This document shows, one piece after another, positions 1 to 64,000 of a DNA stretch of 64,000 nt. Source of the DNA: Halichondria panicea (lineage: Eukaryota; Porifera; Demospongiae; Suberitida; Halichondriidae). Below the pieces are notes generated by a model, which worked only from the letters and a program-made list of their open reading frames with translations, was not told the DNA's origin and made no database searches. The first letter of the stretch is position 1; each line of letters opens with the position of its first letter. The stretch covers positions 10,588,632-10,652,631 of the forward strand of contig NC_087377.1 in NCBI RefSeq assembly GCF_963675165.1, in the 5' to 3' direction. The position numbers were made by a program, and so were the translations under genes.

Positions 1-104
1 TATGATTTCATCATATGTAGTATAGCTGATGTTGAATGTTAGGTTCACTGTATTGGTATTGGTCAATACATTAATCATATATATACTTGCTATAGGACAC
101 TTAC

Positions 105-2479
105 CTTTATCTTGTAGGCACTGACATATGGTGCCATTTTTTTGACCTGTATATATACCAGCATTATTATTAATCTATACTTGCATGTTACAAAGTTAAT
201 AACGCACCCTGGAAAGTGCTTGGTTCGGATTGAACACACTGACTAAACGCTGTCATGTTTACTTGAAACGGTGCACAACTCTGCGGTAGGTCATCAAGTT
301 CCAGGCAGAAGTTTGATTTCAGTATAGCACGATCAAGAATGGTATCACCTGTGGCATCATTTACCACCACTACTGTTCCTATCACAGGACTCCATTCTTC
401 ACTTTCGGATGTAGCGCATACAGAGTTATTGCTGCTGTTATATGTAAGATTTGGTGGATACTGGGGACCTGCATGGACATTTTATATTTCATGTCATAAC
501 AATTATAGTCACACTAAGCTCTTTATTTTACCAACCTTGCACTATAATTCTGTTTTGACTTTCGATCACTCTCACATCAGAGTTACCAATTAGTTCTTCT
601 TTAACTAGCAGTATTTTTGTGTCATTGCTATCACGATCAAGATTCTTCCAACATATCCTGTCATTGTCTTGTAGCTCGATGTTATAAGTTGTAAGATTAA
701 ATACAAAGCAATAACAGCTTTTAAATGTGGGTCCAAGCTCCCTCTCCGCAAATACAGGACAAATACAGTCATCATCAGATTTCGGATGTGTCGGCCACAT
801 GACACGTAGATCATTTTTATTTTCTGGTAGGTAGACACAAGATGTCTGACCTTCAGGTATGCAGGTGTTGTTGGTAGTCTCTGTATATGAAAATCAAGGA
901 CAGGTCAAAATTTATCTTTCTTACCATTTACATCTGTTCTGTAGAGATACCCAAGCGTTGCAAAGGGTTCATTGTCTCCATTGGTAAAATTCTTTGCATA
1001 TGTTGTACCATATGCGTCAATGTCTTGAAAATGCTTGCTTGGTATCGAAAAAATAGGCTCCATGACATTTGAAAGATCATCCCATAGTATAGTGCCATAT
1101 TTAATCACGTCGGTGATGAAAAATATATCAGGTTCTGCACCTAAACTGGTACTGTCCACCTCTGATTGGATTTTGAATCCAAATTCCTTATAGGCTAAAG
1201 TCAGGTTCACCAATCGGCTGATAAGTTTAACCCTGGCTGTGTTTGACTGACTGTATACAGCTGCATGCACTATAATGAATATAATGTAATTATACGGACT
1301 ATCCATGCACGACTCTGATATTTGCTGTCGTGCATAAAAATGTACTGTATATACGTATTGACTTACAGGTTTCGTTATCTTTTGGGATACTCGGTCGTAA
1401 AGAAAGGGACACTGTGTACAGCAGCCCAATGCTGTTGTCAACTGTGGTGTAGCATTCATATACAGTGCCTGTTGTGCTGCTCATTGCAGGATTCACAATG
1501 ATCCCACCATAGTGCTTTGAATGCCAACGAGGAAGCTCCGTTACAGGATAGATAACTCCATCAATCCTCCATAGTGTCACAGCGTGCGTTCCTATGGCTG
1601 GTACGCAAGGTAAAAATATCACATCGTTCTCTGTAGCTTGGAAGTTAAGTCCCCTATCAATGTTTAAGTCCGTCTTCAGCTGACCTATAGTCCCTATGTG
1701 CATGTATATACATTATTATAGATTGCTTTTTATGTTCGCATGCATGCAATTGCTATTTTTGCGTATATAGCTGTAATTTCCGGGGGACAGAATATTCGTT
1801 GTTTTTGTGGTTGGAGCTCTGACCACGAACATTTTACCCACGAATGAAGCGATCTTGCCTAAATATGTTGCTCAACCACAAATGTTTTGCCCCCCCCCCC
1901 TCGAAATTACCGGCTATAATTATGATACGGTATTACGTACTTATAAGTTATGAGCCAGATATAATTATTTATAAACGCATTATTTGTGCATATAATTATT
2001 ATGATAGTACCTGATGAGTGATCACTTTCAGAAGGAATCACTACCAAGTGATTGGAGTACAGTTGCTCAAGGTTTGACATACTGTAAGTATAACAATTGT
2101 AATCACCAACATCTTGAAGTGAGACATCTCTTATAAATAAGCCACTTGACACTCTTTGTAGCTGATTAGGCAAGCTTTCCACAGTAAAAATGACATCATT
2201 CACTTCCCAAACAATTGATAGACTGCTTGCAAGTGGGTAACTACAAGGCAGAAAAACACTATCTCCTTCATGGCTGACCAAAGTCAGTTCAAAAGAGTTG
2301 CTCCCAAAGCATGGAATTGCCAACCATAGAATGCCTGCAAAAATGTTGCATGCATGCATGGAACAGTAGTAAAGTCAGTTTCTACATTCAGTTGGCTGCA
2401 TGCCTGTATTCTGCTGTTACAGAAAAAACTTACAGATCAGCACTCCAATGATAGTCTGTGGTTTCCTGTGTTTAGGCAT
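105..2479 (-). CDS. Gene A: two-Ig secreted/surface receptor with novel cysteine domain and FN3-like domain (3' end outside window)
   Basis: Seven exons are reconstructed: 2479-2434, 2334-2011, 1693-1367, 1260-925, 880-536, 468-208 and 146-105. All introns are GT-AG and phase 1, giving 560 codons before the window ends. The chosen start gives a basic n-region (PKHRK) and a hydrophobic core split by intron 1; a start at 2359 without that intron is possible but has a weaker signal peptide. Residues 27-123 are an Ig domain (C...W, then DVGDYNC). Residues 124-232 are a second Ig domain containing LWRIDGVIY and YECY. Residues 233-459 form an unrecognised domain shared with gene E (CxCP, CxC, ICWKNL). 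Residues 460-546 look FN3-like (PPNLTYN). A small exon with CQCLQ follows. Any membrane segment or tail would lie left of base 105. Probable role, inferred: cell-surface recognition. Confidence 0.8.
1766..1918. mobile_element. MITE upstream-side of gene A (in intron 2)
   Basis: The ends are an imperfect inverted repeat (tatagctgtaatttccgggg against ccccctcgaaattaccggctata, the latter ending at 1918). The interior repeats the 'cacgaatattttacccacgaatgaagcga' type sequence seen again at 18480-18560. It sits in the gene A intron between the two Ig exons. It has no coding capacity. Confidence 0.6.
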
Positions 2480-2692
2480 TTCTTTTGCATACATATTAAA
2501 CTTATAAGCATCACTTTAGATTATAGATCTATATTATAGGTCACTATAATTAATACAAACAGTCAGTGTATATTATACATGCATGATGCCATGCAGATCT
2601 AGCACAATTTGCAATTGCATGACCTGCATTGAATATAATTATTTCCCACATGCACATTGCACATGCAATATGTGAATGTCATTATAGGCTGC

Positions 2693-4945
2693 TAGCCTCG
2701 ATCCCAGGCCGAGTTTTCGCTTTTATAACGGTTAGGCAAACAACTGGGCCTGGTACTAGTTGTCTGCGCATGCGTCAAATTTTCATTGTATATTTGTGGT
2801 TAGCCTCGATTCCAGGCCGCTGAGAAAGGCGGCCTGGTATACATTTTTTTTTTTTTTTTTTAGCCTTTATGGCACTGTTTACGCATGCGCCAGAATTACC
2901 AAGAATCTTGGTAATCGTAAATTGTAGTATATTTATCAGTATTCTTATTCCGCATTTAGTTGTAAAACATTGATATCCGTTTCATTTATAATGATGTCAT
3001 TGAAAAAAGAAATCTAGTCCAAGTTGTGTAATGGCTGCTACCTTCTGACAGGACCAGTGCACCTCTCTCTGAAAGAAGTGTTGTGATGGTGATTTCTCCT
3101 CTTGTTTCTCTGAGTGAAGCCATCTTCAAAGTGTTAGTGTGTCTGTTTGACGTTCAGTGCCATTCTCTCTGGAAGGAAGTATTGTTGTGACATTTGCCGA
3201 AAATTGGTCACAGAGTAAGTACGTGGTATCTGATCCGAGAACTGTGTGGCCTGAATGTGTTTACAATCCGAGGGACTTGTTGCTTGAGTGTGTATCTGGA
3301 CTTGTTGCTTGAGTGTGTATTAATGGATAGTGCTTTCAATGGTAAATCTATTGTGTAAATCAATAAGTAGTCCTCACATTATGTTACGTCACAGCCACTG
3401 TACTTATCCACATTTATTTTTTACCCACAGGTTTAACTAATTTCTTATGAGATTAACTTGTCGCCTGAGTGTGTATCCGATCCGAGCCTCAAGTTAATGA
3501 ATAAATCTACAGAGCTAATGTTTTACTTAGCTGTCTCTGTCTACAGTTATACAGAGAGGTAGCCTCTCCTTTTTCTTTTTTCTGTTCTTTAGGCCACTCC
3601 AAGTGATACTCTGGTTTCTGGTCCACCGCCCGCATCAGATTTTATTCTTGGATTTCTATCTCATTATTGGATTTCTATCTCATTATTTCTACTACGCATG
3701 CGCAGAATGGTCCATGTGGTACAAAATAGTGTGATAATGATATTCATTTGCAAAATAATGAGGTGAAATTGATAATGACATAATGAGAAAAGCCGCCCGC
3801 CCGCATGCAATTAGAAAAACTTCAGGACCAGAAACCAGAGTGTCACTTGGAGTGGCCTTATCACAATAACTGTTTTAACGTTCAATGAGATAAAATACGG
3901 TAAATAATAAATTAATTGTCCACCCACGCGCCAACAGTAAATACCAGGCCCACTATTCAAGGGGCTGGGGAGTCAGTCTAATTTGTGGTCGGCAAAAATA
4001 TTTAATAAATCAATAATCGAAATTTGTACACAGAAAATGCACAGAGTGAGTACACAAAAGATGCACATAGGGAGCTGCTTCACAAAGGCCTGGGGAGTTG
4101 CCAGTTGTGCTGCAGCACAATTACAGTGACCCAGGGCAACTTCAGGATGATTGAATGCCTTCAAATTACGTTTCAAAAAGATTTAGCAGGCTGCTGGACT
4201 TCTCTGATTCTAGGCCCCAACTCGTAACTCATTGCTTGAGAAAACGTAGATTCTCTTGATGTCTCTGAGCTACCCAGCAACGCTCGAATGAGCAGATCAT
4301 ACTCCAGTCCTGTGTCTGTGAGTATAGGACAATATTAAAAGAAACCAAAGACGGTTAAACCCTTACCTCAAACTGTCCAGTCTCGTCCGTTAGTATAGCC
4401 AAGAGGAGCACTGTTGGGACAGCTGGATATTAGCCATTGCTCCTGTACAGAGAAGTAGACATTTTAAATACGTGTAGAAATTTCTCGGTTATAGTGTCAT
4501 TGTCGACGAGCTGATGATGGCAGCACCAAGTTCTCTAGCTCACACTCTTCACTTGATCCACCATATTAATGATGAAACTATAGTCTACCTACATTCTTGC
4601 CAAACATGAACAAGACTTGATAGCATAGCCGGCCATAGGGCCCACACAAAAATATCTGACCTTAACAAGCTTGACAAAGCTTTATACCTCTTCCCTTGTT
4701 GTTCAGTCTTCAGAATAAGCTTCAGAGAAGAGAGAAGCTTCAGCTAAGAGCCATTCCAATTGATTTCCAATAATGATAAAACGGGAACTGACTTCTAGTA
4801 CACGATAGTACACGAATATAAATGTCACGAAAGTGAACGAGAATATCCATTCGTCAGAATCTGACGAACGATTGACGCATGCGCAGACAACTAGTACCTC
4901 GCCTAACCGTTATAAAAGCGAAAACTCGGCCTGGGATCGAGGCTA
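2693..4945. mobile_element. Non-autonomous Mutator-like element, 2.25 kb, with 9-bp target duplication
   Basis: The outer ends are a near-perfect inverted repeat of about 85 bp (tagcctcgatcccaggcc at 2693; its reverse complement ends at 4945), extending through 'ttataacggttaggc' and 'actagttgtctgcgcatgcgtcaa'. The element is flanked by the same 9 bases, ATAGGCTGC, at 2684-2692 and 4946-4954. Long TIRs plus 9-bp duplications are the hallmark of Mutator-like elements. I see no transposase frame inside, so it is non-autonomous. A second, smaller TIR element (3592-3857) is nested in it. Confidence 0.85.
3592..3857. mobile_element. Small TIR element nested in the Mutator-like element
   Basis: The inverted ends begin ggccactccaagtg and finish with the complementary cacttggagtggcc; the homology runs on through 'ctctggtttctggtcc'. 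It is 266 bp long and non-coding, so it is probably a MITE. Confidence 0.7.
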
Positions 4946-5246
4946 ATAGGCTGCATGAATGTGCAGGCCGGTGCATTTAGATCCTTACCATGATGATCAC
5001 ACATGCATACAGCTATATATATAGGGTGGTAGATTTAATATGCTCGAGATATTATCTATACAAAAAAATGATTATGCTATTCTTTTATGCTCAAGTTAAC
5101 AGCCTATATTTGCCTATTATATTCCCACATTATTCCTCAAAAGTACAACATAGACCCCATGTCATCGTACAAGTAACATTGAGCTATAAATAATGGCCAC
5201 AGGACTCGTTATTAACACTAGAATGCTATAAGGAGATAATCAACTA

Positions 5247-5401
5247 CAGTGGAACCCCTCTATAACGGACACCTTTGAGGAACAATGTTTTGGCCTTTAA
5301 TATACAGAGGTGGCCTTTGTTGAGAGGTTGTTTTTTGTACACAAACTGTTCATTTGGGACCTGTCACCTGGGTTCCTGGCATTTATATATAAGTTTCACT
5401 G
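5247..5401 (+). mobile_element. Internally deleted pogo-like MITE
   Basis: It begins CAGTGGAACCCCTCTATAAC after a TA and ends TTTCACTG before a TA. It matches the longer copies at 49926-50102 and 50563-50738 but lacks part of the right half. Confidence 0.65.
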
Positions 5402-5731
5402 TACCATGCATGCAGTACATACTTTCATCAGGATTTGTTTTTACTATTATTTATTTGTACTGACCTGCATGTATTAAGTCTTCCAAAACCTGCCTATCAT
5501 TCTCATAAAGGCCAACATTAAGCCAGCACAATTCTCACCAAAAATAATGTGCCTAATCAACTAACCCCTATACATGCAGCTATACATGCATCATAAGTTT
5601 AAGGTTAATCACAACTTACAACTGCTGTCACTGACACACAGTGGATAAATTTTTTTGCACGGGTATATATCCATTTAGCCGGCATTATATACTTATGCTG
5701 GCTTAAATAGATCATTATATAGTTTGTGTAC

Positions 5732-8700
5732 TCAGTTGTTCAGCTCTTTGACTGTAGTATAAGCTTCATTTACTTCCATATGAATTGGATCTTTGCTTGC
5801 TTCCATTCCGATGAACACCACCTTATTCAATATTTGGTCGTACACTGGTTCAGGTAAGTTAGGTTCCTCGTAGATATGCAGAGAATTGCCTATATCATAC
5901 AAAGTAAGGTGGTTATTATTATATATATATATACAGGCCCAGTTTTTAAACTATAGCATGCAGTATATGTATAATAGTTACAATGAAACTAGTCTCGCAA
6001 GCTAGCCGCTACAAAAATGATAGCCCAATACTAATGAAATATACACCAAAATGTGGTCGTGTCTGATAAATCGATTAATCAGACAAAATAAACAGACACA
6101 GGAACCTACAGATCACTGAAGAGGCAGAGCCACAAGATTTAAGGTGCTTTTGGTCGCTAAAAGTCTCCCCTACAACACATTTTTGGAGGTTATATAATAA
6201 TGTTGTTAATATAGGTAGACCTATTGTCGGGTGAAAATCAGCTTGTTTCGCCTATCCGTTCTCCTCCGGCAGCTGTCTGATTATACGTTCTGTCTGATAA
6301 TTGATACTTTACTCTACCAACTGCCAACTAGATCTACCAACTCCCAACTGCCAACTCCCAACTATACCAACCAACTACCAACTACCAACTATATACCAAC
6401 TCCCAACTGCCAACTATACGCGTTTGAACTATCAAGTAGCAAGTGCGAACTACCAACTACGTGGTTGAACTATATCAAGTAGCAACTACGAACTACCAAC
6501 TCTACGCATTTGAACTATCTGAACTATCAACTACGAGTAGCACTCAGGGCCACCGTAAAGCTACACTACACTGCACTTGCAGCTGAAGTGGTCCCGTACT
6601 AGGAAAAGGGTCACTAAAGTAGAAAGCTAGAATCGTGACTGGTCTGGATCCTAACACCAAGCGGAAGGAGCCATACTTCTCTATAGCCTCGAGACCAGTC
6701 TTTCATTATCTGAAAAGAACGCCTATTATTCTAGGTCAGCACAATAGCATTAACAGTGGATATTGTTGGACTTCAATCTCATTGTGTCTGTTTAGTACGT
6801 GCAGACTATACCAGCTGGTCAAGTTCCAATGTAGAACTCGTTTAGCTGAGTCAGCGAGTGATTAGGCTTGATGATTGCGGTAACAGCAAACTGACACAAC
6901 AAGACAATGAATAACTCATTGCCTTTCCTGCTAGCTGCGGTTACAACAGCTAGTATCTGTGACGTAGGTCTGGAGGAATGCCTTTTGTGTGTATTGGGTG
7001 GTGATAAAACAGGGAATAAGGAAATGAGAAATGAGAAACAAAAAATAGGAAATGAGGAAACAAGAAATAGGTTATGATCGTCAATGATTATGACATTTTT
7101 ATAATATTATAGATACGCAAAAGTAATGAACTGATATCAGCCAAGAAGCTAGTATAGGTGACTAAGTGTTTAGAATTAGTTGAGTCAAGTATATATAGTA
7201 GCTAGCACTGAAAAGTTTCATCGGCACCTCCACACAGTCTTTGTCGATACATTGTAGGAATTAAGTTACCATCACTTCAGATGACACAGTGAGCTTTCTT
7301 TCATTAAAGTAGTATCAGCCTTCACTATAGGCATTGCTTGTGTATGGTAGTGGGAATTGCTTTCTTCACCCAGAAACTGAACCCTGTACGTAGCGAGATC
7401 AGATACCAGACCGTGTACTACCAAACCATGTCATTACTTCCTGCAGCTTTACGACAGGACTGGCAGACTAGAAATTGCTTGGTTTGACAAACAGTATTGG
7501 AAGTTTCTTTGCTGCTACATGTAGATGTTGACATTGAGTCCAGTCAATTGACTATCACTTGCTCACCAGATTGTGAAAAATCGGTAAATGTATTGCCAGT
7601 ATAGAGAAGTTAAGGTAGAGGGTATCACACCGTGTACCAGTTAGTATGCATGCCTGTATAATGCCATGATGGCAGAAGAGCCGACCAGTAGCTAAGTATA
7701 ATTTATGCAAGCTTGTCTTCAAACTTGCTCAGAATTATTCTTGTTTCTCATTTCTGTTCTCATTTCTGTTCTCATTTCCTTATTTCCTATTTCTTATTCC
7801 TCATTTCCTCATTTCTTGTTTCTTATTTCCTCATTTCCTATTTCTTATTTCCTCATTTCTTGTTTCCTTCCCTCATTCCCTGTTTTATCACCACCCCAGT
7901 CTATTGGAGTTGCGTACTCTTCCTAATGAACTCTTGGTCTATACCAGTGGCAGATCCAGAGGGGGTTCTTTTGGTTCAATTGAACCCCCTTTGAGAAAGA
8001 AATGAGTGGGAGGCTCAAGCAACTAGTTAGCAAGTTGTTCCTTTCTTACTAGCTTTCACATGCACTTCTCACTTACCTTTAGTCCTTGTTAGTCCTATAA
8101 AGCTTTGTCTGTGTAGTTTCAGTGACTATGAAGGCTAAAAACTCTCCAGCGTAGTGCATGCAGATTGCTTATGAAAAGTGATGACCTTTTTTAGGAAAAA
8201 ATTCGGTGTGTTAATGCGCATGCTCACTGTTTCGAAGAAGTGACTACCTTTTTTTAGGTAAAATAACAGTCCTTGCACTCGCTCAGAGCCCTGGAACCCC
8301 TCTTTCAAGAATTCTAGATCCACCACTGTATACTATATAGCTAGCTGCACGTTGTAGTAAGCATCACAATGATATTCACGGGTAGTTATGGTTGTTGCGA
8401 GCAATTATCAGTCCAGGACCAATTAAAATGCAATTAGACAAGTTCTATACATTGGAACTAGCCTTGATTCAAGGCCGACATTGGAACTTGACCAGGCGTT
8501 CTTTCAGATAACAAACGGCTGGTCTCGAGGCTAACTTCTCTAAGACTGTGATCATGCATGTACCACTAAAAGTTTTAGCATGCCTCTTGAGTTTACTCTG
8601 GTTTTGCTAGGATTAGATAATTATATCACTCTTCTGGTTTCTTTATAATCATGTCACCAGCCGAGAGTTTGCACTCTAGTGCTGGTGCTCTAGAGCCTCT

Positions 8701-11700
8701 ATAATAATAACTCAAGCCTCAAGGAAAAAGATTTAGTTTTTACTATGCCCTTGTCTCGACTCCAGACTTGCAATTGATCGTAATAAGTGAGTCTGCAATA
8801 GTTTGGGGGCCAGACCTAATAGCTCGGGGGCAAAATCAAGTAAAGCTAGGATTTAATAGGTCTGGAGCAGAGGAGGTTGGTCATGATTTAAACCGCGGTG
8901 AAAAGTGCTATGCAAACCCATGTTTGGCCTCTCCTCCAACCGTCTTCAACCCGCTGAGTCAGCACTTTTGTCTCCTTGCATTCCTGAGCATTTATCCTCT
9001 CTTGTATTACATCTCTTGCTAGTTTATGAATTGTAGTAGTGTAAGCCTATCATTGAAGACAGGAGTCAAAGAATCAAGGAAAGTACTATTAGTTTCTGGC
9101 TCATTGATTCGGGTATGACTCGTTTTTTAGTGTGACTGGGTATTGTTAGCATCATCTGCTACTAGTATAGAGTGTTACAATCGTTTAATTGCAGCCGTCT
9201 GGCTTTAGCTATAGGACAGCAACTTTTCATGCTTTCCTCTTCTCCGTGCACACACATTCCTCCGTTGAAATGTGAACAACCTCCTCTGGGCCTGGAGACT
9301 CTTGCAGCATTTCCCAGAGGAGATCCGATATGCGTGCACGAATCATTACAAGTTCAGTGCATTGTGGCAGGACGTTATCATGTGACTGCAATGACCTCAA
9401 TGCACTGAACTTGTAGTGTTTCGTGCACGCATGTCGAACCTCCTCTGAGCAATTCCGTGTGCTCTAGCGGAATGTGCATGGCCAGAGCCAATGAAATGCA
9501 TATCCTATGTCATATGATTTTTAACCCAATGAAATGCGAGTATTGCCTCTGTGGAATTTGGATTACAGCCAATGGAATTTGGATACAGCCGGAGTATTGC
9601 TACATCTACTCCTTCTTTATAACGTCTAATATCACAAGTCTCTACATTCCAAGAGCACACGGAAGTGCTGCAAGAGTCTCCAGACCTCTTTCTCCTCTTC
9701 CCCCTCCCCCCTCTGAAAAAAGGTCTGGCCCGCAGACTACATCTGCAATACGTAGGCATCCTGTGGCTTTGTTGCCTGTCAGGCTCCGCCCATCTACTGA
9801 CTGCCCACGTTCATTTTCACTGTGCCACCGTCAGCGAGGCAGGCTCTCTCCTTTTTCTTAACAACGGTTAGTTCTCTCTTTCTTGTTCCTCCAACTTCCC
9901 ATATTTTATCTTATTGACCTGTGACAAAACGGAAAAAGGAGAGGCTGCGAAGGAGGCTACTGCTGACGTGACATTATAGATACAGGAAAAGAAACAGGAA
10001 AGAGAGGGATTGGCAACAAAAGTGCCTCGAATAGCCATCCGTGTTTCCCTGTGGTTTAATCGAGGCCGCCTAATTCAACGTTAGAAAAATGGCCAAAGAC
10101 ACAAAAAAGAGACAAACGATTGTTTTACTGTCAGTATAAGAATTTTACTGCTTAACTGTTTTATTACAGGGTACACTACATAGTTAAGCAGTTCTAGCTA
10201 TATTATAGTAGTAGGAGGTACATAGCGTCGCATGTACCTCGCGTCGCATGTACCTCTAGCTACTTCACAACAATCGAAATTATGTTTTTGTCGTATCTAA
10301 ATGATGCCTACAAGCAAGTCGAATAGAAGTGTTTGGGGGGCTTGGAAAGGTCTGTATTTACTGTAAAAGGTTAATTATTGTTCTACCGCGTTAGGTGGGA
10401 AACACAGATGCATGGCTCATCAAGTTCTGTATTGATTTTATGTGTAGCTTATGAGTGCACGTGATTCGTTGCCAATCTCTCTCTTTCCTGTTACAGTATC
10501 TATATGCATGGTGACATGCAGCTATATATTTTAGACTTGAACTTTTGGCATACATTATTTTTAACAACAATCATGGGGTCGATCATTACCCACTCTTTGA
10601 GTTCTGGATTCTGCCTGCATGCAGCAAAATTAATTATAATGCATCATGATAATTATAATGTTTGTGCTATTAGTAGCTTTATGTTATGTAGCTTGGCACC
10701 TCCACCGAGGCATCAGCACCTGCGGTGTTTTCATTATAATTATTGGCCCTCCTACATTATTTATAATTATGCCACAATTATACTGGCATGCACTGCTATT
10801 CCTTTGATCTCAGATGTCAAAAGGCAACAAATATGCATCGTATAGCGTGTATATTTCGAGTGTATAACTGTTTGTGGTTTTCCCTGATTAAGCATGTATA
10901 TATATATACTGCGAACATTTTATACCCACGAATTTAATGTCGCATGCATGCTGCAGAAAGGCTCCTATTCAAACCACAAAAACCTTTCTTAACGGTCATT
11001 CCTAAAATATACCTGCTATACGGTATGTAGGTGTATATACTGTATATATATGCATGCTTACCAGTTTTCTGTCGGGCTTTGCATTTCTTGCATTTAAAGG
11101 CAATGAATAGAGTTACTGGAACTACTGTGCTTAGAATTCCAAGAGAAGATCCAATCCCTCCAATAACGACATCTGTATTAAAAGTATTATAGTGCGTGGC
11201 AATAATTGTATAGTTTCTTACAATTATATAGATCAATTTCTCCGTCTGGTCCTAGATTCACTGTATTGCATTGTGTGCTGTATTTATTGTGTTCTCCTTT
11301 ACTCTCAAGCCTTAATCCAGTGTTTCCTACAAAACATATCAAGGTGCATGGTATTTGTCTTTAATTAGTGAAAAATATGGCGAGGGAAACACTGCATGAA
11401 ACTAATAATTCAAAGCGATCAATAAAAATTTAGAGAGTTCTAAGTAGATATCTTTACCTGTGAAGGATATCGATAATTCAGGTGAATTTTGGGCCATGAA
11501 TTGACTTTCAGTTCTGACATTAAGTCTTGTTGTTGGAGTGTAATCGATTATATCATTGTCTAAAACATACACAATTCCTATAGTACTGTACATTGACCCA
11601 ATAACACACTGAATGTTAGTGAGATTCATTGACGTGGCAACTTTAGTGATTTCCAAAGAAGAAAGTTGTGAATTAAAATGATATGGTGGCGGTAAGTATG

Positions 11701-12055
11701 AGTGTGGATATATTACACTATCAATAATCCACGAAGGTGCATCATGCCTTTCTTCTTGGCAATCACAACCAAACCAAGCGGAGTCTCCAGAAAGCACATG
11801 TATGTTAGTAGGCTGCGATCTAAATGTACATGATCCTGCAAAATAGCAGCAACACAATCAGTGTACACATAGAGAGACACCTTTTACTTTATCACTCCAT
11901 GCATGTTATTCACATGCAGCTGTAGCTAATGTTATAATTATCTCTTAATCATACATCGTGTCGTATTCCTTACTGAAAACATTTTGCTTACCTTTTACTC
12001 CACATAGACATAATATGTGTGATAGTAACAGCAAAGCGTAAGTGACTCTCATCAT
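5732..12055 (-). CDS. Gene B: single-Ig membrane receptor with three-tyrosine cytoplasmic tail
   Basis: Five exons: 12055-11992, 11835-11458, 11326-11222, 11172-11062 and 5889-5732. All are joined in phase 1 and give exactly 271 residues plus a stop. Residues 1-21 are a signal peptide (MMRVTYALLLLSHILCLCG). Residues 22-147 hold a variant Ig domain (FGCDC, then SWIIDSVIYPHSYLPPP, then NIQC). Residues 148-182 are a short stalk. Residues 184-208 are a membrane segment (VVIGGIGSSLGILSTVVPV) followed by the stop-transfer KCKKCKARQK. The tail exon carries Y226 (HIYEEP), Y236 (EPVYDQI) and Y263 (NEAYTTV), which align with gene C. The last intron is 5.2 kb and full of repeats, so the tail join is the weakest part; frame, phase and similarity to gene C support it. 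Likely role, inferred: surface receptor signalling through SH2 proteins. Confidence 0.8.
6300..6520. repeat. CCAACT-type simple repeat
   Basis: Imperfect tandem 5- to 7-mers based on (C/A)CCAACT, such as ctaccaactcccaactgcc, run through this stretch and degenerate to the right into 'gaactaccaact'. Confidence 0.85.
6995..7896. mobile_element. TIR element, about 0.9 kb
   Basis: The left end tgggtggtgataaaacaggg is mirrored at 7877-7896 (ccctgttttatcaccacccc). The inverted similarity continues inward through purine-rich 'gaaatgagaaac' and its complement at 7740-7870. No transposase frame is visible. Confidence 0.7.
9313..9450. mobile_element. Hairpin MITE
   Basis: The two arms (cccagaggagatccgatatg... 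and its near complement ending ctcctctgagc) share 'tgcgtgcacgaat' and 'acaagttcagtgcattg'. One arm of the same family reappears at 63940-64000. Confidence 0.7.
9976..10504. mobile_element. MITE of the GGGATTGGCAAC family, copy 1
   Basis: The inverted ends contain 'aggaaagagagggattggca' on the left and its complement near 10467-10492. The family recurs at 28258, 32833, 34079 and 42206. Confidence 0.7.
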
Positions 12056-12906
12056 AAAGACCAACCACGCTAACGATATTTATATTTTAGTTATATGGAG
12101 CTGTTGTAGGACCAAACAGTTTTATAGGCTGCAGTGTTATTTAGCTCGAGTTTCAGAGGCTATAATAATACACACTCTTGGTGGTGCATTTGTTTACCAA
12201 ACTATTATAATTGCACAATAATTGCAAATTGAATGTGTCAAGATCAAATAAAATAACATGCATGAATGCTGAATCGAGGAGAAATATAGTTCAGCTTGTA
12301 ATCCATAATTATTGGCTATTGCATCCAGTTGTTATAGTTAACGTATTATAGTTGCCACGAGGCAAATTATAGTACTTCAGTTCTATAGTTGTATAATTAT
12401 AAATATTCTGTACTGTGATAAGCGTACAAGTGCATGAGGTATATATATAGGATTGAGAGCAAAGGTCACCGTTAGAGTGCCCTTTGTATACTTGTTCTGC
12501 ATGTGACTTCTGTCCTCATACAATCTTGACACTGCCTTGTTTACACATGATACAAAATTATACTGCAGTGCAAACTGAACTTTTGTTTATATATAATTAT
12601 TCATTTTCTCCCAAAAGCTGTCGCTTATACTTTGCTTGTTTCCTTTAGGGACATTATAAGTTTTGTTCAATAACAATTATAATGAATTAATCATGCACTT
12701 ATAGACTAAGTTTATAAACTATTTCCGCATTAGTTACTGGGTTATTTATCTATGTTGATAACAACAGGCAGTGCAGATACAGTAACTATACTCTGACGCA
12801 CGCAATGACAACAGCGAGCAATGATAAACTTCATTGGTACTGACATGAAACCATCAGGAGTGCACTCCTGATCCCATCCATAACAACTAATCATTTTCCA
12901 GTTTCT
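12056..12906. other. Intergenic, upstream of gene B
   Basis: AT-rich sequence directly upstream of the gene B start. I see no gene, RNA or clear promoter element in it. Confidence 0.5.
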
Positions 12907-13550
12907 ACACGTGTCTGTTCGATACATAACTTTTCTGATAGAGCTATGTACGCCGGTATACTGCCGTGTATATGCATGTAAACTGCTGAAGAGTTACATA
13001 AAGAAAAGGTTTTCCATGAAGGTTTAAATCACTTTGTACTATCTGTGTGAGGGACTGGAGATTTAGAGTACTTAGACAGTTAAGAGAACGTTGACAATAT
13101 TCACTTTTCACAGTCGATAGCACAAATCAAAATACCAAAAGGCTAAAAACATGTTAAGACCAGGCTAGGCCCTGATAAATTATGCATTTTCACCCATTAT
13201 TCTATTTTTTATCTTGAAAAATCTGCCTCATAAAAAATCCGCCGTAAAAATCTGGCCAAAAAATGCGACATAATAATTATAGACAAAATTAAGACATAAA
13301 CACAGCACACAACTGACACATGACATAATTATGATTCTCAGTGTTATGTTGCTGAACTGATCCATAATATTCACCTTGAGCATTTTTTTGCTTACTGACT
13401 TGAACTAATCACCTTCAATCATTTTTTGCCATGAAAACGTTGTTACTTTACCAAAAATAGACATTGATACCTATTATTTATTAGGTAATCGTAAATTTGT
13501 TTTTGATTCCACAAGTGGCCCACTTGTGTGTACTGCAGTCCATTGAGATC
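12907..13550 (+). pseudogene. Relic of the Calx-beta gene F (intron 5 and part of exon 8)
   Basis: 12907-13165 matches gene F intron 5 at 47113-47425 (for example 'gtgagggactggagatttag' against 'gtgagggaacggagatttag'). 13490-13550 matches part of gene F exon 8 at 49010-49070, including 'acaagtggcccacttgtgtg'. The intervening exons 6 and 7 are gone and the exon fragment is shifted out of frame. It keeps the same orientation and the same position relative to the receptor copy at 15025-18155 as gene F has to gene G, so both come from one segmental duplication. Confidence 0.75.
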
Positions 13551-13559
13551 AATGAAAAT

Positions 13560-14235
13560 CATACTAAAAACGATTGATTGCAACTCCAACTTTGGGGGTT
13601 TTATTGTTTAGTTATTGTCCTTACATAATTACTATGTGACTCTCAGCATATCCAGGGGCGTAGGGAGGGGGAGGGCTTTGGGGGCTGGAGCCCCCCCTTT
13701 CTCTGCAAAAACTACACTAAGAGCCCCACCTTCTCTGATGAGTCTTCAGCCTGGGAATTATACTGGTATAGATTAGTGGCAGACAAACAGCATGTCCAAG
13801 AGCTAGCTATACTATACTAGTAACTTTGATTCTTTAGTGCAACTAGCTACGGCTAGCTAGCTAGCTAGCTTTAGCAGTATTATTAATTGAAGCAAGGTGT
13901 GGCTATTTCTTGCACATGCGCAATGAGCCATTAATTAGGGGGTGTGGCTTCCGGTCACCGAAAAATTTCAGCGCTCAGCCCCCCCTTCCTCAAATTCCTG
14001 CCTACGCCCCTGATATCCCCTACAGAATAAACGGTAGGTTGTGTCTGATGAGCGATTTTTTTGTCTGTTCTTACCGTTTATCAGACACTAGCACATTTTC
14101 AGCTCTTGAAGACTTAGTAGTTGATATTTATCAATTCTTTTTTGCATACATTCATAGTAACACATGCTTGATCAGATGGTGCAAAAGAAAATTTTTTATC
14201 ACTGCTTATTTCCTTAGAATGAGTGTCTGAACATG
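13560..14235. repeat. Interspersed repeat, inverted copy at 41470-41695, carrying an insertion
   Basis: The flanks 'attgtttagttattgtccttacataatt' (13605-13632) and 'cttaccgtttatcagacact' are found in reverse complement at 41560-41695. The copy here is interrupted by the insertion 13653-14012. Confidence 0.75.
13653..14012. mobile_element. Short TIR insertion with a visible empty site
   Basis: It starts CAGGGGCGTAGG and ends CCTACGCCCCTG. It is flanked by ATATC at 13648-13652 and 14013-14017. The paralogous copy at 41.6 kb runs straight through the site (ggggatatgctgag on the plus strand), so this 360-bp piece is an insertion. The TIR resembles hAT-type MITEs, but the duplication seems shorter than the usual 8 bp. 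Confidence 0.75.
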
Positions 14236-15024
14236 CATTGTGTCTGAATATAGATGCCTTACTCTAGATGCAAACGGAAGTGTAAACCAATTAAGCACGT
14301 GAAAAATGCTGCAAATCTGATGGGCGCCACTATAGCGGTGCTAGAACAAATCCCAGATAGGCTTGCAACCTGACCTCCCATCAGGGATGGTCAGGCTACG
14401 CCCAACTATAGCACCTCACGAATACCTTAGTTAGCTATAACCCACAGAAGGACTTTAAACAAAAATCGAGGCTCTGATTTACATGAAGTATGGTGCTGTT
14501 TGGATAGAGGGATAAAACAAACTCATGACTAGTCAGATACAAATTAAAACCTGCTGGTGTGCTGATGCCTGGGTGGATGTACATGTCATGCTTGAAAAAT
14601 CTATAGAGATCTGCCCTGCTAGCTGAATCAGCATTTAAATATACAGTAGGTTTGGTATCTGACACATGCAATTGTTTACGGTATAATTATTTCATTTCAG
14701 CCTTCTTATGAAAAACTCTTGCATGAATCACGATGCCTTAATTTTTGTGGCATAGAGGCAATTGAGCATAGTTCACACATGAATGCACAACAGAAAACAT
14801 GCAGCATATCCATGAGTGCAATTGGTAAAAAATGGGCCTAAACGTCATGTATACATGTAGCTTAATTGTAGGCGTTGTATCCAACACACTAATCTGTTCA
14901 TCTGTTATATAGTAAGACCACACAAATAAATTCTTTTTCACAAAATGGAAACTTTAGAAACTCACCATTGGCGTACTCTTTGATAGGGTGCTCTCATTTG
15001 AGTTGTTAGGTCAATAGATGATTC
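14236..15024. repeat. Duplicated 3' flank of the receptor copy
   Basis: 14410-15020 is a diverged copy of 51450-51950, the 3' flank of gene G (shared 'catgatgccttaatttttgt'-type stretches and 'gtaagaccac'). No gene is seen in it. Confidence 0.7.
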
Positions 15025-17403
15025 TCATGCAGACACGACAGACCGGACATCGTTACGGTCACCACTCAAGCTGGTCTGTAGACACAGGTGCTGTCTATTG
15101 TTCCCACCAGGGGGACTGTAGTTGTGGGGAATGGACTTGCTACTCGAGTGAAAGTCACTAATCTTGATAGTTAAGTTATCATTATGCATGTCCACGACTG
15201 TGTCGAGATTAGAGCCACTGACACTGTTTTGAGTGTAATTCAGTTTTGTTATGGAGGAAGAGAGAGAGTTGGAGTAGAGGGGAGAAGAGATGCCTTCTCT
15301 CGTCATCAAGGGGATTAGTGGGGGAGAGCGTACGAACAAGCCGGCTCTACGAAGCAGGTTAGAACTGTAGAAATGAGTCAATGCGTCTACTAATCCATGC
15401 TGCTTTCCATGGCCAAGTTAAGTGAAGATGGTCGTATTCCACGAGCAGTGATAGCTGCATGTACATGTGTGTATACATGTGTGGTAGGGGGAGATTAAAA
15501 GCTTAGCTGGAGTTTGGTAGCACTATATATAGGCATGCACTCTTGTATGACATTGATCCATATTTACTATAATTATACACAATAGCATAAACCAGACTAG
15601 GAAATGCATATGGGACTATTTTCAATTCAATGGTTATAACGAAAATTTAGCTCATTTTGTAGTAAAGCATCAAGCACCAACTGCGGTAAGGTATAATATA
15701 CAATTGAGCAAAAACAGAAGCCTGTCTCCGTTCTCAATTGTATAAACTGATTAAATCTCTAAAGAAAACCAATTAGAACTATAGGTATAAGCAATCACTT
15801 TTGGGAGAGAGTGGAAAGTCAAAACTGTACACACACTCACCAATTTTCCTTCCTTCTTCCTACAAACTGCTATGATCACTGCCAACAAGCAGCATTCCTC
15901 CCACCACTGCGGCAATGATCACAGAGATGATAATTATGCTCTATGAGAAAACACAACATAATTTCTATACACATACAAGTTTCAAAAGAACAAAAATGTT
16001 ATAGAAGAAACTTATAAAAATGTTATGGTGAGAGAAAAGGTGTGCATAGTGTTGACAAATGCACTGTATTTTAATCGAACTCACGATACTCAATTACATT
16101 ATTACATTATTAAAGAAGGACGATATCCTTTATAGTAGATTCTACTGCAAGAGGCAGTACGTAACTTTATGGACTAACCCATATTTACTCAGTGGGTTCT
16201 AACAACCACTAACCTGATAAAGAAGTAGCCAAAGTCGCATGTATGGTGGTTGTCCGATAATTGATGAGCAGTGCCTGACTGTGTACTCCGTATCAGGATT
16301 AAGGTTTGTTATAGTTAGCTCCCCGTCTGGCACTTCCACTGACAAGATGATGAAGGGGTCTCCATTTCGCAGAACCTGGGGAATGTGATTAGAACTAAAC
16401 CGGTAAAGATCCTTAATTTCCTATTAAGTTGACTTTAGTGTGTCTGTCTTTTATCAACCGATGTTGAGGCATTGTCTACGTGAATTCATAACGTTATCAC
16501 ATCTTTAGTGCCTATCGTAAAATTAAACCCCAAAATTGCATTCCAAAATGGTACAACTCTAAGATTCGTCATCAAATCACTCGCTCCCTCCAAAAAAAGG
16601 CTGAAAGGCTTCATACCGCCACATCTCTACTACTAAAGCTAGAAGCTGCGGAGCAATGTCTATATACTTAATAAGATACCCACATTGAGTGGACAGTATA
16701 AATTACATTGGTATAGAGATTGTAACAACAATATCAAATTTTAAGTGGTTGTATGCATTTCACCCTCTCACCTTTGTTCTCAATTATCCCCACTTCGCTA
16801 AATGGTCCATCTCCCAGCTCACTCCTCCCAGCCACTCTAACCTCCGCACTCTTCTCTAGTCCAGCTAGCTTCAACACAACACTGTATTCAGTATCAACAC
16901 CACTGGCCATGGTACCATTCCCCTCCATAGAGATAACAGAGTTCGAGTCATAGCTAGCGATAACAAGTTGTCCAGGTGAGGTGAGGACAGCAGATTGAGT
17001 ATAGTAATGAAATGTGTTATGGGGCTTGAGCCTTTCCTGATAGAGAAGCTGAGAGTGTGGTAGCCACTGGAATGAGTTACTGTCAATAAAGATGGCGGAC
17101 TGGGAAGAGCTGGAGAGAGAAAGGTGTACATAATTATAGTGTTGACATACACTGTATTTTATTTGCACTCATGGTACTCAATTACATCACCAAAGGAAAT
17201 GTTAAAGGACGATATCCTTTATGATAGAGTCTACTACAAGAGGCGGTTTAAAGTAACTTTATGGACTAACCTATGAAGCACTCAGTGGGTTCTGACAACC
17301 ACTAACCTGGTGAATTAATTATAATTAATATAGCCAAAGTAGTCTCTTGCATGCATTGGTGGTTGTATGGTCTGATACTCATATAACATTTGATGTCTGA
17401 TGA

Positions 17404-17679
17404 TAGACTCACAAGCCGTCACTGTTGCACGGCCACTGCATAGTCAAACTCTGTGTAGGGACTCGTGCAACGTTTGCCACGATATTTGTGGCAACTCAAG
17501 TGGCTAGACTGCATGCGGTTACCATGCACAAAATCATTGATAGTGACGTGTATACTGACGTTATGAAAACCGCAGCCACTTAGAATCTTATCGGATATGC
17601 TGACTGTGCAACACAAGTCTCTACACGGAGTTTGACAAGTCTACTGTTCACCGTGCAACAGTGACGGCTTGCGAGTCCA
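17404..17679. mobile_element. Mutator-like MITE inside a duplicated FN3 exon
   Basis: The inverted ends gactcacaagccgtcactgt and the complement near 17650-17677 (acagtgacggcttgcgagtc) bound 276 bp. The 9 bases GTCTGATGA occur on both sides (17395-17403 and 17680-17688). It is inserted in the second copy of FN3 exon 9 of the pseudogene. Confidence 0.8.
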
Positions 17680-17953
17680 GTCTGATGAGTAGTGCCTGCA
17701 TGACTGTGTACTTTGTGATAAAGGTTTGAGTTAGCTCCCCCTCTGACACATCGATCCACTGGCAAGATGATGAAGGAGCTCCATTTCCATTTCAAATTTG
17801 GGAGAAATTTAGAAATAAACGGGTAAAGATCCTTAACTTCTCTATTATAAAATTACTACATTATTTGGTCAGCCAATGGTAAAGATCATTAACTCCTCTA
17901 ATAGAAAATGGCTATGTTAGTGTTAAAAGTTTACAAGCAACACACTGAATGTA

Positions 17954-18040
17954 TAGTCTCGATCTCATGAATCAGCCGCCGTTCCTTGCGCGCCCGTTCC
18001 TTTGGAGCACCAAAGGAACGGCGGCTGATTCATGAGACTA
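17954..18040. repeat. Hairpin repeat
   Basis: The arms ctcatgaatcagccgccgtt (17963 onward) and aacggcggctgattcatgag (ending 18036) are perfect complements around a short GC-rich loop. Confidence 0.85.
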
Positions 18041-18384
18041 CTGAATGTACTGATGTCAGTACTTTAATTAAATACGTCCTCTAGTTCCCAGCTGACTAGC
18101 ACTGAACACCTGTCGGGAACAGGCCTAGGGTGACTTGGATCAGGGACAGACTCGGCTGGCTTTGGGAGAAACAACCTTAACATTACTTCACGATATCATT
18201 GTAAGCACTTGACGATATATACAGGTATTCTCTAGTTCTCACTTTAAAACTGTGTCCCGTAAAAGATTAGTGTGGAGCCACACTAAATTGTTTCACGAAT
18301 TTTTAATCCCCCAAAACAGACCAGTACTTTCAATGTGGCATAGTCTCGCACGAATGTTTTCTGTAATAGTTATGACACATGCAC

Positions 18385-18465
18385 GAGTACCACATGGGAT
18401 ATATTGGCTCAGTAGTGACTTAGGCCCGGCGCCCGAGGGCAAAGGCACTACTGAGCCAATATTTT
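18385..18465. repeat. Palindromic repeat
   Basis: 'atattggctcagtagtgact' is mirrored by 'cactactgagccaatatttt', with a GC-rich centre (cccggcgcccgagggc). It is followed by a copy of the repeat also seen at 1766-1918. Confidence 0.75.
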
Positions 18466-18658
18466 ACCGTATAGAGGGTAATTTTCGTGGGGCAAAATAT
18501 TCGTTGTTTTCGTGGTTGAAGGTCTGACCACGAATATTTTACCCACGAATGAAGCGACCTTGCCTACCTTTACCTGCAAGCTCCAATCACAAAAATATTA
18601 CCAACGAAATCAAAGCATTACTTTACAAATCCAAACATTTTAATCCAAAAAATGTGAC

Positions 18659-18896
18659 TACCGTATAGCGCGAAATTTTCGAGGCACTTATATTTCGTGG
18701 ATTGGCCTCTAAAAGCCATTTCGTTGCACAATGTTCGCGGAATGACTGCTTACCGGAAGCCAAGCCTTTAAATATTTGCATGATAGCAGGTAATTCTTAT
18801 TAACGAACACTTTTCGTGGACTTAATTTTTGTGTAGAATTCCAACCCACGAAATCCGCGAAAATTAAGCCCCTCGAAAATTTCGTGCTATACGGTA
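18659..18896. mobile_element. MITE with TACCGTATAGCGCGAAATTT ends
   Basis: The left end taccgtatagcgcgaaattt is mirrored on the right (cgaaaatttcgtgctatacggta). It is 238 bp long. A second copy lies at 52573-52772 in an intron of gene G. Confidence 0.85.
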
Positions 18897-21622
18897 TATA
18901 GAAGCCTATAAGCTATACAAGCTCTTACTTGCACTTCATTGATCATTAGCAGTCTCCACAGACACACGGACACACACACACACACACACATTAACGTATA
19001 CCTCACTGCACATGCTGAAGCAGAAAGATGGGTAGTTGCACAGAAGCAAGAGCTATACTATAATAGATCTATACCTGAAACCAGCAATCCAAATTCCAAA
19101 TAAGATTTGATTTGCGTCTTTTGATCTACCACTGTCAGCATATCTGATAAGATTCTAAGTTGCTGCGGTTTTCGTAACGTCAGTGTACACATCACTATAT
19201 CAATGATGATTTACTATTAGCCACTTAGGGCAGTGCACAACTGTGATATAGGAAGTTCTCTAGACCCAATTTTTAATTGGGCTGGTGTGAGACTAAGGGT
19301 ATTAGGCAAAAGAAAACAACAGAGTCACAACACACCACACCTTAGAAAAACATTACTACGTTTTGCTAAATCACATGGCCATTCTGACCTCTGACCTGGA
19401 CCACTAATTGGTAAATTTGACCAGAAAAATCCGTGAAACATAACATTAATTTGATGTGGTCTCAGGTTGCAAGCAATTCTTTCTGGACTTGGTTAGCATG
19501 TTTCCTGTTGCTCTGGTATACTTGTGTAAAGGCACTGATGAATGTGCTGACACTGTCTGCCCTCGAGGCGGAGACTATATATCTGCTCAGACTGGCGCAC
19601 CAGTTCGAAGTGGACGAGGGAGCACTGGGCAAACATATCTCATTATCTTGCCATGTCCTCTCTGTACATTGTCAGTGATGTGCCTAGAATTGTTCGCAGT
19701 GGCAATTTTAAGTAGTAAACTAGGGAGGTGGTTGTTTTGTGTCTAGTGGTGGGTTTTTGTCTAGAGGTGTGGTTAGTATCAGCCACCCGACAGTGTGGGA
19801 AATCCCTGCATTGTCAAGTAGCTAATATTATACGTATTTTGTCATCCGAGCACCCCTCCTTGCTCCGGTTTTTGCATATACATTGTATATGCATTGTATC
19901 ATGTGACGAGAATATAGCTTTATATCAAATTCTGTTGTTCAAGCAGCTGCATGTATATGTCCCAGTGTGATTATTTACGTATACATGTAACCACATTAAG
20001 AGCATTGTATTGCTAGCAGAATTATTAACCCGAGGCGGGTAGGCGGCCTCGGTTACAGTAGTCTGTCAGTCTGTCTGTGTGTCCGTGTGTTTTGTGTCTG
20101 TGTGTCTGTCACTGCTCAGTTTGGCTAACCTGGTGATTTAGGCATCACAATTTGTACGTAGGGTTAATTAAAACTAAGGCTTAAAATTTGGCAGATTTTG
20201 CAAAGAAGTCTTTGTTTCGCAGAAAAGGCGTGTTAAACCTAAGAAGCTTTGCGTACTTCTAAACGCGGCTATTATTTGAAACATAAACCAATATTATAGT
20301 TAGCCCAGCTAGATGGGGATATTATTCGAAACATAAGACTGTTTGCTTTATGTGTTTGTGGAAAAGGGTCGATACATGCAATAGAAAGCTAGAATTGTGT
20401 CTGGTTTGTCTCTGTTACCGTGTCTGGTTTGTCTCTGTTACCTCCTCTGACTCAACTGCAATTGGACCACTGAGGAACTGTTGAGAGATTTCGAGGAGTT
20501 TCTGGATGTGAGCAATCTTGAATGCATCGAGTCCCATGGGTGCACCTTACTGAACTAAAACATGCAATGTTTGGTTTGTTAAACACTTTATTATATATAA
20601 TTATACTGCAGTCAGTATGTCTCACGAGACAAGTATACTACATAGACCAGTACTACTATGTCTCATGGACCGCAAATTGTCTTCTCGACTCTGTTAGTAG
20701 AGCTGTAATTACGTGTAATTATGTTGCCATAGAATATGTGACCAGTTCTGTTAAATTCATACAATATGCATGAGAGTGCATGTACTTCAATCTGTGATGT
20801 ATTCAGTTTGTACGGCTCCATACTTAGTAGCATACAAAACTCTGTATGTCAGTTATTTGGGTAATAAAGCTTTGACCAATGATGAGAGTATAGTGTCACA
20901 TGACTGTATTTTCCATAACCTGTTTTTCTTGTCGGTATTAATTTTAAAGTACACTAGATTCTAGTATCTACATTGAATAAACAACTTCCACTATCATATC
21001 TGAGTAATGATAGAACAATGCTTCTAAAAACAAGTGTTCAAGCTGGCGCTGTGCTAATGCCTCTCGCCATGTTTTTGCTTTCCCTCAAAAGTATTAGAGT
21101 GTTATCTATAATGAAAGTTAGTTTTATCTATATAAAGTCACTGAGAAGAAAAGACTTATTTACATGCATCTATTGTTGTATTATGTGGCTTACCAGGACC
21201 TCAAGAAAGAAGAAAATTGATTCTTCCAGAATCTGTAGTTCAGTGTATATAATATCTAAGAAGAAAAGACCTGTGTACATGCATATATATTGTTATCTAT
21301 ATATTGTTATATGGTAGTGTTTTGTGGCTTACCAGGCCCTCAAGACAAAGATGATTCTGCCAGGAGGATCTGGATCTGGATCTTGGATATTTACTCACAT
21401 GGGGAATGAGCGCGCATGCGCATTACATCCACAGGAATAATTAAAGGGTGTGTCCAAAGAGATTAATTTCACAAATATTAATGGCTACTGCATGCTAGCA
21501 TAGTGATCCGGAAGGTTAGCCGAGGTCAAAGTTCGCGAATTGACTCAATAATACTCTCATGAATTAGCCGCCCTTCCAGGATAGTGCAGTGGTAGCCTCG
21601 ATTCAAGGCCGTATTAATTTTA
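18897..21622. other. Gene-poor stretch
   Basis: It holds a CA dinucleotide run at about 18970-18990 and TG-rich simple sequence at 20060-20115. At 19456-19680 a short frame reads KGTDECADTVCPRGG and SGRGSTGQTYLI. This may be a decayed coding fragment, but I cannot assign it. I see no complete gene. Confidence 0.5.
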
Positions 21623-21631
21623 GTGCAGTTG

Positions 21632-22254
21632 TAGTCTCGAATACCCGCCTCAACCTAAAAGCTTGAGTCTGGTCAAACTCATATGAACTTTGTTCTGCAC
21701 AGTCAGCAAAGTCAAGTGGGCTACACGCCCACAAGCATAGTGATAAAGCACAAGCCACCGCATGTTAATTGTTTAATAGGGACAGAACATACACAGAGGG
21801 CTATATCAGACAGTGTATCAATTAAGGCTAGGAGTTGAAAGCCTACGAGAAAAACACTGAGCTTGAAGCCATCATTGCACAGAGCTAGAGGGCCATGAAA
21901 CCATGGTCGACGGTTACATTCACATAAATGAGCATTTAGGCTGTTAATTTCGACAAGGTGTTCCAAAGGTCCTGTTGCTAGTCTGGAGAGTTCTAGTATC
22001 ACATCCTTACAACTCTCTCCATGAATTTTCCTACGTCGCCTTCTGTCAGGGGCTAATTCTTTCTACTAGTAACAATCCACGCTGCCATGGCGGTTAGCTA
22101 TAATGATATTCATGTAGACTATAATTTTATTCATGTTCCACACCCACTTGTGGTCAATTAAATGTCCAAGAAATTCCTGGACACACTTGAACCAAACCTC
22201 AATGTGAGTTTGACCAGACTCAAGCTTTTAGGTTGAGGCGGGTATTCGAGACTA
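21632..22254. mobile_element. Mutator-like element, 623 bp, with 9-bp target duplication
   Basis: The ends are a nearly perfect 50-bp inverted repeat (tagtctcgaatacccgcctc and its complement ending at 22254). GTGCAGTTG flanks both sides (21623-21631 and 22255-22263). The minus strand holds an open frame from about 22060 to 21721 (PDRRRRRKIHGESC near its start) with no family I recognise. It could be a transposase remnant or chance. Confidence 0.85.
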
Positions 22255-22326
22255 GTGCAGTTGTACCTATAGTATACCATAGACTATGGTTGTACTGAGG
22301 CTAAGTGGCTAATGATGAGCCACTTA

Positions 22327-22369
22327 GCAGAGTCCTGAAGGGACCATTATTGTCCCTTCAGGACTCTGC
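22327..22369. repeat. Perfect hairpin
   Basis: gcagagtcctgaagggac and its exact complement gtcccttcaggactctgc are separated by 7 bases. Confidence 0.85.
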
Positions 22370-23457
22370 AAATAACTGCTATGCTATGTGTGCATGTATC
22401 AGTGCTGAATCATTTCTTGACATACAAGTAGCTGCAACGCAACACCATACAGAATTGTTCTCGTGAAGGCAAATGTGTAATTATAACAGAGATAATTTAT
22501 AACATTAATGATAAACATGCAGGGTGTGGTGATAGAAACAGTGAACTGTCGATGAGGGGGTTTAATTAATGTCCGACGGGATCCACTGACTCCACCATCA
22601 GTTTCTGTAATAAAAAGTTACAACTAACATAAATTGTTCTGACATAAAAATTCAGTATTACAAAGATAACAAAGATACGCACAAGTTCTACCACCATATC
22701 TCATCAACTATTTATAACTAAAACAAATCAAGAGTGCGTTAACAACATTAAAAATAGGTGAATAAGCCCTCACCTCAATTGAGCCAAGGGTATGTACGTG
22801 CCTCTGCATCTGATTTGAAAGAAGACAATCCTGTCAACAATATTGAGTGGATACCTACGTACGTAAGCATGGCTACAATACTCCTAGCCTCCTCATAGGC
22901 CTTGAGAAAAGTGCATGCAGCCTGGGATCGAGGCTACAATACCTCTAGGTACTAGAGAATCATAAATACTCAATAACTGCTCAGCTTCTTGGCAGAAAAA
23001 TGATAACGCCACGCCCATCTTTAATGAAATTTGTAAACTCTGACCTCGGCTAACCTTCTGTCTTTAAAATGACAATATTCAAACGTTCATGGATTATGAA
23101 ATGAGAGATACAAAGAGAGAAAAGGCTAAATAAACTATCTGTCCAGCCAGTTTCTTGATGTGGCCTTTCCCTGCAGAGATAGAACAGTTCAAGTTGAACA
23201 TAAGTCAAAATAAGTGAAAATAATATAATTGCTAAACACCGGCAAACCCACTGCCAATCCTATGTAAAACCTACTGGTTTCGTTCTGACGTGTCTGATAA
23301 TTCTAGCAAAGGTCAAGAACCTAAGATCATTAAAAGTGACTCTGTTGACCTTGAGCTTGGCTTACCTCAGACTGGTAGATCTATACGCCCTCTAGTTTGA
23401 ATGCCTAAAAGTGGGTGGGGCTGAGCATGCAGCTATTATTGTTTCAAGATAAGGAGA
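22370..23457. other. Intergenic, upstream of gene E
   Basis: AT-rich, with a short copy of the 'cctgggatcgaggcta' transposon end near 22920-22935. I see no other gene. Confidence 0.5.
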
Positions 23458-24406
23458 ATGTTTTTGGTCCACAACATTATATGGATCATTCTGAGTGTCA
23501 GCTTTCTAGGTCAGTCTTACTTACATTGCATGCATGCATGCCATAAGTTATTCATCATTGGCAATTATGTTTTTACATTTACGAAAGGTACTGACGTGGT
23601 TCAAGGGAGTAGAATTGCTAAGCTAATTTCGAAGGACTTAAATTACCACAACTTCAACAGTGCAATAAAATTTTCTTGGAAATTAATCTGTGATCCTAAT
23701 GGATCATATTATTACAATTTGAGTGTCATTGCTTGCCAAGGTAGTTCATTTCAAGAAGTAAGAGGACCAGAAACTATAAACCAAAGATATTTTCAGTATG
23801 ATTCGATCTTGTTTGAAGCTAACAGTTCATTGTTTACCCGTATTGAGACACTGGATGCTGGTGATAAGCTGAGCCTCGAATTTCGTTTTAGAAGTAAGTA
23901 TAAATCCAATAAACTATAGTATATTAAAATTATACACGTTCATGCATGCAGATGTAACACAGGATTATCATATTGATGCGAGTAAGGAAGTTTGTTTGAA
24001 TACAACAAGAACATCGTCACAAATGTTAATGGCACGATGGGCGATTACACCAGGATCGAGTGAAGATTGTACGTGTCCACTTATTCGCAATTTTGTTAGT
24101 TGTAGCTGTATCCGCAACAACGAAACAATTTTCAATGTAGACTACAGTGAAGATAATCGGATGATATGTTGGAGAAATCTTACTAAGGAAATGAATAGGA
24201 CACAGTTTTTTCTTTTCTTTGAGGAAGTAGACGTATGTTCGACCATCAGACAAATTTATTGGAGTGGTGCAAGGGTATTTATAAGTTCTGCTATTAAAGG
24301 TGAGTTTATTGACGATTATTATTATTATATTTATTTGATCCTTCCAGCTGAATTTTTCATTGTGACATTCCTCAACTGTTGGTTACTTGCGAATCTTTTA
24401 GTTTAG
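23458..24406 (+). CDS. Gene E: small GPI-like surface protein made of the novel cysteine domain
   Basis: Four exons: 23458-23509, 23588-23893, 23952-24299 and 24348-24406. All junctions are phase 1, giving 254 residues. Residues 1-17 are a signal peptide (MFLVHNIIWIILSVSFL). Residues 18-235 are the two-exon domain shared with gene A exons 4 and 5: an AKLISK segment near the start, then DCTCPL, SCSCIRNN, and RMICWRNL near the end. The last exon encodes only a hydrophobic stretch (FFIVTFLNCWLLANLLV) with no cytoplasmic residues, preceded by small residues (SSA). This fits a GPI-attachment signal or a very short membrane anchor. It has no Ig domain. The family is not one I can name. It is probably displayed at the cell surface or released. 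Confidence 0.82.
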
Positions 24407-25844
24407 CTATAGACTGCATTGGCAGTGACCGATTAAACCAATATTTATAGATGATGTTTTCATGTATATAAATCTATAAACAGAGATTTTCCAATATTCA
24501 ATGGTCAATCAATGCATGGCATAATTTATGTATTAACCCGAGGCGTGCATGTGCATGCATGCATGCATGCTGGGTGCCATTTGCCTCGAACCAGGCTACT
24601 TTAGAAGACGCTTTTTCACTTTTCCCTGCGCCCTGGGTTTGAGGCAAGGGTGCCATGGGTCTCATTCAGGATAGTTAAGACATAAATATTCTGAGATTGA
24701 GGCTTATTTTTCCAAAGAACGAATAATGTTATTTGTTGCCCAGCTAGTGAATGGGTATTTATATATGCAGATGAAAACAATCCAGTGCTTTATGGTATAA
24801 TTATGTATAATTATATATAGCATCACATAATCAACCATAATTATATTGTATAAATAATTTATAATGCAGTGCAATGTATTATAGGAGGTGACTATCGCCA
24901 AAATTAGCAGAAAAAACTAGATCGGTGTGTTTTGCAAAAAGAGGTGTTGCCGTTTTTTTACAGAGGTATGTTCTGTAGAAAGGTGAATATTTCAGAGGGG
25001 TGCATTTTGTAGAGTGCATTTTTCAGAGAGACATGAAGAGAAGGAACATTACTTTCTTCTCCACGTGGCTTTGCTATTAATTAAGACGGACACGCTCACG
25101 TACGGCTATCGTGACCATGAACTCATACTATACTTCACTCAGAGAGACAGTTTTTGCAAAATCGTGTGCCATGTGACCAAATCACATGATCATCTCATGG
25201 GTGAAATTGGCTGAAAAAAGCTGTGAAAAGCTACAAAACTGTCTTTAATGAAAGCACCGCAGGTGCTGATGTCTCGGCCGTGACTGTTGTTAAAAACAAT
25301 CGATGCCAAAAGTTCAAGTCTAAAATTAATGGCCATCAGCAGCTCTTTTCTCACTCTGGCAGCTACCCAGGCATGCAGGAGCGGATCCAGGAATTTTGAA
25401 AAGGGGGGGGGCAGTTTAAAGAAAATTTTTACCGGTCAACAGTTTTTTTAAAGCCACTCAGTGCATTAAACTTTTCTGATCACGGATTGATTGATGACAG
25501 TATATGACATATATTATAGTAGCAAGAGACAGCAGAAATGGATGAAATCTTGCTCTTCAAAGCCACCCACTTCGTGAGCCAGAAAGGTGGGGGGGCCCCC
25601 CGGGGCATAGATACAATAATTTATAGTATCTATGCCCGGGGCAGGGGTTGTCAACCCCTAGCTGTACTTTGCGAATGGTAGTAGCCTGCAGCGTTAGTGG
25701 AAACTGCATGTAAGCGTGTAATTTCAGCACCACGTTTGCCTTTAGCAAGAAACACAACTCTAAGTTTGTGGTACAGCATTAGGGTGGGTTACCCAGATAT
25801 TGACTAGACTGAGAAGCCCCTAAACCTACTTGAACTTTACCGGG
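24407..25844. other. Repeat-rich intergenic stretch
   Basis: It holds a GCAT tetranucleotide run at about 24549-24572, a fragment of the 'gttgcccag...caatccagtgc' repeat at 24728-24790 (also near 29285), and G/C homopolymer-rich transposon debris at 25390-25640. No gene is supported. Confidence 0.5.
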
Positions 25845-26830
25845 TCAGGACTGTACTCACTTCACCGCTACTGTCAGTCACAATGTGCACAATTTGGCCC
25901 CTGGCACTATTTACCAAGCCATCTGACAAGTCCAAATTAGTGGTGAGCATGACTCTAGAACCAACAATCTGCACTATGGAGACCGCCTGTATCTGTTCTC
26001 TTGCTATCTAATTAAATTGTTCGACCAGTTGCAGCATATGCATGTAGCTTAATTATATACCTTGGATAGCTATAGCGGGTAAAAAACTCAACATGTACCT
26101 GTTGAGAATGTCTACGTTTCTGTGCACATGACTGTCATGTAAGGCCTGAGTAGGATAACCTATGGAATTTGAGTGTACTACCCGGGACTTTATAGTACGC
26201 TATATGTTGACTGCATGCAGTGCAATTATAGCCGTTCTAGCTCTGCACAACAGTTTGGCAAAAGCGCTGACGCATTATCTCATCGAGCTCAACCATTTCG
26301 AATTGACCTTGCCACACTGAGCCAGATCCGTACAATTGTGATAACAGTCTCTAACTCTACTAAACAGTGTGGATTTACCTACAGGTGGCAATTGGTACAA
26401 GTCGCCAACAGCCAGTATAATACGCACTTAGTTATTCCTGAGAGTCTGCATGATCAAAGTGTCTGACTGAATTAACTTAAAGACATGTGATTTACCGACA
26501 CCGCCAGGACCACTCAAGAAAATATAGTATGGTTCAATACGCCTACCATCCTTTAAGTCTATCACCACACGTTAATTTAATTACGATGGTTACACAACAA
26601 TTTAATACTAAGGCTTCTCATCAACGTTTGGTACTCAGTTGGTGGAATAAATGATTAGCTGCACTTTCAAACCTAGCACTTAACGTAGGTGCACGCGCTT
26701 CCACAGGTCGATTCGATTACAATAGCCTACCATTGTCTACTAGATCGTCTTGTGAAATATCTGTGATTGTTTCACTACCTTGCTTGGCTGCATTAGCGGA
26801 AGTCAGTTGATTTCCAATATAAAGATGGGA
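25845..26830 (-). pseudogene. Relic of a PIF1-like / Helitron helicase
   Basis: Read on the minus strand, motifs appear in the order of PIF1-family helicases. First is a Walker A segment YYIFLSGPGGVGKSHV (about 26480-26540). Next come QLPPVGK (about 26375-26400) and, in another frame, ELDEIMRQ (about 26265-26292). Last is VGSRVMLTTNLDLSDG with LVNSARGQI (about 25890-25970). The gap between Walker A and QLPPV is far too short for the family, frames change and stops intervene. It is therefore an internally deleted, dead copy, most likely from a Helitron transposon, since these carry this helicase. Confidence 0.8.
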
Positions 26831-27536
26831 ATTGAGTGAACTAACAATTCACTCACTCGTTTCACTATAATCTCACGAGATACATTTTCAGCAGAGGGAA
26901 TATATAGTTCTAAATCGATTATCAATCAAAGATGTAAATTGAAAATCAACTAAAATCGATTCAAATTTTTTATATTGGATGCACAAGTTAATTTTGTCGC
27001 AAACGGCGTTCCATAGATATAATATTCACATGATTATTACCGGTTCTTCACCTCCAAACTTGTTCTAATACGAAAAGAGAAAAGAGGCCAATTGATACTG
27101 CTATCATCAAGTACCAACTGTGGAATTCTGTTCTAAATATATTAATTATTTTTTATGGCACTTATAGCTAACGAGTGCATAAGTAAGCAAAATTTTAATT
27201 TGTGGTGCTTATTGCTAACGAGTGCTGTAAGCTGTGACCGATAGTGTCGTACCTCCTCTGGGTAAAACCACTAATTGGAAAGCGAACATCACCCTACCAG
27301 CAATTGCTAGGATTGGCTGGGAAAACCGCATGGAAAAACTAGATCTACCAGCAAAAATATGTAACGTGAATGTCGTTGTAACGGATTGAAGTTATATTCT
27401 CGTCCGCTTTCTTGTTTCTACGCTTTTTGGTGTTTCCCCCGGCCAATCCTAGCAATTTTTCACATGGCAAATGTTTTGGTGGGTGTAAGTTGACATTGAG
27501 CATGCACTACTACTGTATACCTTCCCACACACTATT

Positions 27537-28250
27537 ATAACCAGATCAATTCGTTACTGCGATGACATGCATCAATTGCAACATGCAAAAAGACGACCGC
27601 GCATCATTCTGTATAAAGTTCTTGTAGTGTGAATACTTGTTGTCACCACCTGAGAATTTTGTTTGTTGTGGAGGGGACTCAGGGGAGCTACTAAATTAAA
27701 TGATCCCCTGTTTATGAATACCCTTTAGGCTTGGGGAATATGGTTATATAGCTATAGCCTTTGAGGTTATACTTTTTACTCTGATAAGGGACCCACAAGG
27801 ACAATTCTGACAAATTGTTAAATTTTTGGAGTAGTTTCCCACGGTGTTTGGGGTTTTTTCCACCAGTCTAGTCATAACGATCATAGTAATGAGAAACAAA
27901 AGCTGGTTTAGCTATAGGGAAGCCTGCAGGAATCGGATCCTCTTACTTGGTAACAGTGCATGAGGGCAATGAATATCACCACCATGTGTCTTACTTAGCT
28001 AGTATGGCTAGTTATAATTATTATACTGCTAATAACTGTCCACACACCAATAGCTTCTACTCGCTCTAAAACAGGCCTCTGCATGCCGATATAAATTAAT
28101 TATGGTCACCAACCCAATATAAGAGATCGCCAGCCTACGAGGCAGTAGACTAACACCTATAAGAGTCTAAGCATATGCATGGAACGTCCCCACACATCCA
28201 CCACACCCACTTCCACTGACCACCTCCTTATCGAGTCCTCATACATCATC
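27537..28250. repeat. Dispersed non-coding block, copy 1
   Basis: This block shares ordered landmarks with 28880-29300, 33345-34080 and 35430-35660: 'cgttactgcgatg', 'gttgtcaccacc', 'ttgtggagggg', 'agctatagcctttgaggt' and, in copies 1 and 3, 'gaggcagtagac'. It holds no open frame of interest. Confidence 0.75.
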
Positions 28251-28257
28251 ACTATAT

Positions 28258-28742
28258 ATGGTAGTACCATAGATAGAAGAGAAAAGGATTGGCAACGAAG
28301 TGCACTTCTGGTACCATCCGTGTTTCGCCTCGAGGCTTACTTCTAACGTGGGAGTCTAAACATGAATAATTCATGAGAATTGTTTTTACCGTCTGTAAAA
28401 AAGTCTACAAGCAGTTCTACTGCTAAACATCAACTTCACCTCGTTTGTGTGGCGATTTGGGACATAGCACACTACTTGGTAACACAACCTTAGCTATATC
28501 ATAGGTGCTATAGGAACACAAGCATGAAAAAAAAGCCTCTGACAGAGGCTCTGTGTACCTCTAGCTACTTCACGAAAATCAAGATTATATTTTACACAAT
28601 AAGTTTCCCGGGTTTTCGCGGGAGTTTTAGGGCGAAACACGGATGGTTTCAGGCCCATCTGTGTACATTCAATGTAAAAGCATCACATGAACTGCCCCCG
28701 TTGCCAATCCCTTTCTCTTCTATATCTATGGTAGTACCATCA
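28258..28742. mobile_element. MITE of the GGGATTGGCAAC family, copy 2
   Basis: The inverted ends contain 'accatagatagaagagaaaa' with 'ggattggcaacg', and the complement at 28700-28740. An inner inverted segment ('atccgtgtttcgcc' against 'ggcgaaacacggat') is also present. Confidence 0.8.
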
Positions 28743-28879
28743 ACCCAAACTATACTACTCATGCAGATCCCGATTAACCATTCCCAGAGACAGAAAACTA
28801 CACGATCATGATTTCAACTGGACACAAGCCAGTAGCAGATCGGAATCGAGATATGTTCAAAAACCATGCAGGTTCAATG

Positions 28880-29300
28880 AATACCCACACACTCGTTATA
28901 ATTATTATAACCATGTCCTTGTGATATTTATATTCATTACTGTGTTGGAATTCATCAACGAAGACGACCACGCATCTGTAAAGTTTTTGTAGTGTGAATA
29001 CTTTATACTTTTAGTTGTCACCACCAGGGAATTTTGTTTTGTTGTGGAGGGGAGCTATACAGAAGTAATAATTTGTTTATGAATACCATTTAGGCTTAAT
29101 TAATTGGGATGAGGTTTGAATATGGTTAGCTATAGCCTTTGAGGTTATACCGTTCACAAGGGAAATGTTTGGCCACACAAGCTGGTTTAGATAGGTGAGC
29201 CTGCATAGGAATCTGCTTAATTTGTAAAACAGTGAAGGCACTGGCACAATGAATATCACCATGCAGTATGCACACGTGTGTCTTGTTGCCCAGTGAGTGG
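28880..29300. repeat. Dispersed non-coding block, copy 2
   Basis: A diverged copy of 27537-28000, with the same landmarks in the same order. Confidence 0.7.
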
Positions 29301-29670
29301 GCAGATCAAAGCAATCCAGTGCTCAGTATATGGCATGTTAATTGCATCACTGCCATGGCTACCATATATTGCACTGCATTATAATTATGGCATAATGCAC
29401 TGGATTATATGAACTTGCACTGTGTGTAAATGCAGTAGATTTCTTTAAGAGATATCCATTTGGGACTTATGCCCCACCATCCCACCCAATACTCAGTTGG
29501 TCCGTTTTATAGGCTACTACCTTTACAACTACTAGTGGGAAGAAAACCTAAAAAATTTACTATGGAATTCAGCAAAACTAATGAATACACTAAATTCCTT
29601 CAAAACACATGTCTTTTATTACGATTTATATGACCAGTCAGACGAGTTTAACGTCATTGGGCAACAAGTT

Positions 29671-29806
29671 AGTTATTGCCGGCGCCCTCGTGCAACATGC
29701 CATATATTGCACTGGATGACATAATGCCCTCGGGGCCTGCGGCCCTCGGGCATTATATTGCTCCAGTGCAATATATGGCATGTTGCACTCTGGCTGGGCA
29801 ATAACT
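29671..29806. repeat. Long palindrome (MITE-like)
   Basis: The arms share 'gcaacatgccatatattgca' and 'ataatgccctcggg' and meet in a GC-rich loop. Fragments of the same repeat occur near 29285-29410 and 24728-24880. Confidence 0.85.
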
Positions 29807-29809
29807 AAT

Positions 29810-31045
29810 ACTTACTTAGCTAGTAGGTAAATTATACTTCAGTACACTTTACGCACTTGTCAATCTAATGCCCCACCCCCCTACCGGGGATAGGTGGGGA
29901 TTAGACCAATCACATGATCTAATACCCCTACCTTTGGGCATGTTATTTGGTCTAATCCCCCTGGTAGCCCCTATAGTACAACATGGGAGTTATCGGTGGG
30001 GATTAGACCTGTATCAATTCACACTATAGCTATTTCTTCATGGTGAGAAGATAACCGTCAAATTATTTGATTGACATCATGTGACGATCTTAAATTAACC
30101 TTTGACCCAATGCATGCATGCATCAGGTGATCTGTCTAAGGTAGGGGAGCAACTTCAAGTCTAATCCCCAATTAACGACGAAGAATCATTGAGATCACTG
30201 CATGCATGCATGGATGGTATAATTATTTGTTTTGTCTCTTCTTTATGTTTCACACTCTATATATGTTTAATTCGCTGGTGGGTCTTGCAAGTGATCGACA
30301 ATGATTCGTTATAGTGTACGTCTGTTTTGTTTCATTGATCCAGTACAAAGAGAGATTCTGTAGTCACTTGTAGGGTAATATATACCCAAGAACACTAATA
30401 ACAGCATTCAATAACAATGATGTAGTTGCTGTATTTCAGATCAGTATACGCATACACAGCTCACATGCAGTACAGTATACATGTATAATTATTTGTACCA
30501 TGATGTGCTCTGACACTAAGGAATATCCATTGAAACTCTCAGGATACTCCAGGGTACATGGCTGTGGTCAGCCTGAAGCCCTCCCTCCACCCTTTAAGAC
30601 CCTCTCTTTAAAGAACACTACCGTGACAACAATTGTGGAAAGCACAAAAATGTGTACACCCACTCGGATCACACTGTGAAAATAAATTCTTCAGTATCCA
30701 CTAAAACTACACGACCGGATTTCAAAACTGGGTGTCTGAAGTTGTAAATGTGGTTTGTCAAGTGCAAGCACATGCATGCACACAAAACGTAAACAGTGCA
30801 TATGCACGGCAGAGATCAAAGAGTGTTTACTACTACTCCAGTTGTAAATGGGTCTTCTAATTGCTTCTAGGTGTTCATAGTACAAGTACAAGCTACCTGT
30901 ATACGTGGACATCTGAGTGTATATTGTTTGTACCAGGAGTGCACTCCTGTTTGTACTAACCTCGTGCATTGTATGTATTCCCTCAGGGAATACATAGAAC
31001 TGCCCTCGGTAGTACAAATCCAATACGCCCTTGTACAACTAACTA
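29810..31045. other. Intergenic
   Basis: It contains three short repeats of a 'ggggattagacc' motif (29890-30010) and scattered GCAT runs. No gene is recognised. Confidence 0.5.
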
Positions 31046-31049
31046 TCCA

Positions 31050-31260
31050 TGGTTGGTCAACGTGTAACACCATGCATGCATGCGCCTTCCCAAAGTCCCC
31101 TGTCCCGAGCTCCTTGCCTAGTTTGATACTGTCCCAGGGGAAGTCCATTGGCACTTCGGCATGTTCTTACCTCAGGCACTTCAAGATGTCCTCTGTACCC
31201 TGCGCTCTTGTCACCCAATCTAAACTGGTGAAGCTCTAGATCTTCAGCTGAGAAAACGAA
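31050..31260 (-). pseudogene. Fragment of a receptor tyrosine kinase (juxtamembrane and glycine loop)
   Basis: On the minus strand, a frame starting near 31170 reads MDFPWDSIKLGKELGTGDFG. It has the W...I.LGK.LG.G.FG pattern of the first strand and glycine loop of tyrosine kinase domains. Just upstream, in another frame, is LGDKSAGYRGHLEVPE ending at a possible donor, like the segment preceding the kinase domain of such receptors. After the glycine loop the frame loses all kinase character (no VAVK or later motifs). No catalytic lobe lies nearby, so this is a decayed fragment. Confidence 0.6.
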
Positions 31261-31802
31261 TATGCATCTATCTTTCATAGGATATATATATATAATTTCT
31301 GGATTCGTTTTGAGTTCACTTGCGTGCAAATAACATTCTCACATCACATTACTGAATTGCTGAGTGACTAGACGAAGCTTTAATGCTAATACTAGTCCCG
31401 TTATGTCAACTTCCTGCTCAGAAATAAGCAGCCAAAATACTGCATTTGGCATTCTATTACAGTGTCATGCATGAACAACATTATTTTGCAACTGCAAACC
31501 ACATCAAGTGTTCTGTAGAAAGAGCAAAAAAACTTTATTTTGGCAACGGTATAAACAGCTCTATGTAATCGTATTGATTGTTTCCTATGCATGGCATAAG
31601 GAATTTATGTAAGCGAAAAATGGGGTGTGATATTTTGAGGTATAATTATATTCATCACATATGCACAGGAGATCAACCTAGAAGTGTTTACTACTACTAG
31701 GAATTTACTGTTTACTATATTCATCAGTTAGTCTAGACATCCTTCCCCATTCTTCATTCAAAAATTATTTTTATCTAGCTGTATACAGCAGAGATAGCCA
31801 GT

Positions 31803-32440
31803 ATGCATTTGCTAAAAATGATTATTCTTGTGGCTGCTGCACATGAAGCAGGTAAGAATTTTTGAGCTCATGGCTCCCTGCTAACTATATATATAACCTT
31901 TACAGCTACCTTAAGTGTAACAATGAATTTTGAGATACTCGACGTTAATCAGACAGTAAACAGCAATGCGGAGCAGTTTAATATAGACTCTCCGCAGATT
32001 GTGGAACTGATATGTGAAAATGCCGGTACAAAATCCATCCCTTCTTGGTCTATCAATAATGTTACTTACTACTGGCAAGATGTACCACCAGGCCATACAT
32101 TCAATGTGAAGAACATGACGCTTGAAATAAGTCGATTGTGTGCAAAGCATAGTGAATATCAATGTTTTTTTTCATACACTTTGCAAAGCAGGTCCGTAAT
32201 TCTACTACAAAATGGTAAGAGCATAGCATGTAATTGTATGTCTCTAATAATATCTGTATGATAATAATGACTCTATCAAATGTGACGTGTGATGGTAGTG
32301 TTATACACTCATATTTCACCACAGGTAGTGTGCCGTTAGCCTGCAATGATGAGACTACGCAAAATAAAGCAGTTTCCAATAACACAACGCCTTTCATTAT
32401 AATATTTTTTGCATTAATTTTGCATTCACTGTATTTTTGA
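31803..32440 (+). CDS. Gene D: short single-Ig protein with GPI-like C-terminus
   Basis: Three exons: 31803-31851, 31906-32214 and 32325-32440. Phase 1 joints give 157 residues. Residues 1-16 are a signal peptide (MHLLKMIILVAAAHEA). Residues 17-119 are a variant Ig domain: first cysteine in ELICEN, then SWSINNVTYYWQDVPPG, then the second cysteine in EYQCFF. It has several N-glycosylation sites (NQT, NVT, NMT). The last exon is a short linker (NKAVSNNTT) and a terminal hydrophobic run (FIIIFFALILHSLYF) with no tail, as in GPI-anchored proteins. The YYWQD block is nearly identical in gene C, its closest relative here, 5 kb downstream on the same strand. It could be a decoy or ligand-type partner of C; that is inference. 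Confidence 0.85.
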
Positions 32441-32479
32441 AGGTTTAAACCAGCAGAAAAAAATTATGATTATAATTAT

Positions 32480-32690
32480 AGATCCACAACTAGCCCTGCA
32501 CTATCATTATTCTTAAATAATAGGCAGCAATCGTGTTATCAACGAAGGGGTATATAAGGATGTTAGCTAAGAAACGAGGGCCTGAGGGTCCTGCATGGTA
32601 ACAGTAACAATGCTGGTATAAGCTCTCGATCCCATTGCAATGGCCGGTCAGGGAGAGTAGGTAACTAAAGGAACTAGAGGTAACCAGTTG
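32480..32690 (+). repeat. Duplicated block downstream of gene D (copy at 36520-36690)
   Basis: It shares 'aggcagcaatcgtgttatca', 'gggcctgagggtcctg' and 'gtaacagtaacaatgctggt' in order with 36540-36670. The two copies bracket the space between genes D and C. Confidence 0.85.
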
Positions 32691-32832
32691 CCAGGCCTCA
32701 TTCTCAAGCTGTTTACAAAACTGTATAAAGTGCATGGCCTCTCGGTTCTCGAACATCCCACCCACTCACCCAACTCCCAAGTTGTTCGTCCCAGCCATGA
32801 GTATAGGCTATGTTGTCTACGGTACATACCTC

Positions 32833-33066
32833 ATGGGACCATAGATAGAGTAGAAGGGGGATTGGCAACGGAAGCTAGTGGTTCACGTGATGTTTTACAA
32901 CGAGTCTATGTAGAGCTCAGAAACAATCCGTGTTTCATTTCTACCCCGGGTAAGTTTAGACCCCACGTTGGAAGTAAGCCTCAATTAAAACCGCGGGGAA
33001 ACACGGATGGTACTTCGAGTGTACCGCGTTTCCAATCCCTCTCTACTCAATCTATGATGGGACCAT
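32833..33066. mobile_element. MITE of the GGGATTGGCAAC family, copy 3
   Basis: The inverted ends 'gggaccatagatagagtaga' and the complement ending at 33066 bound 234 bp. The inner 'atccgtgtttc' and 'gaaacacggat' are also inverted. Confidence 0.8.
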
Positions 33067-33344
33067 ATGCAGTGCTGGAGGCATATTAGTCGTATGTATG
33101 GGCAAGATCCTGCTTCTCAGTTAAGAGGGTTTAGGGTGTTAGGCATCCTAAAATTAGGCCATCCAAGTGCAATGGATGGAAGTGTAAAAATTAATAGGGC
33201 CAGTATATTCTACGCCATTATAGATATAATTAATTGTCTGGCAATGTAAGTGATGCTATGACAGCAGGATTCAAATTTATGATAGGATAGGATCCGCAGA
33301 TGACTTATGCCTACCCACAAATAGGAGCCACGTCTGGGAGCTAC

Positions 33345-34078
33345 CGAATTGATAACTTGTTATGAACACCGTTTAGGCTTGGGATGAAGTTTGAATATGG
33401 TTAGCTATAGCCTTTGAGGTCATACCTTTCACTGTGATAATAAATAACAAGGGAAAGTTTGGGACACAAAAACAAATTGTTTAATTTTGGAGTAGTTTCC
33501 CACAGTGTATGTGGTTTTTCTACTTAGTCTAGTCATAATTATCATAGTAATGAGACATGAAACACTGAAAACACTGCTGGTTTAGCTAGGAGAGCCTGGG
33601 AATCAGATCCTCTTACTTGGTAACAGTGAAGGCAATGAATATCACCATGCATGCACATGTGTGTCTTTCTTAGCTACATGTAGTATATTGCGTAATATAA
33701 ATTATACTGCTATAATTATCTTAAACTGTCCGCACACACCAATAGCTTCTACTTGCTCCAAACTTCAAAACAGGCCTCTGCATGCAAATAATTATGGTTA
33801 CCAATCCAATATAAGAAATCGCCAGTCTACGAGGCAGTAGACCAACACCTAAGAGTCTAAACATGGAAGGTCCCCACACACCGGCCCACTTCCACTGACC
33901 ATCTCCTTATTGAGTCCCCCTCTATACCATCGCTATACCATGGACCCAAGCTTCACTATACTCAGATCTCTCAGTCATTTCCAGAGCCAGCTAGACTACA
34001 CGATCATGATCTCAACTGCATGGACACAAGTCAGTATAGCAGATCGGAATTAAAATATGTTCAAAAATCATGCAGGTT
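33345..34078. repeat. Dispersed non-coding block, copy 3
   Basis: It follows copy 1 (27700-28250) closely, including 'gaggcagtag' and the 'actacacgatcatgat' stretch also at 28795-28810. No gene. Confidence 0.75.
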
Positions 34079-34940
34079 CAATCATAGATTGAAGAGTTAG
34101 AGGGATAGGAAACGGAATGGTGCACGTGATGATTTTACATTGAATCTGCAGTGGAGCCTCGAAAACAATCCGCTTACGCCCTATGAACGAGGCTACTATG
34201 CTGGGTAACTCCAGAAAGTTGTGTTTCCTCGAGACATCATCTCTTTCAGCAATTTATAACACGCCTAGTCCATGAGCCACGTGTAGTACTTGCTAAGGCC
34301 ATACCAAGTTAATATCATGTTTCTCATCATTCTTAACCAGAAATCGTAAGCGAGAAAGCGCAACAAAAACAAACACAGGCTGAAAAACACAAGGATTTCT
34401 TTGTATTTGTAACCGGAAATGACCATCATGTGATACAATTTGGAAGTTGTAAGTAATGAAATAAAGGTGGTACATGACCCCACTAACTTGCCTCCGCAAT
34501 AACAAGAAAGAAAAGAGATCTAGAGCTCTAGAGCTACATTTTAAAGTCTAGCACAGAGACACTTGGCAAAATATGCAACTTTCTACATGTGAAAAACTAA
34601 ACTACAAGGTTCAAAGTTTTTGTGTGTGTTTTTAGTAGTAAGGGAGGTGATGAGAAACAGGAAATTAACTTGGTGTGGTCCAATGACTGACCACACCCAG
34701 TAAAAAGAATAATTATGTTCCCAAGGCTGTTTTAGAGCTAATGGAACATGTAACGTGTAAGCGTGCTGGTTATGACTACTACAATTATAGGTATAGACCT
34801 TGAAATATAAGTGAGTTGCACGGACTAAGCACTTGGCATTGTTGTGATGGCCTTGATTAAACCGCAGCGTAGCGCGGATGCATGTATTCAAGAATACCAA
34901 CCGTTTCCTATCCCTCTAACTCTTCAATCTACGATTCAAT
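34079..34940. mobile_element. MITE of the GGGATTGGCAAC family, longest copy
   Basis: The left end 'agattgaagagttagaggga' with 'taggaaacg' is mirrored at 34900-34935. The TIRs enclose about 0.8 kb without a recognisable protein. Confidence 0.8.
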
Positions 34941-35429
34941 GAACATCGCTAATATGTGACAGGCTCTGGGAAAACCAGACTATTGGAGCAGACTAAAATT
35001 TTGGTGATTAATGTACCAAGTGATAGAGCAGAGCATTGCCTACACAATGATATGCTTAGTGTTCACATACCTAGTTTCATACCCGAGTCATGCGCGTTGG
35101 AAACTCGAAGCCGTAAAATGTAGTATCGAGAAAAACGGCTCTCAAAGATTGCTTAATTAGGAAAAATAAGGTAATAGCGAAGGTTTGGACGAAGCGTTTC
35201 GATGGAAAGAGTTGGATTTAGAGCATCAGATTTTACAGAGAGGTAGTAGAAGGACTGTAGATACTTATACATCAATAACATTTTATTTGAGATTTTATAC
35301 TGTAGGCATAAATTTAGCTGTAGCTCAATACTAAATTCTGCTCCAATAGTCTGGTTTTCCCAGAGCCTGTCACATATGAGTGGTATATAGCTAATGATGG
35401 AACGATAATCACCTTCCCACACGCGCACT

Positions 35430-35660
35430 CTTTATAATTATTCCTGTGATGTTTATATTCGTTACTGCGATGGCATGCATCAACATGCATGAGAAGACGA
35501 CGACCACGCATCATGCAGTAAGTTCTTGTATATAGTGTGATACTTTTAGTTGTCACCACCTGGGAATTTTGTTTTGTTGTGGAGGGGAGCTACTGAAGTG
35601 GTAACTTGTTATGAATACCATATTTTAGGCTAGGGATGAGGTGGTTAGCTATAGCCTTTG
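35430..35660. repeat. Dispersed non-coding block, copy 4
   Basis: It shares 'cgttactgcgatg', 'cgaccacgcatcat', 'gttgtcaccacctg' and 'tagctatagcctttgagg' with copies 1-3. Confidence 0.75.
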
Positions 35661-37599
35661 AGGGTATAACCCTTTACCGTTCAGCCGCACAAAATCTGGA
35701 ACAGTTCCATCACTTTAGTTTGCATCTGAGCCCAACCCACCAAATTAGCTTGATGTTATCTCCGCCCCAAATGAAGTGGCTAATGGCTTGTAGAGATGGG
35801 CGTGGGTCAATGGCTGTGCACAAACTAACCATCGATTTTATGCCTTGCTGCTGCCTCGATGGAAGTATGTGTGGCCTTTAAAAGCTGCACTCTGGTCAAC
35901 TAAGCTGCTTAGCAAGCATGTAGACTATTGTAGAGCTTGTGTCCACTTGTGAAGTGCCTGTGTACACAAATGGCTTGCTGCTTCCTCTTCGAAAATATTC
36001 TATGGCTACCAAGATAGTCCAGAGGGTCTACCAATGGATACTACTCAGTCCTACATGCTGTATAGCTTGTTTTAAACCTTTTTTTAAGTGTCCTAATTGA
36101 ACAGCTCAGCAGAACATCAAAGCATTCATGATACTATCCAATCTGCCACAGAATCCAATATCGTGCAACATTCACAAGTTGATAGCACGCTCCCTCCCAG
36201 ATTGTTGTTGTAAAAATTACAACATTTTGACCGGTAAAGGGATACCATTCACTATGAAATAATAACAAGGGAAATGTTTGGCCACGAAGACAATTCTGAG
36301 AAAATTTTAGATTTTCAGAGTAGTTTCCCACAGTTTTTCTACTGTCTAGTAACATAGTAATGAGAAACATGCAATAGCCAGCCAATTTCTGGGAATCTGA
36401 TCCTTACTTGGTAACAGTGAAGGTAATGAATATCACTATGCATGCACGTGTGCCTTGCTTGCTAGCACATTAAATGCTCGTAAATGCACTTAATTATGTA
36501 TCTTAATTTACCCGCACACACCAACATTACTATCATTATTAGGCAGCAATCGTGTTATCAGCGAAGGGGTACAAGGATGATAGCTAAGAAACGGGGGCCT
36601 GAGGGTCCTGGTAACAGTAACAATGCTGGTATAAGCTCTCCCATTGCAGTGGTCAGGGAGAGTAGGTATCTAGGGGAACTAGAAACTGCAGCAGACTGAA
36701 TCTGCATGAACTGTGCATGCTAATAGTCACAAGCAGCAGTCCTCTTGCTATAAGATTGAAATGTGAGTATTTTTAGGAGCATGACCAACAATCTGTTTCA
36801 AGTTCTGGAACTGGGGACCTGTCTACTGCATGAGTTCTCTTTCAAGCAGCAACACATCCCCAACAACTGGCATGGTGGGGTCTAAATTTATTACTGGCAT
36901 TTATCCTTGAACTCACACTGACTATATACTGCTGTGGAGCAGCAGGTAGGGTATTACATCTATAATTGACTGTAATCACACCCTTTGCCTGTATATAGGA
37001 GGTTAATTCTTGCACTAAATGCATTGTTCGTGCAAGGGCGACGTCAGTTGTCCGGAGTTTAGAGGTTGCAAGTACACTATAGTTAGATAGTAAAAGCAGT
37101 TGGCACAAGGCGTGCTGTTCGCTACAACAAAGGAATCCGCTATTTAGAGAGTCCGTTATAAGAGGTTCCACTGTATATGTACCTATATTATATATAATAA
37201 AGCTATGGAAGTATATATAGTGTCCTGGGTCACATTATTATATAACTGAAAGCCTCAGGTATGACACCATACTCATTTGCACTTCATTTCCGGGAAATGA
37301 AGTGCAATTAAGTTCAGCAGCGAGATGACAGTAAATAAATAAATCATTTTGTCTCCTGCATGCCTGGATTTTCTTTCCACGTACGTTGGAGTATAATTAT
37401 ATAGACAGCCTCGAGTTAAAGTGCATGTGTGTACACATAATTTATATCATTTTCAGTTTATTCTGAAAATGTTTCCGGTTTGGCTGTTTTCTCAATATTT
37501 CTTACAAATCATAAGCGACTGTAGTAAACTGATTCTTCAGCTAACAGCTATATATACTGAAAGCAAAGCAAACACTGTGATTATACCATAATTATAGCC
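35661..37599. other. Intergenic, upstream of gene C
   Basis: It includes another fragment of the dispersed block (36230-36460), the second copy of the D-downstream block (36520-36690) and the right end of a pogo-like MITE (about 37140-37166). I see no gene. Confidence 0.5.
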
Positions 37600-39820
37600 A
37601 TGCAGGTTCATGCCAGTCATCTACTTTTGTTGCTATTCAACATATCAGCGCTAGCTGAATGCTTCACATCTTCAGGTGTATATATATGTATACTAAATTA
37701 TAATTATGCATGTATGCATGCATGCAGTAGTATATATAAGATAGTTTGCATGGCAGGCAATGATTTTCACTGGCCACCAACATAAGGCAACTTGTAACAA
37801 CTTTTTTGCAGAAAATTTGTTTGGTGCAACAAAAGAGAGCTACACATGTCCAGGTGAGACAGTGGAACTCATTTGTAACATGGATTGCTTAACTTCGTAT
37901 TGGATTATTGATGGAACGTATTACTACTGGCAAGATTTGCTGCCTGTAGGATATACCTACAGGTTTCCATCCACTCTCATCTTGGATGCAGTCAATGCAG
38001 ATCTGAATTTTACTAGGTATCAGTGCCTTGCCTGCAATATCGAAAGCTCCATAATCACTTTAGTTGTTTTAGGTGAGCTATATTATAATAATTATAATTT
38101 ATGCATGCATGCATGTGTATAATTATACTATACACTTTGGGCATTAATTGGGCCTATAATTATTGCATACATGCAGCCGTAAAAGCGAGTATATCTAGTC
38201 CACATGCAGCTATATATATATATCGCTGTCGTAATAGGCCAGTATAAAGTAGCAATTACAGCCATTCCGTGCATGTTATAATTATTACATAACACGGCAC
38301 AAATTAAGCCATTGCAACGATTACTTACTTTTAGGTACCTGTCCTGTCAATGTTTACAATCAATCCAAAGTAACATTAACGGCTACACTTGATTGTGATA
38401 TCATAAGTAAGACGACACATGCTGGTATCAGTTCTACTGACTCAGACTCTATGACATCCTCGACTCATTTTAAACCAATTGCAAGTCAGTATATATATAT
38501 CTATATATAATATACCGTCCTTTTACTCACTCATAACATGACATGTATATAATTATTACTTATTATGCATGTCTATAATTATCATTTCAGCAATCGGTCC
38601 ATCTTCAAGTAACAGTATGCCTAGAGGCACAACATCACTTTTAGCACCAATTAATCGAAGTACAACAGTGCATAGCATTGCACCCACATCTCTATGTGAC
38701 GTAGAAAGCTGTGTGTATAACTCTTCAGGTACACTGTAAAAAATGATGTGTGGTTTTCACGCAAGTGCGTGACTATTGTGGCAACTATCAGGAAAAAACG
38801 CAAGAAAAAACGCACATTTGCCACAATAGCCACGCACTCTGCGTGAAAACCACACATCATTTTTTACAGTGTATAACTTGTAAGCCCTTATTTCATTTAA
38901 CACAGGACATGCAGTATATAATTATAATGTCTGATATTATTAGTGGCCATGGGAGTATTAGCAGGAAGTATCAGTGGCGCACTTTTCATCTTGTTGTGCA
39001 CTGGTCTCACTGTGATTTGTATTTCAATCAGACGACGTCATGTTAAAAAAGGTACATAATTATGCATGGATATCCGGTAATCATACAGAATACTCCATGC
39101 ATATAATTTTTATAATTATCATATCCTATAGTAATGAGTGCATGTAATTATAAAGAGGAGTATCCATGTAACTATATATGGAGTTGTAGTACAAACCACG
39201 TTTCGGTATAAGTGTGTCATAGTACGTCATCATCAAACGACATTTTAAGTGGGTGCGTATATATAGTGTATATATATAATTACAATTATTAGTTAAAAAT
39301 GATATCAGCACACACGCCAAACAATGCACAAACAATGCAAACAATTTATATGTGGTCTTGCTGTGGTTTATGCCGTTTGGTTACCCGAGGCATGCGTGGG
39401 TGGCAACAGGTATAGTACAAGTATACTATAGTGACAATATACTTAGTCCAAGATGTATATAGAACGGAATTATGTGCGTGGGAGTTAGATAGGTTGGATA
39501 CTCCTCTTTATGAACTTCTGCCAATGCATGGTTTATACACAATAACACAACAACGTGTTGGCACCACCACTGTACTATTCGTATTTAAGTGTTGTGAGCA
39601 TCATTAAAAACTCATGTATGTTTCCATAGACCGAACAAGTCATATATATGATGAGGTGCAATCTCCCGAGACAATTGAACCTGTGTACAGCGTTGTAAAC
39701 ACAATTAACAATCGTCAACTTCAAGATGTGAAAATGATTAACAACGAATGTTATACTATCCCCCAAAAGAACAACAGCACACAATTTGAAATAAGCTACT
39801 GTTCAGCTTACGAACTGTGA
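37600..39820 (+). CDS. Gene C: single-Ig membrane receptor with stalk and tyrosine-based tail
   Basis: Six exons: 37600-37675, 37812-38072, 38335-38484, 38591-38728, 38944-39051 and 39630-39820. All are phase 1, giving 307 residues. Residues 1-20 are a signal peptide (HLLLLLFNISALA). Residues 26-112 are a variant Ig domain (ELICNMDC, YWIIDGTYYYWQDLLP, RYQCLAC). Residues 113-208 are a Ser/Thr-rich stalk with glycosylation sites. Residues 209-235 are a membrane segment (LAGSISGALFILLCTGLTVI) followed by RRRHVKK. The tail holds Y251 (HIYDEV), Y264 (EPVYSVV) and Y286 (NECYTIP), matching gene B, plus Y301 and Y305 at the very end. Y251 and Y264 are 13 apart, close to ITAM spacing, but the motifs are YxxV rather than YxxL/I. 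Likely role, inferred: activating or docking receptor for SH2 proteins. Confidence 0.88.
38732..38871. mobile_element. Tc1/mariner-type MITE right after a splice donor of gene C
   Basis: A 140-bp, almost perfect palindrome (CACTGTAAAAAATGATGTGT and its complement) is flanked by TA on both sides. It starts three bases into the intron between the stalk and membrane exons, so it makes up most of that 215-bp intron, and the donor context (AG|GTACACTG) is part element. Confidence 0.9.
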
Positions 39821-40424
39821 CTTCTTATCGATCGTAACACAATATTCTAGTATGCATGCATGCATGTATAATTAACTCCACGCATATATAAAACATATAT
39901 TTTATAATACACACGCATGAAATATTATTTGTTGACCACACACCCTATATTACATGCTAGTGCATCACAGTAGATCTAGTTACATATTGCACATCATAGG
40001 CAGTACTAATGTGATGATGTCATTATTTTGGGGGGGGAGGTTTACCCATTAGATGAAACCCTGCTGAAACATGTGCATGGCTATTAATTAAGAAAGTTCT
40101 ACGATATCATGTGCGCTTGCGCAAAACATTGAACTATGCATGTACTCTGCTTTACTGTGTCAGCTACATGCAGCACATGCTAGATATTATTAGCACAGTG
40201 CAGTGGAGTATCGATATCGAGTGCAGATCATCATAGAACTTAGAAGATCATCTGATCATGGAACCAGGACAGCCTTCGTGTTCACTTTCGCTTGCTGTAG
40301 CTGCCACTGGACGCTGAGTGACTATTAATAGTGGACCACAGAAACAAGTATCAAAGAACGGTGGTGCATGGGTGCGTGTTAATTACACCATTAAGTAAAG
40401 GTACATACTCAATGCTAAATGTGC
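39821..40424. other. Intergenic, downstream of gene C
   Basis: AT-rich with GCAT runs and a G-run at 40029-40038. No gene is recognised. Confidence 0.5.
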
Positions 40425-41262
40425 CTATACTGCAAAAATACAATATTACAAGGAGCTTATAATCCCCACCTCTTTCTAAAGTTTTGGAAAGTTGCGTCAA
40501 AAGATGGGCCTATAAGCTCAGGAAAGATGCTTACTCTTTGTGATTTAGATGTTACTACAATTCTCACATGTGAGGACTTCAAAGATGCCATAAGAGACAG
40601 TTAACTGATGTTGGATATGTAGAGGGTTCAAGTATTGTGCGGATTAGAAATAGGCGTGATCTGTAGGAGGTGTGGTCCTGTATTAATAATCCAAAAAGTA
40701 AAAGCAAAGTATAATGCTGTGGTGTGATGAATACCAAAGAGAGTTGCAAAAGTGTTCTCGAAGTGATGGCATATCTGTGGTTAATACAAAAATATGCACC
40801 TGACAAGGCTCACAAGGAACAGAAAGTTCAGCAACTGGTCGACTCGAAAAGCACCTTAGTGCATGATTATACACCTATGCAATTTCGTATAATTGGGCCG
40901 AAATGGTAGCAAGTGGTATGTATTGTATAGTATGGACAATCCGCCTAACACCACAATGTTCACTCGTGCTGGCAGCGGCACTCCACCCCAAAAGAAAGAC
41001 AATGTGCCAGTTGCTCGGGCTCTCTCTGATGCGGCAACTGTGATTGCTACTGCTTTGTCTTCTGTTGTGTCTACCAGTTTGATGCATATTGCAAGCAATA
41101 TATTAGCTCAGCAAAAGTTATAGAAAGTAGGTCGAAGCTGTATACAAGCAGTTGAATGAACTACAAAATCTAAAGCAAAGCGGGGTGTTGACTGACGAAG
41201 AGTATTGTAAAGAGAAGGGTACAATCATGAAGTTACTTCAACTTGACTGTCAACTAAAGTGA
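40425..41262 (+). pseudogene. Frame-broken intronless gene with SHOCT-like C-terminus
   Basis: Protein-like stretches follow each other in shifting frames. They run FWKVASKDGPISSGKMLTLC, then TDVGYVEGSSIVRIRNRRDL, then KAHKEQKVQQLVDSK. Next is SMDNPPNTTMFTRAG, and finally YKQLNELQNLKQSGVLTDEE with YCKEKGTIMKLL ending at TGA. The last stretch has the L..L...GvLTdeEY..kK..ll pattern of SHOCT-like helical pairs. At least three frame changes and internal stops separate the parts, so it is a degenerate gene, possibly a retrocopy or transposon cargo. Its function is unknown. Confidence 0.6.
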
Positions 41263-41469
41263 CATAATAATGAACCAATTATGTATAATTATATTAACTG
41301 ACAATTTTTGGTGTGGCGTGCATAGTTTATTTAGAGTCAATGTATCCACTCACTATAATTATGAGAGATATAAGAAAGGCAGTCTGTTTGGTTACCATTA
41401 CTAAATGACATACTTAAGAGTACTCTGAGACACGTACTGCATGATTGAAATGTTTTGCTTCATAAAAAA

Positions 41470-41695
41470 TTCTTTTACGCCATCTGATCAAGCATGTGCA
41501 TGGTACTATGAATGTATGCGAAAAAGAATTGTATCAACTACTAAGTCTTCAAGAGCTGAAAATGTGCTAGTGTCTGATAAACAGTAAGAACAGACCAAAA
41601 AATCGATCATCAGACACAACCTATACCGTTTCTTCTGTAGGGGGATATGCTGAGGGCTACATAGTAATTATGTAAGGACAATAACTAAACAATAA
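41470..41695. repeat. Inverted copy of the repeat at 13560-14235 (without its insertion)
   Basis: 'cttcaagagctgaaaatgtg', 'gtgtctgataaacagtaaga' and 'taattatgtaaggacaataa' match 14100-14130, 14070-14090 and 13610-13635 in reverse complement. Confidence 0.75.
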
Positions 41696-43955
41696 AACCC
41701 GGAGCTGCAAACGCTTGTATATCCATGCAGCAATTATTTCTGCTGAGTCACTCGCGTATCAATGATCGGACAGCAATGGGGTCAAAGGTCAAATGTCCTT
41801 GGCATCCCATGTGTAACTAGGGCCAAAGGTCATTGTGAGATGCCAAGAACACCATGCATATCCACCAGTTATACTTTGCAGGAGAAAGTTTGCTAGACTT
41901 AACACTAGGTGCTTTCTCTTTGCATAATATAGTATAGTTCTTACTGAGGTTCTTAGAAGAGAGCGCTTGCTACCAGCTATAGGGGAGCCGCTCGAGCATC
42001 CCCTGGCCACAGTAATAATGAAAACACCATAGGTGCATGATGATGCCTTGGTGGAGGTAATAGAAGCTATAATTGTAATTATAAACATTAATGAAAATAA
42101 AAGTATCACATGCAGGTACGTAGCTGTATATGGATCTTAAGATTGGATTGGTTTTGCATTTCCATTCAAAGATTAATTTGGAGACAAATGTGCATATAAA
42201 TAATGCGAGGGATTGGCAACAAAATCCCCTCAAGCAATTATTATGTGCAAGTGATCCGTTGCCAATCCCCCCTGCGAACTATAGCTCTATATATAGGCTA
42301 AATTTTAACCGCAGCCAATATTTGTAATTAGCAGTGAGAAAGTCTATCTTGTCGAGAATTTGTCAAAGAAGATTTACCAAATCTGTGGTGAACATGTCAA
42401 AATATAAATGAACTAGCACCTAGTTTATGATATATGTTGATCGAGAGTATATAGATAGATGCATGAGCGAGCTCCAAAAGTTCTTATCAAGCCTTAATTG
42501 ATATCAGGTATCTTTAATTGCTCTCAAGGGTATCACACAAACATACTACCGACCTCGCTTGCGCATGCGCACCAAGGCATATAAAAGCCAATTAATTGTG
42601 CAAGACAAATTTATGTGACGCTCGCAAAACGCATTGCTTTGCATTAACTCGTACAAAGGCGTCCATGTCAGTTGTTCCTACAACGAATTGTGTTTCTTAA
42701 TTAGCACTATATATATATATATACATATTCAGGTAATAAAATGTGAAGAGACAAACTTAAGTATAAGAATTGATAGGATAGGTTAATTAATGGTTAAAAG
42801 AATGTGGTTTTTAAGGAGATCGAGGCAATCACTATAATAATTATATATATACTGTCAAGAGAGCACTCCTGATATCGTATAGCGGGTAAAATTTAGTGAA
42901 TGAAGCAATTGAATTATTATTGTTGGTGTTAACGATTATTTGACATAACCTGGTGCAATAATTATACTGGGACTGAAACATTGGCGATTTATACTTTTGG
43001 CGACTCTTACCTTGATTCACCAAATACTTTATTACTACCAGAAAGGTATGCCCATGCATGCAGAATAACCTACATGTAAACACGGGATGGAAGATTAGTA
43101 ATTGCACACAATATGGACACCTTGCACGTACTGTAGGGGTTTCAATATCGTCTCCCGCATAGTCGAGTGATTTGGCCTTCCTCGTGGCTAGCCGTCAGTC
43201 GTATCTTAAGCTTCAAACTCTTGAAGGGGGTGATCTGATCAGGGAATATTTAGCAACAAATTAGTTGTGTACAGATATCAGAAACTACATGCAGGCAGAT
43301 TAAACTTTTAAAGTTACGGTAAACCGTTTGCTCATTTAATTATTCATGAGCTATAGATCTAGTGATCGTGAGCAGTTAGAACAAGCTGGAAGTCCAGCTA
43401 AAACGCAGTAGTCATTTCATAGCTCAAATAATTATACGTTTTTACTACATAGCTTATAGGTACAGTATACTGTTCACTATATGCAGGGCAACTCGAAGAG
43501 ATACTTCGAAAAAAGGCTCATTTTAAGTGGTGTTAGTCTACATAATTATTATTAGAGTTTCTTGGCCTGGAAAGAAAAAACGCTTCGAGTCGCCCTCTAG
43601 AATAGTAAGAAGCATCGTATAAGAGCAAGAACACAGACTCTCGCCTGCCCAGCAGTGTCCTCTGGCTCGGGGAAATCATGGGGCACAGTTGGTTCAGAGC
43701 TAGAAGTCTCCGCAGCTCTGTGAGCAAGGTATAGGATACTTCTCTAGTCTGCTGTGGGGGAGGGGGGAGGTCACACGGAACTCAATGAGCCAATACTACG
43801 AAGGAATGCATACAGTATGATTTAATGCGCATGCACATGCAGAAAAAGGGTGCATGTAGCTGCAATTTGCAGGCAATGTATTGCCTGAAAATTGCCTAGT
43901 GTACGGGTGGCCTTTAACTTATCTCGTACACAATAACTATAGGTTAGGAATAACT
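41696..43955. other. Gene-poor stretch
   Basis: It holds a small MITE (42206-42279), an AT dinucleotide run at about 42706-42722 and a G-run at about 43757-43768. The minus-strand frame at 43533-43727 (QRTLLGRRESVFLLLYDASY) is not recognised and has no neighbours to support it. Confidence 0.5.
42206..42279. mobile_element. MITE of the GGGATTGGCAAC family, shortest copy
   Basis: 'gcgagggattggcaac' is mirrored by 'gttgccaatcccccctgc' within 74 bp. Confidence 0.7.
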
Positions 43956-43959
43956 ATTA

Positions 43960-44260
43960 ATTGGGAGAGACTGGAAAGTCTAAATTCACTCACCAATTCC
44001 CTTCCTCTGTTGCCTTCAACTGCTATGATCACTGCCGTCAATATCACCAAAACAACAAGCAGCATGCCTCCCACCACCGCAGCAATGATCACATATAGAT
44101 TACATTCTCTATAGGAAAACACAACATACACATACGAGTGTCAACAAAATTAAGAGCATTAAGCAGAAAATAACGTAGTAAGGCAGAACCTTAAGTGATC
44201 GTATTATATAAACAACATACATTTCACCCTCTCAGATCACCTTTGCTTCTCAATCTTTCA
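43960..44260 (-). pseudogene. Orphan copy of the membrane exon of receptor gene G
   Basis: 43976-44114 on the minus strand encodes YVIIAAVVGGMLLVV, then LVILTAVIIAV, nearly identical to gene G exon 11 and followed by the same donor. The basic CRKKCNRGRK that should follow has become EGNRGREL. 44225-44260 retains the end of the preceding FN3 exon ('caccctctcag', 'cctttgcttctcaatc'). No other exons accompany it, so it is a third, truncated copy of the receptor's 3' part, just upstream of gene F. Confidence 0.75.
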
Positions 44261-44479
44261 TTGACAGTGGGCATCATGCATGAGCTGAGGTTGGTGGCTG
44301 AGATTGTGGTGAGGCTGTACAGTTTGGAGTCTAAGCAGTAGAGGAGCTGGGCTGACAATCAATCCTTGGCACTAGCTGGCCACTACTGCGCATGCGCACA
44401 TGGTCAGCTCCACCCACTTTGAGCAAGCAAGGGGGTTTCTGGGGCAACTAGGAACAAAAAGCTACACACAGCTGGTGCA

Positions 44480-47400
44480 ATGTCTGCAATTTTACTGAGA
44501 GCTTTTGCTCTGTACCTGTTTGTACAAGCAGTCAAGTCTCAAGGTACATGTGTGTAGCCAACTGTGTTCATGTGCTGTTATAAATACTTTGCAAAGCTAT
44601 AAAGTACTTCATATTTATCGATGTAATTACAGAGGCAGAAAAATTTATTCCACTTTTGAGTGGTGCATCTTTTTGAACCCTAAAAAATGCGTTTAGCCCA
44701 GCTGGCACTTAAATTATGGTAGTGCTTTATACCGTACTTATTCGATTTAAGGCAACACTTCAGAATAATTACGAAGCCAGAGGTCGTTCTTTTTGGAGGT
44801 TTAAAAATTATATTGCAGTCCTGGTGTCGCATATTTAGAGGGTCGTATCTAATTAGAGGTTACTCTACTATCCTCAATTACAAGCCGCTTAAAATTAATT
44901 ATTATAGCGGCTGCGCCTGGAATGAAGGCTTTGGTTTGACCTCTATTTAGAACGCGACATAATGTCAACGCAGCAGTTGCACTTTTGGAAGTCTGAGTCG
45001 CATATTTGGAGGGTCGCCTTAAATCCAATAAGTACGGCATGTGCTACAGCTAGTATAGTGCAGTCTTTTAGCTCAGGTGGATCTATATAGATACAGAGGC
45101 ACATCTTGATTGTCCTGACAAGTTGTGTCCTAGCATAATACATTTTGTTCTGCCATCAGGTGATATTGGTCGGACACTAAATTACCCATGCAATGTCCTT
45201 AGTAATCTCTATAAAAAAGACGGGTTTAGGGAAGGTAAAGTATATATGCTTAGCTAGAAGCTTACCTAGTTGTCTTGTCACTCTACTACATAGCTATAAT
45301 TATACTAGAATGTTTGCAAGCATTAAATAATTATGCGAACTTTGCGAGGGTTGATGAATTCTCAACAATAAAATTGTAAATATACACGATCCTTGCAGAA
45401 CGCAATAGTTAGATTGCAAAGGGTCAAATGTTCATTCACAATCACCTGCAAAATAATTATTCTAATAATGGTATATCTAGGCCTACTCTTGTAAATTGAA
45501 CAAAGACACATGGCTGATATAAGATCATTATTTTAGTGCACATACCTTTCGCCTTCAATCTTTGCATGCTAGGATGTTATAGGCCAAAAAATTTAGGTAA
45601 CTAGGATTTCTCATGGTAGTGTTTTATATCACGATAACCCCTACTACCAAATTATGCCTTGATGTTACGCGACCGTGTATATAACACGACGCGCTTATAA
45701 CCTTGACAACATAATATATCACTGCCTGCTGTATTTCTATATAGATGCAGTATTTCAGTTCGCAGACAACAGTCCTATTAGAGCTGTTGAGGGTGCTACA
45801 GCAGTACTATCGATCATAACCAGTTCTACATTCTCTTCGTCTGTTACAGTCATGATACGGCGTGTTGGTGGAAATGCAGGTACGTGTATATGTATACATG
45901 CATTATTATTATATGTAATTATGCATGTACCGCACTTATTCGATTTAAGGCGACCCTCCAAATATGCCACACCCTCGATTTTCTGACTTTTAAAAATAGT
46001 GACTGCTGCATGTGTTGACAATTTTTTTGTTACGTCCTAAATATAGAGGTCAAACCATAACCTCCATTCCAGGCTGCTAGAAACATGTAATTTAAGCAGC
46101 TTATATAATCGAGGATAGTAGAGTAACCTTATACTTCCTGCGACCCTCTAAAATGATTATATGCGACACCAATACTTCAACATAATTTTTTTAACTACAA
46201 TCGCTGGCTTCGTAATAATTTATAAGTGTTGCCTTAAATTGAATAAGTACGGTAATGTGCAGTACATACTTATAATTGGGTATCGTATTTAAGCTATAAT
46301 GGCTATTCATGCATTTAACCTGTGTGGAAACATGTAGACTTCCATAAATAATAATTATTAATGAAATACATATACTTTCTTTTTGTGCAGTTAATCAAGA
46401 CTTCTCGTTAGGCAGTGATAGCTTTACAGCTACCTTCAAGCCTTTCGATACACAGCAAGATATAAACATAGGACTCAGTTCTTCTGTTGCAATTGATGGA
46501 TCTAAGGATGCAATGTTTGCCATATCAGAAAGCAATTTCTATACCATCGGTACAAGAAATGAGATGAAATTGATTATCGAAGATGGCAATTGTACGTACG
46601 TTTAGTTTGTGCATAATTATAGCTACAATATTAACGGCCACCCCTATAAAGAAGGGCCAACTATATACAATATACGGGCCATTGCACGCATCCAGATCCT
46701 ATTCTGCATGTTCATATGTACGTGTATAAACAAGGTGGACTCGACAAAGCCCATGAAAAACTATTTCCCCTAAATGTGACCATTATAAATTTCCACTGTA
46801 GTTATTTTCGATAAAAAAATGATTATGTGACAGTGTGCTATATAATAAGTTCATCATCACATGCAGCGTTTCAGTCAATCTTCTTTGTCAGCAACTTGAT
46901 GCCATACAATGAATGGGGCGATGCTGTCATCGTCATTAACACGGAATTGTCCGCCAATACAATGGATCTTACTAGTGAATTTACCATCGAACTGGTAATA
47001 TCTGATGGAACTGCTGGTCAGTTAGTATAATTATAATTATGTGCACATGCACACACATGCACATGCTTTTGTTAGTTCCTGGTGCTTTTAAATCCCATCT
47101 ATATAACAACTATACACGTGTCTGTTCAGTACGTAGATTACTATAATTTTGATGGAGCTACGTCCGCCGGTACATGTATATATATGCATGTAAACTGCTA
47201 AAGAGTTACAAAACGATACATCGATCGCGATCAATAAATAATATTTTTGCTTTTCGATGAAGGTTGAACATTCTAATCACTTTGCACTATCTGTGTGAGG
47301 GAACGGAGATTTAGAGTACTTAGGTAGTTGTGAACGTTGGCAATATTCCACAATAAATTCGATGGCATGAATCAAAATACCAAAAAAACTGCAGCTAAAA

Positions 47401-50400
47401 ACATGTTAAGACCTAGCTAAGTACCAGCTCATGATGTAAGGTTGAACATTGATTTTCTATTAACTTACATGTGTTGCCTTGAAATTGTGACTTCTGCAGA
47501 GGAGGGTTTGGACTTCAGTGTGGATACTCGGACAGTGACTCTATCCCCTTGTTCCGGATCCGGGTGCAATACACACATCTTTGAGAGCATTTCCATCGCA
47601 CCCGATAGGATTTTGGAGGGTTCTGAAATGTTCAATGTATCTTTCGATGCTAGCAGTCTTAGTTTACCTGGGGCAATTCGCAATTTTGGACAACCGACAA
47701 CAATTGAAATACGAGGTGAGAACCGAGGATTAGGTTAATTGTTTTGTGTAATAGTGCTGGTTGCAATTTTGTCTGCGTGTGCATGTCATAAGACCAGCAC
47801 AATAATTATTTGACTTTATAATTATACTCAAGATCACTTACCAACTTCTACGTGAATTAATGAGCACATGCTCGGGTTTGCACTGTGCCATGTAATCAAG
47901 AATATGACTTGATCACAGACTTGTATTTTTATACATGTACGTTTATCAGTAACACCTGTTGAAGTTAATAATTTTTTTTATAGGTTGCATGCATGGTATC
48001 AAGAGTATAATTGTAATAGAGAAGAGAGTAACGAATGTAGGCATACTGTACATCAGAGAGTAACGTATCTGTAACCTGCACACTGACCAATCCAAGTGTG
48101 GGTGATGTATCTACTTTCTTGATAGATTACATCACCCATGCACGCTTGGATTGGTCAGTGTGCAAATAGAAAGTAGATTACATCACCCACACTTGGATTG
48201 GTCAGTGTCCAAACTCCAAGCTTGTGACAGATACAGTAAGTCACGTTACTCTCCACATACAGCATCTGATACACAGTATATGCCTACGTTCGATACTCTC
48301 TTCTCTATTATATACTCTTGATGGTATGTACAGTTATTTGTTGTCCATATGACTTATTTAATTGCCATTGGTCTATATTTTCAGAGATACCCCCAATGGT
48401 CGAGTTTAACCAAACAACTTACCAGTTTGCAGAAGGAGGTGATGATATGGTATGCTTGGTGATCCGAGCTATAGACTCAATCAGTGATAGAGTCTCAATC
48501 ACAGTGACAATCACTCTAGCAGGTGATTCTACAATCCTGGATGCAGGATCAGGAGGTACATACTACATAGGTAGATTTACATGCCATGCATGTACATACT
48601 GTAAAATGCTTTGCGAGAAAAAGACCTACAATTTGCAATCTAACTTTTGCGATTTGGAAAGGTTATGTTGTCATAAAAGTATCCGTAACACTATTTTCGT
48701 TGCGACGCCATTTATTATAGCAGTCGTAAAGTTTGATGCTCACAAACATTCTTGTTCTAAAGCACTTTCGCTTTGTTGCAAGCAGCTCATTTTATTAGGG
48801 CATGCGTATTTATACACTCTTGTACAGTGTATATACTTGTATATACATGCGCATGGATATATATCTAGACTAAGAGTGTATTATTTTTAGATTTGTACCC
48901 GAGGACGTGCAGTTCTATGTATCCATCCCTAGAGGGTGTATAGCATATATATGTACACTGTACATGTATCTTTGTTTTTCTTACAGATTTTGGTTCTGGT
49001 CAAGTTAGCCACAAATTTGTTTTTGACTCAACAAGTGGCCCACTTGTGTGTGAGTCCATTGAGATCGTAGATGATAACAACTTTGAGGGGACAGAACGTT
49101 TCTCTGCAACATTATCGAGAACCAGCTCTAGTGCAGTAGAACTTTCAACAATATCTGCTGAAATTACAATTACAGATCCTAGTAATGGTAAGTATATATA
49201 TATGGATTGCTCTCCATTAGTGAGACTCATTAATTTTTGTTACAGAATGATATTAACAGAGCCAGCTCATGATCAGCTAGGCCTATAATAGTGTATGAAT
49301 AATAATTATTAGAGGGTAGTACTAATGTATTTGCCTAGCTTCAAGTGATGATAATAGCAATCCTCTATTGTTCCAACTCCTGCAGACATCACACAGTGTA
49401 GTGTGGTATTTACTGACCAGCAGTACGAGGTTGACCCCGTATCTGGTGACGTGACTGTGGAGTGGGCCGGAACTGGACCAACTGCTGACATTAATGTCAA
49501 CGAGTTTACGTGTAATCTGCCTGATGGAATGTCTACAGATTGTGAGTTAATCACCATGCACCTCACCATACAGGAATACCTTAGTTATATCCCAGAGGAG
49601 GTCCGACACACTCACGTGATGCAGTTTTTAATTAGATTGATTTATCCATGTACATAATTATGTACCTTGATAACTGCATGCTTATCAGATTGAAGTCATA
49701 AGTCAAAACTTACGGACATAATTGGCTCTTTTATGGTGAACTGACGAGATATTCACTCTTACTTTTGTCATCGTGTTGAGAAGCCATTACACCTTGCTAC
49801 TTGTGTACAGTACTAATCCTTCTATTGTGCCTATTATTATAATTATTGTCTATAATAACATGCCCAATTAGTATACCTAGATCTACCCTGAATTAAAGGG
49901 CCACTTGGAATCGAGGCTTCATATACAGTGGAACCCCTCTATAACGGACACCTTTGGGAATAATGTTTTGGCCTTTATACAGAGGTGGCCTTTGTTGAGG
50001 GGTTGTTTTGTACACAAACTGTTCATTTGGGACCTGGGTGCCTGGCCGTTATATAGCAGCTGGCCTTTATTCGGAGGTGGTTGTTAACAAGGGGTTCCAC
50101 TGTATGTAGAAAGAATCTTGCTATGAAATTTACACGTTTTTTTACATCACTTTTGACATAACTTCCTGTTGTACCTCCTTTAGTTATAGCACCTGCATTG
50201 CCACAATAAATAATAGTTAGACACCTCCAAAACAGTGTCTAACTCATTTAGATACTAGTGCGCATGCGCAAACCGCTTGACTACAATACAATTACTTGAC
50301 AACGGAATACTAGGCATACTAAGTAAATTTGCAGGTCCCGTATTACTAGAATGTTTTGCGAGCATCAAATATTTGCAAACTTTGCAATGGTTGATCAATT

Positions 50401-51015
50401 CGCAACAATAAAATCTGCAAAACCTAAATTATTACTAGTAAATACACACAATCCTTGCTAGAACGCAATAGTTAGATCGCAAAGGGTCAAATTTTCTGCT
50501 GATTTGGCTCCTTCGCAAAGGTTTTTCACCCACAAAATATTCTAGTAATACGGTACGGTATACAGTGGAACCTCTGTTAACAACCACCTCCGAATAAAGG
50601 CCAGCTGGTATATAACGGCCAGGCACCCAGGTCCCAAATGAACAGTTTGTATACAAAACAACCCCTCAACAAAGGCCACCTCTGTATAAAGGCCAAAACA
50701 TTATTCCCAAAGGTGTCCGTTATAGAGGGGTTCCACTGTATACTTAAGTCCCATAGTATACATGTACATGCTCTGAGGCACTTTCCCCATGTACTTCCCA
50801 TGTAGATCTTATCAACTAGTGTCTAATAATAATTATCAAGTTTACATATACCATCTCCACACATGCACACACACGTAGGCACCAGTCCGTTTGTGCTCAC
50901 TGGTCTAGCTCAAGGTGACCACACCTTCTCAGTAACACCTCGGCAAATCAGCGATCCTAGCCTGCCTCAATGTAGTAGGGGATTGATTGGTCAATTCATT
51001 ATCATCCGACTTTAA
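44480..51015 (+). CDS. Gene F: secreted three-Calx-beta protein
   Basis: Ten exons: 44480-44543, 45160-45234, 45745-45879, 46391-46591, 46867-47016, 47500-47715, 48385-48555, 48987-49187, 49386-49541 and 50879-51015. All are phase 1, giving 501 residues. Residues 1-20 are a signal peptide (LLRAFALYLFVQAVKS). Residues 22-46 are a small linker (TLNYPCNVLSNLYKKDGF). Three Calx-beta-type domains follow, each on two exons: 47-158, 159-280 (YxSxF-type segment, then ILEGSEMFNVSF) and 281-404 (VEFNQTTYQFAEGGD, then NFEGTERFSATL). Residues 405-491 form a C..C domain with CTSPFVLTGLAQGDHTFSV. No membrane segment or GPI-type end follows. Calx-beta domains bind calcium and are the core of sponge aggregation factors, so a calcium-dependent adhesion role is plausible but inferred. 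Exon 10 and its stop are the least certain part. Confidence 0.8.
44731..45037. mobile_element. MITE in intron 1 of gene F
   Basis: The ends accgtacttattcgatttaa and the complement ending at 45037 match the copy at 45928-46253. Confidence 0.8.
45928..46253. mobile_element. MITE in intron 3 of gene F
   Basis: Same family as 44731-45037, with ends 'ccgcacttattcgatttaag' and 'gccttaaattgaataagtac'. Confidence 0.8.
47998..48325. mobile_element. Long palindromic MITE in intron 6 of gene F
   Basis: The outer ends (atcaagagtataattgtaat on the left, complement near 48290-48320) and an inner pair ('actgaccaatccaagtgtgg' with 'ccacacttggattggtcagt') are both inverted. This gives a nested stem of about 300 bp. 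Confidence 0.8.
49926..50102 (+). mobile_element. Pogo-like MITE, copy 2
   Basis: CAGTGGAACCCCTCTATAAC to GGTTCCACTG, 177 bp, bounded by TA. It lies in the last intron of gene F. Confidence 0.85.
50337..50557. mobile_element. MITE between two pogo-like copies
   Basis: The ends 'ccgtattactagaatgtttt' and 'aaaatattctagtaatacgg' are inverted. Related sequence occurs at 45305-45445 and, truncated, at 63690-63850. Confidence 0.75.
50563..50738 (-). mobile_element. Pogo-like MITE, copy 3 (inverted)
   Basis: 176 bp bounded by TA. It is the reverse complement of the copy at 49926-50102, so the two form a large inverted pair around 50337-50557. Confidence 0.85.
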
Positions 51016-51948
51016 AGCCTGCATGCATGTTAATGCTATTTTATTAGTAGATAGATACGCCTCAAGTTTATTTTTAATCTATACTATGTTTCCTTCGCAT
51101 TACTCCTCAACACATACAAACTTGTACAACAATAATTATATGGACCTCAGAATTATCAATCAACATTTGGGGTACGTACATATTCATAGTGTGATTTGGA
51201 ATGAGGGTGAAACTCAACCTGCCAAATGTTGAGGTTGGTACCAATTGGAGAGGGGCTGGGGGCGTACCCAAACATGGGCGAACTTTTATTAATAGATGCC
51301 TCGATTTTAGCAACTTTTGTATGCTCTCTGTGACATTTCTGGTGAACACATGTACGTGCATGAGTGCAGCTAGGGCACCCGTGACGTCGAAGAGCCTTAC
51401 TGAGTTAACCACCACCGCCATTAATTTTACATCACCATAATTATATATACACAATCGAGAATACCTTAGTTATAATGAGGCATCTGTTTAATAATAGGGG
51501 ATATAATTACATGCTGTTTGGATCACAGTAGCGATACCCAATACTATGATATTATCCTATGGATACTGAAGATTATCACGAGTCTGTGCCAGTAACTGCA
51601 CGAGTGCCAGCTATTCCCCTATTCTAAACCACAAAAGGACATACCACATCATTTAATTGATCAGTTTTAATTATGTGTTCAAATGAAAAACTCGTGTATA
51701 TGAATCATGATGCCTTAATTTTTGTGGCATTATTTTGAGGCAACTGAACATAGTTCACACATAAATGCAAATTACTTCAAACAGAAAACAGCATATTAAA
51801 ACACATCTATGAGTACAATTGGTAAGTAATGAGCCTAAACGTCGGTCATGTAGCTTGTAGGCATTGTATCCAACACACTGTCACATGATAATCTGTTCAT
51901 CTGTTAGTAAGACCACAAGAATAAATTATTTTTCACAAAACGGGAATT
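51016..51948. other. Tail-to-tail intergenic region between genes F and G
   Basis: No exon that would extend gene F with a membrane segment is visible. The right half (51450-51948) is the 3' flank of gene G and is duplicated at 14410-15020. Confidence 0.55.
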
Positions 51949-54900
51949 TTAGAAACTCACCATTGGTGTGCTCTTTGATAGGGTGCTATCGTTTGAGTTG
52001 TTAGGTATCACTAGTAGGTGATTCTCTGACACGACAGACCGGACGTCGTTACGGTCACCACTCAAGCTGGTCTGTAGACACAGGTGCTGTCTATTGTTCC
52101 CCTCAGGGGGACTGTAGTTGTGGGGTATCGACTTGCTACTTGAGTGAAAGTCACTAATCTTGATGGTTAAGCTATCATTATGCATGTCCACGACTGTGTC
52201 GAGATTAGAGCCACTGACGCTGTTTTGAGTGTTCAGTTTTGTTACGGAAGAAGAAAGAGAGTTGGAGTAGAGGGGAGAGGAAATGCCTTCCCTCGTCGTC
52301 GAGGGGGTTAATGGGGGGGAACGTACAAACGAGCCGGCTCTACGACCATTAGGGGGACTCTTGAGTCTGTGGGGGAGGGAAGGAGGTTAGAACTGAAGAA
52401 GTAAGTATAATGCATTTACTTACGCAAATGAATCTATGCCGTTTTCCAAGTCAAGTGAAGATGGTCGTATTCCACGAGCAGTGATAGCTGCATGTACATG
52501 TACATGTGTGTATAATAATGTGTTTGTGAGAAGCCAATTAAAAGCTTAGCTGCATGGAGCTTGCATTGCATGGTATAATTATTGTATAGTGCGAAATTTT
52601 CGAGGCACTTAAATTTCGTGGAATGGCCTCTAAAAGTATTTTGTTGAATAAATTTCATTGGTCAAATGACGTGGTGCTTAGTTAAAGCTTCTTGGATCGA
52701 GGATTGCTAACTCAAAAAAACAGCGAAAATAATTATTAAGCCCCTCGGCTCGAAAATTTCTGCTATACGGTAAAAAAGCACTTGTACATAGTTGTGTGCT
52801 AATCATAGTATAGTTATCGCATACTTATTAAACTTGACTAAGAAATGCTATGAGACTATTTTCAGTTAATGGTTAATGAAACTGATCAAATCCTCGTATA
52901 CAATTCAAAGTAGGAATTAAAGCAATAACTATTGGGAGAGAGAGAGTAAAGTCAAAACTGTACACACTCACTCACCAATTTTCCTTCCTCTGTTGCACTT
53001 TTTCCTACAAACTGCTATGATCACTGCCGTCAATATCACCGTGACAACAAGCAGCATTCCTCCCACCACCGCAGCAATGATGACATAAATGACATGCTCT
53101 GAAGAAGAAAACACAACATAATTCACTATATACTATAGAAGGTACACATACACGTATATAGGGATTGGAGTCTTAAATGCGAAAGGGAAATTTACAGATA
53201 ACGATAACAGATTGAAGTGGACAGTAATGGTATATAAAGTGTACGGAGATTGTAAGAACAAATCAATGCATGGTCGTATTCACCCTCTCACCTTTGCTCT
53301 CAATCATCCCCACTTCGCTAAACGGTCCATCTCCCAGCTCACTCCTCCCAGCCACTCTAACCTCCGCACTCTTCTCCAGTCCAGCTAGCTTCAACACAAC
53401 ACTGTGCTCAGTATCAACACCACTGGTACCATTCCCCTCCATGGAGATAACAGAGTTCGAGTCATTGCTAGCGATTACAAGTTGTTCAGGTGAGGTGAGG
53501 ACAGCAGATTGAGTATAGTTGATGATGAAATGTGTTATGGGACTTGAGCCTTTCTTGATAGAGAAGCTGATAGTGTGGTAGCCACTGGAATGAGTTACTG
53601 TCAATAAAGATGGCGGACTGGGAAGAGCTGGAGAGAGAAAGGTGTACATAACTATATGAACTGTATTGAAGTCTTCTATTGGACTGTATACTCAACTGCA
53701 TTACCAAACACACTATAGATCCTTATGAAAATACATGTAAAGGGAAGAATACAGTAACTAGTAAGCACTCAGTGGGTTCTGACAATCACTAACCTGGTAA
53801 AGTAGCCAATGTCTCTTGCGCGGTGGTTGGTCCGACAGCATTGATGAGTAGTGCACTGACTGTGTACTCCGTATCAGGATCAAGATTTACTATAGTTAGC
53901 TCCCCGTCTGACACATCCACTGACAAAATGATGAAGGGGTCTCCATTTAGCAGAACCTGGAGTGGATAATGTTGGCTAGGTACTTTGAGCTAGACCACTT
54001 TTAATAATAATAATGGTAAAGATCATCTTATTTACTTTTAAAAATTAATATAATTGTAGTGTTAGTTAAAGGGTCAACAAGTTTACAAGTAACAAACAAC
54101 TAACCTGAATGCTGAAGGAAGTAATGTCAGATCCTCCATCAAACTCCAGTTCCCAGCTGACCAGCATTGAACGCCCATCGAGAAGGGGTGTGACTTGGAA
54201 CAGGGACAGACTCGGCTCTGCATGTGTAAACAAAGCAATTTGCAGTAAATAAAACAAAAAACAGTGTTAGAGGTGCACTATTCTGGCTACTAACTACAGA
54301 TGTCAAAATTCCACAATTGTAAATTTCTCATGGTCATAATTATGTAAATCACTAGCTCTACTAGAATTCTTAATTCTGGCCTCGATCTATCCCACACAAA
54401 ACTGAGTGCTATCAATCGATCTGCACACAATCCATACACACTCACCCCTTGGAGCTGGTGTGTGTGTGACAGTAACGGAGGGAGTACTGAGTCCAGCAAT
54501 GTTCCCAGCCATCACTCGGAAGGTGTGGGTCTCCCCAGGCAACAGTTCCGACAGGGTAACAGAGGTGGAGGGGACAGTTTCAACCTGCATGGGTGAAAAT
54601 GGTTCAAAAATTATAGTGCACTCATAATCAAAAAATAATTATGCTCAATTATGACATGAACTGACATAGCTCATGGAATTGGGTGCAATGCAACAGTTAC
54701 TTAGTAAAGTCGTGTCTCTGGCAATAAAGTTTTGGCTTAATAAAATAATTATGTTGTTCTATACTTGTCAGTACATCCCATTGTTAGCTTGAGGGCATTT
54801 GTACATACAGTGAAACGGATGCAGCCTGACCACAAACTGAAGCAATAGTGATGTGTGTATGGTCAACTTTGCAAATGTTTGTATACAGCGGCTCTTTTTT

Positions 54901-57900
54901 TAATAAAACACAATGGCCGTTCCCACGGCATTCTACAATGAAAAATTAATCTGATTGGACGCTTTATTACATCTCCCAGCTGCTGGGAAGTTACATGTAT
55001 GTATTTAGATGGGTAAACAATCCAATCGTGTATATAGTGCCCTCGCTAACTGTTGGCAGCTGCATTTCAATTAACTGTCATACAATGTAATTACACCAAA
55101 ACAATACTGAATTTGTATGGTTTAGATTTATAAGTACAGTTCCTTGTACACTGTCAATTATTACCTGGGCATACTCTTCGTTATTTATGCTTTGCTCAAC
55201 GACGTAAAACTCAGCGCTGTTAAACGATATCGACCCAGACATCTCCGTTGGCGCGTTCCAAGTCAGTGTCACTGTCCTGTCATCGTTGGGGTCAATTGTC
55301 AGCACCAGGTTGCTAGGTTCCGATGAGATTTCTGTAGAGCATGCAATACACAGTTAGAGAAAGTAATTTGTGTGCACATCTCCCTATAATTATTAATCTA
55401 TGATATTTATGAAGCTATTAACTATACCATTGTGTAATTTCATGGCAATAGAGCAGCAATGTAGAAATGTAGAGGCCATACAACAAAAATTGTTCCCATA
55501 GGCTGGAATACGCAGTTAAAACAGTATCATGTACTATATGTAGGTACCCACACTGCATGCATGTGCAATGATATCATAAAAGTGCCCGCGATGTGGTAGT
55601 ATGGTTGTTATAGCCACAGGGAATACACCTTCTACACTGTAGGTCTTTAACGTTTTGAGAGGAAATCGATTTATAGATGGAATTAGTCTTATATCACATA
55701 GTGCGAAGAGTAAGCTGCACACCGACCACTCATATAGGCTCTACATGTAGTAACCTGTTCTGGCATCCTATAATCCTGTCTTGCTTGGACTACCCTCCCA
55801 TGTTCCATAATCTAGAGTGGTTGGACAAAGCTTATTGTCTTTTTCACTATATAAGAAGAATTTCATCCCACATCCTCCATTGATAACTAATGCTGGTGCC
55901 ACAAATAAACATTTTCCCATGCTCCTCAAAACACAAATATTTGGTTAGTTACTATCCATTTTGTTTGTCTACTACAGCACAACAACTATTATGCCCACAG
56001 GCTATTGGTTCACACACAATAACAATAGGTTTCCCCAACAATGCTGTCCACCACTACCTTCAGACTACATCAGAGGAAGATCGAGATTAGGCTTGATCAA
56101 GAGACCTCTGATCCAATGCAAAACTCAACAGTAAAGTCATTAATTGTTGCACGTTGTGACTATTGATTTAGTATAATCGAGGTACTTGTGTGGTACCTTC
56201 TCTGAACTATGATTAGAGTAAGTAAACACAGATAGAGACAAACCTCAATTGCTATTAGCACTTATATAACTATACAACTATTTCATCCACTTACCCCATA
56301 GTTGGAAATCATAGTTACGATCGTCCATCCCATGTTCGTTGTTTACTTCACAGCGATAAGTCACAGTATCTAAAACATTATAGTCCGATATCTCTAACGT
56401 TCCATTTTCATGAATCCGATATTTCGAGTCTTCGGCAATCAGTCTCTCACCATCGTACCAAGCTACGGTTGGACTGGGGTTTCCAATGAATGGACAGTCA
56501 AGATACACTTTACTGGCAGTACTGCTGACTCCCTGCGTGATTAGTCCAGTCTCCAAGGTGATGAAGGGCGCCCCTATAAGAATGAATCATTAAGACTATA
56601 GAATAATATAACTTCTACTATTGATAAAATTTTTATGCTTAATTGTGTGGGTCAAATTAAATTCGAGCCTAATTGGCTTGTGGTCAACTTTTTGAGACAG
56701 ATATATAGCTCAAAGCAATCGTACAGTAACCATGCAGCAGCCCAGAAGCTCATCATTAGCCACAAACTTCTTTCATCAAGCCTATTACTGGCTTCAACCA
56801 TTGAAATCTACTTGACCAACATCTGCAAAGAATGTGTATGGGTTTAGTGTAGGCTTTCTGGTCTACACAAGTTGACCACAAATGTGTTGCCTGGGCCACC
56901 ACTAATTAATTGCAGCTGGAGACTTTCATTCTATGGCTCTCAAATTGGCTCAATTGACTCAAGAGCACCATTTGTTATGGAGACAGAGAACTTAGTGGAT
57001 CAGTCCGATAATTATAATTATATAATTGTACTGATTCTTTCCTAGTACATGTACTGATTGAGGACTCAGGTAAATCGTAGTAACCAGACAACGTATACAA
57101 AACTAGCAATGATTAGAGTGATAACCTCCGCTACTTGATATTTTGTTTGCTGTTCATAAAGACATGTTTGAGCGCATTCACTGAAAGACAGCTAGATTAG
57201 CCGTATAGGAGGAAATTGAGTGCCGCAATCTCTCACTTGCAATATAAATTATACAATGTTTTGGCGATTGAGTACCGGCCACAGTATGTGTATGTTGTAG
57301 GCTAAGAGGGAAGTAAAAGATTCTGTATGCCGTTGGAGTTAAGTGTCGACAGTGGTATGGAACAGTCAATGACACCAAAGGAGGCAAGGTATGATGACGA
57401 ATTAGAATCGAAACTGCTCGAAAACCGAACTCGATCCTGCTAAAACGCCCCGTAATTGGCGTGGTGTTTGAATGTGGTAATGTTGTACCTATATCTGGCA
57501 AAATGGTGCACCAAGTTTTAGTTTTTACAGTGCCTTGTACGACAATGTCAACAGCAACCATACAAATTCTATAGAGGTACAAAAACAAGACCCCACAAGT
57601 ATAAGCAACACTTAGCAATAGCAGCTAGTAGCTACAGGACCAGCTGCACTGCAGTAGGCATCTGTTCACCACACATAGACAAAACTCATGCCAAACTCTT
57701 GCTTATGGTTTGCTAACAATGAGTGAAGCTTTGCTGTACATGACTTTGGTCACACCAATCTAATTAACCTTACACTGACAAATTCTCACTGGAGAATTAG
57801 TGAAAATCACTGCATGCACCTGTGTACCTATCACCTCTGTACAGCTGCACTTCTCTGCCTCGCTAGTCACTTAATTAGCTTGCGTATTGAAGTACTATAA

Positions 57901-60900
57901 TTATAGTTGCTCACAAGTAAAAATAGATACACATTTTATCAAGCACTCTCCACTATACGAAATAGCCATCACTGCTTTTAATTAGTGATTCAGCCCTCTC
58001 TTTTTATACCTTAGAGTGCATTTCCGGCATTGTTTCCCAGATCTCCGGTTTTGTCAGTATTTGTCTCACTGTCAACAGAGTGTGCAGCATGGACAAGTGT
58101 GCACTAGCTACAGCTACCGGTTAGTAATTGTGAGCCCCTACCTCTGTGGACATTATAATTTGTTTTCCTTCGGTAGTCATCATAATAATTATGTTAAACA
58201 AGACAACTTTTATACATTACTGCATGACATGTGCGTTAAGGTCAATGTACCTGCAAACCCATACAATACGGAACTTAACTCTTAAAGTGCCCTCAACTAC
58301 AAACACAATGTACAATATACAGGCTGTATAAATAATTATGCAAAGACGCTATTGACCGTATACGTAGCTAATGCTTAACTTACATGTACCTTAAAGTGCC
58401 CTCAGCTACTAACACAATGTACTATATACAGCTATGAATGGTATAATGATATGCAAAGAGCACATAATTTAATTACCATACAATAACCTGAGTGTGTGGG
58501 AACTTGTATTGTTAACTGGATGGAATATAATTAATGCCAACGAACTATTGTCCCTATGACATTCAACCCCTACCAATACAATAACCGAGTGACCATATAA
58601 CGGTACGCCTATAGCAGGTGACACTACATGGTCTGACTCTTAGACGCTAGGAGCGGGGTACTAAAATAATAATATACGCACTGTATAATTATATCAGACA
58701 TTCGCGTTAAGTTTTCTACAACATCACTAATTAACCTGCTTTTTATACATGTAGTTTTTTTCAATATCCAAAGCTGCTTAGAATAATGGTGTAAGTTGTA
58801 AGTTGCAATCCAGGTGCAATTGACTAACCTCAGATCATCAATTAGTTAATTAAGAGCCAATTGTAAACACAATTTAATTGCACTCAAAGAACCCAGCTAC
58901 AAGTTTAATAATTTGTTTGCAGACATTATTAACTCACTTATAGTAAATATAGTGTGCCAGAGCTAATCTTCTCAGAAAACTAATCCCAAATACTATCAAT
59001 AATTAATTATACATTCTGCATGTACAGGTACATGCTTTAGAGTATTATAGCTTAATTAATTGCTGAGCTTTCCTTGGTATTGCATTTCCTGGTGGCTAGT
59101 AGTTACAAAGACTAATGGGTACAGAGCTTACACTAGGGGGTGTATGCATTGAACCAATTCAACATGTGAAAGGCATTCTATGATCCAGAACAGTTATGAA
59201 TTGATGGCCCGACTCTTTCAATGGAGCACGAGCGTTCTCTCGTTACCAATTCACAGCATTTTGCACTTACTGCCTAATAAGTGAAATCGTTGTGCCAAAA
59301 GTACTTACTTTACTTTACCACACATGGAGCAGCTACAACCATACCTCATTGATTATCAATATTAACACACCATAAATTATTATGCAAATCAATGGGATAC
59401 CTCACATGAATAGAGCTCCATTGTTGTTAATAACACACCATGCGTTCATGCAAATGGTATACAATAGACTCTCGTTAATCCGGCCACCCTTGGAACAGTG
59501 CAGCTTGGCCACATTTCTGAAAATAGCTGCGGCTAAAAAACGACCCTACCTCGAATCTAATGGTGGTTCTATCTCGAAGATAATGAATCATTATGCTATC
59601 TATTAGCAATTTTATCTGTCAAACCACACCCAAAACTTCATATCCGGGCGTAATAATTACTAGTTTGGGACAGCCAGTAAACGGAATAGCAAACGGCCGC
59701 ATTTCAGGGTGAGTTTTTTGCAGTAAACACCTAGCTAGCAATCCGTGCCTGGCCGGTATATCGAGGTGGTCGTACTTCAGAGAGCCGGAAATAAATACTG
59801 TAGCATAATTATAAGCATCGGATAGTGAAAATCTATTTTGGCCTCCCGGCTGTGAAAAGATCAATGCTTGTGTTACTAATGCCACCATAAGGCGTCGTTA
59901 TTAACACACCGTGTAAATGGCTAAACATGTAATAACATAAGCATCATTTGATAGTGAAAATATATTTAGGCTCTCTCTGCTATATCTATATAGTGCTTCA
60001 TAGTGTGATATGTGAGAAGACCAATGCTTGTGTTAACCAACACTACCGCAACGTGTCAACAGACTAAATTGTTTGTTAAGTGGCTCTCACACTTACACTA
60101 GGATAATGTTTCAGTGAATGCGATCCTCACAGCAAATAAGTTAACTTAAACAGTATGGTTAATTGGATTTGTTTCTTGAATGATGCACATAAACGACCCA
60201 CTTGAAATTTAGTTGGCTACAAATTGGTAGTAAATTAGTACGATTTCTTCAATAGCTTCAACAAGCTCCCACACACACACCCCACACATACATGACTGTA
60301 TAATTATGTACTTAACCTTGCACCAAACTATTATAGCTATGTATAGCTGTGCTGTTTTGATACTTACCTTCAATAGAAACCATGTTGTTTTGCGTATCAT
60401 TTCCTGCTGCATTACTGACTTCGCATGAGTACACACCAGCATCATCGTACGAAGCTCCCGTTACAGTTAGGCTACCACTAGTAGCATCGATACTGTATCG
60501 AGTTCCAGTTAACCGTGCACTCTCTGTAGAGTCGTGCGGTGTGAACGTCCACGAGTGATTCAAACGGTGAACAGCTGTAGTTGCATCATCATTGACAGTG
60601 CAGGAGAGGTTGAAAGTAGCTCCCACCATTACTGTTTCATCAAACTGTGTTCCAGTGACAGTCGGTCGATCTGCAGTAGTGAAGATATACTATTAATACA
60701 CTCACAGACTGATTTCTTCGACAAATGTATACGGCATCCAATGACTACATGTATATGAAGTGCACACATGCACACTATGGGTGCTAACAACATAATCGAG
60801 AGGTAATTACATGTTGACTGCTGTTGACAACATTTATACAAGTGTGACTAACAGAAGCATTAAAATCTCTCCCACACTCGCTGGCTCCAAGGTCGACGTG

Positions 60901-62804
60901 TCGGACACAACTATACATTGGTTGAACCGAACACAGTGACATTTGACTACAAGCATTTGCTACAGGTCATTAGTTTTGTATGCAGTGAGTTTGAAAGAGT
61001 AGAAAGGAAGGTGACACTCAACAATGTAAACAGATACCCTACACATAACGTGTGCTGGTACTTGAAATTTGAACTGTAGCTACTGCTCAAAAATTCACAC
61101 ACTCTCAAATCAATTCCTGTCATGCTTGATTGTATTGCCACATAATTATAATTAAACTTTGTTGCAGAGCGTCTTAAGCAATGGATACTAGCTAATTAAC
61201 CTGGCTGCTCAAGTTGTTGTAGTAAACAAAGTGAAGCACTATACGTGCAAACGGGAGACCACAACAGCCACTTATGTGAGACACTGATCTCAAGTGGGAA
61301 GTAAACTATTTCCTGTTTTATCAACCGAGGTTTCTCACGGACAATGCCGTGGCCAGGGAGCTGGCTATACAATGCTAATGATCCTATACAGTGAATCTAT
61401 CAATAGTGAGAAGCACAAGGAACAACATCCCATGATCGAGACCACTCACCCCCCCCCCCCCCCGAGTCAAGACATAGCGATCCATTGGTAGCCTCATACA
61501 TATACCGTGATATTCTTATTTATTTTGTCTGTATCAATCCGATTGATTTTACTGCTAATAATATTATTATGCAACAGGAAGAAACCTCTCAATTTTGGCT
61601 AATTTGCCAAAGGCTTCGGGAATTATGAGGGATGCTTGACTCAAATTTTTCCGTTGTTGGGCACTTTCTATAATTTATTTGAATGAGTGTTGGGCAATTG
61701 TATGTGGGGGCCATTGTTTGTATACACACACGTTTCCCTTTAACTTTCATAGTTGAATTAATTCTCGGAAAGAGGAATGAAACGAGACTTCACCACAAAC
61801 ACAAACACTATAGCTTGGTTTCTATTAACCACAAACACGAAAATATTCCTCTGGGTATACCAAACAAAAAAATCACAAGGGCAGCAGTAAACCACATGGA
61901 TGCGTTTACATACTTATATAACTTACTTAGAACAATTAGTTGAATTTCTTTCTCCTCGCTCCCAAAGCTGTACGATCCTCGACATTTGTAGAGGCCAGCA
62001 TCATCTGTCTGCACGTTGGAAATTCGATACACGCCAAAATCACTGGCAGTTGAGTCAAACTGTTGCAAGAGGAGGGTATCACTTTCAACTCTGTACCAAT
62101 TGATGCTTGGTGAGGGAGAAGATTGTGCAGTGCATCTCAGCTCTCCGGTCTGACCAGCTACAGCATACTGGGGGGATTCAGCTTCCACTGTAATCTCAGC
62201 TACAAATTAATAGAACTTTAATAATACAGAACTGTGAACTATAACGTTATAGTCATAATTATGACTTATTTTTATCATAGAAGAACCCATGTAAAATTTC
62301 TTACTTCCAATTCGAAGTGTATCTGTAGTAGATGATACTTGCTGAAGATTAACAAATTCAACAATGCAACTGTAGCTCCCTGCATCATTGAACATCAGTG
62401 AAGTAATATCCAACCTCTTCGTTCTTTCGCTCCCAGACTCGCTGTGCCTAGTGCTGCTGCTTAGGTCTATGATTGTATTGTTGTGTTTCCAGATGAAGGA
62501 AGAGATAGTGTTCAGTGATGAGTCGTAGCCAGTTACCGTGCAGCGAGCAACGGCTCCATTGCCATTGATGACAACGTGTTCGACCTCAAATTCAAAGGAA
62601 ACTTCTGTAGCATAGAAAAGTTAGCTGATAAAAGAATATTGTACTATCTCATCCATGCATAATTATTACTATCTAGTTTTTAATATGCATTTGATGCTGT
62701 ATGATTATAATAATATAATACTCACGAATTATTTCTTGTGCAGTAGCATGAGATAGTACACTTAGGAACAAGTACAAACTCCATAACAATAGTGAAGCCA
62801 TCAT
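51949..62804 (-). CDS. Gene G: Ig4-FN3x3 single-pass membrane receptor
   Basis: Thirteen exons: 62804-62726, 62604-62305, 62199-61927, 60670-60368, 56573-56295, 55331-55165, 54584-54446, 54217-54105, 53956-53794, 53627-53292, 53098-52976, 52487-52424 and 52366-51949, giving 918 residues. Residues 1-23 are a signal peptide (LLLWSLYLFLSVLSHATA). Four Ig domains follow at 27-126 (DAGSYSC), 127-217 (DAGLYKC), 218-318 (DAGVYSC) and 319-411 (VTYRC). Three FN3 domains lie at 412-513 (TLTWNAP), 514-605 (LVSWELEFDGGS) and 606-717. The membrane segment is VIIAAVVGGMLLVVTVILTA, followed by CRKKCNRGRK. The cytoplasmic tail of about 165 residues is Ser/Asn-rich, with no kinase or phosphatase. The first two FN3 domains are split by a phase-0 intron; domain borders are phase 1. 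The layout resembles neural-adhesion or guidance receptors (DCC/Robo type), but no orthology is claimed. Likely adhesion or guidance. Confidence 0.88.
52573..52772. mobile_element. MITE in intron 11 of gene G
   Basis: A diverged copy of 18659-18896: 'gtatagtgcgaaattttcga' on the left, 'cgaaaatttctgctatacgg' on the right. Confidence 0.8.
56574..60367. other. Long intron 4 of gene G
   Basis: It lies between the third and fourth Ig exons. I find no further Ig exon. The minus-strand open frame at 57178-57618 has no domain signature and no splice context, so I read it as chance. Confidence 0.55.
61449..61463. repeat. Poly-C run in intron 3 of gene G
   Basis: Fifteen consecutive C residues. Confidence 0.95.
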
Positions 62805-63110
62805 TTCGTCTAATCCTCTGAGTCTCTGTTTGATAGTGGAATACTATTTTGCTGCAGCATTCTGCTTTTATATTCAGCCTTAGCCTCGATTCAAGCGCCT
62901 TAAACTGCGGCCTGGAATCGAAGCTAATTCAGCCCATAAGTATAAACCGCGGCTAGTATTATAGGCCTATCCAAATGATCATAATGATACACTTATTATA
63001 CATGTATATACATGGAGTCTACATTCAATTCAGAACAATTCACAATTCACAATTCACAAAGAAAATTCACAGTTTGGTACGCAGATGGTAAATGAGTACC
63101 ACTGCCAGTT
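62805..63110. other. Intergenic between genes J and G
   Basis: It holds a short inverted repeat of the 'tagcctcgattc' transposon-end type (62881-62930) and a triple 'aattcaca' repeat near 63035-63060. It would contain the gene G promoter, but no element can be named. Confidence 0.5.
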
Positions 63111-63570
63111 CTACCCTACAATTAAAACGGCTGCAATCTGGTGGGCAGGGAGGTTCACATGAGGTGCTATGCCAGTCCATCTGCAGGACTTTATAGCAGC
63201 TGCAATGAAAGAGAGAACAATTTCCCTACATATCGTGCATGTGAAATTCTACCACAAGGAGCTTTCAGCTAGGATATGTGTAAATATCAAATCCTATATA
63301 ATATATACAATAAATGTACAATGCAGCACAACAAATATGAAAAACACTTACCCAGAGACACACAATGCCGTACACCTGAAGGAGCACAAATAGGCCCAGG
63401 CTGATATTGGTCAAACAGAGAGATGAGTGTTGTTGCCATGATGATGAGGGCCATTGTTGTCAGTATGATTCCACAGTATACAGCTAATCGTAGATTAGGG
63501 GAGCCAAACATTAATGGGTACGCAATAGCTCCGATCCAGGTGCCTCTATCAAGCCATTGGTAATTATAAG
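63111..63570 (-). CDS. Gene J: 3' end of a multi-pass membrane protein (partial)
   Basis: The exon 63570-63352 (phase 1 at both ends, 73 codons) reads YQWLDRGTWIGAIAYPLMFG, then a strongly hydrophobic YCGIILTTMALIIMATTLIS, then a loop with two cysteines (PICAPSGVRHC). Its layout is like tetraspan proteins of the MS4A or claudin-like kind. A possible last exon, 63199-63111, reads CRWTGIAPHVNLPAHQ and ends at TAG after AAVLIVG; it keeps the frame but is weak. Upstream exons must lie beyond 63570, probably outside the window. The family is not identified with confidence. Confidence 0.55.
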
Positions 63571-63939
63571 CTGCAATCAAATAACCTCCGATAAATGTAC
63601 ATGTGTCATGTTACTGAAACGTTTCACGTGAGCTTTTTGTTTACTGATTTCCAAACTACACGTAAAATATAGATAGGCAATGATATCACTAGAATGTGTT
63701 ATGACTACTAATGAGCATCAAAAATAAGCAAATATTTTTCGCAAAAATTAAATCTAGTATTTCTATGACATCACGATCCTTGCCAGAACACAAAAATTAG
63801 ACTGCAAAGTGTTAAATTTTCTGCTGATTCACAATGGTTTCACTAGCAAACATGCATTCGTACATGCTGATGGCAAATTTTTACAAGGAATTGACTTTTA
63901 AACAACAAATTGCTGACACTTCCCGTTGGACGCTAAGCA

Positions 63940-64000
63940 ACCAGAGGAAGTCCGACATGTGTGCACGAATCACTACAAGTTCAGTACATTGATGTCATTG
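63940..64000. repeat. Arm of the hairpin repeat seen at 9313-9450
   Basis: 'gtgcacgaatcactacaagt' and 'ccagaggaagtccgacatg' match the 9313-9450 arms. The element is cut by the window end. Confidence 0.7.

What the first reader, a model, noticed from the sequence alone, without database searches (positions are those of the whole stretch)
5732..39820. Linked family of small Ig receptors sharing a three-tyrosine tail: candidate sponge recognition or immune cluster
Seen: genes B and C are on opposite strands 26 kb apart and have diverged Ig domains. Their separately encoded tails still align as HIY[DE]E[VP], EPVYxx[IV] and M..NE.YT, with the first two tyrosines 10 (B) and 13 (C) residues apart. 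B, C and D share a W.I[DN]...YY or VIY block in the Ig domain. Known: immunoreceptor tails use paired YxxL/I motifs, and the Hydractinia allorecognition complex is a cluster of diverse Ig-type receptors, some with such motifs. Inferred: this is a comparable, possibly undescribed sponge receptor family combining signalling (B, C) and tail-less (D, E) members. The motifs are not canonical ITAM or ITIM.
Basis: partly seen in the sequence, partly recalled or inferred. Interest (0 to 1): 0.9.

Follow-up and report, generated by a model that had tools for sequence, protein, structure and literature searches.

The report
Linked Ig receptors with tyrosine tails
An animal genome that may be a sponge's carries a compact cluster of small immunoglobulin-domain surface receptors whose inner tails have conserved tyrosine sites, side by side with relatives that look lipid-anchored and tail-less; this looks like a recognition system, but nothing yet shows what it recognises.

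Summary
B and C are five- and six-exon genes (all introns GT-AG, phase 1) for single-Ig type I membrane proteins with tyrosine tails. A third such gene, G1, lies 94 kb upstream of C; B occurs twice in a 14.4 kb duplication. C and G1 tails are clearly homologous; B's is weaker but supported. D is single-Ig with a GPI-signal-like end. E shows no sign of being Ig: it carries two other domains, also found in gene A below two Ig domains, and ends GPI-like. The set tail-Ig, GPI-Ig, GPI-E occurs twice. Single-protein genome searches place these families at this 97 kb locus only; best outside match E 0.25.
Polymorphism, sponge origin and allorecognition could not be tested. Best reading: a locus of recognition receptors with tyrosine-tail and GPI-type members, a new variant of a known kind.

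The parts
5732..12055 (-). Gene B (5 exons: 12055-11992 signal peptide, 11835-11458 Ig, 11326-11222 stalk, 11172-11062 transmembrane, 5889-5732 tyrosine tail); 271 aa
   Evidence: spliced open frame, all introns GT-AG and phase 1; identical protein in copy B' 23 kb upstream
37600..39820 (+). Gene C (6 exons: 37600-37675 signal peptide, 37812-38072 Ig, 38335-38484 and 38591-38728 Ser/Thr-rich stalk, 38944-39051 transmembrane, 39630-39820 tyrosine tail); 307 aa
   Evidence: spliced open frame, GT-AG, phase 1; Ig fold by AlphaFold2 and Foldseek; paralogue G1 with the same six-exon layout at G000:C1:10531913-10533220
31803..32440 (+). Gene D (3 exons: 31803-31851, 31906-32214 Ig, 32325-32440 GPI-signal-like C-terminus); 157 aa, no tail
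   Evidence: spliced open frame, phase 1; last 15 residues hydropathy 2.47 with no charge; no further tail match better than E 3 in the 264 kb read; paralogue G2 at C1:10537824-10538378
23458..24406 (+). Gene E (4 exons): two domains E1 and E2 of unknown fold, then a GPI-signal-like C-terminus; 254 aa
   Evidence: spliced open frame, phase 1; E2 matches gene A; paralogue E' at C1:10533593-10534244 (-) beside G1, read by frame and not spliced; Pfam: no family
1..2479 (-). Gene A, first part (continues to window -664): signal peptide, Ig 2334-2011, Ig 1693-1367, X1 1260-925, X2 880-536, X3 468-208 and more, then transmembrane and a short tail without tyrosine; 720 aa
   Evidence: nine-exon spliced open frame, phase 1; first Ig passes the Pfam ig cut-off; X2 matches E2, X1 matches E'1

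Best explanation
The locus encodes a cell-surface recognition system of small single-Ig receptors. Signalling members (B, B', C, G1) are type I membrane proteins: signal peptide, one Ig domain, a stalk, a transmembrane segment and a tail with tyrosines in conserved settings. On ligand contact the tyrosines would be phosphorylated by a Src-type kinase and recruit SH2 proteins such as an SHP-like tandem-SH2 phosphatase, which the genome appears to encode. D and G2 (Ig) and E and E' (two other domains) would sit on the outer membrane by a GPI anchor and act as ligand-binding co-receptors, ligands or decoys for the tail-bearing members; A carries Ig and E-type domains in one chain, which suggests that the two kinds work together. 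Shown here: gene structures, homologies, linkage, the repeated trio, the predicted Ig fold of C, the tyrosine positions. Inferred: surface location, GPI anchoring, phosphorylation, SH2 partner, co-receptor role and what is recognised.
For: Complete phase-1 gene models. Tail homology C/G1 and B/G1. Ig fold of C: best of five models pLDDT 74; PDB matches led by CD4 D1, IgLON, Robo, CRTAM, 13 at E <= 0.001; the profile of the five window Ig domains matches contactin-4 at 1e-9. Trio present as G1-E'-G2 and E-D-C. D, G2, E, E' end in hydrophobic 15-mers (hydropathy 2.03-2.47), while B, B', C, G1 have their transmembrane segment 64-70 residues before the end. Genome searches with the B and C tails and with B, G1, D and E proteins: the best match outside the locus is E 0.25 on C17, then E 1.28 on C15. 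SH2 exons: 71 matches of 89 scored; two SH2 exons, then a tyrosine phosphatase exon, in N-to-C order within 1.7 kb on C3:8404573-8406287 (the first SH2 match is partial and runs past a stop).
Against: No expression, protein or interaction data. The tail style occurs on other membrane proteins too, so the tail does not mark this family. Ig domains are abundant elsewhere in the genome, in other clusters on C4, C6, C9 and C1:17.7-18.0 Mb (149 matches of 150 scored, 762 first-look candidates), so an Ig cluster is not special in itself. GPI anchoring rests on hydropathy alone and signal peptides on inspection. Genome searches use a limited first look and take single proteins only, so diverged relatives can be missed. 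No canonical ITIM, ITAM, ITSM or hemITAM in any cluster tail. Four of the five Ig models were poor (pLDDT 36-43). The tree of Ig domains resolves nothing (0 of 5 inner branches supported), so C/G1 and D/G2 pairing rests on pairwise identity.
Confidence: 0.5

Rival explanations
1. Ordinary cell-adhesion or developmental Ig proteins. The tyrosine sites are endocytosis signals (YxxPhi, AP-2; recalled) or generic SH2 sites, and there is no role in self or microbe recognition.
For: Best PDB profile matches are neural and adhesion molecules such as contactin, Robo and CEACAM; YxxPhi numbers in the tails are within shuffle expectation; Ig and tail diverge equally, no sign of selection on the ectodomain.
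Against: Searches confine the families to one locus with recent and older duplications, and linked sets of tail-bearing and GPI-like genes recur, which is unlike a stable adhesion gene.
Confidence: 0.3
2. Allorecognition locus: polymorphic Ig receptors matched between individuals, comparable to the Hydractinia allorecognition complex or the Botryllus fuhc.
For: Ig cluster with tyrosine core motifs (YxxI/L/V) and tail-less neighbours, as reported for Botryllus FF/FcoR pairs (passages of PMC12065747); Alr genes cluster on one chromosome in Hydractinia (passages of PMC11876637).
Against: No allele data; only ten gene copies found; the two B copies are identical in protein; no ITIM or hemITAM.
Confidence: 0.12
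3. Pattern or symbiont-recognition receptors, one of several expanded receptor families in the genome that share a tyrosine-tail style.
For: Other membrane proteins with tyrosine tails: on C1:12.0 Mb with FN3 and Sushi exons upstream and several tandem genes on C17, two with a Pfam-unknown domain in neighbouring frames; joining of those exons was not modelled.
Against: Pfam names no lectin, SRCR or other microbe-binding domain in the B, C, D, E and A pieces or in full-length G1.
Confidence: 0.25
4. The 23 kb repeat of A and B is an assembly duplication, not two pairs of genes.
For: 14.4 kb at 99.67% identity; 18 of the 24 substitutions lie in one 0.7 kb end.
Against: The copies differ at the A and A' C-termini, and further long repeats, many at 88-98% identity, occur upstream, so duplication is frequent here.
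Confidence: 0.3

Closest known systems
Botryllus schlosseri fester / fester co-receptor (FF/FcoR) pairs in the fuhc locus
   Same: Receptor genes without signalling motif encoded next to Ig receptors with tyrosine tails, some with only the core motif YxxI/L/V (passages of PMC12065747).
   Different: FcoRs are 520-610 aa with a V-type Ig, sushi and two C2 Ig domains and can carry ITIM or hemITAM; the proteins here are 271-309 aa with one Ig domain and neither motif. Homology not tested.
Hydractinia allorecognition complex (Alr genes)
   Same: Clustered Ig-superfamily membrane proteins, with ITIM/ITAM motifs reported on candidate genes (passages of PMC12065747 and PMC11876637).
   Different: Alr1 and Alr2 are highly polymorphic and allele sharing allows fusion; 40 Alr or Alr-like genes reported. 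Here ten gene copies, polymorphism unknown; no Alr sequence was available for comparison.
Vertebrate ITIM/ITAM immunoreceptors (paired receptors; recalled)
   Same: Single-pass Ig receptors with tail tyrosines in YxxPhi settings, beside tail-less relatives.
   Different: Canonical ITIM, ITAM, ITSM and hemITAM patterns absent from all three distinct cluster tails.
Other tyrosine-tail membrane proteins of the same genome (C1:12.0-13.5 Mb; C17:5.23 Mb)
   Same: Tails with EP[IV]YEE[IV] and a later [NST]xxAY or similar near the C-terminus.
   Different: FN3 and Sushi exons upstream in the one C1 case examined; ectodomain of the C17 EPIYEE genes not identified; their tails also hold canonical ITIM matches (LEYESI, SAYNLL or IAYNLL).
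Sponge aggregation factor genes and Geodia Ig-domain receptor tyrosine kinase
   Same: Candidate or known sponge recognition molecules; the Geodia kinase carries Ig domains (passages of PMC11999971 and PMC12018476).
   Different: No kinase or Calx-beta match in the B, C, D and E pieces scanned. The neighbouring Calx-beta gene at 45.6-49.6 kb belongs to a family with 645 first-look candidates genome-wide.

Membership tests
Immunoglobulin superfamily | B- and F-strand cysteines and core tryptophan | tested here: met
   invariant C21, W30, C71 in 5 of 5 window Ig domains
Immunoglobulin superfamily | Ig fold | tested here: met
   C domain only: best model pLDDT 74, the other four 36-43; the 50 PDB rows listed are Ig-domain proteins or antibody and receptor complexes by title, TM to query up to 0.75
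Immunoglobulin superfamily | Pfam Ig model above cut-off | tested here: inconclusive
   met by A's first Ig only; B weak (E 0.085); C, D and A's second Ig no Ig match as single sequences; full-length G1 none; the five window domains together match PDB Ig chains
ITIM receptors | [SIVL]xYxx[ILV] in the tail (pattern recalled) | tested here: not met
   0 of 3 distinct cluster tails
ITAM receptors | Yxx[IL]-x6-12-Yxx[IL] (pattern recalled) | tested here: not met
   0 of 3 distinct cluster tails
hemITAM receptors | [DE]GYxxL (pattern recalled) | tested here: not met
   0 of 3 distinct cluster tails
Botryllus FF/FcoR-like pairs | tail-less and tail-bearing genes as neighbours | tested here: met
   D beside C; G1 and G2 with E' between them
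Botryllus FF/FcoR-like pairs | V-Ig, sushi, two C2-Ig ectodomain | tested here: not met
   one Ig exon in B, C, G1; no Pfam match, Sushi included, in full-length G1
Allorecognition locus (Alr, fuhc type) | high polymorphism and control of fusion or rejection | not testable with these tools
   one genome only
GPI-anchored proteins (D, G2, E, E') | hydrophobic C-terminal signal without cytoplasmic tail | tested here: met
   last 15 residues hydropathy 2.03-2.47, 0-1 charged residues, 4 of 4; no GPI predictor was available and attachment is untested
Sponge gene | the genome is a sponge's | not tested
   organism not named; Ig, SH2 and Calx-beta families ring in 0 of 14 control genomes but are plentiful here, in keeping with an animal

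The most novel reading that the evidence does not exclude
A sponge self or non-self recognition complex built from cassettes of three linked genes: a signalling single-Ig receptor with a non-canonical tyrosine tail, a GPI-anchored Ig partner and a GPI-anchored partner with a locus-restricted ectodomain. This would be an independent counterpart to the Alr and FF/FcoR systems and would place tyrosine-tail paired receptors in sponges.
Probability: 0.12. Interest if true: 0.88.

Novelty: new variant of a known kind. Interest (0 to 1): 0.52.

Why it matters
If the genome is a sponge's, this is a compact locus with complete gene models, tail-bearing and GPI-type partners and a fused Ig-plus-E protein, which gives named genes and exons to test for polymorphism, graft response and SH2 binding. 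It also shows that EP[IV]YEE[IV] tails are a wider style in this genome, so tyrosine-tail signalling can be studied there across several membrane-protein families.

Tried and rejected
Canonical ITIM, ITAM, ITSM or hemITAM: looked for, absent from the three distinct cluster tails. E as an Ig gene: no support. Tail unique to the family: rejected. Faster divergence of the Ig exon than of the tail: not seen; C/G1 Ig 48%, tail 47%, transmembrane exon 36%, stalks 22-35% identity; dS is high or undefined, so dN/dS gives nothing. Fold of the E2/X2 domain: model too poor (pLDDT 48.8), not searched. Ig tree: unresolved. The downstream flank beyond the window was not read.
Full report
WHAT IS THERE. The window is G000:C1:10588632-10652631 of a 131 Mb genome in 39 contigs. 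I read the window and 200 kb upstream (264 kb, 8822 ORFs of 20 aa or more). A profile of five window Ig domains found ten Ig exons of this kind in that stretch at E below 0.001: C, D, B, two in A, their copies in B' and A', and two new genes upstream, G1 and G2. Spliced models are clean: C 307 aa, G1 309 aa, B and B' 271 aa, D 157 aa, G2 163 aa, E 254 aa, A 720 aa. Every intron in them is GT-AG and phase 1, as in many animal Ig genes (recalled).

SIGNALLING AND GPI-LIKE MEMBERS. C, G1 and B have a transmembrane segment 64-70 residues before the end and a tail with tyrosines. D, G2, E and E' instead end in a 15-residue hydrophobic stretch (hydropathy 2.03-2.47, 0-1 charges), the form of a GPI signal; no GPI predictor was available. 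The tail profile finds no further match better than E 3 in the 264 kb. A has a transmembrane segment and a short tail without tyrosine.

THE TAILS. C: HIYDEV, EPVYSVV, NECY, SAYEL. G1: HVYEEL, EPVYCEV, NECY, PAYQ. B: HIYEEP, EPVYDQI, NEAYTTV. C and G1 are plainly homologous (in the genome search C finds G1 at E 0.002). B is supported by shuffles (0 of 5000 with G1, 2 of 5000 with C), by being the best non-self hit of the C+G1 profile, though only at E 0.015, and by the shared gene layout. Each distinct tail holds two YxxPhi sites, but 15-26% of composition shuffles do so too. No canonical ITIM, ITAM, ITSM or hemITAM is present.

THE TAIL STYLE IS WIDER. EP[IVM]Y[DE]E occurs 7 times in the genome against 1 for the reversed control; none of the seven lies in this locus. 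I read five of the seven. L047 and L048 on C1 have a transmembrane segment, EPVYEEV and a later NQAYGPLGL; the 4 kb upstream of L048 encode FN3 and Sushi domains on the same strand. Two are on C17, in tandem transmembrane-tail exons with EPIYEE[IV] and [SI]AYNLL; their ectodomain was not identified. The one on C6 is in a frame without a visible transmembrane segment. The C17 tails are as close to G1's as B's is (1 and 0 of 5000 shuffles), less close to C's (213 and 168 of 5000) and B's (177 and 192 of 5000). Whether this is exon shuffling or convergence is open.

THE IG DOMAIN. As single sequences only A's first Ig passes a Pfam cut-off. C's domain was modelled from the five window domains (pLDDT 74 for the best model, 36-43 for the other four) and matches CD4 D1, IgLON, Robo, CRTAM and antibody V domains. 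The five-domain profile matches contactin-4 at 1e-9, perhaps driven by A. Ig exons as such are common in the genome: 149 matches of 150 scored, from 762 candidates, in clusters on several contigs.

LINKAGE. The order is G1(+) E'(-) G2(+) A'(-) B'(-) A(-) B(-) E(+) D(+) C(+), over C1:10,531,913-10,628,451. Pairwise identities are highest within types: C-G1 48%, D-G2 43% (query residues 14-93), D-G1 34%, C-D 29%; E-E' 32-34%. So a set of three, tail-Ig, GPI-Ig and GPI-E, is present twice. A holds two Ig domains followed by E-type domains (X2-E2 and X2-E'2: 0 of 3000 shuffles; X1-E'1: 7 of 3000; X1-E1 not significant, 882 of 3000), a fusion which hints that Ig and E chains act together. The A-B pair is a 14.4 kb duplication at 99.67%, 18 of 24 substitutions at one end; an assembly artefact is possible. 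Genome searches with the B and C tails and with the B, G1, D and E proteins gave, outside this locus, only E 0.25 (C17) and E 1.28 (C15). These searches have a limited first look, and profiles were not accepted.

MECHANISM. Shown: gene structures, homology, linkage, a predicted Ig fold for C. Inferred: surface location, phosphorylation of the tail and SH2 binding. The genome has 71 SH2 exon matches of 89 scored and, on C3, two SH2 exons followed by a tyrosine phosphatase exon in N-to-C order within 1.7 kb (the first SH2 match is partial and runs past a stop), consistent with an SHP-like phosphatase. The GPI-type partners are most simply co-receptors, ligands or decoys.

COMPARISON. Passages of PMC12065747 describe Botryllus pairs in which a receptor without signalling motif is encoded next to an Ig receptor with ITIM, hemITAM or only the core YxxI/L/V. 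The present locus is like such pairs in layout but lacks the FcoR domain architecture and the ITIM/hemITAM features; homology was not testable. Passages of PMC11876637 and PMC13119343 describe larger complexes in Hydractinia and Podocoryna (40 and 22 genes). Of the sponge papers looked into by passages, PMC11999971 and PMC12018476 mention sponge Ig proteins in general terms, PMC12723187 counts 20 Ig-like domains in an Antarctic sponge transcriptome, and PMC5450542 on Amphimedon grafts does not contain the word immunoglobulin. My literature searches listed no title or abstract start that describes such a sponge locus; I read listings and passages, not whole papers, and subscription papers are mostly not held.

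LIMITS. No expression or allele data exist here. 

Noticed in passing
window 23458-24406 and C1:10533593-10534244: E and E' encode two domains unknown to Pfam (C.CP..C.C..ICW pattern in E2), matched in the genome search only at this locus, inside gene A and A' as well.
   Followed up: partly
   Followed up: no
L041 and L051 (C17:5227476-5234736): Tandem membrane proteins with tyrosine-rich tails, two with canonical ITIM matches (LEYESI; SAYNLL or IAYNLL), others with repeated YSxL or YEGV; a tandem domain in L051 is unknown to Pfam.
   Followed up: partly
L047, L048, L050 (C1:13.37 and 12.02 Mb): Transmembrane proteins with a short tail EPVYEEV..NQAYGPLGL; FN3 and Sushi domains upstream of L048.
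   Followed up: partly
window 45663-49657 (+): Calx-beta gene beside the cluster (one exon pair passes the Pfam cut-off); Calx-beta is hugely expanded in this genome (645 first-look candidates).
   Followed up: partly
window about 15.0-17.2 kb and 51.9-53.7 kb (-), also C1:10581847-10582152: FN3-like gene in three copies at 90-95% protein identity.
   Followed up: no
C1:10388632-10588631: Many further direct and inverted repeats upstream of and within the cluster, 0.7-4.9 kb at 78-99.9% identity in the list.
   Followed up: no
C1:10564947 (A' last exon): A and A' differ in their last residues and stop position although most of the 14.4 kb copy is nearly identical.
   Followed up: partly
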